Shown here: positions 1 through 64,000 of the stretch, piece after piece | Layout of the letters: every line of letters begins with the position of its first letter | How positions within the stretch are numbered: position 1 is the stretch's first letter | NCBI GenBank assembly: GCA_026874595.1 | Contig: CM049309.1 | Coordinates: 27,097,033 to 27,161,032, forward strand | Length of the DNA stretch: 64,000 bases | Source: Sipunculus nudus | Taxonomy: Eukaryota; Annelida; Sipuncula; Golfingiida; Sipunculidae | Direction: 5' to 3' | Position numbers and translations under genes: made by a program | The notes under the pieces: model-generated | Told to the model about the DNA's origin: nothing | Databases searched by the model: none | What the model saw: the letters and a program-made list of their open reading frames with translations, nothing else

Positions 1-660
1 TCATACCCGCGCGGTATGTTTACCTTGAAGACCTTGGCAGTGATAAGTTTATATTGCGAACCGGAATGAGACGCGGGGGCATTCAGGTTTTCGATGATAT
101 TCGACTGGATTCTATTGTTGGATGTATAAAGACTAGGATGATGTTAGGAATACATGAAAGATCTATTAAATGTGCGTTGCAAGGAAACTGTTCATGAAGA
201 AAGAAACCGAAATATTCATACCTCGTAAGTAGCAGAAGCGGACCAAACGGGACTCCATGCAGAGGGTCCGTATCCCATTTTCAGCCCCGCAACCTTTTTT
301 TCATCGTATCAGACATATTTTGAGGCCTGAAACCCCCGCCTCCACTCCACCCAACCCCACCCCTGTTCCTGAAATTGGGACCTTGAATTAGGTTTTGTCA
401 TTAATCCTCCTGGGTTGAACTCTCCATTTAAAAAAAAGCGAGAAACATGTGTTTTTCTCTCTTACTGACCACTTACCTGGGTGAGAGCCTCGTTCAAATG
501 TAAGGCTAGACATGCTGAAATCCCTCACTGAAAGCAAGCATTATTCATATGAACAATAGTCCTTAATAGTTTTTATGGTTGAGAGACCACGATGCACGCA
601 TTCCAGTCATTGCCGAAGGCAATTCGGCTGTGCTCGGTCTAACCTCCGTGCAAGTTAGTA
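1..660. other. non-coding flank, nothing recognised
   Basis: No convincing reading frame, RNA gene or repeat was found here. The sequence is of mixed composition with short A and T runs. It leads into a dispersed repeat that starts near 668. Confidence 0.5.
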
Positions 661-667
661 AAAACGG

Positions 668-805
668 AAAAATCACTCAAAATTATATGTACATTAAAAA
701 TTATTTATTCTCATATCGCCTATGTCACTGCGGGGATAATAACCTTTAAAATGATGTATGGCACAGTATTGTACACAACGCGGTTTAGAGGACATTGCAA
801 TCTTG
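668..805 (+). repeat. dispersed repeat, copy A
   Basis: This ~135-bp stretch is closely matched by 49420-49555 in the same orientation. Shared landmarks in the same order are 'aaaaatcactcaaaat', 'tttattctcatatcg', 'tgtcactgcgggga' and 'gtatggcacagta'. By eye about 80% of bases agree, with a few small indels. There is no coding potential. The family is unknown to me; it could be a SINE-like or MITE-like repeat or part of a larger element. The outer boundaries are approximate. Confidence 0.75.
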
Positions 806-920
806 GCTTGGTTACCGGCCATGCCAGGCACACGCTCGAAATGTAAACTAATCAGATTAAAAGGCCCATCCTAGACGCCAAAATAAAATCCATTCACGCA
901 CCGACACACAGATGACGGGT

Positions 921-2590
921 TTTTTAGCTCAGCAGACTGTAAGTTTCCTGAGCTATAGCGATCGGCCTTTGTCCGCCTTCCGTCTGTCAGTTAACAGGGC
1001 ACAAATCGTAACCATTAGGACAAAAACATTATTTTGTGCACCCAGACGGGGCACAAATTGTATCTATTAGGCCTGGAACGTTACATTCAGGGAGATCCTA
1101 GGCAAATGTCTTTGGAAACATGAAATTAAGTAACTGTGACCTATATTCTGCGAACTATTGGAAAAAGATATCATATGAGCATCGTGAACGTCAGATGGTC
1201 GCAAATAGTATCTTTTAGGCCTAGAATCTTCTAACACAATATCCAGTGAGGTTCTTGGCAATCTCCTTTGAAACCTGAAATAAGGTCATGGTGACCTATA
1301 TTTTTCGACCTACGAGGCGAAAACATGATTTTGAGCACCCAGACAAACGGGGCAGAAATTGTATCCATTAAGCCTAGAATCTTCTAACATAACATCCATG
1401 GAGGTCCTTGGCAAATATCCTTGGAAACATTAAATCAGGTAACTGAAACTTATATTCTGCGACCTGTAGGGGAAAAATGTCATATGAGCACCCTGAATGT
1501 CATATGGTCACAAATTGTATCCATTAGGCCTGGAATACTCTAACGCAACATCTAGGGAGGGTTTAGGCAAATATCTTTGGAAACCAGAAATTAGGTCATG
1601 GTGACCTATATTGCGTAACCTACGGGCAAAAATAAAATGATTTTGAACACACAGGCAGTCAGATTGGGCACAAATTGAACCTGTAAGGCCTAGAATCTTC
1701 TAATGTAACATTTATGGAGGTCCTGCTCAAATGTACATGGAAACATGAACTTAGGTCACTGTGAGCTATAATCTTTGAGCTATGGAAAAAAGACATCATC
1801 TAAGCACCTTGCAAATCAGAAGGGCACAAATTATATCCATTAGGCCTAGAATTTTCTAACGCAACATCCAGGGAGGTTCTAGACAAATCTCTTTGGAAAC
1901 CTGACATTAGGTCATGGTGACCTAAAAGGCTAAGTTTTGTGAGCTATGAGCAAAAAGATGAATCAGGGCACCGAGACAGACAGGGTACAAATTGTATCTA
2001 TTTTCCTTGGAACCATCTATTGTAAAATCCAGGAAAGTCTCCATTGAGTCCTGAAATTAGGTCACTCTGTTCTTATGAAACATGTCAAATACAGTCAGAC
2101 AGGGTACAGATTGTAACCTTAAGACCTTAAATCTTCTAACCCAACATCCAGGGAGATTTTCGCAAATCCCATCGGAAACCTGCAAGTTACAGGCCAAACA
2201 CATAATCTGAGCACCTTGAACGTCAGATTGGTACAAATTGTATGCATTAGACCAAGCAAGGTCCTTGGAAAACCTCCGTTGAAATTTTAAGTTCGGTCAT
2301 AGTGACCTGCTACTGGCAAGAGGCATGATATTAAGCAGTAAGGCGGGTTACAAATTGAATCCATTTTCCTTGGGTCCTGATATTGTAAAATCCAGGGGGG
2401 TCCTTGGCAAGTCTCCTTTGAATCCTGTCAAAATACAAACTAAAATAAGTACAAATTTTATTTCCGTCCGTTTACAACATAGTACCATTCACCATAGGCT
2501 ATTCTCACAGACGGTATAGATAACATTAATAAAAGAAACGAACACCCAGTCAAAGTCAGCTGAGCGTCATGGCTCATAGGCCACTCGTTA
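921..2590 (+). repeat. composite tandem-repeat element, copy 1
   Basis: The element starts with a hairpin-forming end (tagctcag, a ~15-nt loop, ctgagcta, then 'tagcgatc') near 924-963 and ends with 'cagctgagcgtcatggc' near 2557-2573. The same start and end bound a second copy at 55169-57095. The body is a degenerate tandem repeat of about 155-160 bp. The phrase 'acaaattgtatccattagg', followed by 'cctagaatcttctaac' and 'ccagggaggt', recurs at about 1050, 1199, 1350, 1508, 1667 and 1823, and in more decayed form at 1983, 2101, 2232 and 2349. GCTCAGC at the start and GCTGAGC at the end are reverse complements, as in a DNA element with short inverted ends. No protein is encoded. Similar repeats are common in bivalve genomes as I remember them; this is unverified. 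Confidence 0.75.
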
Positions 2591-3671
2591 ACAAGACATT
2601 CGTTTGGCTCTAGCTAGGTAAAACCGTCACATTGCGTCCCTTGGATATACTTGTATCCGGTTGACAGGACTGTTGTCTTTATATCCTAAAATAAACAAAA
2701 CAGTAAGGAAACATCTCCCATTTATGATTTTGTAGGACAGTACAGTTTGTGTGTATATATCAGAGGACCGGCATCTGCTAGCTATGAGATTACTAACATA
2801 AACTGACGCCTCTGAAATTAAAAACTGAATTCAAAGACAGATGCTTCTAGAATTCAGGAGCTTATTTAATTTTTTTTCTTAGATTTTACATGGGTGCTGA
2901 GCAGTAAATTATGACACTCTATAGACGCTTTCTTAAAGCTTTCTCTCATCTAGAATGCCACAGAATAGTTCTTTGTCAGGTCTTGTCAGCATAACTACTC
3001 GTTTATATATATATATTATTTATTAGAATGTTTGGTTTATCATCTAACATTGATATGGTAATTTCCCCACAGAATGTAGGGAATATAAACATTTGTTAAG
3101 ACACTGATATCGCACTTTGGAACGGATATAATGTGTATTTTAGTGTAGATATTTTTTTTGCTTATTTATTCGGTCAGTGCAAGTAAAATGATTTGATTGG
3201 GTTTTTTTAGCTATAGCGAAGAATGTAGGTTCTTTCCCAAGTTCATTACCTGGAGGTGTTTTTTTTTTAATTCTAAGCGGAATCCTAACATATGCTTTGT
3301 CTGGGATTTAGATGAGAGGTTGTCAATCAGTGGGTGCAGATTGGTGATAGAACTTTATTTATCAAGATTAAACTAGACTATCAAAAGTTGGTTTGTTTTT
3401 ATTGTTAATACGGGTGGGGTACTCCACTCGCGGTTTCAGTCGAAAACCACTAGTCAGTCAGTCGAGCTCAGTGCGTGGACAAGGAACCACAGTTTGTACA
3501 TATATGTCAATGTACCGTTAAAATTAGTGGTTTTATTGTTATTATTGGTTTAATTAGTCATAGCAGAAATCTTTTACCAAAGGACTTCATCTAGACAGAG
3601 CTGCCTTCTCCTAGTAGAAGTATGGGGTATGATTTCGGAGCATAAACTGTGACATATATAAACCCTCGTGT
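2591..3671. other. AT-rich non-coding DNA
   Basis: AT-rich sequence with a short TA run near 3005-3018 and T-runs near 2870, 3150 and 3262. I see no gene, RNA or structured repeat. Confidence 0.5.
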
Positions 3672-4262
3672 ATTTGTATGGGGATGTATGTACATGTTTG
3701 GGGGTGTATGTACATGTTTGGGGTGTATGTACTAGTTTTGGGGTGTATGTATACGTGTGGGGGTGTATGAACATGTTTGGGGGTGTATGGACATGTTTGG
3801 GGGTATGTTTATGTTTTTTTTTTTTTGGGGGGGGGGGTATGTAAATGTTTCGGGGGTATGTACATGTTTGGGGGTGTATGTACATGTTGGGGGGTTATGC
3901 ATATGTTTGGGGTGAATGCATTGTTACGAAGACAAATTGTTCAGGGGAAAATACTGGGCCGATCCGGGAGTCGAACCCATGTCGGTGGCGCACAAGTCCG
4001 GCGTACCAACCGCTTCGCTAGAAAAGCAAGCTTTACTAGCGAGACAGTTCGGTCCGCTTGTATGTCACCCCGTAACAGCATATGTTTGGGGGGATATGTA
4101 CATGTTTGGGGGTTTATGTACATGTTTAGGGGTGTATATATGTTTGGGTGTATGTATATGTTTGGAAATGTATGTACATGTTTTGGGGTTTAGGTATGTG
4201 GGGTTTGTGTATGTAGGGATTATGTATATGTTTGTGGGGTTATGTATATGTTTATCCTCGGC
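3672..4262 (+). repeat. G/T-rich ~20-bp minisatellite
   Basis: Tandem units of about 20 bp have the pattern 'gtatgtacatgtttgggg' with a G-run of 3-5, and the homopolymer portion expands near 3817-3837 (T-run followed by an 11-G run). Each typical unit carries the 8-bp palindrome ATGTACAT beside a G-tract. The array is split by an unrelated ~165-bp insertion at 3913-4077. Open frames on both strands across it are low-complexity by-products of the repeat and are not treated as genes. Confidence 0.9.
3913..4077 (-). mobile_element. tRNA-derived SINE-like insertion
   Basis: Read on the minus strand, the insert contains a perfect match to the RNA polymerase III A box (TAGCGAAGCGG, 4020-4010; consensus TRGYNNARNNG). 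Thirty-two bases later comes a perfect B box (GGTTCGACTCC, 3977-3967; consensus GGTTCRANNCC). This is the arrangement of tRNAs and tRNA-derived SINEs. A canonical tRNA cloverleaf does not fit, because a second hairpin (CGCTAG...CTAGCG) sits before the A box, so a SINE is favoured over a functional tRNA. The insert interrupts the G-rich minisatellite. The 14-mer 'gcatatgtttgggg' lies on both sides (3899-3912 and 4078-4091) and could be a target-site duplication, although the surrounding repeat makes this less certain. A TGTTACG...CGTAACA inverted pair bounds 3922-4077. Confidence 0.7.
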
Positions 4263-4863
4263 ACATTTATCGGGTTTGGAAAAATTGACAAATTTTTAAA
4301 TACGTGACCACCTTGAGGACTTTGCAATCAGTCATCTGAAACGACCCAGAAATATTGCCTCTATCTTGTCGAATAGGGTTGTGAAGAAGATGTCTGGCAC
4401 AACTGAGCTGTTTATCTGCCAGTAACTCGAGTCACAATTGTAATGTGTACGACCTTGCATGTACACACTTCTTATTGATAAGAATTTTACTACACTTTAT
4501 GCTAAGGAAGGCAATGCACATCCGTGTACATGTATCTGTCATAGATAAGTTCATGCCCGTTTTTATTTTTATCCAATCTACTTTTATTAGAGAATGTGAT
4601 CTGTCCCTCCCTTTTACTGGAACGTATGTCGATACAGGACGAAGATATATAGAAGAAGAAGAAAAATATAATGGTTACTCAAAATTAGCAAGGTATACAC
4701 CATATTAGAATACATATAATATTTCACATCATATCATTACACATATAGCTTAAGAAAGAAGATTATAAAATATGAATTTTTTCAAAATCAGCAATGTATA
4801 CCACATAAGAATACATATGTCATAATAATAATCTATTTTAAATAAATGACTTGTCTTTCACCA
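4263..4863. other. non-coding, nothing recognised
   Basis: AT-rich sequence. An 87-codon open frame at 4445-4708 (plus) has no recognisable motif and no supporting context. Confidence 0.45.
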
Positions 4864-5035
4864 ATTCAAAAATTCAGTCAATCTGTCAAATAATGGGACA
4901 CATTTTTCAGTCAATTTGTAAAATGCCTTAAAATTTCAGTTATTTTGTGAAATGCCTGAGTGAATCAGGCAATTTGTAAATTGACTGATAATTTCAAGCA
5001 ATTTACAAATTGACTGATTTTACATATTGACTTTA
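4864..5035. repeat. degenerate short tandem repeat
   Basis: Imperfect tandem units are built around 'tcagtcaatttgtaaa' and 'tttgtaaattgactga', spaced about 20-45 bases. Some units are inverted relative to others (tcagtcaattt versus aaattgactga), so local hairpins are possible. Not coding. Confidence 0.6.
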
Positions 5036-5040
5036 ACACA

Positions 5041-5085
5041 TACACACATATAGATAGAGATATATAGGTAGATAGATAGATAGGT
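5041..5085. repeat. TAGA-type microsatellite
   Basis: An interrupted run of 'taga' and 'taggtaga' units follows the degenerate repeat directly. Confidence 0.8.
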
Positions 5086-6724
5086 GTGATGTACAGAATC
5101 GGTTTTGTATGGTGAAGTTGAGAAGAAAATATGTTAAGACTGACTGATATCGATACATCAGATGTTAGAGATGGAAGCTGACATTTTACCTTGGTGGTTA
5201 CCTTCCTGATTTTGATCCTAGATTTGACACACTTGCCTTGCAATTTTGGAGCGCACAGTGGCTGAGAGATGTTATGCGTATACACGTACAGACATTTTGT
5301 GCACTGAACCAGTATTGCAACTACGCTGATAAAACGTGGCCTCCTGTGACTAGTGTGTATATATAAGATACCACTGTAACACTATGATCACGGTATTCTA
5401 TATCAGTTACCATTCTGAATGCCGCGACATGCTCTATTTCGAATGTGTGGGACCTGACCCAGAACCTGTGTGTTTCATATCTTGGTGAAGTCGGTATATA
5501 TTGAACTGCAAAAACACCAAATCAAAATCGTGTTTCAGTGAAACAAAAATGCTCATAATTATTTTTGTTCCCCTGAACATGGCATCCTGATCGATCCTGT
5601 AATCTTTAGATTTTATCAATCCCGGAATTGTTATCATACCCGTCCTTTCATACAGGCAATGTTGATCACGCACATAGAACGTGCTGTTCTACAAAATCAA
5701 AAATGGGAAATTTATCTGTACGATTTATTAATTAATAATATTAAGACAACGGCACATACCAAAACTTCCATGGCATTCGATACAACCGACCACACACACA
5801 CACACACACACACATATATGCAACCTGACGCTGAATAAAAACACCATTATGATCAGTTAATCTTTGGCGACGGTCAAATGGTTAAGGACTAAGATTAAGT
5901 CAGTTTTAGTACAGCAATCTCAGTGCCAGTGTCTGTATGAAGTAATTGTTTTATAAAGAGGTATGGTGAACTTTGATGTTGGAGCTGACCATGCTCCTAG
6001 AAATATATAGTCCCCACTGAAATCCGGAGAGTGAAATGGTGCGAGAGAAAAAATGTGATAGAGTAGATGTTGAAAATAGTAAAAAAAAAAAAAAAGATCG
6101 AGAGTATCCAACAAGCCAACAAGAGACTACTCAATATTAACCACTTATACTTTAGTCATGTTTTATCGCTGTCATGTTAGACAAAACTGCCTTCTGTTTC
6201 TACACCAGGGGTAGTCCTATACTCTCTACTTAAGGAATAATTAATAGTAGGTTAATGATTTACCTGGTCAATGCCGGGGGTTATTGTTGCCATTCAACTT
6301 CATACACGGTATGCTCCATTGACCTCCACGTGCAGATTCACTCATTCAGGTATGAGAAGCGCTACGACACACTGTAAGTCCGTCCCATAATGGACTCTAC
6401 CCTATGGTACATGAAAATGCTAGTCAAACACGGTCTATCTAGGTAGCTTAATCAGTGACACAGTGTCCCGACATGCAAAGGTCTATTTTAAGCCACGTTT
6501 GTTCCCTAAGTCAACAGTACTTGCTCGAATACACACTGCCGCATTTGAGAAATATAAGACAACATTAAATGACGACATACAACCGTATGGACGAGCCAGC
6601 TTTAGTATCTGACCGTTCATTATTACATACCTGTATAAACGTGTACCGATCTCGTCACTTATTTTCATGATATAATATCATGATCTTGCCCATAAACTCT
6701 GGTTCATCCTGCGTGACTAACCAA
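5086..6724. other. non-coding left flank of the large array
   Basis: No gene is recognised. Apart from the CA run, the stretch holds a ~14-A homopolymer near 6081-6094 and otherwise mixed AT-rich sequence. Array monomers begin abruptly at about 6725 with slightly divergent units. Confidence 0.5.
5790..5814. repeat. CA dinucleotide microsatellite
   Basis: About 11-12 uninterrupted 'ca' units followed by a short 'tata' stretch. Confidence 0.95.
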
Positions 6725-7439
6725 TACCATCATACTGACACAGTGACTTACTCGGGGCCGGTCAATGATGTACTATACACACTTCTATCATAATGACTTA
6801 CTCGGGCCGGCCGATGATGTACTGTACACACTTCTATCATCATGACACAGTGACTTATTCGGGGTACGTCAGTGATGTACTGTACACAGTTCTATCATCA
6901 TGACACAGTGACTTATTCGGGGTACGTCAGTGATGTACTGTACACACTTCTATCATCATGACACAGTGACTTATTCGGGGTACGTCAGTGATGTACTGTA
7001 CACACTTCTATTATCATGACACAGTGACTTAATTTCTCAGCGTCCGTCAGTGATGTACTGTACACACTTCTATCATCATGACACAGTGACTTATTCGGGG
7101 TACGTCAGTGATGTACTGTACACAGTTCTATCATTATGACACAGAAACTTACTCGGGGTCCGTCAGTGATGAACTGTACACACTTCTATCATCATGACAC
7201 AGAGACTTACTCGGGGTCCGTCAGTAATGTACTGTACACACTTCTATCATAATGCGAAGTGGCTTATTCGGGTTCCGTCAGTGATGTACTGTACACAAAT
7301 CTATCATCATCACACAGAGACTTATTACTCGGGGTCCGTCAGTAATGTACTGTACACACTTCTATCATCATGACACATTGACTTATTCGGGGTCCGTAAG
7401 TAATGTACTGTATACACTTCTATCATCATGACACAGTGA

Positions 7440-10400
7440 TATACTCGGGGTCCGTCAGTGATGTACTGTACACAATTCTATCATCATGACACAGAGACTT
7501 ACTCGGGGTCCGTCAGTACTGTACTGTACACACTTCTATCATCATGCGAAGTGACTTATTTGGGGTCCGTCAGTGATGAACTGTACACAGTTCTATCATC
7601 ATGACACAGAGACTTTTTCGGGATCCGTCAGTGATGTACTGCAATCACTTCTATCATCATGACACAGTGAATTACTCGGGGTCCGTCAGTGATGTACTGT
7701 ACACACTTCTATCATCATGACACAGTGAATTACTCGGGGTACGTCAGTGATGTTCTGTACACACTTCTATCATCATGACACGGTGACTTACTCGGGGTCC
7801 GTCAGTGATGTACTGTACACACTTCTATCATCATGTCACAGAGACTTACTCGGAACCGGTCAGTGATGTTCTGTACACACTTCTATCATCAACACACAGA
7901 GACTTACTCGGGGTCCGTCAGTGATGTACTGTACACACTTCTATCATAATGACACAGAGACTTACTCGGGGTCCGTCAGTAATGTACAACAATCACTTCT
8001 ATAATCATGACAAGGTGAATTAATCGGGGTCCGTCAATGATGTACTGTACACACTTCTATCATCATGACACAGTGAATTACTCGGGGTACGTCAGTGATG
8101 TTCTGTACACACTTCTATCATCATGACACAGAGACTTACTCGGGGTCCGTCAGTAATGTACAACAATCACTTCTATAATCATGACAAAGTGAATTACTCG
8201 GGGACCGTCAATGATGTACTGTACACACTTCTATCATCATGACACAGTGAATTACTCGGGGTACGTCAGTGATGTTCTGTACACACTTCTATCATCATGA
8301 CACAGAGACTTACTCGGGGTCCGTCAGTAATGTACAACAATCACTTCTATCATCATGACACAGTGAATTACTCGGGGTACGTCAGTGATGTTCTGTACAC
8401 ACTTCTATCATCATGACACAGAGACTTACTCGGGGTCCGTCAGTAATGTACAACAATCACTTCTATAATCATGACAAAGTGAATTACTCGGGGTACGTCA
8501 GTGATGTTCTGTACACACTTCTATCATCATGACACAGTGAATTACTCGGGGTACGTCAGTGATGTTCTGTACACACTTCTATCATCATGACCCAGAGACT
8601 TACTCGGGGTCCGTCAGTAATGTACAACAATCACTTCTATAATCATGACAAAGTGAATTACTCGGGGTACGTCAGTGATGTTCTGTACACACTTCTATAA
8701 TCATGACACAGTGAATTACTCGGGGTACGTCAGTGATGTTCTGTACACACTTCTATCATCATGACACAGTGAATTACTCGGGGTACGTCAGTGATGTTCT
8801 GTACACACTTCTATCATCATGACACAGAGACTTACTCGGGGTCCGTCAGTAATGTACAACAATCACTTCTATAATCATGACAAAGTGAATTACTCGGGGT
8901 ACGTCAGTGATGTTCTGTACACACTTCTATCATCATGACACAGTGAATTACTCGGGGTACGTCAGTGATGTTCTGTACACACTTCTATCATCATGACCCA
9001 GAGACTTACTCGGGGTCCGTCAGTAATGTACAACAATCACTTCTATAATCATGACAAAGTGAATTACTCGGGGTACGTCAGTGATGTTCTGTACACACTT
9101 CTATAATCATGACACAGTGAATTACTCGGGGTATGTCAGTGATGTTCTGTACACACTTCTATCATCATGACACAGTGAATTACTCGGGGTACGTCAGTGA
9201 TGTTCTGTACACACTTCTATCATCATGACACAGTGAATTACTCGGGGTCCGTCAATGATGTACTGTACACACTTCTATCATCATGACACAGTGAATTACT
9301 CGGGGTACGTCAGTGATGTTCTGTACACACTTCTATCATCATGACACAGTGAATTACTCGGGGTACGTCAGTGATGTTCTGTACACACTTCTATCATCAT
9401 GACACAGAGACTTACTCGGGGACCGTCAGTAATGTAAAACAATCACTTCTATAATCATGACAAAGTGAATTACTCGGGGTACGTCAGTGATGTTCTGTAC
9501 ACACTTCTATCATCATGACACAGTGAATTACTCGGGGTACGTCAGTCATGTTCTGTACACACTTCTATCATCAAGACACAGAGACTTACTCGGGGTCCGT
9601 CAGTAATGTACAACAATCACTTCTATCATCATGACACAGTGAATTACTCGGGGTCCGTCAATGATGTACTGTACACACTTCTATCATCATGACACAGTGA
9701 ATTACTCGGGGTCCGTCAATGAAGTACTGTACACACTTCTATCATCATGACACAGAGACTTACTCGGGGTCCGTCAGTAATGTACAACAATCACTTCTAT
9801 CATCATGACACAGTGAATTACTCGGGGTACGTCAGTGATGTTCTGTACACACTTCTATCATCATGACACAGTGAATTACTCGGGGTACGTCAGTGATGTT
9901 CTGTACACACTTCTATCATCATGACACAGAGACTTACTCGGGGTCCGTCAGTAATGTACAACAATCACTTCTATAATCATGACAAAGTGAATTACTCGGG
10001 GTACGTCAGTGATGTTCTGTACACACTTCTATCATCATGACACAGTGAATTACTCGGGGTACGTCAGTGATGTTCTGTACACACTTCTATCATCATGACA
10101 CAGTGAATTACTCGGGGTACGTCAGTGATGTTCTGTACACACTTCTATCATAATGACACAGAGACTTACTCGGGGTCCGTCAGTAATGTACAACAATCAC
10201 TTCTATAATCATGACAAAGTGAATTACTCGGGGTCCGTCAATGATGTACTGTACACACTTCTATCATCATGACAAAGTGAATTACTCGGGGTACGTCAGT
10301 GATGTTCTGTACACACTTCTATCATCATGACACAGTGAATTACTCGGGGTCCGTCAGTGATGTACTGTACACACTTCTATCATCATGACACAGTTAATTA

Positions 10401-13400
10401 CTCGGGGTACGTCAGTGATGTTCTGTACACACTTCTATCATCATGACACAGAGACTTACTCGGGGTCCGTCAGTAATGTACAACAATCACTTCTATCATC
10501 ATGACACAGTGAATTACTCGGGGTCCGTCAATGATGTACTGTACGCACTTCTATCATCATGACACAGAGACTTACTCGGGGTCCGTCAGTAATGTACAAC
10601 AATCACTTCTATAATCATGACAATGTGAATTACTCGGGGTCCGTCAATGATGTACTGTACACACTTCTATCATCATGACACAGTGAATTACTCGGGGTAC
10701 GTCAGTGATGTTCTGTACACACTTCTATCATCATGACACAGTGAATTACTCGGGGTACGTCAGTGATGTACTGTACACACTTCTATCATCATGACACAGA
10801 GACTTACTCGGGGTCCGTCAGTAATGTACAACAATCACTTCTATCATCATGACACAGTGAATTACTCGGCGTACGTCAGTGATGTTCTGTACACACTTCT
10901 ATCATCATGACACAGTGAATTACTCGGGGTACGTCAGTGATGTTCTGTACACACTTCTATCATCATGACACAGAGACTTACTCGGGGTCCGTCAGTAATG
11001 TACAACAATCACTTCTATAATCATGACAAAGTGAATTACTCGGGGTACGTCAGTGATGTTCTGTACACACTTCTATCATCATGACACAGTGAATTACTCG
11101 GGGTACGTCAGTGATGTTCTGTACACACTTCTATCATCATGACACAGTGAATTACTCGGGGTACGTCAGTGATGTTCTGTACACACTTCTATCATAATGA
11201 CACAGAGACTTACTCGGGGTCCGTCAGTAATGTACAACAATCACTTCTATAATCATGACAAAGTGAATTACTCGGGGTCCGTCAATGATGTACTGTACAC
11301 ATTTCTATCATCATGACAAAGTGAATTACTCGGGGTACGTCAGTGATGTTCTGTACACACTTCTATCATCATGACACAGTGAATTACTCGGGGTCCGTCA
11401 GTGATGTACTGTACAGACTTCTATCATCATGACACAGTTAATTACTCGGGGTACGTCAGTGATGTTCTGTACACACTTCTATCATCATGACACAGTGAAT
11501 TACTCGGGGTCCGTCAGTGATGTACTGTACAGACTTCTATCATCATGACACAGAGACTTACTCGGGGTCCGTCAGTAATGTACAACAATCACTTCTATCA
11601 TCATGACACAGTGAATTACTCGGGGTCCGTCAATGATGTACTGTACACACTTCTATCATCATGACACAGAGACTTACTCGGGGTCCGTCAGTAATGTACA
11701 ACAATCACTTCTATAATCATGACAAAGTGAATTACTCGGGGTCCGTCAATGATGTACTGTACACACTTCTTTCATCATGACACAGTGAATTACTCGGGGT
11801 ACATCAGTGATGTTCTGTACACACTTCTATCATCATGACACAGTGAATTACTCGGGGTACGTCAGTGATGTTCTGTACACACTTCTATCATCATGACACA
11901 GAGACTTACTCGGGGTCCGTCAGTAATGTACAACAATCACTTCTATCATCATGACACAGTGAATTACTCGGGGTCCGTCAATGATGTACTGTACACACTT
12001 CTATCATCATGACACAGTGAATTACTCGGGGTACGTCAGTGATGTTCTGTACACACTTCTATCATCATGACACAGTGAATTATTCGGGGTACGTCAGTGA
12101 TGTACTGTACACACTTCTATCATCATGACACAGTGAATTACTCGGGGTACGTCAGTGATGTTCTGTACACACTTCTATCATCATGACACAGAGACTTACT
12201 CGGGGTCCGTCAGTAATGTACAACAATCACTTCTATAATCATGACAAAGTGAATTACTCGGGGTCCGTCAATGATGTACTGTACACACTTCTATCATCAT
12301 GACACCGTGCATTACTCGGGGTACGTCAGTGATGTTCTGTACACACTTCTATCATCATGACACGGTGACTTACTCGGGGTCCGTCAGTGATGTACTGTAC
12401 ACACTTCTATCATCATGTCACAGAGACTTACTCGGGACCGGTCAGGGATGTTCTGTACACACTTCTATCATCAACACACACAGACTTACTCGGGGTCCGT
12501 CAGTGATGTACTGTACACACTTCTATCATAATGACACAGAGACTTACTCGGGGTCCGTCAGTTATGTACAACAATCACTTCTATAATCATGACAAAGTGA
12601 ATTACTCGGGGTCCGTCAATGATGTACTGTACACACTTCTATCATCATGACAAAGTGACTTATTCGGGGTCCGTCAGTTATGTACTGCAATCACTTCTAT
12701 CATCATGACACAGTGAATTACTCGGGGTACGTCAGTGATGTTCTGTACACACTTCTATCATCATGACACAGTGAATTACTCGGGGTACGTCAGTGATGTT
12801 CTGTACACACTTCTATCATCATGACACAGTGAATTACTCGGGGTCCGTCAATGATGTACTGTACACACTTCTATCATCATGACACAGTGAATTACTCGGG
12901 GTACGTCAGTGATGTTCTGTACACATTTCTATCATCATGACACAGTGAATTACTCGGGGTACGTCAGTGATGTTCTGTACACACTTCTATCATCATGACA
13001 CAGAGACTTACTCGGGGACCGTCAGTAATGTAAAACAATCACTTCTATAATCATGACAAAGTGAATTACTCGGGGTACGTCAGTGATGTTCTGTACACAC
13101 TTCTATCATCATGACACAGTGAATTACTCGGGTCCGTCAGTGATGTACTGTACACACTTCTATCATCATGACACAGTGAATTACTCGGGGTACGTCAGTG
13201 ATGTTCTGTACACACTTCTATCATCAAGACACAGAGACTTACTCGGGGTCCGTCAGTAATGTACAACAATCACTTCTATCATCATGACACAGTGAATTAC
13301 TCGGGGTCCGTCAATGATGTACTGTACACACTTCTATCATCATGACACAGTGAATTACTCGGGGTCCGTCAATGAAGTACTGTACACACTTCTATCATCA

Positions 13401-16400
13401 TGACACAGAGACTTACTCGGGGTCCGTCAGTAATGTACCACAATAACTTCTATCATCATGACACAGTGAATTACTCGGGGTACGTCAGTGATGTTCTGTA
13501 CACACTTCTATCATCATGACACAGTGAATTACTCGGGGTACGTCAGTGATGTTCTGTACACACTTCTATCATCATGACACAGAGACTTACTAGGGGTCCG
13601 TCAGTAATGTACAACAATCACTTCTATAATCATGACAAAGTGAATTACTCGGGGTACGTCAGTGATGTTCTGTACACACTTCTATCATCATGACACAGTG
13701 AATTACTCGGGGTACGTCAGTGATGTTCTGTACACACTTCTATCATCATGACACAGTGAATTACTCGGGGTACGTCAGTGATGTTCTGTACACACTTCTA
13801 TCATAATGACACAGAGACTTACTCGGGGTCCGTCAGTAATGTACAACAATCACTTCTATAATCATGACAAAGTGAATTACTCGGGGTCCGTCAATGATGT
13901 ACTGTACACACTTCTATCATCATGACAAAGTGAATTACTCGGGGTACGTCAGTGATGTTCTGTACACACTTCTATCATCATGACACAGTGAATTACTCGG
14001 GGTCCGTCAGTGATGTTCTGTACACACTTCTATCATCATGACACAGTTAATTACTCGGGGTACGTCAGTGATGTTCTGTACACACTTCTATCATCATGAC
14101 ACAGAGACTTACTCGGGGTCCGTCAGTAATGTACAACAATCACTTCTATCATCATGACACAGTGAATTACTCGGGGTCCATCAATGATGTACTGTACACA
14201 CTTCTATCTTCATGACACAGAGACTTACTCGGGGTCCGTCAGTAATGTACAACAATCACTTCTATAATCATGACAATGTGAATTACTCGGGGTCCGTCAA
14301 TGATGTACTGTACACACTTCTATCATCATGACACAGTGAATTACTCGGGGTACGTCAGTGATGTTCTGTACACACTTCTATCATCATGACACAGTGAATT
14401 ACTCGGGGTACGTCAGTGATGTACTGTACACACTTCTATCATCATGACACAGAGACTTACTCGGGGTCCGTCAGTAATTTCCAACAATCACTTCTATCAT
14501 CATGACACAGTGAATTACTCGGCGTACGTCAGTGATGTTCTGTACACACTTCTATCATCATGACACAGTGAATTACTCGGGGTCCGTCAGTAATTTCCAA
14601 CAATCACTTCTATCATCATGACACAGTGAATTACTCGGGGTACGTCAGTGATGTTCTGTACACACTTCTATCATCATGACACAGAGACTTACTCGGGGTC
14701 CGTCAGTAATGTACAACAATCACTTCTATAATCATGACAAAGTGAATTACTCGGGGTACGTCAGTGATGTTCTGTACACCCTTCTATCATCATGACACAG
14801 TGAATTACTCGGGGTACGTCAGTGATGTTCTGTACACACTTCTATCATCATGACACAGTGAATTACTCGGGGTACGTCAGTGATGTTCTGTACACACTTC
14901 TATCATAATGACACAGAGACTTACTCGGGGTCCGTCAGTAATGTACAACAATCACTTCTATAATCATGACAAAGTGAATTACTCGGGGTCCGTCAATGAT
15001 GTACTGTACACACTTCTATCATCATGACAAAGTGAATTACTCGGGGTACGTCAGTGATGTTCTGTACACACTTCTATCATCATGACACAGTGAATTACTC
15101 GGGGTCCGTCAGTGATGTACTGTACAGACTTCTATCATCATGGCACAGTTAATTACTCGGGGTACGTCAGTGATGTTCTGTACACACTTCTATCATCATG
15201 ACACAGTGAATTACTCGGGGTCCGTCAGTGATGTACTGTACAGACTTCTATCATCATGACACAGAGACTTACTCGGGGTCCGTCAGTAATGTACAACAAT
15301 CACTTCTATCATCATGACACAGTGAATTAATTGGGGTCCGTCAATGATGTACTGTACACACTTCTATCATCATGACACAGAGACTTACTCGGGGTCCGTC
15401 AGTAATGTACAACAATCACTTCTATAATCATGACAAAGTGAATTACTCGGGGTCCGTCAATGATGTACTGTACACACTTCTTTCATCATGACACAGTGAA
15501 TTACTCGGGGTACATCAGTGATGTTCTGTACACACTTCTATCATCATGACACAGTGAATTACTCGGGGTACGTCAGTGATGTTCTGTACACACTTCTATC
15601 ATCATGACACAGAGACTTACTCGGGGTCCGTCAGTAATGTACAACAATCACTTCTATCCTCATGACACAGTGAATTACTCGGGGTCCGTCAATGATGTAC
15701 TGTACACACTTCTATCATCATGACACAGTGAATTACTCGGGGTACGTCAGTGATGTTCTGTACACACTTCTATCATCATGACACAGTGAATTACTCGGGG
15801 TACGTCAGTGATGTACTGTACACACTTCTATCATCATGACACAGTGAATTACTCGGGGTACATCAGTGATGTTCTGTACACACTTCTATCATCATGACAC
15901 AGAGACTTACTCGGGGTCCGTCAGTAATGTACAACAATCACTTCTATAATCATGACAAAGTGAATTACTCGGGGTCCGTCAATGATGTACTGTACACAAT
16001 TCTATCATCATGACACAGTGAATTACTCGGGGGACGTCAGTGATGTTCTGTACACACTTCTATCATCATGACACGGTGACTAACTCGGGGTCCGTCAGTG
16101 ATGTACTGTACACACTTCTATCATCATGTCACAGAGACTTACTCGGGACCGGTCAGTGATGTTCTGTACACACTTCTATCATCAACACACACAGACTTAC
16201 TCGGGGTCCGTCAGTGATGTACTGTACACACTTCTATCATAATGACACAGAGACTTACTCGGGGTCCGTCAGTAATGTACAACAATCATTTCTATAATCA
16301 TGACAAAGTGAATTACTCGGGGTCCGTCAATGATGTACTGTATACACTTCTATCATCATGACAAAGTGACTTATTCGGGGTCCGTCAGTTATGTACTGCA

Positions 16401-19400
16401 ATCACTTCTATCATCATGACACAGTGAATTACTCGGGGTACGTCAGTGATGTTCTGTACACACTTCTATCATCATGACACAGTGAATTACTCGGGGTACG
16501 TCAGTGATCTTCTGTACACACTTCTATCATCATGACACAGAGACTTACTCGGGGTCCGTCAGTAATGTACAACAATCACTTCTATAATCATGACAAAGTG
16601 AATTACTCGGGGTCCGTCAGTGATGTTCTGTACACACTTCTATCATCATGACACAGTGAATTACTCGGGGTACGTCAGTGATGTTCTGTACACTCTTCTA
16701 TCACCATGACACAGTGAATTACTCGGGGTACGACAGTGATGTTCTGTACACACTTCTATCATCATGACACAGTGAATTACTCGGGGTCCGTCAATGATGT
16801 ACTGTACACAATTCTATCATCATGACACAGTGAATTACTCGGGGTCCGTCAATGATGTACTGTACACACTTCTGTGATCATGACACGTTTGCTGACTCGG
16901 GGCCGGTCAGTGATGTACTGTACACACTTCTATCATCATGACAAAGGGACTTACTCGGGCCGGTCGGTGATGTTCTGTACACATTTCTATCATCATAACA
17001 CGATTACTTACTCGGGGCCGATCAGTGAAGTACTCTACACACTTCTATCATCATGACACAGTGACTTACTCGGGACCGGTCAGTGATGTACTGTACACAC
17101 TTCTATCATCATGACACAGTGACTTAATTACTCCTGGCTCGTCCGTAATGTATTGTACACACTTCTATCATGATGACACAGTGAATTACTCGGGGTCCGT
17201 CATGTACTGTACACACTTCTTTCATTATGACACAGGGACTTACTCGGGGTCCGTAAGTGATGTACTGTACACATTTCTATCATCATGACACAATGACTTA
17301 TTCGGGGTACGTCAGTGATGTTCTGTACACACTTCTATCATCATGACACAGTGAATTACTAGGGGTACGTCAGTGATGTTCTGTACACACTTCTATCATC
17401 ATGACACAGAGACTTAATTACTCCTGGCTCGTCCGTAATGTATTGTACACACTTCTATCATGATGACACAGTGCATTACTCGGGGTCCGTCAGTGATGTA
17501 CTGTACACAATTCTATCATCATGACACAGAGACTTACTCGGGGTCCGTCAGTACTGTACTGTACACACTTCTATCATCATGCGAAGTGACTTATTTGGGG
17601 TCCGTCAGTGATGAACTGTACACAGTTCTATCATCATGACACAGAGACTTTTTCGGGATCCGTCAGTGATGTACTGCAATCACTTCTATCATCATGACAC
17701 AGTGAATTACTCGGGGTCCGTCAGTGATGTACTGTTCACACTTCTATCATCATGACACAGTGAATTACTCGGGGTACGTCAGTGATGTTCTGTACACACT
17801 TCTATCATCATGACACGGTGACTTACTCGGGGTCCGTCAGTGATGTACTGTACACACTTCTATCATCATGTCACAGAGACTTACTCGGGACCGGTCAGTG
17901 ATGTTCTGTACACACTTCTATCATCAACACACAGAGACTTACTCGGGGGCCGTCAGTGATGTACTGTACACACTTCTATCATAATGACTGAGAGACTTAC
18001 TCGGGGTCCGTCAGTAATGTACAACAATCACTTCTATAATCATGACAAAGTGAATTACTCGGGGTCCGTCAATGATGTACTGTACACACTTCTATCATCA
18101 TGACACAGTGAATTACTCGGGGTACGTCAGTGATGTTCTGTACACACTTCTATCATCATGACACAGAGACTTACTCGGGGTCCGTCAGTAATGTACAACA
18201 ATCACTTCTATAATCATGACAAAGTGAATTACTCGGGGACCGTCAATGATGTACTGTATACACTTCTATCATCATGACACAGTGAATTACTCGGGGTACG
18301 TCAGTGATGTTCTGTACACACTTCTATCATCATGACACAGTGAATTACTCGGGGTACGTCAGTGATGTTCTGTACACACTTCTATCATCATGACACAGAG
18401 ACTTACTCGGGGTCCGTCAGTAATGTACAACAATCAATTCTATAATCATGACAAAGTGAATTACTCGGGGTACGTCAGTGATGTTCTGTACACACTTCTA
18501 TCATCATGACACAGTGAATTACTCGGGGTACGTCAGTGAGGTTCTGTACACACTTCTATCATCATGACACAGAGACTTACTCGGGGTCCGTCAGTAATGT
18601 ACAACAATCACTTCTATAATCATCACAAAGTGAATTAATCGGGGTACGTCAGTGATGTTCTGTACACACTTCTATAATCATGACACAGTGAATTACTCGG
18701 GGTACGTCAGTGATGTTCTGTACACACTTCTATCATCATGACACAGTGAATTACTCGGGGTACGTCAGTGATGTTCTGTACACACTTCTATCATCATGAC
18801 ACAGTGAATTACTCGGGGTACGTCAGTGATGTTCTGTACACACTTCTATCATCATGACACGGTGAATTACTCGGGGTACGTCAGTGCTGTTCTGTACACA
18901 CTTCTATCATCATGACACAGAGACTTACTCGGGGACCGTCAGTAATGTAAAACAATCACTTCTATAATCATGACAAAGTGAATTACTCGGGGTACGTCAG
19001 TGATGTTCTGTACACACTTCTATCATCATGACACAGTGAATTATTCGGGGTCCGTCAGTGATGTACTGTACACACTTCTATCATCATGACACAGTGAATT
19101 ACTCGGGGTACGTCAGTGATGTTCTGTACACACTTCTATCATCATGACACAGAGACTTACTCGGGGTCCGTCAGTAATGTACAACAATCACTTCTATCAT
19201 CATGACACAGTGAATTACTCGGGGTCCTTCAATGATGTACTGTACACACGTCTATCATCATGACACAGTGAATTACTCGGGGTCCGTCAATGAAGAACTG
19301 TACACACTTCTATCATCATGACACAGAGACTTACTCGGGGTCCGTCAGTAATGTACAACAATCACTTCTATCATCATGACACAGTGAATTACTCGGGGTA

Positions 19401-22380
19401 CGTCAGTGATGTTCTGTACACACTTCTATCATCATGACACAGTGAATTACTCGGGGTACGTCAGTGATGTTCTGTACACACTTCTATCATCATGACACAG
19501 AGACTTACTCGGGATCCGTCAGTAATGTACAACAATCACTTCTATAATCATGACAAAGTGAATTACTCGGGGTACGTCAGTGATGATCTGTACACACTTC
19601 TATCATCATGACACAGTGAATTACTCGGGGTACGTCAGTGATGTTCTGTACACACTTCTATCATCATGACACAGTGAATTACTCGGGGTACGTCAGTGAT
19701 GTTCTGTACACACTTCTATCATAATGACACAGAGACTTACTCGGGGTCCGTCAGTAATGTACAACAATCACTTCTATAATCATGACAAAGTGAATTACTC
19801 GGGGTCCGTCAATGATGTACTGTACACACTTCTATCATCATGACAAAGTGAATTACTCGGGGTACGTCAGTGATGTTCTGTACACACATCTATCATCATG
19901 ACACAGTGAATTACTCGGGGTCCGTCAGTGATGTACTGTACACACTTCTATCATCATGACACAGTGAATTACTCGGGGTACGTCAGTGATGTTCTGTACA
20001 CACTTCTATCATCATGACACAGAGACTTATTCGGGGTCCGCCAGTAATGTACAACAATCACTTCTATCATCATGACACAGTGAATTACTCGGGGTCCGTC
20101 AATGATGTACTGTACACACTTCTATCATCATGACACAGAGACTTACTCGGGGTCCGTCAGTAATGTACAACAATCACTTCTATAATCATGACAAAGTGAA
20201 TTACTCGGGGTCCGTCAATGATGTACTGTACACACTTCTATCATCATGACACAGAGACTTACTCGGGGTCCGCCAGTAATGTACAACAATCACTTCTATC
20301 ATCATGACACAGTGAATTACTCGGGGTCCGTCAATGATGTACTGTACACACTTCTATCATCATGACACAGTGAATTACTCGGGGTACGTCAGTGATGTTC
20401 TGTACACACTTCTGTCATCATGACACAGTGAATTACTCGGGGTACGTTATTGATGTACTGTACACACTTCTATCATCATGACACAGTGAATTACTCGGGG
20501 TACGTCAGTGATGTTCTGTACACACTTCTATCATCATGACACAGAGACTTACTCGGGGTCCGTCAGTAATGTACAACAATCACTTCTATAATCATGACAA
20601 AGTGAATTACTCGGGGTCCGTCAATGATGTACTGTACACACTTCTATCATCATGACACAGTGAATTACTCGGGGTACGTCAGTGATGTTCTGTACACACT
20701 TCTATCATCATGACACGGTGACTTACTCGGGGTCCGTCAGTGATGTTCTGTACACACTTCTATCATCATGTCACAGAGACTTACTCAGGACCGGTCAGTG
20801 ATGTTCTGTACACACTTCTATCATCAACACACAGAGACTTACTCGGGGTCCGTCAGTGATGTACTGTACACACTTCTATCATAATGACACAGAGACTTAC
20901 TCGGGGTCCGTCAGTAATGTACAACAATCACTTCTATAATCATGACAAAGTGAATTACTCGGGGTCCATCAATGATGTACTGTACACACTTCTATCATCA
21001 TGACAAAGTGACTTATTCGGGGTCCGTCAGTTATGTACTGCAATCACTTCTATCATCATGACACAGTGACTTACTCGGGACCGGTCAGTGATGTACTGTA
21101 CACACTTCTATCATCATGACACAGTGACTTAATTACTCCTGGCTCGTCTGTAATGTATTGTACACACTTCTATCATGATGACACAGTGAATTACTCGGGG
21201 TCCGTCATGTACTGTACACACTTCTTTCATTATGACACAGGGACTTACTCGGGGTCCGTAAGTGATGTACTGTACACATTTCTATCATCATGACACAATG
21301 ACTTATTCGGGGTACGTCAGTGATGTTCTGTACACACTTCTATCATCATGACACAGTGAATTACTCGGGGTACGTCAGTGATGTTCTGTACACACTTCTA
21401 TCATCATGACACAGAGACTTAATTACTCCTGGCTCGTCCGTAATGTATTGTACACACTTCTATCATGATGACACAGTGAATTACTCGGGGTCCGTCATGT
21501 ACTGTACATACTTCTTTCATTATGACAAAGTGAATTACTCGGGGTCCGTCAATGATGTACTGTACACACTTCTATCATCATGACAAAGTGAATTACTCGG
21601 GGTACGTCAGTGATGTTCTGTACACACTTCTATCATCATGACACAGTGAATTACTCGGGGTCCGTCAGTGATGTACTGTACACACTTCTATCATCATGAC
21701 ACAGTGAATTACTCGGGGTACGTCAGTGATGTTCTGTACACACTTCTATCATCATGACACAGAGACTTACTCGGGGTCCGTCAGTAATGTACAACAATCA
21801 CTTCTATCATCATGACACAGTGAATTACTCGGGGTCCGTCAATGATGTACTGTACACACTTCTATCATCATGACACAGAGACTTACTCGGGGTCCGTCAG
21901 TAATGTACAACAATCACTTCTATAATCATGACAAAGTGAATTACTCGGGGTCCGTCAATGATGTACTGTACACACTTCTATCATCATGACACAGTGAATT
22001 ACTCGGGGTACGTCAGTGATGTTCTGTACACACTTCTATCATCATGACACAGTGAATTACTCGGGGTACGTCAGTGATGTTCTGTACACACTTCTATCAT
22101 CATGACACAGAGACTTACTCGGGGTCCGTCAGTAATGTACAACAATCACTTCTATCATAATGACACAGTGAATTACTAGGGGTCCGTCAATGATGTACTG
22201 TACACACTTCTATCATCATGACACAGTGAATTACTCGGGGTACGTCAGTGATGTACTGTACACACTTCTATCATCATGACACAGTGAATTACTCGGGGTA
22301 CGTCAGTGATGTACTGTACACACTGCTATCATCATGACACAGTGAATTACTCGGGGGTACGTCAGTGATGTTCTGTACAC
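7440..22380 (+). repeat. left half of array: A/B/C monomers in 3.7-10 kb higher-order blocks
   Basis: This part is mostly three subfamilies in changing order. A marker pair, 'gacacggtgact' followed one unit later by 'gtcacagagacttactcgg', recurs at 7777, 12359, 16070, 17812, 20712 and 22569. The spacings are close to whole numbers of monomers: 4582 (79x58), 3711 (64x58 minus 1), 1742 (30x58 plus 2), 2900 (50x58) and 1857 (32x58 plus 1). The minus 1 is explained by a single-base deletion in a G-run near 13131. The rare variant 'gtactgtactgtacac' followed by 'atcatgcgaagtgactta' occurs at 7516 and again at 17551, an offset of 10,035 bp. Rare 'tttcatcatgac' variants at 11771 and 15482 show the same 64-unit offset. 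Confidence 0.85.
16874..17222 (+). repeat. marker cassette of divergent monomers (first of eight copies)
   Basis: Six consecutive non-standard units form a recognisable cassette: 'gtttgctgactcgg' (58 bp), 'gacaaagggacttactcggg' (57 bp), 'aacacgattacttactcggg' (58 bp), a 'gggaccggtcag' unit (58 bp), 'ttaattactcctggctcg' (62 bp), and a 54-bp unit ending 'ttctttcattat'. The cassette start recurs at 26273, 30793, 34617, 36244, 38388, 42210 and 43826; some later copies keep only the first part. Its first three units give a 60-codon open frame that is identical or nearly so in most copies. I attribute that to recent duplication rather than to coding selection. Confidence 0.85.
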
Positions 22381-25300
22381 ACTTCTATCATCATGACACA
22401 GAGACTTACTCGGGGTCCGTCAGTAATGTACAACAATCACTTCTATAATCATGACAAAATGAATTACTCGGGGTCCGTCAATGATGTACTGTACACACTT
22501 CTATCATCATGACACAGTGAATTACTCGGGGTACGTCAGTGATGTTCTGTACATACTTCTATTATCATGACACGGTGACTTACTCGGGGTCCGTCAGTGA
22601 TGTACTGTACACACTTCTATCATCATGTCACAGAGACTTACTCGGGACCGGTCAGTGATGTTCTGTACACACTTCTATCATCAACACACAGAGACTTACT
22701 CGGGGTCCGTCAATGATGTACTGTACACACTTCTATCATCATGACAAAGTGACTTATTCGGGGTCCGTCAGTTATGTACTGCAATCACTTCTATCATCAT
22801 GACACAGTGAATTACTAGGGGTACGTCAGTGATGTTCTGTACACACTTCTATCATCATGACACAGTGAATTACTCGGGGTACGTCAGTGATGTTCTGTAC
22901 ACACTTCTATCATCATGACACAGAGACTTACTCGGGGTCCGTCAGTAATTTACAACAATCACTTCTATAATCATGACAAAGTGAATTACTCGGGGTCCGT
23001 CAATGATGTACTGTACACTCCTCTATCATCATGACACAGTGAATTACTCGGGGTACGTCAGTGATGTTCTGTACACACTTCTATCACCATGACACAGTGA
23101 ATTACTCGGGGTACGTCAGTGATGTTCTGTACACACTTCTATCATCATGACACAGTGAATTACTCGGGGTCCGTCAATGATGTACTGTACATACTTCTAT
23201 CATCATGACACAGTGAATTACTCGGGGTCCGTCAATGATGTACTGTACACACTTCTATCATCATGACACAGTGAATTACTCGGGGTACGTCAGTGATGTT
23301 CTGTACACACTTCTATCATCATGACACGGTGACTTACTCGGGGTCCTTCAGTGATGTACTGTACACACTTCTATCATCATGTCACAGAGACTTACTCGGG
23401 GTCCGTCAGTTATGTACTGCAATCACTTCTATCATCATGACACAGTGAATTACTCGGGGTCCGTCAGTGAAGTACTGTACACACTTCTATCATCATGACA
23501 CAGTGAATTACTCGGGGTACGTCAGTGATGTTCTGTACACACTTCTATCATCATGACACAGTGAATTACTCGGGGTACGTCAGTGATGTTCTGTACACAC
23601 TTCTATCATCATGACACAGAGACTTACTCGGGGTACGTCAGTGATGTTCTGTACACACTTCTATCATCATAACACGATTACTTACTCGGGGCCGATCAGT
23701 GAAGTACTCTACACACTTCTATCATCATGACACAGTGACTTACTCGGGACCGGTCAGTGAAGTACTCTACACACTTCTATCATCATGACAAAGTGACTTA
23801 TTCGGGGTCCGTCAGTTATGTACTGCAATCACTTCTATCATCATGACACAGTGAATTACTCGGGGTCCGTCAATGATGTACTGTACACACTTCTATCATC
23901 ATGACACAGTGAATTACTCGGGGTACGTCAGTGATGTTCTGTACACACTTCTATCATCATGACACAGAGACTTACTCGGGGTCCGTCAGTGATGTACTGT
24001 ACACACTTCTATCATCATGTCACAGAGACTTACTCGGGACCGGTCAGTGATGTTCTGTACACACTTCTATCATCGACACACAGAGACTTACTCGGGGTCC
24101 GTCAGTGATGTACTGTACACACTTCTATCATAATGACACAGAGACTTACTCGGGGTCCGTCAGTAATGTACAACAATCACTTCTATAATCATGACAAAGT
24201 GAATTACTCGGGGTCCGTCAATGATGTACTGTACACACTTCTATCATCATGACACAGTGAATTACTCGGGGTACGTCAGTGATGTTCTGTACATACTTCT
24301 ATTATCATGACACGGTGACTTACTCGGGGTCCGTCAGTGATGTACTGTACACACTTCTATCATCATGTCACAGAGACTTACTCGGGACCGGTCAGTGATG
24401 TTCTGTACACACTTCTATCATCAACACACAGAGACTTACTCGGGGTCCGTCAATGATGTACTGTACACACTTCTATCATCATGACAAAGTGACTTATTCG
24501 GGGTCCGTCAGTTATGTACTGCAATCACTTCTATCATCATGACACAGTGAATTACTAGGGGTACGTCAGTGATGTTCTGTACACACTTCTATCATCATGA
24601 CACAGTGAATTACTCGGGGTACGTCAGTGATGTTCTGTACACACTTCTATCATCATGACACAGAGACTTACTCGGGGTCCGTCAGTAATTTACAACAATC
24701 ACTTCTATAATCATGACAAAGTGAATTACTCGGGGTCCGTCAATGATGTACTGTACACTCCTCTATCATCATGACACAGTGAATTACTCGGGGTACGTCA
24801 GTGATGTTCTGTACACACTTCTATCACCATGACACAGTGAATTACTCGGGGTACGTCAGTGATGTTCTGTACATACTTCTATCATCATGACACAGTGAAT
24901 TACTCGGGGTCCGTCAATGATGTACTGTACATACTTCTATCATCATGACACAGTGAATTACTCGGGGTCCGTCAATGATGTACTGTACACACTTCTATCA
25001 TCATGACACAGTGAATTACTCGGGGTACGTCAGTGATGTTCTGTACACACTTCTATCATCATGACACGGTGACTTACTCGGGGTCCTTCAGTGATGTACT
25101 GTACACACTTCTATCATCATGTCACAGAGACTTACTCGGGGTCCGTCAGTTATGTACTGCAATCACTTCTATCATCATGACACAGTGAATTACTCGGGGT
25201 CCGTCAGTGAAGTACTGTACACACTTCTATCATCATGACACAGTGAATTACTCGGGGTACGTCAGTGATGTTCTGTACACACTTCTATCATCATGACACA

Positions 25301-25860
25301 GTGAATTACTCGGGGTACGTCAGTGATGTTCTGTACACACTTCTATCATCATGACACAGAGACTTACTCGGGGTACGTCAGTGATGTTCTGTACACACTT
25401 CTATCATCATAACACGATTACTTACTCGGGGCCGATCAGTGAAGTACTCTACACACTTCTATAATCATGACACAGTGACTTACTCGGGACCGGTCAGTGA
25501 AGTACTCTACACACTTCTATCATCATGACAAAGTGACTTATTCGGGGTCCGTCAGTTATGTACTGCAATCACTTCTATCATCATGACACAGTGAATTACT
25601 CGGGGTCCGTCAATGATGTACTGTACACACTTCTATCATCATGACACAGTGAATTACTCGGGGTACGTCAGTGATGTTCTGTACACACTTCTATCATCAT
25701 GACACAGAGACTTACTCGGGGTCCGTCAGTGATGTACTGTACACACTTCTATCATCATGTCACAGAGACTTACTCGGGACCGGTCAGTGATGTTCTGTAC
25801 ACACTTCTATCATCAACACACAGAGACTTACTCGGGGTCCGTCAGTGATGTACTGTACAC
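22381..25860 (+). repeat. two-copy 1,740-bp higher-order repeat
   Basis: 22381-24120 and 24121-25860 are direct tandem copies, each 30 monomers of 58 bp. Comparing them line by line I find six single-base differences (for example 'catcgacaca' at 24071 versus 'catcaacaca', and 'aaaat' versus 'aaagt' near 22457), which is about 99.7% identity. A third copy begins at 25861 but leaves the pattern after roughly 90 bases. Individual monomers within one copy differ far more from each other than the two copies do, so the whole block was duplicated recently. Confidence 0.95.
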
Positions 25861-26272
25861 ACTTCTATCATAATGACACAGAGACTTACTCGGGGTCCGT
25901 CAGTAATGTACAACAATCACTTCTATAATCATGACAAAGTGAATTACTCGGGGTCCGTCAGTGAAGTACTGTACACACTTCTATCATCATGACACAGTGA
26001 ATTACTCGGGGTACGTCAGTGATGTTCTGTACACACTTCTATCATCATGACACAGTGAATTACTCGGGGTACGTCAGTGATGTTCTGTACACACTTCTAT
26101 CATCATGACACAGAGACTTACTCGGGGTACGTCAGTGATGTTCTGTACACACTTCTATCATCATGACACAGAGACTTACTCGGGGTCCGTCAGTAATGTA
26201 CAACAATCACTTCTATAATCATGACAAAGTGAATTACTCGGGGTCCGTCAATGATGTACTGTACACACTTCT

Positions 26273-29200
26273 GTGATCATGACACCTTTGCTGACTCGGG
26301 GCCGGTCAGTGATGTACTGTACACACTTCTATCATCATGACAAAGGGACTTACTCGGGCCGGTCGGTGATGTTCTGTACACATTTCTATCATCATAACAC
26401 GATTACTTACTCGGGGCCGATCAGTGAAGTACTCTACACACTTCTATCATCATGACACAGTGACTTACTCGGGACCGGTCAGTGATGTACTGTACACACT
26501 TCTATCATCATGACACAGTGACTTAATTACTCCTGGCTCGTCCGTAATGTATTGTACACACTTCTATCATGATGACACAGTGAATTACTCGGGGTCCGTC
26601 ATGTACTGTACACACTTCTTTCATTATGACACAGGGACTTACTCGGGGTACGTCAGTGATGTTCTGTACATACTTCTATCATCATGACACGGTGACTTAC
26701 TTGGGGTCCGTCAGTGATGTACTGTACACACTTCTATCATCATGTCACAGAGACTTACTCGGGACCGGTCAGTGATGTTCTGTACACACTTCTATCATCA
26801 ACACACAGAGACTTACTCGGGGTCCGTCAATAATGTACTGTACACACTTCTATCATCATGACAAAGTGACTTATTCGGGGTCCGTCAGTTATGTACTGCA
26901 ATCACTTCTATTATCATGACACAGTGAATTACTCGGGGTACGTCAGTGATGTTCTGTACACACTTCTATCATCATGACACAGTGAATTACTCGGGGTACG
27001 TCAGTGATGTTCTGTACACACTTCTATCATCATGACACAGTGAATTACTCGGGGTCCGTCAATGATGTACTGCAATCACTTCTATCATCATGACACAGTG
27101 AATTACTCGGGGTCCGTCAATGATGTACTGTACACACTTCTATCATCATGACACAGTGAATTACTCGGGGTACGTCAGTGATGTTCTGTACACACTTCTA
27201 TCATCATGACACGGTGACTTACTCGGGGTCCGTCAGTGATGTACTGTACACACTTCTATCATCATGTCACAGAGACTTACTCGGGACCGTTCAGTGATGT
27301 TCTGTACACACTTCTATCATCAACACACAGAGACTTACTCGGGACCGGTCAGTGATGTTCTGTACACACTTCTATCATCAACACACAGAGACTTACTCGG
27401 GGTCCGTCAATGATGTACTGTACACACTTCTATCATCATGACAAAGTGACTTATTCGGGGTCCGTCAGTTATGTACTGCAATCACTTCTATCATCATGAC
27501 ACAGTGAATTACTCGGGGTACGTCAGTGATGTTCTGTACACACTTCTATCATCATGACACAGTGAATTACTCGGGGTACGTCAGTGATGTTCTGTACACA
27601 CTTCTATCATCATGTCACAGAGACTTACTCGGGACCGTTCAGTGATGTTCTGTACACACTTCTATCATCAACACACAGAGACTTACTCGGGGTCCGTCAG
27701 TGATGTACTGTACACACTTCTATCATAATGACACAGAGATTTATTCGGGGTCCGTCAGTTATGTACTGCAATCACTTCTATCATCATGACAAAGGGACTT
27801 ACTCGGGCCGGTCGGTGATGTTCTGTACACATTTCTATCATCATAACACGATTACTTACTCGGGGCCGATCAGTGAAGTACTCCACACTTCTATCATCAT
27901 GACACAGTGACTTACTCGGGACCGGTCAGTGAAGTACTCTACACACTTCTATCATCATGACAAAGTGACTTATTCGGGGTCCGTCAGTTATGTACTGCAA
28001 TCACTTCTATCATCATGACACAGTGAATTACTCGGGGTCCGTCAATGATGTACTGTACACACTTCTATCATCATGACACAGTGAATTACTCGGGGTACGT
28101 CAGTGATGTTCTGTACACACTTCTATCATCATGACACAGAGACTTACTCGGGGTCCGTCAGTGATGTACTGTACACACTTCTATCATCATGTCACAGAGA
28201 CTTACTCGGGACCGGTCAGTGATGTTCTGTACACACTTCTATCATCAACACACAGAGACTTACTCGGGGTCCGTCAGTGATGTACTGTACACACTTCTAT
28301 CATCATGACAAAGTGACTTATTCGGGGTCCGTCAGTTATGTACTGCAATCACTTCTATCATCATGACACAGTGAATTACTCGGGGTACGTCAGTGATGTT
28401 CTGTACACACTTCTATCATCATGACACAGTGAATTACTCGGGGTACGTCAGTGATGTTCTGTACACACTTCTATCATCATGACACAGAGACTTACTCGGG
28501 GTCCGTCAGTAATGTACAACAATCACTTCTATAATCATGACAAAGTGAATTACTCGGGGTCCGTCAATGATGTACTGTACACTCTTCTATCATCATGACA
28601 AAGTGAATTACTTGGGGTACGTCAGTGATGTTCTGTACACACTTCTATCACCATGACACAGTGAATTACTCGGGGTACGTCAGTGATGTTCTGTACACAC
28701 TTCTATCATCATGACACAGTGAATTACTCGGGGTCCGTCAAAGATGTATTGTACATACTTCTATCATCATGACACAGTGAATCACTCGGGGTACGTCAGT
28801 GATGTTCTGTACACACTTCTATCATCATGACACAGTGAATTACTCGGGGTACGTCAGTGATGTTCTGTACACACTTCTATCATCATGACACAGAGACTTA
28901 CTCGGGGTCCGTCAGTAATGTACAACAATCACTTCTATCATCATGACACAGTGAATTACTCGGGGTCCGTCAATGATGTACTGTACACACTTCTATCATC
29001 ATGACACAGTGAATTACTCGGGGTACGTCAGTGATGTTCTGTACACACTTCTATCATCATGACACAGAGACTTACTCGGGGTCCGTCAGTAATGTACAAC
29101 AATCACTTCTCTAATCATGACAAAGTGAATTACTCGGGGTCCGTCAATGATGTACTGTACACACTTCTATCATCATGACACAGTGAATTACTCGGGGTAC

Positions 29201-32200
29201 GTCAGTGATGTTCTGTACATACTTCTATCATCATGACACGGTGACTTACTTGGGGTCCGTCAGTGATGTACTGTACACACTTCTATCATCATGTCACAGA
29301 GACTTACTCGGGACCGGTCAGTGATGTTCTGTACACACTTCTATCATCAACACACAGAGACTTATTCGGGGTCCGTCAGTTATGTACTGCAATCACTTCT
29401 ATCATCATGACACAGTGAATTACTCGGGGTACGTCAGTAATGTTCTGTACACACTTCTATCATAATGACACAGTGAATTACTCGGGGTACGTCAGTGATG
29501 TTCTGTACACACTTCTATCATCATGACACAGAGACTTACTCGGGGTCCGTCAGTAATGTACAACAATCACTTCTATAATCATGACAAAGTGAATTACTCG
29601 GGGTCCGTCAATGATGTACTGTACACTCTTCTATCATCATGACACAGTGAATTACTCGGGGTACGTCAGTGATGTTCTGTACATACTTCTATCATCATGA
29701 CACGGTGACTTACTTGGGGTCCGTCAGTGATGTACTGTACACACTTCTATCATCATGTCACAGAGACTTACTCGGGACCGGTCAGTGATGTTCTGTACAC
29801 ACTTCTATCATCAACACACAGAGACTTATTCGGGGTCCGTCAGTTATGTACTGCAATCACTTCTATCATCATGACACAGTGAATTACTCGGGGTACGTCA
29901 GTAATGTTCTGTACACACTTCTATCATAATGACACAGTGAATTACTCGGGGTACGTCAGTGATGTTCTGTACACACTTCTATCATCATGACACAGAGACT
30001 TACTCGGGGTCCGTCAGTAATGTACAACAATCACTTCTATAATCATGACAAAGTGAATTACTCGGGGTCCGTCAATGATGTACTGTACACTCTTCTATCA
30101 TCATGACACAGTGAATTACTCGGGGTACGTCAGTGATGTTCTGTACACACTTCTATCACCATGACACAGTGAATTACTCGGGGTACGTCAGGGATGTTCT
30201 GTACACACTTCTATCATCATGACACAGTGAATTACTCGGGGTCCGTCAATGATGTACTGTACATACTTCTATCATCATGACACAGTGAATTACTCGGGGT
30301 ACGTCAATGATGTACTGTACACACTTCTATCATCATGACACAGTGAATTACTCGGGGTACGTCAGTGATGTTCTGTACACACTTCTATCATCATGACACG
30401 GTGACTTACTCGGGGTCCGTCAGTGATGTACTGTACACACTTCTATCATCATGTCACAGAGACTTACTCGGGACCGGTCAGTGATGTTCTGTACACACTT
30501 CTATCATCAACACACAGAGACTTACTCGGGGTCCGTTAGTGATGTACTGTACACACTTCTATCATAATGACACAGAGACTTACTCGGGGTCCGTCAGTAA
30601 TGTACGACAATCACTTCTATAATCATGACAAAGTGAATTACTCGGGGTCCGTCAATGATGTACTGTACAAACTTCTATCATCATGACAAAGTGACTTATT
30701 CGGGGTCCGTCAGTTATGTACTGCAATCACTTCTATCATCATGACACAGTGAATTACTCAGGGTCCGTCAGTGATGTATTGTACATACTTCTGTGATCAT
30801 GACACGTTTGCTGACTCGGGGCCGGTCAGTGATGTACTGTACACACTTCTATCATCATGACAAAGGGACTTACTCGGGCCGGTAGGTGATGTTCTGTACA
30901 CATTTCTATCATCATAACACGATTACTTACTCGGGGCCGATCAGTGAAGTACTCTACACACTTCTATCATCATGACACAGTGACTTACTCGGGACCGGTC
31001 AGTGATGTACTGTACACACTTCTATCATCATGACACAGTGACTTAATTACTCCTGGCTCGTCCGTAATGTATTGTACACACTTCTATCATGATGACACAG
31101 TGAATTACTCGGGGTCCGTCATGTACTGTACACACTTCTTTCATTATGACACAGGGACTTACTCGGGGTACGTCAGTGATGTTCTGTACATACTTCTATC
31201 ATCATGACACGGTGACTTACTTGGGATCCGTCAGTGATGTACTGTACACAATTCTATCATCATGTCACAGAGACTTACTCGGGACCGGTCAGTGATGTTC
31301 TGTACACACTTCTATCATCAACACACAGAGACTTACTCGGGGTCCGTCAATGATGTACTGTACACACTTCTATCATCATGACAAAGTGACTTATTCGGGG
31401 TCCGTCAGTTATGTACTGCAATCACTTCTATCATCATGACACAGTGAATTACTCGGGGTACGTCAGTGATGTTCTGTACACACTTCTATCATCATGACAC
31501 AGTGAATTACTCGGGGTACGTCAGTGATGTTCTGTACACACTTCTATCATCATGACACAGTGAATTACTCGGGGTCCGTCAATGATGTACTGCAATCACT
31601 TCTATCATCATGACACAGTGAATTACTCGGGGTCCGTCAATGATGTACTGTACACACTTCTATCATCATGACACAGTGAATTACTCGGGGTACGTCAGTG
31701 ATGTTCTGTACACACTTCTATCATCATGACACGGTGACTTACTCGGGGTCCGTCAGTGATGTACTGTACACACTTCTATCATCATGTCACAGAGACTTAC
31801 TCGGGACCGTTCAGTGATGTTCTGTACACACTTCTATCATCAACACACAGAGACTTACTCGGGGTCCGTCAGTGATGTACTGTACACACTTCTATCATAA
31901 TGACACAGAGACTTACTCGGGGTCCGTCAGTAATGTACAACAATCACTTCTATAATCATGACAAAGTGAATTACTCGGGGTCCGTCAGTGAAGTACTGTA
32001 CACACTTCTATCATCATGACAAAGTGACTTATTCGGGGTCCGTCAGTTATGTACTGCAATCACTTCTATCATCATGACAAAGGGACTTACTCGGGCCGGT
32101 CGGTGATGTTCTGTACACATTTCTATCATCATAACACGATTACTTACTCGGGGCCGATCAGTGAAGTACTCCACACTTCTATCATCATGACACAGTGACT

Positions 32201-34616
32201 TACTCGGGACCGGTCAGTGAAGTACTCTACACACTTCTATCATCATGACAAAGTGACTTATTCGGGGTCCGTCAGTTATGTACTGCAATCACTTCTATCA
32301 TCATGACACAGTGAATTACTCGGGGTCCGTCAATGATGTACTGTACACACTTCTATCATCATGACACAGTGAATTACTCGGGGTACGTCAGTGATGTTCT
32401 GTACACACTTCTATCATCATGACACAGAGACTTACTCGGGGTCCGTCAGTGATGTACTGTACACACTTCTATCATCATGTCACAGAGACTTACTCGGGAC
32501 CGGTCAGTGATGTTCTGTACACACTTCTATCATCAACACACAGAGACTTACTCGGGGTCCGTCAGTGATGTACTGTACACACTTCTATCATCATGACAAA
32601 GTGACTTATTCGGGGTCCGTCAGTTATGTACTGCAATCACTTCTATCATCATGACACAGTGAATTACTCGGGGTACGTCAGTGATGTTCTGTACACACTT
32701 CTATCATCATGACACAGTGAATTACTCGGGGTACGTCAGTGATGTTCTGTACACACTTCTATCATCATGACACAGAGACTTACTCGGGGTCCGTCAGTAA
32801 TGTACAACAATCACTTCTATAATCATGACAAAGTGAATTACTCGGGGTCCGTCAATGATGTACTGTACACTCTTCTATCATCATGACACAGTGAATTACT
32901 TGGGGTACGTTAGTGATGTTCTGTACACACTTCTATCACCATGACACAGTGAATTACTCGGGGTACGTCAGTGATGTTCTGTACACACTTCTATCATCAT
33001 GACACAGTGAATTACTCGGGGTCCGTCAAAGATGTACTGTACATACTTCTATCATCATGACACAGTGAATCACTCGGGGTACGTCAGTGATGTTCTGTAC
33101 ACACTTCTATCATCATGACACAGTGAATTACTCGGGGTACGTCAGTGATGTTCTGTACACACTTCTATCATCATGACACCGAGACTTACTCGGGGTCCGT
33201 CAGTAATGTACAACAATCACTTCTATCATCATGACACAGTGAATTACTCGGGGTCCGTCAATGATGTACTGTACACACTTCTATCATTATGACACAGTGA
33301 ATTACTCGGGGTACGTCAGTGATGTTCTGTACACACTTCTATCATCATGACACAGAGACTTACTCGGGGTCCGTCAGTAATGTACAACAATCACTTCTAT
33401 AATCATGACAAAGTGAATTACTCGGGGTCCGTCAATGATGTACTGTACACACTTCTATCATCATGACACAGTGAATTACTCGGGGTACGTCAGTGATGTT
33501 CTGTACATACTTCTATCATCATGACACGGTGACTTACTTGGGGTCCGTCAGTGATGTACTGTACACACTTCTATCATCATGTCACAGAGACTTACTCGGG
33601 ACCGGTCAGTGATGTTCTGTACACACTTCTATCATCAACACACAGAGACTTATTCGGGGTCCGTCAGTTATGTACTGCAATCACTTCTATCATCATGACA
33701 CAGTGAATTACTCGGGGTACGTCAGTAATGTTCTGTACACACTTCTATCATAATGACACAGTGAATTACTCGGGGTACGTCAGTGATGTTCTGTACACAC
33801 TTCTATCATCATGACACAGAGACTTACTCGGGGTCCGTCAGTAATGTACAACAATCACTTCTATAATCATGACAAAGTGAATTACTCGGGGTCCGTCAAT
33901 GATGTACTGTACACTCTTCTATCATCATGACACAGTGAATTACTCGGGGTACGTCAGTGATGTTCTGTACACACTTCTATCACCATGACACAGTGAATTA
34001 CTCGGGGTACGTCAGTGATGTTCTGTACACACTTCTATCATCATGACACAGTGAATTACTCGGGGTCCGTCAATGATGTACTGTACATACTTCTATCATC
34101 ATGACACAGTGAATTACTCGGGGTCCGTCAATGATGTACTGTACACACTTCTATCATCATGACACAGTGAATTACTCGGGGTACGTCAGTGATGTTCTGT
34201 ACACACTTCTATCATCATGACACGCTGACTTACTCGGGGTCCGTCAGTGATGTACTGTACACACTTCTATCATCATGTCACAGAGACTTACTCGGGACCG
34301 GTCAGTGATGTTCTGTACACACTTCTATCATCAACACACAGAGACTTACTCGGGGTCCGTCAGTGATGTACTGTACACACTTCTATCATAATGACACAGA
34401 GACTTACTCGGGGTCCGTCAGTAATGTACGACAATCACTTCTATAATCATGACAAAGTGAATTACTCGGGGTCCGTCAATGATGTACTGTACAAACTTCT
34501 ATCATCATGACAAAGTGACTTATTCGGGGTCCGTCAGTTATGTACTGCAATCACTTCTATCATCATGACACAGTGAATTACTCAGGGTCCGTCAGTGATG
34601 TATTGTACATACTTCT
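26273..34616 (+). repeat. long higher-order blocks starting at the marker cassette (4,520 and 3,824 bp)
   Basis: Cassette starts at 26273, 30793 and 34617 divide this stretch into two related blocks. 26273-27340 matches 30793-31860 at an offset of 4,520. After a rearranged junction, about 27780 onward matches 32070 onward at an offset of 4,288. The difference in block length is accounted for partly by a 464-bp internal duplication present only in the first block. Shared rare variants such as 'gtccgtcaaagatgta' (28735 and 33023) and 'gtgaatcactcgg' confirm the pairing. Confidence 0.85.
29177..30104 (+). repeat. 464-bp (8-monomer) tandem duplication
   Basis: 29177-29640 and 29641-30104 are adjacent copies of an eight-unit segment that contains the variants 'acttacttggggtccg' and 'cgtcagtaatgttctgta'. 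The corresponding place in the next block (about 33460-33930) has the segment only once. Confidence 0.9.
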
Positions 34617-36547
34617 GTGATCATGACACGTTTGCTGACTCGGGGCCGGTCAGTGATGTACTGTACACACTTCTATCATCATGACAAAGGGACTTACTCG
34701 GGCCGGTCGGTGATGTTCTGTACACATTTCTATCATCATAACAGGATTACTTACTCGGGGCCGATCAGTGAAGTACTCTACACACTTCTATCATCATGAC
34801 ACAGTGACTTACTCGGGACCGGTCAGTGATGTACTGTACACACTTCTATCATCATGACACAGTGACTTAATTACTCCTGGCTCGTCTGTAATGTATTGTA
34901 CACACTTCTATCATGATGACACAGTGAATTACTCGGGGTACGTCAGTGATGTTCTGTACACACTTCTATCATCATGACACAGAGACTTACTCGGGGTCCG
35001 TCAGTAATGTACAACAATCACTTCTCTAATCATGACAAAGTGAATTACTCGGGGTCCGTCAATGATGTACTGTACACACTTCTATCATCATGACACAGTG
35101 AATTACTCGGGGTACGTCAGTGATGTTCTGTACATACTTCTATCATCATGACACGGTGACTTACTTGGGGTCCGTCAGTGATGTACTGTACACACTTCTA
35201 TCATCATGTCACAGAGACTTACTCGGGACCGGTCAGTGATGTTCTGTACACACTTCTATCATCAACACACAGAGACTTATTCGGGGTCCGTCAGTTATGT
35301 ACTGCAATCACTTCTATCATCATGACACAGTGAATTACTCGGGGTACGTCAGTAATGTTCTGTACACACTTCTATCATAATGACACAGTGAATTACTCGG
35401 GGTACGTCAGTGATGTTCTGTACACACTTCTATCATCATGACACAGAGACTTACTCGGGGTCCGTCAGTAATGTACAACAATCACTTCTATAATCATGAC
35501 AAAGTGAATTACTCGGGGTCCGTCAATGATGTACTGTACACTCTTCTATCATCATGACACAGTGAATTACTCGGGGTACGTCAGTGATGTTCTGTACACA
35601 CTTCTATCACCATGACACAGTGAATTACTCGGGGTACGTCAGTGATGTTCTGTACACACTTCTATCATCATGACACAGTGAATTACTCGGGGTCCGTCAA
35701 TGATGTACTGTACATACTTCTATCATCATGACACAGTGAATTACTCGGGGTCCGTCAATGATGTACTGTACACACTTCTATCATCATGACACAGTGAATT
35801 ACTCGGGGTACGTCAGTGATGTTCTGTACACACTTCTATCATCATGACACGCTGACTTACTCGGGGTCCGTCAGTGATGTACTGTACACACTTCTATCAT
35901 CATGTCACAGAGACTTACTCGGGACCGGTCAGTGATGTTCTGTACACACTTCTATCATCAACACACAGAGACTTACTCGGGGTCCTTCAGTGATGTACTG
36001 TACACACTTCTATCATAATGACACAGAGACTTACTCGGGGTCCGTCAGTAATGTACGACAATCACTTCTATAATCATGACAAAGTGAATTACTCGGGGTC
36101 CGTCAATGATGTACTGTACAAACTTCTATCATCATGACAAAGTGACTTATTCGGGGTCCGTCAGTTATGTACTGCAATCACTTCTATCATCATGACACAG
36201 TGAATTACTCAGGGTCCGTCAGTGATGTATTGTACATACTTCTGTGATCATGACACGTTTGCTGACTCGGGGCCGGTCAGTGATGTACTGTACACACTTC
36301 TATCATCATGACAAAGGGACTTACTCGGGCCGGTCGGTGATGTTCTGTACACATTTCTATCATCATAACACGATTACTTACTCGGGGCCGATCAGTGAAG
36401 TACTCTACACACTTCTATCATCATGACACAGTGACTTACTCGGGACCGGTCAGTGATGTACTGTACACACTTCTATCATCATGACACAGTGACTTAATTA
36501 CTCCTGGCTCGTCTGTAATGTATTGTACACACTTCTATCATGATGAC
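33294..36547 (+). repeat. two-copy 1,627-bp higher-order repeat
   Basis: 33294-34920 is repeated as 34921-36547. The rare variant 'cacgctgact' occurs once in each copy (34221 and 35848, offset 1,627), and the cassette starts at 34617 and 36244 have the same offset. 1,627 is 28x58 plus 3, because the cassette units are not all 58 bp. Both ends of the duplicated segment fall inside the 'cagtgaattactcgggg' part of a monomer, consistent with unequal exchange in register. Confidence 0.9.
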
Positions 36548-39500
36548 ACAGTGAATTACTCGGGGTCCGTCATGTACTGTACACACTTCTTTCATTATGA
36601 CACAGGGACTTACTCGGGGTACGTCAGTGATGTTCTGTACATACTTCTATCATCATGACACGGTGACTTACTTGGGGTCCGTCAGTGATGTACTGTACAC
36701 ACTTCTATCATCATGTCACAGAGACTTACTCGGGACCGGTCAGTGATGTTCTGTACACACTTCTATCATCAACACACAGAGACTTACTCGGGGTCCGTCA
36801 ATGATGTACTGTACACACTTCTATCATCATGACAAAGTGACTTATTCGGGGTCCGTCAGTTATGTACTGCAATCACTTCTATCATCATGACACAGTGAAT
36901 TACTCGGGGTACGTCAGTGATGTTCTGTACACACTTCTATCATCATGACACAGTGAATTACTCGGGGTACGTCAGTGATGTTCTGTACACACTTCTATCA
37001 TCATGACACAGTGAATTACTCGGGGTCCGTCAATGATGTACTGCAATCACTTCTATCATCATGACACAGTGAATTACTCGGGGTCCGTCAATGATGTACT
37101 GTACACACTTCTATCATCATGACACAGTGAATTACTCGGGGTACGTCAGTGATGTTCTGTACACACTTCTATCATCATGACACGGTGACTTACTCGGGGT
37201 CCGTCAGTGATGTACTGTACACACTTCTATCATCATGTCACAGAGACTTACTCGGGACCGTTCAGTGATGTTCTGTACACACTTCTATCATCAACACACA
37301 GAGACTTACTCGGGGTCCGTCAGTGATGTACTGTACACACTTCTATCATAATGACACAGAGACTTACTCGGGGTCCGTCAGTAATGTACAACAATCACTT
37401 CTATAATCATGACAAAGTGAATTACTCGGGGTCCGTCAGTGAAGTACTGTACACACTTCTATCATCATGACAAAGTGACTTATTCGGGGTCCGTCAGTTA
37501 TGTACTGCAATCACTTCTATCATCATGACAAAGGGACTTACTCGGGCCGGTCGGTGATGTTCTGTACACATTTCTTTCATCATAACACGATTACTTACTC
37601 GGGGCCGATCAGTGATGTACTGTACACACTTCTATCATAATGACACAGAGACTTACTCGGGGTCCGTCAGTAATGTACAACAATCACTTCTATAATCATG
37701 ACAAAGTGAATTACTCGGGGTCCGTCAATGATGTACTGTACACTCTTCTATCATCATGACACAGTGAATTACTCGATGTACGTCAGTGATGTTCTGTACA
37801 CACTTCTATCACCATGACACAGTGAATTACTCGGGGTACGTCAGTGATGTTCTGTACACACTTCTATCATCATGACACAGTGAATTTCTCGGGGTCCGTC
37901 AATGATGTATTGTACATACTTCTATCATCATGACACAGTGAATTACTCGGGGTCCGTCAATGATGTACTGTACACACTTCTATCATCATGACACAGTGAA
38001 TTACTCGGGGTACGTCAGTGATGTTCTGTACACACTTCTATCATCATGACACGGTGACTTACTCGGGGTCCGTCAGTGATGTACTGTACACACTTCTATC
38101 ATCATGTCACAGAGACTTACTCGGGACCGGTCAGTGATGTTCTGTACACACTTCTATCATAATGACACAGAGACTTACTCGGGGTCCGTCAGTAATGTAC
38201 GACAATCACTTCTATAATCATGACAAAGTGAATTACTCGGGGTCTGTCAATGATGTACTGTACAAACTTCTATCATCATGACAAAGTGACTTATTCGGGG
38301 TCCGTCAGTTATGTACTGCAATCACTTCTATCATCATGACACAGTGAATTACTCAGGGTCCGTCAGTGATGTATTGTACATACTTCTGTGATCATGACAC
38401 GTTTGCTGACTCGGGGCCGGTCAGTGATGTACTGTACACACTTCTATCATCATGACAAAGGGACTTACTCGGGCCGGTCGGTGATGTTCTGTACACATTT
38501 CTATCATCATAACACGATTACTTACTCGGGGCCGATCAGTGAAGTACTCCACACTTCTATCATCATGACACAGTGACTTACTCGGGACCGGTCAGTGAAG
38601 TACTCTACACACTTCTATCATCATGACAAAGTGACTTATTCGGGGTCAGTCAGTTATGTACTGCAATCACTTCTATCATCATGACACAGTGAATTACTCG
38701 GGGTCCGTCAATGATGTACTGTACACACTTCTATCATCATGACACAGTGAATTACTCGGGGTACGTCAGTGATGTTCTGTACACACTTCTATCATCATGA
38801 CACAGAGACTTACTCGGGGTCCGTCAGTGATGTACTGTACACACTTCTATCATCATGTCACAGAGACTTACTCGGGACCGGTCAGTGATGTTCTGTACAC
38901 ACTTCTATCATCAACACACAGAGACTTACTCGGGGTCCGTCAGTGATGTACTGTACACACTTCTATCAAAATGACACAGAGACTTACTCGGGGTCCGTCA
39001 GTAATGTACAACAATCACGTCTATAATCATGACAAAGTGAATTACTCGGGGTCCGTCAGTGAAGTACTGTACACACTTCTATCATCATGACACAGTGAAT
39101 TACTTGGGGTACGTCAGTGATGTTCTGTACACACTTCTATCATCATGACACAGTGAATTACTCGGGGTACGTCAGTGATGTTCTGTACACACTTCTATCA
39201 TCATGACACAGAGACTTACTCGGGGTACGTCAGTGATGTTCTGTACACACTTCTATCATCATGACACAGAGACTTACTCGGGGTCCGTCAGTAATGTACA
39301 ACAATCACTTCTATAATCATGACAAAGTGAATTACTCGGGGTCCGTCAATGATGTACTGTACACTCTTCTATCATCATGACACAGTGAATTACTCGGGGT
39401 ACGTCAGTGATGTTCTGTACACACTTCTATCACCATGACACAGTGAATTACTCGGGGTACGTCAGTGATGTTCTGTACACATTTCTATCATCATGACACA

Positions 39501-42500
39501 GTGAATTACTCGGGGTCCGTCAGTAATGTACAACAATCACTTCTATAATCATGACAAAGTGAATTACTCGGGGTCCGTCAATGATGTACTGTACACACTT
39601 CTATCATCATGACACAGAGACTTACTCGGGACCGGTCAGTGATGTTCTGTACACACTTCTATCATCAACACACAGAGACTTACTCGGGGTCCGTCAATGA
39701 TGTACTGTACACACTTCTATCATCATGACAAAGTGACTTATTCGGGGTCCGTCAGTTATGTACTGCAATCACTTCTATCATCATGACACAGTGAATTACT
39801 CGGGGTACGTCAGTGATGTTCTGTACACACTTCTATCATCATGACACAGTGAATTACTCGGGGTACGTCAGTGATGTTCTGTACACACTTCTATCATCAT
39901 GACACAGTGAATTACTCGGGGTCCGTCAATGATGTACTGCAATCACTTCTATCATCATGACACAGTGAATTACTCGGGGTACGTCAGTGATGTTCTGTAC
40001 ACACTTCTATCATCATGACACGGTGACTTACTCGGGGTCCGTCAGTGATGTACTGTACACACTTCTATCATCATGTCACAGAGACTTACTCGGGACTGTT
40101 CAGTGATGTTCTGTACACACTTCTATCATCAACACACAGAGACTTACTCGGGGTCCGTCAGTGATGTACTGTACACACTTCTATCATAATGACACAGAGA
40201 CTTACTCGGGGTCCGTCAGTAATGTACAACAATCACTTCTATAATCATGACAAAGTGAATTACTCGGGGTCCGTCAGTGAAGTACTGTACACACTTCTAT
40301 CATCATGACAAAGTGACTTATTCGGGGTCCGTCAGTTATGTACTGCAATCACTTCTATCATCATGACAAAGGGACTTACTCGGGCCGGTCGGTGATGTTC
40401 TGTACACATTTCTATCATCATAACACGATTACTTACTCGGGGCCGATCAGTGAAGTACTCCACACTTCTATCATCATGACACAGTGACTTACTCGGGACC
40501 GGTCAGTGAAGTACTCTACACACTTCTATCATCATGACAAAGTGACTTATTCGGGGTCCGTCAGTTATGTATTGCAATCACTTCTATCATCATGACACAG
40601 TGAATTACTCGGGGTCCGTCAATGATGTACTGTACACACTTCTATCATCATGACACAGTGAATTACTCGGGGTACGTCAGTGATGTTCTGTACACACTTC
40701 TATCATCATGACACAGAGACTTACTCGGGGTCCGTCAGTGATGTACTGTACACACTTCTATCATCATGTCACAGAGACTTACTCGGGACCGGTCAGTGAT
40801 GTTCTGTACACACTTCTATCATCAACACACAGAGACTTACTCGGGGTCCGTCAGTGATGTACTGTACACACTTCTATCATAATGACACAGAGACTTACTC
40901 GGGGTCCGTCAGTAATGTACAACAATCACTTCTATAATCATGACAAAGTGAATTACTCGGGGTCCGTCAGTGAAGTACTGTACACACTTCTATCATCATG
41001 ACACAGTGAATTACTCGGGGTACGTCAGTGATGTTCTGTACACACTTCTATCATCATGACACAGTGAATTACTCGGGGTACGTCAGTGATGTTCTGTACA
41101 CCCTTCTATCATCATGACACAGAGACTTACTCGGGGTACGTCAGTGATGTTCTGTACACACTTCTATCATCATGACACAGAGACTTACTCGGGGTCCGTC
41201 AGTAATGTACAACAATCACTTCTATAATCATGACAAAGTGAATTACTCGGGGTCCGTCAATGATGTACTGTACACTCTTCTATCATCATGACACAGTGAA
41301 TTACTCGGGGTACGTCAGTGATGTTCTGTACACACTTCTATCACCATGACACAGTGAATTACTCGGGGTACGTCAGTGATGTTCTGTACACATTTCTATC
41401 ATCATGACACAGTGAATTACTCGGGGTCCGTCAGTAATGTACAACAATCACTTCTATAATCATGACAAAGTGAATTACTCGGGGTCCGTCAATGATGTAC
41501 TGTACACACTTCTATCATCATGACACAGTGAATTACTCGGGGTACGTCAGTGATGTTCTGTACATATTTCTATCATCATGACACGGTGACTTACTCGGGG
41601 TCCGTCAGTGATGTACTGTACACACTTCTATCATCATGTCACAGAGACTTACTCGGGACCGGTCAGTGATGTTCTGTACACACTTCTATCATCAACACAC
41701 AGAGACTTACTCGGGGTCCATCAATGATGTACTGTACACACTTCTATCATCATGACAAAGTGACTTATTCGGGGTCCGTCAGTTATGTACTGCAATCACT
41801 TCTATCATCATGACACAGTGAATTACTCGAGGTACGTCAGTGATGTTCTGTACACACTTCTATCATCATGACACAGTGAATTACTCGGGGTACGTCAGTG
41901 ATGTTCTGTACACACTTCTATCATCAACACACAGACACTTACTCGGGGTCCGTCAGTGATGTACTGTACACACTTCTATCATAATGACACAGAGACTTAC
42001 TCGGGGTCCGTCAGTAATGTACAACAATCACTTCTATAATCATGACAAAGTGAATTACTCGGGGTCCGTCAATGATGTACTGTACACACTTCTATCATCA
42101 TGACAAAGTGACTTATTCGGGGTCCGTCAGTTATGTACTGCAATCACTTCTATCATCATGACACAGTGAATTACTCGGGGTCCGTCAGTGATGTATTGTA
42201 CATACTTCTGTGATCATGACACGTTTGCTGACTCGGGGCCGGTCAGTGATGTACTGTACACACTTCTATCATCATGACAAAGGGACTTACTCGGGCCGGT
42301 CGGTGATGTTCTGTACACATTTCTATCATCATAACACGATTACTTACTCGGGGCCGATCAGTGAAGTACTCTACACACTTCTATCATCATGACACAGTGA
42401 CTTACTCGGGACCGGTCAGTGATGTACTGTACACACTTCTATCATCATGACACAGTGACTTAATTACTCCTGGCTCGTCCGTAATGTATTGTACACACTT

Positions 42501-42650
42501 CTATCATGATGACACAGTGAATTACTCGGGGTCCGTCATGTACTGTACACACTTCTTTCATTATGACACAGGGACTTACTCGGGGTCCGTAAGTGATGTA
42601 CTGTACACATTTCTATCATCATGACACAATGACTTATTCGGGGCCCGTGA
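36548..42650 (+). repeat. right-centre of array with 1,911-bp offset duplication
   Basis: Units from about 38454 to 39612 recur from 40365 to 41523 at an offset of 1,911. They share landmarks such as 'atttctatcatcatgac' followed by a 'cagtaatgtacaacaatc' unit at 39481 and 41392. The marker cassette starts at 38388 and 42210. The same subfamilies are present as in 26-36 kb. Confidence 0.8.
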
Positions 42651-45116
42651 GTGATGTACTGTACACACTTCTGTCATCATGATACAGTGAATTACTCGGG
42701 GTCCGTCAGTGATGTACTGTACACACTTCTATCATCATGACACAGTGACTTACTTGGGGACGGTCAATGATGTACTGTACACACTTCTATCAACATAACA
42801 CAGTGACTTAATTACTCGGGGCCCGTCAGTGATGTACTGTACACACTTCTAACATCATGACACAGTGACTTAATTACTCAGGTTCCGTCAGTTATGTACT
42901 GTACACACTTATATCATCACGACACAATGACTTGGTGTCCGTCAGTGATGTACTGTACATACTTCTACCATCACGACACAATGACTTGGTGTCCGTCAGT
43001 GTTGTACTGTACATACTTCTATCATCACGACACAATGACTTGGTGTCCGTCAGTGTTGTACTGTACATACTTCTATCATCACGACACAATGACTTGGTGT
43101 CCGTAAGTGATGTACTGTACACATTTCTATCATCATGACACAGTGAATTACTCGGGGTACGTCAGTGATGTTCTGTACACACTTCTATCACCATGACACA
43201 GTGAATTACTCGGGGTACGTCAGTGATGTTCTGTACACACTTCTATCATCATGACACAGTGAATTACTCGGGGTCCGTCAATGATGTACTGTACATACTT
43301 CTATCATCATGACACAGTGAATTACTCGGGGTCCGTCAATGATGTACTGTACACACTTCTATCATCATGACACAGTGAATTACTCGGGGTACGTCAGTGA
43401 TGTTCTGTACACACTTCTATCATCATGACACGGTGACTTACTCGGGGTCCGTCAGTGATGTACTGTACACACTTCTATCATCATGTCACAGAGACTTACT
43501 CGGGACCGGTCAGTGATGTTCTGTACACACTTCTATCATCAACACACAGACACTTACTCGGGGTCCGTCAGTGATGTACTGTACACACTTCTATCATAAT
43601 GACACAAGAGACTTACTCGGGGTCCGTCAGTAATGTACAACAATCACTTCTATAATCATGACAAAGTGAATTACTCGGGGTCCGTCAATGATGTACTGTA
43701 CACACTTCTATCATCATGACAAAGTGACTTATTCGGGGTCCGTCAGTTATGTACTGCAATCACTTCTATCATCATGACACAGTGAATTACTCGGGGTCCG
43801 TCAGTGATGTATTGTACATACTTCTGTGATCATGACACGTTTGCTGACTCGGGGCCGGTCAGTGATGTACTGTACACACTTCTATCATCATGACAAAGGG
43901 ACTTACTCGGGCCGGTCGGTGATGTTCTGTACACATTTCTATCATCATAACACGATTACTTACTCGGGGCCGATCAGTGAAGTACTCTACACACTTCTAT
44001 CATCATGACACAGTGACTTACTCGGGACCGGTCAGTGATGTACTGTACACACTTCTATCATCATGACACAGTGACTTAATTACTCCTGGCTCGTCCGTAA
44101 TGTATTGTACACACTTCTATCATGATGACACAGTGAATTACTCGGGGTCCGTCATGTACTGTACACACTTCTTTCATTATGACACAGGGACTTACTCGGG
44201 GTCCGTAAGTGATGTACTGTACACATTTCTATCATCATGACACAATGACTTATTCGGGGCCCGTGAGTGATGTTACTGTAGACACTTCTATTATCACGAC
44301 ATAATGACTTGGAGACCGTCAGTGTTGTACCGTACATACTTCTATCATCATGACACAGTGAATTACTCGGGGTCCGTCAGTGATGTACTGTACACAGTTC
44401 TATTATCATGACACAGAGACTTACTTTTGGATCTTCAGTGATGTACTGTACACACTTCTGTCATCATGATACAGTGAATTACTCGGGGTCCGTCAGTGAT
44501 GTACTGTACACACTTCTATCATCATGACACAGTGACTTACTTGGGGACGGTCAATGATGTACTGTACACACTTCTATCAACATAACACAGTGACTTAATT
44601 ACTCGGGGCCCGTCAGTGATGTACTGTACACACTTCTAACATCATGACACAGTGACTTAATTACTCAGGTTCCGTCAGTTATGTACTGTACACACTTATA
44701 TCATCACGACACAATGACTTGGTGTCCGTCATTGATGTACTGTACATACTTCTACCATCACGACACAATGACTTGGTGTCCGTCAGTGTTGTACTGTACA
44801 TACTTCTATCATCACGACACAATGACTTGGTGTCCGTCAGTGTTGTACTGTACATACTTCTATCATCACGACACAATGACTTGGTGTCCGTCAGTGTTGT
44901 ACCGTACACACTTCTATCATCACGACACAATGACTTGGTGTCCATCAGTGTTGTACTGTACATACTTCTATCGTCATGACACAATGACTTGGTGTCCGTC
45001 AGTGTTGTACCGTACACACTTCTATCATCACGACACAATGACTTGGTGTCCGTCAGTGTTGTACTGTACATACTTCTATCGTCATGACACAGTGACTTAC
45101 TCGGCTCCGTCACTGA
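42651..45116 (+). repeat. right end of array with 54-bp monomer derivative
   Basis: From about 42917 to 43100 (four units) and 44704 to 45090 (about seven) the monomer is 54 bp. The 'ttactcgggg' core is replaced by 'acttggtgtccg', so units read 'cgacacaatgacttggtgtc' and so on. The two sub-arrays and their left flank are copies of one another (offset 1,616 up to about 44260, then 1,787 after a ~171-bp insertion of variant units). Since 54 is 3x18, both strands stay open and give 18-residue peptide repeats: DTMTWCPSV-type on plus and SMYSTTLTDTKSLC-type on minus. No start context or unique sequence suggests real translation. Confidence 0.9.
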
Positions 45117-46262
45117 TGATTGAATGATCTTTATTTTCCTCCATGCTGGATAGCTCAACCAAGTATTACAAAATATGCAAGGTAAGTTAGAACACAAACG
45201 TTATGACAAAATCAAAATTTTTAAAACATCAGTTCTCATTCTGATCAGTGAAAAGTACAAGTTTACGAAATACAGAATCAGATAAAACAGGACTGCATTT
45301 GCCAAAGCAGACTTCGAGGAAACTCAATTTCGGGCAAATTACATAATTCAAAAATCGTGTCTGCATCGAGAGAAACAAAACATCTTTTCCCATAATACCT
45401 CTCGGAAAGGACACAATGCCGTACACTGCAACATGATATGCATAACAGTATCTTGTACATTTCCCCCCACATATATCACAAACTACATCACCCAGGAGCT
45501 CCGGAATAGATAATAAATGAATCAGAAATAATAACGATTTCTTTTAGTTCAGGCTGTACTCAGGAAATCTAAAACTATCACCTTTTATGTTTATCGATGA
45601 GATCCATAAAGCCTGTTCATGGGCATGTACAGTAGTCCTAACTAAACGCCGCCACCACGTTTTTAAAGGAAATTGACCACCATGGATGTATGAACGTAGA
45701 TATGAAAACAGAATAAATTTGTTAAGTACGTAGACTATATCAGGTATAAAACCAGAAACTTTTGTATGGACCATAAATTTCCAGTCATAAAGCTTCAAAC
45801 AAAATATTTGTTTGGCAATGATGTTTGGGCTAAGTGTAATAAGCCTGTGAAGAAACATTAGTTTTTTGCTTGCCGGAAATCTTCGATTTTCGCAAGCTGG
45901 TTGGTCAGTCGCGGATGTCTGTCTGTTTGTCTGTTTGTCTGTCATCTCTCTACAGGTCTCAATTTTGCACCAATCACTTTCAAACTTACACACTTTATAG
46001 ATAATCAATTTGGTCAGATAAATCACCATTAAACAATACTGCACATTTGCTATTAAAAAGCCAGTTACGAAACATAAGCCAGATCGAGCCTATTCGATAT
46101 CCCAATACAATACAGTTTATACATTAATCCGTTCCACCAAATCTTATCAAATGCAGATTCCAGATCCAGAAAACACGACAACACTTTTCCTTCCCTGTCA
46201 CAATGATATAGAACCCTCGATATTCTTAATAGATACACTCCCTTACCCTATAAGTAAACTCG
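45117..46262 (-). mobile_element. decayed LINE, RT fragment and C-terminal region
   Basis: On the minus strand, 46240-46065 encodes a reverse transcriptase fragment containing FLDLESAFDKIWWNG, the block around the first catalytic aspartate of LINE RTs. After a frameshift and a deletion of the central RT, a different frame from about 45880 to 45229 gives the typical LINE C-terminal region: a 'GFIPDIVYVLNKF' stretch, then 'GGQFPLKTWWRRLVRTTV', then a CDIC...H cysteine/histidine motif near 45460. It is broken by one in-frame TAA at 45546-45544. An AATAAA signal on the minus strand near 45131-45136 and a short 'attcaatcatca' tail end the element exactly where satellite monomers begin. A stretch of tetranucleotide repeat (gtct) at 45917-45943 lies within the gap. 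The clade is uncertain. The copy is certainly inactive. Confidence 0.85.
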
Positions 46263-49200
46263 CCCATAAATGACCGTATGATAAATCACAGCCAGTGGGT
46301 GAAAGAGGGGCATCTATTCATCACTTATCTGGCTGGCGGGCCTAGGGTGTAGACCCCATCCTATGGCTCGTAGGTAAGTCACTTAGTGGGGGGCTAGCGT
46401 TTTAGCGTATAAGGTAGTTAAGCATAGGTGTTGTTGAATAGCCCGCAACCCTCCATATCTTGAGTAAAGCGTTCGCCCCATGCACTGACTGGCGGTATAC
46501 TGGTTTGGCATATAACTGATAATCATTCTAAATTCGGACAGATCTTTTGGCCATTTGGTGATGTTAAACTTAAAATTTTGTATTGTTTTATATTATTTAT
46601 GGGAAAAATCCTACATTGAAGAGCGTACCAGCGTACCAAAGAAGAGCGTACCAAATCGAATTTTTTGCATGAGGTGATTCGAACCTGAATTTTTGACAAT
46701 ATCTGTTTTTCGAAATGTAAATTATCAGCCACACATAAACAGTACATGGGTAGATAAAATCATGAAGAGCAAAGATGGAGGAAGACCGTCCGATCCCGAA
46801 GTTACAGATTCATGGATATACTAAGGTATGTGAATTTTAAGTCCTATGAGTTAGTCATAGAAGACATTATAGTGTTCCAGTAATGGCAGGAGAAATGGCC
46901 CTGAGAGGCTGGTTAAATTAGAGTGTCCTTGATGGAATGAGAAATTTGCCTGTGTGGCCTTTAAAGAGAATTGCCGTAGCAGATGGTATGAGTGGCCCCT
47001 GTCAACCAAAGAGAAAATTAAAGTAGTAACGGTGACATGACTGTACCATATATATTGCTTAAAAAGGCAATAACCACAATTAGCAACGAGGCTGAAGTAC
47101 TTTGGAGTAAAGTGTTGTGCAACAGATAGAGTAGCTTGTCATGCTGTGATATGCGGCATGGGTCACGAAGAAAAAGCTTGAGATATTTAGAGCGGGAAGT
47201 ATTTATGGAAACTCGCGTTCGGCTGCTTGTCAGAATTGTAGCACAAGTTTTGAGATGAGGATAAAGGATAACATAATTGTCGGCCTATATTGCGAGAAAA
47301 GGTACTAATGTACTTATTGACACAGGTATGTGCCACCAGTATTTAAGACCAAGACCAATTTTTATGTACACGAAATGTAGCAACCTGAAGAAATTAATAT
47401 GTTACTTTGAGTGTATCCATTAAATGTACAGAGTATGGCAGCATGAAATTAATGTATAGAGATACAGCAGTGTGGTAAGTTTATGTTAATGTGGTTTATG
47501 GTTGTAATGTAAAGTAAGCGTTCATATATCTACTGTAATTAAGGCTTCTAATAATCCTACTCTCGGCAATGCAGAACCTTTATCATTGTTACATTAAATA
47601 AGGGGACAGGCAATCGTTCATTTATTGAGATATTTTGATAAAGTACTATATATATAGATACAGCGCATTTGAAAGTGCAAACCCATTAGATTAAAGTTGA
47701 CATAAAAACATGACAAACTGAGCAATTTCTTGTTATATAAATATGTCATTATTAATCCATATAACAATTATTCAAATATTTAAATGTTAGAGTTAGCATA
47801 AAATATAGCCTAAAGATAATAATGTTATTTTTTATATGTTTGTTAGATTCATACGGCTAGTTAAAATGGCTTAAAAGATCTTACAATTTATAATTTTTTT
47901 AAGATGTAAGCTAATAAGCCTTAAAATAATAAGTAAAATGTTATCATAAAAAAATCTAATGAATAACAGCTGAAAATGGTGCCCTATGTTAGTAGTGATG
48001 TGATTAGTCATTCACATTGCAGAGCCCATCTCCTATAGTGTTTCATGGTCACAGTCTGATCAACTGTTAGGTAAGTATGGTAAGAGGAGCCATACTCACA
48101 GTTAGATGTAACAGTATGTCTGTTTATTGGAGGCAGTTCAGACTATACACATAGATTCACGGTCCTACTGGCGAGGTGGAGCAGATCTTATAAGGGTATA
48201 CTACAAAGATTTAGAGTAAACATTTTTTTTTTAATATACGTAAACATCTACAGGAAACCATTTATTGTATTTTTGCACTCGAATCTGAATTACTAGGCTT
48301 AACCTGTAAAAAGTCAGGTGTGTGATCATCTATGAATTTTATGTCATCATTTTCTGATCGTGGAAGCCATTAGTGACAAGTTTCATCTAATATAACGTTT
48401 GCTTGTTACGGAGCCAAGCGGACAACAATATTATTCACTTAACCAATACGGGGTAGGCTTATTACAGAGCAAAACCTAAAATAAAAGTGCGAAATAAGTA
48501 CATTCTACAGTTATTTAAATGCGTTTAGTTATAATTTATAAGTTACCAAAAAGTATTAGATGGTAGAACATAAAACCAGTAATTTCATATTTTAAAATTA
48601 ATTTGATCAACAGATAAAAAGCAAGCACCAAACTTCAATTACATCCACCTGTGAAACTAATGAAAAAAGTATCAAATCCTACAGTAAAAGACAAAGTAAT
48701 GAAAATAAATTAAAAAAAAAAATAAATAAAAAAAGTATGATGTTAGTAAGGCTCAAAGGGATAACTTAGAATATAATCCTATGCACATTTGTAGAATTTA
48801 TTGTTTCAGGGCCGCAGTCAGGATTCTTTATATGTATTTCATAATGGGTATATTCATGTAGAGTAAATCGACCATTTAAACTTTAATAAAGGCTTAGCTG
48901 TATGGTAAATACTTAAGCAGACATAGGTGGTCCACACTGATAAGTTATATTTAGAATATATATTAAATCCCCTTAATTATTTTGTCTTAGAGAGACAAGT
49001 TAAATATATTGTTTTGTAAACAGGGTCTTTTACGTCCCTTTTTTTTTTGGGGGGGGGGATGCAGTGTAGAAGTGAAGTAAGGAATGTTGTGCGTGCAAGA
49101 AAAGAGATTTCATATACGTTATACGAAGAGAAGTATTGTGAACTGGTTGGTGTGTAAATCGGATCAAGAGGGATGCAGATGTCCAGATATTGGTTCTCGG

Positions 49201-49332
49201 TGTTATGACCAAACAGAGTTTAATAACGGAAATACTCCCTATCTAAAACACAGGGCTGATGAAATAAATGAAAATCTATTAATAATAAGTGCCTAAAGAA
49301 ATGGATAAAATGAGAGATGTTGGAGCTCAAGG
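46263..49332. other. AT-rich non-coding DNA
   Basis: No recognisable gene in three kilobases. Visible items are a small tandem 'agagcgtacca' repeat near 46619-46655, an A/TA-rich run near 48708-48738, and a T-run followed by ten G near 49039-49060. Open frames here are short and lack motifs. Confidence 0.5.
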
Positions 49333-49354
49333 CCCCCCCCCCCCCCCCCCCCCC
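49333..49354. repeat. 22-base poly-C tract
   Basis: An uninterrupted run of 22 C bases immediately upstream of dispersed repeat copy B. Proline-rich open frames across it are a composition effect. The exact length may be subject to sequencing error. Confidence 0.9.
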
Positions 49355-49419
49355 GGGTCCGTGGTCTCAGGGCCCCAGGTCTGGAAACGGGGGGAGAACA
49401 CTCAGGTCAGAAAACACGC

Positions 49420-49555
49420 AAAAATCACTCAAAATGATGTTTACATTAAAAATGATTTATTCTCATATCGACCCCTGTCACTGCGGGGACAATAAACTAT
49501 AAAATGAGGTATGGCACAGTACCATACGCAACCCGGTTTCAGAGAACAATGAGGA
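49420..49555 (+). repeat. dispersed repeat, copy B
   Basis: Second copy of the ~135-bp repeat at 668-805, same strand, with the landmark phrases in the same order ('aaaaatcactcaaaat', 'tgtcactgcgggga', 'gtatggcacagta', 'cggttt'). No coding capacity. Confidence 0.75.
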
Positions 49556-50655
49556 CAAAGGTGAAGCGAATTCCTTTTATAAGTATTAGATGGAGAGAAT
49601 CCCTCCCATGTCAAGTCACATATGCATTACACAGGGAGATAATCCAAATCCCCAGTTTATGCATATTTGTCAAAAGAACATACTGGTAACAGATTATGTG
49701 ACACACAAAGGTCACAGCCCTTTATGAATTCCGACACTAATAGTCTCCATCCTTCATATCAGTGGCCGACAGGGTCACTTATACCATCGTGTAAATAAAA
49801 TCTGATAATACTGCCACACTATAATAAACACTGGCTATATGACTTGCCTCTGTTGCGTAAGTTCTCAGCTGTCCGGACATCAGGTGCAGTAGCTTTGCCA
49901 CCTTTTGAAAGTCAGAATGGCTGAAAAAGTCAAGTAATCTCATGCAGATATGTTAGATCTGGCTGAGATTTTTTTGTTTATTTGCTCAATGTTATGTGTT
50001 TAAGGCGGCATTTAAGAAACAAAGAAACATATAATAATATTTATGGATGCCATCAACAAACTTGAACACAGTTCAATAATTAAACACAAAAACAATTATA
50101 ACTCAGGCTCATTTCTATTCTTATACATGTATTATACATTTCAAATTACTTAATATAAACATTAAATGAAAGCACTAAAATGACATGCTATTTCATGAAT
50201 GATAATCAGTATATTATTGTTAGCTTGTCATTACTTGGTTCTTTCTCTCTCTCTTCCTCTCGAAATAAAAAAAAAGTAAATAAATGGTATATGATGTTTT
50301 ATTCATAATATGACAGTTTGTTTGGTCTCTCTGCTTAATCCTTTTGATACAGCTTACGGTTTAATGGCAATTACTTTCTATACTTATAAGTATAATATTA
50401 ATTGCATAACCCAATGTAACAATTAATTATGAAAACAATTATTATAAGTAGTTTAATAAGTATTTATACAAATTTGCATTCACTTAGGTACATATAAACC
50501 CTGGTAATGTATTATAATGAGCTTACTATATTCTTCATTCAACATGTTTATGACAAGTGTTAAATTTACCAAATCACATCTAGCATGTCAAATTAGCTCT
50601 AAGGGGTAGTCATTCTTAAGGTATCATAATAATGCATAAAGAATAAATATGTTCA
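49556..50655. other. AT-rich non-coding DNA
   Basis: No gene recognised. A short TC-rich run lies near 50240-50262, and poly-A-like patches are present. Confidence 0.5.
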
Positions 50656-50669
50656 TTATATATATATAC

Positions 50670-50730
<61 letters not shown>
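50656..50730. repeat. AT dinucleotide microsatellite
   Basis: About 70 bases of 'ta' units with two 'tacata' interruptions near the left end. The Tyr/Ile-alternating open frame across it is an artefact. Confidence 0.95.
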
Positions 50731-50732
<2 letters not shown>

Positions 50733-51574
50733 CATTCAGTTTTTGTGGGTTAGATACTGCTGCTTTGTTTTTATTTGTTGAGGGAGAAAGAAATGTTCTG
50801 CCTCCCACACACACCAGTACGTTCAGCACAGCTACAACATGGGACATGCAGTTGATGTTGCCCGGTAGCACTGCTTCTAACATATATATTTGAAAAATAT
50901 AACAATGAAATTAATAGAAATGTTCCAATGGACATGCCACCTTGTGCTGAGTTACAAGGCAAGGCATTTTAAATTCTACAGGCTCAAAGCCACAACCACA
51001 GTAATGTATGAGTCATTTTGTCATATAATCTTACACAGTGCAGCCCATTTGGACATTATATAAAAGGGTTTTGCACATATTAAGGTTTCTGCTGGTGGAT
51101 GAATTGAAATAGTATCACTTTATGATTATTTTATCTGTTTATTTGAATAAACTTTTAAATTTCAATATGCAAATTAGGACCGCAATTGACGAGTAGTCTT
51201 TTTTTCCGATATGTCCAGAACTAGCTTAAGTGGTCGAGCATTGTGTCTAGACCTAGGTTCTCGTGGTCAAAACAATGTTAATAACGATTTATTTCGTATT
51301 TTAAATTTTGATGAAAAGTTTGCTTTCTTTGATATCTCCAGAACTTTTTAAATGATGTATTCTTTTATAGTTAGTCTACAATGGTCCTATATTTCTATAA
51401 CAACTTTTTCTTTTTCATACAGAAGTTCTAAATTTGCATGTGAGCCATATTTAAATCTATGTTGCTTACTTTAGCTAAACAGATATGCACCTTGTCTGGC
51501 ACATTTATACCAAACAAAATATTCTCTTGAACTAATGTAACATTAAATTGTTTCTCTATTCTTCCCCTAAACAA
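50731..51574. other. non-coding, possibly LINE 3' region
   Basis: AT-rich sequence lying on the 3' side of the minus-strand LINE. Part of it may be that element's 3' untranslated region, but I could not find a tail or a boundary. Confidence 0.4.
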
Positions 51575-52725
51575 TATGTTACATTACAAGAGATAAAGAA
51601 GTGTTCTAATGTATCTCGAACTTGACAAAATTTTCACAAATCATTATGACATTATTACCCAATTTACACAGCCAGATCCTTGTTGGGTATATTGTGTATA
51701 ATCTTCCACATCCATGAATATTCTTTTGCTTCCATTAAAGCAAGACAATGTTTGGTTCATCTTCCATTCAGATTTCACTGATGAAAACTTTACTGCCCAC
51801 GTAGTTTGACAAATCGGTACAGTATATAACTTTTCAACTAATAATATCTAAAATCTCGTGGTATAAAAACAAATATATTAGTTTCTCTATTCTCGACCAC
51901 CGTTGCATTCTTCATCGCATTATGTAGTGCCATATATTGAAAGTATAACCCTCCGTGTATTTTAATCACTGTTTTAATTCCTTGAAAGAATAAAGTTTCA
52001 AATGATGCACAATTTGACCAACGTTTAAAACACCTTGTTTTATCCAATCATAAAAATACAAAGTTTTTCCTTTATATTTTATACAACTTTTATTCCAGAC
52101 GACGTCATTCAGACCTACTTGAGTTGTAAGTTCTTTTACTTCAAGCACTGTTTTTATCAGTTGCCTATAAAAAGTGGGAAATTTATTCAGTATTTTTAAA
52201 CATTTATTATTCAAGTCATATCTGCAATTTGACTTGAATATAAGTAAATTTGAACCAGGTTTATTCAGTAGACACGAAGGTATACTTGCCTTTTATCGTA
52301 TTTTCTCCATAGCATGTGCACTTTACTTTCCTTTTAACATTTTCTACATTCAAGCTTTAACATTATTCTTCCAAATAAATTGAAAAATGAGATGATTAAG
52401 CTTACTCACTATGTCCTCTGGTGCATATATATTCATAAATAAATGCATAAATTGTGACAAACATTTAACGAGTACCTTTCCACTTAAGGACAAACTACGA
52501 AGTTCCCAATGCTTCACAACTGTCTGAACCTTACATTAACCTTGATTAAAATTATCATTCGTCACCTTTTGATCATTGGATAATATTATGCCTAGTATTT
52601 TCTTTTATTTTTCACAACTAAAACGTCCAATATTAAGCATTTCTGACCAAGCACCAACACCCATCACTTTTGTTTTTGACTGATTTATTCGTAAACCTGA
52701 GACAAGTTCTCTAAAATATTTATAC

Positions 52726-53319
52726 AATTGACCTATCCACCAAAGCCCAAATGCTCCGCACTTTTATCTTATTATTATAATGAGCCACCAAAACGCTCCT
52801 TCACATATGGACTTCCATGCCCATGGTAGCGAGAGCTGATTATACCATAATAATGACGTCACAAAGGGCGACGGCGCATGACGTCATATTGACTGACGTC
52901 ATCAACTGGTATCATCTGACCTTTGTTTACTATATCGCAGTCATATATGAACTGTGTTGCAATATATATTGGATTATTTGTCCCATACGAATTATGTGCC
53001 AGGTAAAACATTATTATTCACTCGGTAGTCGGAGGAATGGCTCCCGCAACCTATAGCCTAGATTGTTTTATACTGTACCATTTGTATAAAAAAATATCCC
53101 GAAAAACATGCCGACCTGGGTACTGCCTCCTGGTACAGACAACACGTGTTCTGTTTGACAGAGCTCTGTCAAATTATGCAAAATATTATTTTTGTCATAT
53201 GATTGACACTTTACAATGTTTAAGGTCACCTGATTGGTTGCTCCTTAGTCCCATGCTTATGTTTATTCATTGAATGAATATGCGATTAAGGTCGCATAGA
53301 GTTCATGGATAGGTCAATT
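52726..53319. mobile_element. inverted-repeat-bounded segment inside the LINE
   Basis: A perfect 13-bp inverted repeat (aattgacctatcc at 52726-52738, ggataggtcaatt at 53307-53319) brackets ~594 bases that do not translate into LINE protein. LINE motifs resume on either side. The segment could be a small non-autonomous DNA transposon (MITE). However, about 75 codons of RT expected here are absent, so a simple insertion does not explain everything. Two overlapping plus-strand frames of 78-79 codons within it show no motif. Confidence 0.5.
52854..52901. promoter_or_regulatory. cluster of three CRE palindromes
   Basis: The 8-bp palindrome TGACGTCA, the full cAMP-response element bound by CREB/ATF proteins in animals, occurs at 52854-52861, 52879-52886 and 52894-52901. 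Three exact copies in 48 bp is well above chance for AT-rich DNA. Nothing in the window shows that it drives a transcript. Confidence 0.4.
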
Positions 53320-54644
53320 ATTAAGATAAGTGCTGTCACTTAAACCACCGAGTGTGCAAACACGCCTTCGAAACACAGCATTGACGTTCAGTATTAAACA
53401 CAGTGACCAATTTTCTGAATTGAGGACCAAAATTGTACACTTTTAACACACATACTATCAAATGTAATGAAATCGGAATAAAAGCCTTTGAATAATCATC
53501 TGATAAGATGGCAGCATCCTCATTTTGTTCTTTTGTAAACCACATAATATCTAGGCTCTCTCTAATATTTTGGTACACCCCTCTGCTTTAAATATAAGCA
53601 GTCTGATCACAATCGATCAACAGTGAAACAACTTTTTGTAGTCTGATCGCCAAGACTCCTGCCCCAATTTTATAATCACAACAGGTAAGCATTATAGGCC
53701 GATAATTCTTAATTTCATCCTTAGTTAAATCATCACCTTTAGGATAAATTTAATGACCCCCTTTCTTTGAGAACATGACAATTTTCCCCTAAACAAAGAT
53801 TCATATAACGAATTTACTACCAGATGCTTTATTCTGGACCTATATGTTTAATGAACTCTTTAATGACCATCTAGTCCAGGACTTGTGTTACTTCTCATAT
53901 TTTAACCGCTTGCCAACACTCATCTTCTGTAAAAGTTCCTTCACAAATATTTTGTTTTCATCCTGTGAGGGTATGGGTATTTTAACAATTCCAATAAAAT
54001 TATTTATGTCATTACAAATTGGCGCATTGCTATATCTACCAACAATTGATTCACTTACCAAAATATAGTTTAAACGTTTTGCCTTAAAAGGGTACATTTT
54101 TTTTCATGTAAACATTTTTAGATTATTATTAATTACTTTCCAGATATCCTTTATGTTCACCCCACTAACAGAGTCATTAAAACCTCCAATTGCCTTCTTA
54201 CTATGAGGTTCTCCAGCTATAGCATCGAAATTAGAATCCAACATAGTATTCATATCACCTGCTACAAGAAGCTTTACTGATATAGCATCAATATTTTCAT
54301 AAATTGTATTGTATAGCGGTCTAAAAGATGTACAATTTTAACGGTCATCATTTGGGGCATACACATTAATTAAAGCATATTCATAATTTATCATTTTATG
54401 ATTTGAATTATGTTATTTAATGTGACACTTCATACATTGATATCTTTATTATCACATTATTGTGACTTGTATGACAACAAGCGATCAACTTAGAATTTCA
54501 TTCTCTTGTCCACTTGCTATGATCGGAAGAAATTATATGTCTCTTGTAAATAATGTCTATTTTATTTTTCAGCACAAATCCGAACAGTTCTCTACGTTTG
54601 TTCCTGTTTCGCAGTCCACGCACATTTAACGTAATTATCCTCAT

Positions 54645-55168
54645 AGCACGCCTCCAATATGAATGTATTCTATAATCTATGTACCTGTTTGTTTCAAACA
54701 ACTAGATATAAACTTCTGTTTGGTATTCCTCTCACCGCTCAGTTGAGTATCTGGCGCCACCCATTTGCCCCCCGCTGCTTGTGATTTCATCCTGTCTTGT
54801 ATAGGTGTCGCCTCCTGTTGACGCGACACGTCACGCCGAATCTATGACTCTTGTGTCCATTTGGCTACTAAGCAGCCCTCGACTGTTCTCATCCAACGAA
54901 CTATTTTTTTTTTAGAAAGAACTAATGCCTCACGGGGGGTGGGGGGGGGGTCATGACCCCCGGGGGCGTATTCATAGGGGGCGCCCCCTTTTAATTCTGC
55001 TTACAATTAACACAAGTGTTATGTTTGTAAACTCGCATTTATTTTATGTGCGATTATTTAAGTATACACACACATAGATAAAATATGGCGTTTTAAGTAA
55101 ATAAAAGTTTTTATGTTTCTCTATGCACCCGAGTAAAATTTGCTTGTAAAAATATGACCCCCTATGGA
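54645..55168. other. LINE upstream region and low-complexity junction
   Basis: On the minus strand, 54830-54690 is open and could be the tail of a LINE ORF1 (polar, Gln/Lys/Arg-rich residues, stop shortly before the endonuclease frame). This is tentative. Further right lie a T-run (54904-54914), long G-runs around 54935-54951, and 'tcatgacccccgggggcg'. They lead to the start of composite repeat copy 2. Confidence 0.4.
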
Positions 55169-57095
55169 TTTTTAGCTCAGCGGACTGAAAGTCATCTGAG
55201 CTATAGCGATCACCCTTTGTCCGTCGTCCGTCCGGTTGTCCACCTGGAATTTTTTTTCTAATATTTTCGAATTTTTTCTGTATTTTTGAGAATTTTAAAG
55301 ATGCGTTTATCTGTTAACAGGGTACAAATCTTAACCGCTGGACCTCAGATCTTCTAACTTGAAATCCAGGGAGGTCCATGAAAAATCTCCCTTGAAACCT
55401 GAAATAAGGTCTCTGTTACCCATATTCTCCAAGCTATGGGTCTCGTAAGTCCCCCAAGAATAATCAACTATTTGATACAAAACCTCAAGTATCTGAATAA
55501 CTACTGCATTGATCACCATGATTTTTTTTGTATGAATATTGATCATGGAGTGTTTCGTCAGTTCCTATACACTGGTGGCGCAACCTGTATTTTTTCAATT
55601 TTTACTAATTTTTCTCGGTTTTTCATTCTTTCATAGAAGCTGTCATCTGTAAACCAGGCACAAATCATAACCACTAGACCTGGAATCTTCTAACTTGACA
55701 TCAAAGGAGGTCCATGAAAAGTCTCTGTGGTAACCTGATATTTGGTCTCTGTTACCAATATTCTCCAAGCAAAGGGTCTCTTAAGTACCCCCCCCCCCCC
55801 CAGAATAATCAAAATTTGATACAAAAGCTCAAGTATCTGAATTACTACCGCACTGATCACAATGATTATTTGTATGAATATTGATCATGGAGTGTTCCAT
55901 CAGTTCCTACAAACTGGTGGCACCACATATATTTTGATAATTTTTTTTCGAATTTTGTTGTCTATTTTTGATACCTTCAAAGAAGCTGTCAACTGTTAAC
56001 AGGGCACAAATGGTAACCGCTGGACCTGGATTCTTCTAACCTGACATCAAAGGAGGTCCATGAAAAGTCTCCACGGAAATCTGAAATTAGGTCTCTGTTA
56101 CCCATATCCTCCAATCTATGGGTCTTGGAAGTACCCCCAGAATAATTAACACAAAAACTCTGCCTCAGTTTCCAGAGAACTCCTCTACGACCCTTGGTCC
56201 GATCTTTCCAAAACCCAGCATAGTTGTTCCTTCACCTATGTTGTTGTGCCTAACAAAGATAGGTGGCACCACCAGCAATCTTTCTGTACAGTATGAATCT
56301 TGGTGTCTTTGAGATGACAGCCCGTATCTCAGGAATGGCTGAATGTTTTGTAATGAAAGTCTGCATGTCCATAGACCTTGGATCTCTCTATCTCATAATT
56401 GCGACTGGTGGCGCCACCTACAATACTTTTTGCATAGTGTCCATCTGTGCATCCACCATCTGTTCGTCTTAGTAGTTCTTCAATATATTGGGTTGATAAT
56501 TGCATGTTCATGGATCCTCAACACCTACATCTCGTAAACAAGACTGATGGAGCAAACTCAATCATTTTCCTGTGGCGTCCATCCGTACATGTGCTCTTGG
56601 TGTTAATTGCTAATATCTCAGGAATGGTTCAAGATATTGGTATGATATCTGGCATGTCCATCCATCTTGGAAAGTTTTCTCATAAGCCAGACAGATGGCG
56701 CCACCTACTTTCCTGGTTTTGTAGAATTAAAAAAAGCACTTTTCTCACTAGTTATTTGCTGTATTGGCCTGAATTGGTGCATACCCATAGACCATGGACA
56801 CCTCCATATTGTACTAAAGACTGGAGGTGCCATCTGCAATAGTTATCTTGTGGCGTCTATCCATAAATGTTTTTTTTTGGGTGAAAATTGTTCATATTTT
56901 AGGAGTGGCTCAAGGTATTGGTCTGAAATTTGGCATGTCAATCAGTCTTGGAGAATTTTCTTGTAAACCAGACATTTCTAAGGACTATTCACAAAATTCA
57001 TGATTTTTTGGCACTCTGGCAATCATTTTGCTCATTGTTCAACATTCCTTGAATTCAGCTGAGCGTCATGGCCCATGGGCCACTAGTTGTTCTTC
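55169..57095 (+). repeat. composite tandem-repeat element, copy 2
   Basis: The element has the same start (tagctcag, loop, ctgagcta, 'tagcgatcaccctttgtccg', 55171-55220) and end ('cagctgagcgtcatggccca', 57057 on) as copy 1, in the same orientation. Its inside differs. Three units of ~340 bp carry 'gggtctcgtaagt'-type phrases at 55438, 55774 and 56120 (spacings 336 and 346). Three units of ~285 bp follow, carrying 'atctcaggaatgg'-type phrases at 56327, 56616 and about 56897 (spacings 289 and 281). The palindromic phrase 'tggtggcgccacc' or a close variant recurs six times. A poly-C run lies near 55788-55801. Copies 1 and 2 share the 'cttctaac...gacatc...aggaggtcc' phrase of the basic unit, so both grew by internal tandem duplication. 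Not coding. Confidence 0.8.
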
Positions 57096-57440
57096 ATCAT
57101 CCCATGAATTAAGGAAAATATGGTGCCAATTTTTTTATTGAGGTTTGGTCCTTTTTTACAGCTAGTTTTAAAACCACTTAAAAATTCCAGTGATTGAAGC
57201 ACAATTCAAAGATAACACGTAACACAGCGTAAGAAAGATTATTTTGGGGCATAATTATATTGTATTGTCACATGTTTTCCTTTCTGCAGGATTTGGGACT
57301 GTTAAAGGGATTATTGATGGTAGATTTAAATTTTCTTGTGGCATTTTTATTCTGCAAAAAAGCAATAACATTATTCTGTTTTTGTTGTAGGCTTAAATGA
57401 TGACTAGCCAGAACTTCACAGATTATAAACTGTGTTTTAA
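57096..57440. other. non-coding spacer
   Basis: AT-rich spacer between the composite repeat and the broken gene. It may include upstream sequence of that gene: a possible CFKC zinc-type fragment is readable at 57432-57443 in another frame. Nothing else is recognised. Confidence 0.4.
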
Positions 57441-60400
57441 ATGTCAGGCAAGTTTTTAAAACCGGAAAAGACATCATTTGCCAAGTTTCTGGACTCCTTA
57501 GATCGATGGGTTGCATGCAAAGATCCAGAATAGCTGAAAATACAGAAACGGGCGGGACATCTTACACCAAGTGAACTGGAGGAAAAGGGTGCTACTTGGC
57601 ATTCTTCTTGCTATAAAGATACTGTTGACAAAACACATCTTGAAAGGGCAGAGAAAAGGTATGCTGCCAGTATTACGCAGGGAAGCACAAGCCTGGTAAC
57701 AGTTCCACGTGCAGGACGTCCAGCTGGAAACACCAGTGAACAAGTTCCACAACCAAGTACATCTAGACGTTTTACCAGATCAGCTGGGAGGTCATCTAGC
57801 ATAACGGAGCTGTCCAGTGAAAAAGAAAAAGCTCGCCGTTTCTTTTGCGACAGAGATGATGCAAATGCAGAGCTACATGAAGAGGAGACTTTTAGTGTTG
57901 GGAAGAAAATAAAGGAAGCAGTTGAGGAAAGTAATAATGACAAATGGAAGGTAAAGTTACAACCAATAAGTCCTGATGATGCTAGAGCTATAGATATTAA
58001 ATATCACACAAAGTGCTATATTACTCATGTGCTCCGAAGGAAAAGTCAGTCCCAAGAAGAAGCACACGACAGCAAAGAAACCAATGAACTACTTATTGCT
58101 GCAGACTATGAGTTTTTCAGTATGATGAAGTCGAACCTGTCTGATGGGCAAATAACAAATATGAATAACATTTATGATGCGTATTGTTGCCTACTGCAAG
58201 AGCACGGACTATCCAGTATGAGTGTCACCAAAACAGCCCTGAAGAGAAAAATAGAGACAACTCTGGATGATGTGGAATTCAGCAGACCATCAAAAAGAAA
58301 ATCTCAGCTTGTGTGCTCACAAGCTACGAAGCATGCAGCTGTTGGTGATGCCGGAGTTCGAAAAGGATGTACAGACAGTATACGACGTGCTAAAATCGTA
58401 CGACAGCATATCCTAAAGTCTAGAGAAGACCCATGGTTGTTTGATGGGTCCTTTAGTGATGAAAATGTACCATCTGTGTTATATAATTTGATCAGGTGGA
58501 TTATTGGAGGATCACTTTCAAACTTTTCATGTGAATTTGATGTCAACAGATTGTATTAATATTGCCCACACTATTATGTATGAAGTAAAATCCTCAAGGC
58601 AGGTGTTGTGCAAACCAAAGTCTGTAGATTACAGCTTTAGACAGAGAGCCACAACACATGAAAATCCTCTTGTGTTAGGTGTCGGCATCAAAATCCACTC
58701 GTCAACTCGCACTAAACATTTATTAAACTTCATACACGCAAATAGTGTCAGTGTTGAGCGCGGTAGGCTCCTGCGTGTCGAAACGCAGCTGCCAGAAGCA
58801 GTGATCCGCCAAATGGCAGCATCAAATGGTGTATAGATACCAAGCAATTTGTCAAAAAGCAAGCATTTATTTTTTGCTGTAGACAATATTGATTTTACGG
58901 AAGGCACAGTGGATGGGAAGAACACCTTCCATGGCACAGTCTTAGTAGCATTCCAAAAGACAGGAAACCAGGATACACGAAAGAATCAAAGTCTGAAGCT
59001 AGATGACCCAAGTACCAGCAGGTCACTTAAGAATCTACCAAGTACCATAGTTGACTAACTGCCTTGTCCAGTAAAGGGAAACCAAAAGCTAAAAAACAAC
59101 CTGAAGCAAGAGAAATTTAAAGTCTCTACGGCTGATGCAGTTCTTCAAGAGCCTGATGAAAATGATATGACATGGCATATTGCTCGAACAATTTGCAGAT
59201 CACTAAACCGACATTCTGAAGCACCCAGATTGTGTTCAGAAATGACTTGTGCCGACAAAGACAATGACAGTTCCTTAGGTAGCATGAAAGAAACAGGTAA
59301 AGTCGTCATAGATATGGATGACGTCCTCATTACAGCATGGGCAGTGTATAATTCCCTTACATCCAAAGATGAGCAACCCCTGACAAAAGTGAACGTTTTG
59401 CCTCTCATTGCAGCTCCAGCCAACGAAATGCAACAATTGTTCAGAGTTTTGAAGCATGCACAGCATATCAGCGCTGAAGTAGTTTGCCCAGAACGGAAAA
59501 CCATCATCACTTTTGGACATGGACCTGTATATGCGGGCTATTAGGTTACAAATTTTGAGCCCAGACTGTAACAACAAATGGATCTTGCGTATTGGGGAAT
59601 TCCATTCAGTTCTTTGCGCTTTGCGTGCATTGGAATCAGCCGTCGAGGAGAATAGTTGCATTGATGACTCTTGGGTAGATTCTGGTTTGTATGGCAACAG
59701 TGAGGCAGATCCTTGAAGGTAAACACCTAAAGAGGGCATTGAAAGCTCATGCAGTTACAGTTGAGGTCTTGTATAACTTATTGTTTGAGGAGTGTGAACT
59801 ATCACAGTTGCAAGAGACATTTTCATCGATAGTCGGAGTGCTGAATGATGCTGTCAAAAAAATTGACTGTGAATTGGCCAAATAGGCTCACCAAGAAATT
59901 ACACTTGCAACTCTCAAATCAGATTTTAAGGAAAAGCTGGCAGCATTGTACAATAATCAGTCATCACCAATGTTCAAAGTTACCAAGGAATACATGGACA
60001 CTTGTGGAAACATCATGCAATTCATTCGTGCATCTCGTGAAGGAAACTGGATGGCACACTTGGCATCTTTGGAAAGGCTATGTCAACTCTTTTTCCACCA
60101 GGATAGACTCAAGTATGCGCAACACGTCCCAGACTACTTGGCAAGAATGCACAGTCTGAAGAATTATGATCCTAGTGTTAGGGAAGAATTCAACAATGGC
60201 AACTTCTGTGTGAAGAAAAGCTTGATAACTTTTACAAGTATCGGTGTTGATCATGCTCTGGAACAGGAGAACCGAAAAATAAAAGTTCTTGGAGGGCTAT
60301 AAGGCATTACACAAAAGCAAGAAACAGCCAGATTTTTTTCTGATTGCCCAAGAGATGTCTCATTCATCTGAAGAAGCCGAAAAGTCTGTAGGCTTGTCTC

Positions 60401-60785
60401 TTCAGTCACGGAAGCAGCATCATGAATTTCAAAGAGAATGACAGAGAAAGATTTAGCAAGAATAGCACAATTGAAGGCTGTGCTGGAACAATTTAACCCG
60501 TTCCAGTTTCAGGCTGATCATCTTCTGAATTTCATTAAAAAAAAGTCTGTTATGCCACAGTCAGTGCAAATGGATATTTTTCACAGAGAAGAGAAAGGGA
60601 CCAATGCATATAAATCCTTTGTCAGTGGGAGATACATAGGCCAGTTAGCTTATGGGAAAAAAATGCCAAAACTGAAACTGGAAAGCCGGATGTCCGCGGC
60701 TAAAACAATGAAAGTTGTTCAGGGAAACAAAACCACGGAACTGAAAGAATACCGTTCCTTATTTATCAGAATGACTATAGCTGCC
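57441..60785 (+). pseudogene. broken gene of an unnamed, repeat-associated animal protein family
   Basis: About 1,100 codons of one protein are spread over several frames. From ATG 57441 one frame runs to 58559, broken only by TAG at 57531. It contains a Cys/His segment (FFCDRDD...LHEEETF...KYHTKCY, 57840-58020) that looks like a zinc-binding module. After a frameshift near 58500-58550 the next frame holds RQVLCKPKS, then HLFFAVDNIDFTEG at 58861, with stops at 58834 and 59056, and runs to 59544. Further frame changes occur near 59510 and 59695 (TVRQILEGKHLKRALKAH). A TAG at 59883 follows, then a run to TAA at 60300 containing DHALEQENRKIKV (60248). More frame changes come before 60438-60785 (SAAKTMKVVQ...RSLFIRMTIAARTL). 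From memory, similar multicopy proteins occur in cnidarian, fish and mollusc assemblies with no named domain; their function is unknown to me. It is not expressed as one protein here. Confidence 0.7.
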
Positions 60786-61090
60786 AGAACACTAGTCATG
60801 ACCTATGGAAATGTGGCACTGGTCATGGCCTCAAAATGCCAACTAAAAAGCCTCAAGTGCTTCGGAACAAAGCCTTGTGAGTAGCCCTGAGACACCCAAT
60901 AAAGACCAAGGTGGCCGTGCTTCACGAGAAGGCGGACATCGAATATGTAAGCAATCACATGCACATGTTGAGCAGGGGTATCTCGAGAAGGCGAATCACG
61001 AGATGTTCTATGAAGACTTCGAAGCATGGTTAGAGTGGCAGAAAATCAGTTGCAGGGGAAGGCTCAGGATTAACCCCCCCCCCACCCCAA
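60786..61090. other. junction between broken gene and gypsy remnant
   Basis: No recognised coding content. A C-run near 61074-61084 abuts the first readable gypsy motif. The sequence change near 60785 may be an insertion or deletion boundary. Confidence 0.4.
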
Positions 61091-61735
61091 CCCTATCAGG
61101 AAAGGGTATGCAACGGACCCCAACAAAATTGCGGCAATTACAATTGATGCAGGATGGCCGGCCCATACCCAATATGTTAAAACAATTTAAGAGCTTTCTG
61201 GGATTCACGTCCTATTATTGGAAGTTTTTCCTGGTTTCTCAAAAATTGCAGCTCCTTTGCGTCGCCTAGATGGTCTGTTGTCAGAAAAAAAAGAAACAAA
61301 ATAGGGTGGGTAAAGATTTTCCCTTTAATAAGTTATGGGATGAACAATATACCAATGCAGTTCTTACCCTGAAGCAGAGGTTAACATCGGCTCTGATTCT
61401 TGGCTACCCTGATTTCTGTTTACCATTTATTTCGGAAACTGATGATTTTAACATGGGGTTGGGTGCAATACGTAGCCAAGAACAAGATGGGTTCTTACGA
61501 GTTATTGCATATGCAAGCCGGCACTTCAGGGGGTCAAAAAGAAACATGGAATCCTACAGTTCATGAAAATTAGTTACTTGCACTAAAATGGCAGTAACCA
61601 ACAAAATCAGAAATTATCTCCTAGGTAGTAGATTAACTATTGTCCCTGACAATAACCCATTGACCCTAATGACAAAAAGTAAACTTGGAGCAATAGAGCC
61701 AAGGTGGATATCTACTCTAGCTCTTATTTGATTTT
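61091..61735 (+). mobile_element. Ty3/gypsy remnant: end of RT and RNase H
   Basis: The end of the reverse transcriptase is readable as GKGYATDPNKIAAI (61102) and, in another frame, FKSFLGFTSYYWKFF (61186), followed back in the first frame by GFSKIAAPLRRL (61234). RNase H follows from 61318: WDEQYTNAVLTLKQRL, ILGYPDFCLPF, DDFNMGLGAI, VIAYASRHF, then after a TGA at 61564 NYLLGSRLTIVPDNNPL. These are the blocks and order of Ty3/gypsy pol. Two frame changes before 61270 and stops at 61564 and 61729 make it inactive. The upstream gag, protease and most of RT are absent. Confidence 0.9.
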
Positions 61736-62049
61736 GGTCTTAGGTGTCGGTCTTGCAGGGCGTCACGGATTTGTCGGTTTTGTCACGACCTTGGGATGTA
61801 TCTCCTTAGGAAGTCGTGGGAACGTGTTCCTGCCTGGTTGCAAGTGCTTCTTTAACATCTGACCTTTGGCTTAAAATTTTTGAAAACATGGGGAGCCGTC
61901 ACAAAATCCTGGACAGGCAACCTTTTTGCCGAGTAGGTCGCCACAACAAATGGTGCAGCTTCAGGCACATGACCCCATCATTGTTAGGTTCCTACAAATT
62001 TGGCAAACTTGCGTAAACCTGAGGTAAATAAAAGTTGAAATGAACCAAA
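61736..62049 (+). other. degenerate linker of the gypsy remnant
   Basis: Lies between the RNase H and integrase parts of the same remnant. It is readable only in short frames (one of 66 codons at 61816-62016) with no clear motif. Probably decayed pol linker. Confidence 0.4.
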
Positions 62050-62985
62050 AAAAGTCCATTATATTATCAGGCAATGGGATCGATTATCTCTGGAAGACGG
62101 GATCTTGTATCGTAAGGTCTGAGATCCTAGGCTTTGGGATCTCAAGCAGGTTTTGCTTCCTTTATTTAAAAGAGCGTGCATGATGGCCATGAGCATCAAG
62201 GCCGCGAGTGCACTGATAGTCTGATTCGGGCCAGATGTTATTGGCCAGGTATGGCTGTAGGTATCAACCAATATCTAGATTACTGCAACAGGTGTATTCT
62301 TGCAAAACAAGTTAAGGTGAATGTCCGAATGAGAACTTTAACAGCAACACAGCCTTTCGAGGTTATTGCCATACACTCCAGTGACTTACCCATAGACTTT
62401 AATCCAGTCGGTTAGAAAACGTTTAGAGATAATCGATATTTTCATTAAATATACTGGGGCAATACAGACTAAGAACCAAAGAGCTGTCACGGTTGCAAAG
62501 CTTCTGATGAAACATTGGTTTTCAGGGTTTGGTCCTCCGTTAAGTATTCATTCTTATTAAGGTAGGGAATTCGAGTCCAAACTCCTTAAGGAATTATGTT
62601 ACCTCTACAGAATTAACGAAGCATACTATCCACAGGGCAATGCTAAGTGCGAACATTTCAACAGAACCATGCATGGCCTTTGGCGGTCTTTGCCCCAAGA
62701 GGAGAAACTTAAGCGGACAGACCTGTTAGATGATATTGTTTTCTAGTACAATTCAACCCCGCATGCAACAATCGGTTTCTCCCCTTTTTACTTAACGTAA
62801 GGTAGAGACTGTCGTCTACTTGTAGAAAATCTGATTGCTAGACCAGATGAAATTTCTTCAGTTACACCTGAGAAATTGGTTTGTCACCACCAGCGTCGCC
62901 TTCAAGTGGCGTATGATTTAGTGCGGCAGTGCATTCAACAGTCAAAATATCCATCGCGAGCAGCGTCCGGTCTTAAAGGCTGATC
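62050..62985 (+). mobile_element. Ty3/gypsy remnant: integrase, catalytically broken
   Basis: The zinc-binding HHCC module is intact: HDGHEHQG near 62178, YWPGM at 62238, DYCNRC at 62278. The catalytic core follows in shifted frames. The position of the first catalytic aspartate reads AIHSSD, so the usual Asp appears to be His. The second catalytic block (62546-62578) reads SIHSY, a stop, then GREFES, so the second Asp is lost. The glutamate block YPQGNAKCEHFNRT (62627-62668) is preserved. NSTPHATIGFSPF follows at 62753. A frame of about 50 codons ends near 62985. Integrase would join element cDNA to the chromosome, but this copy cannot be active. It continues the RNase H part at 61091-61735. 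Confidence 0.9.
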
Positions 62986-63493
62986 TTCAGGCACTCACCG
63001 CCAGTAGATTCCTTAATAGGAGAGGACTGTTTAAGATGTTTATGTGGATAGAATAGTTCCTGTGTGGATAGGACTGATTCCTGTTTTCTTGTGTGTACTA
63101 CATGTTTTTGAAAACTGTATACATATTGTTATGTAGCTTATGTTTTTATATTGTTTGTCCAATTACGTGACAAACATTGAAGGTGGCGAGTGTGACAAGT
63201 TCACCATTTTCCTATGTACTTGTTTGTATATACACCCTGACAAAATCTGGAAATTTTCTGCTTGTCACCTCCAGCAACCTTACTTCTTTTGATTTATCAG
63301 TTTTATTGCTGCATGGAGTTGGCGAGCCGTATGTGGTCATTAGACTGTTTTTTACCAGGGTCCACTTATAACATAATATCAGCTGATTCATTTTTTTTTA
63401 TAATGACTCAAAACACGGATGATAATTCGGTAAAACAAATCATTTTAGCGTCAGTCCTGTATTAGTAGTAATTTTTGTGGTTGTTGAAAGTTT
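62986..63493. other. possible 3' LTR region of the gypsy remnant
   Basis: A purine stretch 'aataggagagga' at 63014-63025 followed by 'ctgttt' resembles a polypurine tract next to an LTR start. No second LTR copy is in the window for comparison, so the LTR is not established. Otherwise AT-rich and non-coding. Confidence 0.3.
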
Positions 63494-63668
63494 TCCCAAG
63501 TAAACTAGTTTTTAAATAGAGAACTTTTGAAACAAACGTTTACTTTTTCTAAGGTGGCAGGTGTATAAATTGGAACAAATCAAGAATACTAGTTTTTATA
63601 GAGAGAAATTTTAAGACAAACATTAACTTTTCCCAAGGTGTCAGTGTATAAATGGAACAAATCACACT
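63494..63668 (+). repeat. two-unit ~84-bp tandem repeat
   Basis: Two diverged tandem units each contain 'actagttttta', 'acaaac', 'aaggtg.cag' and 'tggaacaaatca'. Matching phrases are 82-84 bases apart (63504/63588 and 63571/63653). Confidence 0.75.
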
Positions 63669-63781
63669 TTATTCATTCTTTCAATCATTGTGAAACAATC
63701 TAAAAAAAAATCAGTTACACAAACCTTAATTTGCGAGTCGACACGTGACTGAAACATTTTTTAAAAATTTAAATATGGATA

Positions 63782-64000
63782 CTAATAATATTCTGTTCGC
63801 ATCTCAAGTCTTGAAACTCTGCATGTATTGTACATATCATCTGGTTCATTCTCATCACTGCTGTCACAACTGTTTTCACAGAGCAATTTGGCATATTTCG
63901 CGCGAGAACAAGTTTCAGGTTTGCCCTTGCATTTACAGCCAATGTAGCGGTGAACAGACTGCTTGGCACATGAACAATAGCGAACACGATCACACCCTTT
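63782..64000 (-). CDS. partial cysteine-rich protein, runs off the window
   Basis: Reading the minus strand from the window edge, 72 codons are open to a TAG at 63784-63782. The frame has nine cysteines: GCD, YCSC, a GCKCKG cluster, then TC, LC, SC and a last TC, followed by an acidic SSDENEPDD stretch and a short C-terminus. Paired C-x-C spacing suggests a metal-binding, CXC-like module. The start and most of the protein lie beyond 64000. The family is not recognised with confidence; it could be a host gene's last exon or the end of another mobile-element protein. This frame is preferred over an overlapping 74-codon frame because of its regular Cys pattern. Confidence 0.45.
   Translation of the reverse strand, partial: KGCDRVRYCSCAKQSVHRYIGCKCKGKPETCSRAKYAKLLCENSCDSSDENEPDDMYNTCRVSRLEMRTEYY

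Follow-up and report, generated by a model that had tools for sequence, protein, structure and literature searches.

How does a single run of short repeats come to fill most of a 64-kb stretch of Sipunculus nudus DNA, and does it belong to a satellite family or to this one place? We examined these questions in a window of 64,000 nucleotides (C4:27097033-27161032; positions below count from its first letter), set in a genome assembly of 1,426,538,692 bases in 153 contigs.

Extent and integrity of the array

Tandem Repeats Finder delimits an array at 6815-45118, with period 58, 661.1 copies, 86% matches and a score of 54064. Wraparound alignment widens this to 6729-45118, giving 664 monomer rows that span 38,390 bp as assembled, or 60% of the window, at a position about 27.8% along C4 (27.10 of 97.53 Mb). 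An earlier note, made by reading the letters of this DNA, had described roughly 660 head-to-tail 58-bp monomers at 6725-45116, filling 60% of the window without any inserted element. Its coordinates prove correct to within a few bases, and its unit, copy number, share of the window and lack of insertions are borne out. Nearly all rows (594 of 664) are exactly 58 bp, while 20 are 56, 17 are 57, 15 are 62 and 11 are 54 bp; the remainder are two rows of 59 bp and one each of 37, 49, 61, 55 and 5 bp, and the rows at both ends of the array are partial. The window contains no N, and because no row exceeds 62 bp, nothing is inserted in the array. Core patterns match the plus strand only, revealing a single orientation, and the window holds 605 matches of a 36-place core (up to 3 mismatches), where 100 dinucleotide-preserving shuffles average 0. 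The 38-kb array is confirmed as real and unusually large.

Monomers average 91.7% identity to the consensus and 86.5% to one another, with 212 distinct monomers among the 664. The clear subfamilies announced in the earlier note exist in part: an average-linkage cut at 0.12 separates groups of 122 and 48 rows, but leaves 406 of the 664 rows in one group, the other 88 being spread over 16 small groups. Coordinates of the array, of its internal blocks and of its flanking features are collected in Table 1.

Table 1. Features of the 58-bp array and its flanks (positions within the window).
Feature	Position	Strand	Description
Left flank	6000-6728	.	Single-copy; query 6000-6740 (741 bp) has one match, itself
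Tandem array	6729-45118	+	664 rows of ~58 bp, uninterrupted, one orientation; Tandem Repeats Finder, wraparound alignment, core patterns
Left edge	6729-7863	+	Lower homogeneity; exact twins for 9 of the first 20 rows
Seven-monomer cassette, first copy	16853-17257	+	Types I E D C G H J, with 56-, 57- and 62-bp units
33-monomer block and copy	22366-26019	+	22366-24279, copy 1740 bp on at 24106-26019, overlapping as expected of a tandem block duplication; 99.6% alike
Longest block pair, 46 monomers	29496-37612	+	29496-32161 (2666 bp), copy 34947-37612; 99.6% alike
27-monomer block and copy	33320-36515	+	33320-34888, copy 1627 bp on at 34947-36515; 99.8% alike
Internal run of 54-bp units	42892-43107	+	Four units of a type otherwise confined to the right edge
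Right edge	44679-45118	+	Seven 54-bp units (44679-45056), then the last partial stretch
Dispersed LINE-like repeat, 3' part	45117-46247	-	TTGA-like 3' tail coincides with the array's right end
Separate 150-bp repeat	45858-46008		Inside the LINE-like element

A single locus in the genome

Searches of the whole assembly used patterns that may miss monomer copies with more than about 10% divergence. At up to 3 mismatches, all 296 genome matches of the 58-base consensus and all 608 of a 35-place core fall inside the window, and neither pattern found the monomer on any other chromosome. A 20-base core at up to 2 mismatches gives 621 genome matches (620 forward, 1 reverse), 615 of them in the window and about 6, all short, outside it, one of which, among the matches listed, is on C1; the reversed control of this core has 1 genome match. 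Inside the window, four core patterns found no monomer outside 6729-45118. The sole match of the 20-base core in the 40 kb on each side, when up to 5 mismatches are allowed, is one at 5 mismatches. With 2 of 3 candidates scored, a 101-base query taken from the left edge matched the array alone, in 24 pieces close to the array's right end.

A large minisatellite is a head-to-tail array with a unit of roughly 10-100 bp. The present array has this form (58 bp, 664 rows), and with the 58- and 35-place patterns it occupies one locus only. A classical satellite is an abundant family, usually found in heterochromatin and on several chromosomes, where here there is one C4 locus whose 38 kb amount to 0.003% of the 1.4265-Gb genome; a dispersed satellite finds no support in the whole-genome counts above. 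The earlier note had spoken of a satellite: the tandem array stands, but the family label is doubtful, since the 58- and 35-place patterns find no copy elsewhere and the 20-base core yields only its few short matches; a better fit is a very large minisatellite (VNTR) specific to this locus. No name for the monomer was found in the literature on searching five stretches of its letters, none of which gave a match. A viral or prokaryotic copy was rejected because the exact 22-base core is absent from IMG/VR and GTDB genome contigs.

Block copying within the array

Identical monomers recur at particular spacings. Lags of 28, 94, 66, 30, 74 and 131 monomers hold 53, 51, 45, 39, 37 and 31 identical pairs, respectively; when the order of the monomers was shuffled 300 times, none of 400 lags held more than 30. 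Consecutive identical monomers form runs of up to 15, whereas 50 shuffles gave no run above 4. The best block pairs at the 14 lags examined comprise 15-46 monomers (867-2666 bp), are 98.3-99.8% alike and lie 1627-9971 bp apart. The longest exact duplicate within the array measures 959 bp and sits in the 33320-36515 block pair. Because the block at lag 30 (33 monomers) exceeds its own offset and that at lag 28 numbers 27 monomers, both resemble direct tandem duplications, some 1.6-1.9 kb in size. By label strings, the I E D C G H J cassette appears along the array in six complete and two partial copies. Neither a plain succession of similar monomers nor a regular higher-order repeat describes the array as a whole.

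Exact twins occur more often inside the stretches at about 6.7-16 kb and about 26-40 kb than between them, and the left and right parts of the array are partly distinct. A second gradient separates the ends from the middle: an exact twin is present for 536 of the 664 rows, made up of 516 of the 624 interior rows, 9 of the 20 at the left end and 11 of the 20 at the right end, and the mean best identity is 0.947 at the left edge versus 0.996 in the interior. Rows at both ends are less homogenised than those of the interior.

Edges and flanking sequence

The flanks, described in the earlier note as transposon-rich, differ between the two sides: on the right a LINE-like repeat directly abuts the array, but the adjoining 741 bp on the left (6000-6740) are single-copy. 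The right-hand repeat is dispersed, with at least 66 matched pieces from the 40 scored among 1208 candidates, and the pieces that begin at query position 3-12 are 73-92% alike. Its LINE-like character is suggested by a short frame at 46068-46247 with a weak RVT_1 match (E 3.5e-4; 20.8 bits vs a cut-off of 29.6). Of three other copies retrieved (L003-L005), the two whose 3' junction was read (L003 and L004, by text pattern) have neighbouring DNA that bears no relation to the monomer, and the repeat was rejected on this ground as a source of the array. Judged by these junctions, the element borders the array with no sign of having given rise to it. Searched separately for inverted repeats, the two edge regions have just short, chance-like pairs (2 and 3).

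Coding capacity, structure and constraint

Since 58 is not a multiple of 3, reading frames rotate along the array and it is not coding. Only two open frames of at least 110 aa touch it, both in and beside the 54-bp run, and a coding repeat was rejected on these grounds. A structured RNA was rejected likewise: no Rfam family reaches its gathering score in the window, and the fold of one three-monomer stretch does not stand out from that of shuffled sequence (z -0.15; 88 of 200 shuffles do as well or better). The ratio of observed to expected CpG is 0.76 in the array, 0.67 in the left flank and 0.57 in the right flank, i.e. no CpG decay is seen in the array relative to its flanks. Nothing found among these sequence features (coding, Rfam, fold and CpG) appears to point to a function of the array.

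Substitution events are spread unevenly over the columns of the monomer alignment. In the 661 of 664 rows used for these counts (3 rows with more than 4 gaps being left out) there are 345 events, over-dispersed among columns with a mean of 5.9 and a variance of 16.5; columns C20 and C32 have 2 and 1 events, compared with 5-18 in the other C columns. The uneven columns could hint at constraint, though recombination and base bias produce a pattern of this sort as well. We counted the over-dispersion against the locus-specific VNTR reading.

Other tandem arrays in the same genome

Neighbouring arrays have units of 41, 54, 24, 219 and 334-338 bp. All 26 genome matches of the 41-bp unit and all 9 of the 54-bp unit are confined to the left neighbourhood, and one control window holds a 46-bp array at C4:85.00 Mb (98 copies, 4.5 kb) that contains all 69 genome matches of its unit. 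The 41-, 46- and 54-bp units thus each occupy one region, on one strand, and in being locus-private and in a single orientation these arrays resemble the 58-bp array. They differ from it in size (at most 4.5 kb) and have no convincing sequence relation to it. An origin of the 58-bp array from neighbouring or control arrays was rejected: four of five units align to the 58-bp consensus no better than shuffles do (177-247 of 300 shuffles score at least as high), and the score of 16 for the 41-bp unit, equalled or exceeded by 26 of 300 shuffles, was not counted as a relation. Among the arrays measured, in a sample consisting of the neighbourhood and ten 8-kb control windows, the 58-bp array has about 8.5 times the length of the next largest (4.5 kb).

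Origin and growth

The reading that we hold to be likely is a locus-specific minisatellite (VNTR) with one origin at this place, enlarged to 38 kb by block copying of the unequal-exchange type. The confinement of the 41-, 46- and 54-bp arrays to their own loci speaks for it as well. The array would have arisen a single time at its present place on C4, and its growth would have proceeded through repeated unequal exchange, or an equivalent process such as break-induced replication, with each event copying blocks of tens of monomers. The block copies of 15-46 monomers, together with the less homogenised ends, fit growth by exchange or copying between misaligned repeats, and we infer that misaligned copies recombined with one another. 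Length variation among individuals, from which VNTRs take their name, is presumed for this array too, and the array itself probably has no sequence-specific function. Its roughly 8.5-fold size advantage over the next array means that the size might need a special reason, and this was counted against the proposal.

Some of the same observations could be read in favour of a chromosome-specific functional satellite, for example a centromere or pericentromeric block of C4. The array is long, uninterrupted and found at a single site on one chromosome, 27.8% along C4, and its surroundings are richer in tandem arrays (counting those with period of at least 10 and length of at least 200), which take up 17.0% of bases in the 80 kb around the window vs 6.5% in the ten 8-kb control windows; this enrichment is weak, however, as it is measured against a small and variable set of controls (0 to 45%), and the 25.6 kb that flank the array within the window have just 7.7% of their bases in such arrays. 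A centromere is also opposed by the monomer being found on no other chromosome with the 58- and 35-place patterns, and by its extent, 38 kb being small for an animal centromeric satellite. We consider a functional satellite of this kind very unlikely, and assign a very low likelihood to a C4-specific functional element more generally, be it a centromere seed, a chromatin boundary, a site of meiotic recombination or the like, with selection on array length.

An assembly artefact behind the length of the array seems to us extremely unlikely. The earlier note had cautioned that arrays this long are usually collapsed in assemblies; the worry is small here, because monomers only 86.5% alike on average and a longest exact duplicate of 959 bp are such that long reads should resolve it. 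The diversity of the monomers and the absence of N argue in the same direction, and the irregular order of the blocks is unlike that of a looped assembly. Very improbable too, in our estimation, is an expansion at one insertion of the tandem-repeat part of a transposable element, for which oysters offer a model in the reported tandem repeats carried by Helitrons (PMC7492417, PMC8268682). On the side of this reading, the genome has a bivalve-like C1q content, with 141 matches among 150 scored of 203 candidates; C1q genes are expanded in bivalves. A LINE-like 3' end does abut the array, but no monomer copy was found outside the locus with the 58- and 35-place patterns, the left 741 bp are single-copy, and the two other LINE-like 3' junctions that were read adjoin unrelated DNA; nor does the array lie inside a dispersed multicopy element, as an array of the Helitron or Helentron type does. 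The locus-specific minisatellite remains our preferred reading.

As a fully assembled single-locus array with 212 variants, the 38 kb offer a clean record of minisatellite growth, from which block sizes, block order and decay towards the edges are directly readable. If its length varies, the array may also be useful as a VNTR marker in this species; only a demonstrated function would give it greater importance.

Comparison with known systems

Satellites of the oyster Crassostrea gigas (CgiSat) include some families restricted to a single chromosome; CgiSat01 has units of 164/166 bp, a longest standalone array of about 40 kb and a 91.4% association with mobile elements (PMC8268682). The likeness to the present case lies in tandem arrangement, in the confinement of some families to one chromosome and in extent (about 40 kb vs 38 kb here), whereas the 58-bp array, unlike the longer-unit and mostly mobile-element-associated CgiSat01, sits at one locus.

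Closest among published kinds are the human locus-specific VNTR arrays longer than 10 kb. Human tandem arrays above that length were listed by Warburton et al. 2008, 16 of them locus-specific; the units of these measure 20-1823 bp, DYZ19 extends over 246.4 kb and the others over up to 50 kb, and those other than DYZ19 match no known repeat class (PMC2588610). Among them the array at Xp22.33 spans 18 kb, with 61-bp units in irregular, complex higher-order repeats of 1.6 and 2.5 kb (PMC2588610). The 58-bp array resembles it in near-equal unit length (58 vs 61 bp), in its single locus and in its block copies of 0.9-2.7 kb, set against the irregular 1.6- and 2.5-kb repeats in human. It differs in belonging to another animal and in being about twice as long. 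With no tested feature falling outside this kind, the 58-bp array would be a previously unreported locus-specific VNTR at the large end of the range.

Local and confined tandem arrays

Several other tandem arrays were noted besides the 58-bp minisatellite. The 41-bp and 54-bp units occur, by pattern search, in the neighbourhood left of the window alone. The 46-bp minisatellite is likewise private to its locus on the same contig, all 69 of its pattern matches in the genome search falling inside it; judged by eye from the match list, it has an apparent higher-order period of 462 bp (10 units). Words such as AACAGGGCACAAAT or GGAGGTCCATGAAAA are common, by eye and on either strand, to the arrays with periods of 306-346 bp, which on this sequence likeness would appear to be one tandem-forming repeat, recurrent in the region.

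Features in and around the window and elsewhere in the assembly (L, stretches fetched around the window, or at the 46-bp locus for L018 and L024; C, contigs; G000, handle for genome coordinates)
Feature	Position	Details
41-bp and 54-bp unit arrays	L008:1858-2173; L008:6234-8154; L009:956-2242	<=20 kb left of window
46-bp minisatellite	L018:4386-8000 + L024:1-910 = C4:85004386-85008910	98 copies, 4.5 kb
Arrays, period 306-346 bp	window 55260-56138; L009:2979-3891; L010:1294-2980; L013:1828-3434	partly 166 bp
~150-bp stretch	window 45858-46008	inside LINE-like repeat
Open-frame chain	window 57534-61269 (+)	138-341 aa
LTR-retrotransposon-like frames	L011 ~577-5793 = C4:27171609-27176825	
C1q-domain matches	C8:24669294-24690476 (G000)	four

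Dispersed repeats, domain matches and mobile-element-like frames

The ~150-bp stretch within the LINE-like repeat recurs at 99% identity in at least 14 other places (40 of 1208 candidates were scored), the copies among the matches listed spanning eight contigs (C1, C2, C3, C4, C6, C8, C10, C14) and some of them adjoined by partial tandem copies. This stretch is probably a short element of recent origin, mobile or amplifying. The genome holds at least 141 C1q-domain matches; the four on C8, of equal score and spaced 6954-6956 bp, probably form a recent tandem gene array.

The open-frame chain is perhaps the remains of an unnamed mobile element; none of the five frames scanned gave a Pfam match above the family cut-off. 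Among the LTR-retrotransposon-like frames, RVT_1 (reverse transcriptase) is matched at E 3.4e-20 and rve (integrase) at E 4.2e-9, and one frame bears CCHC-like motifs.
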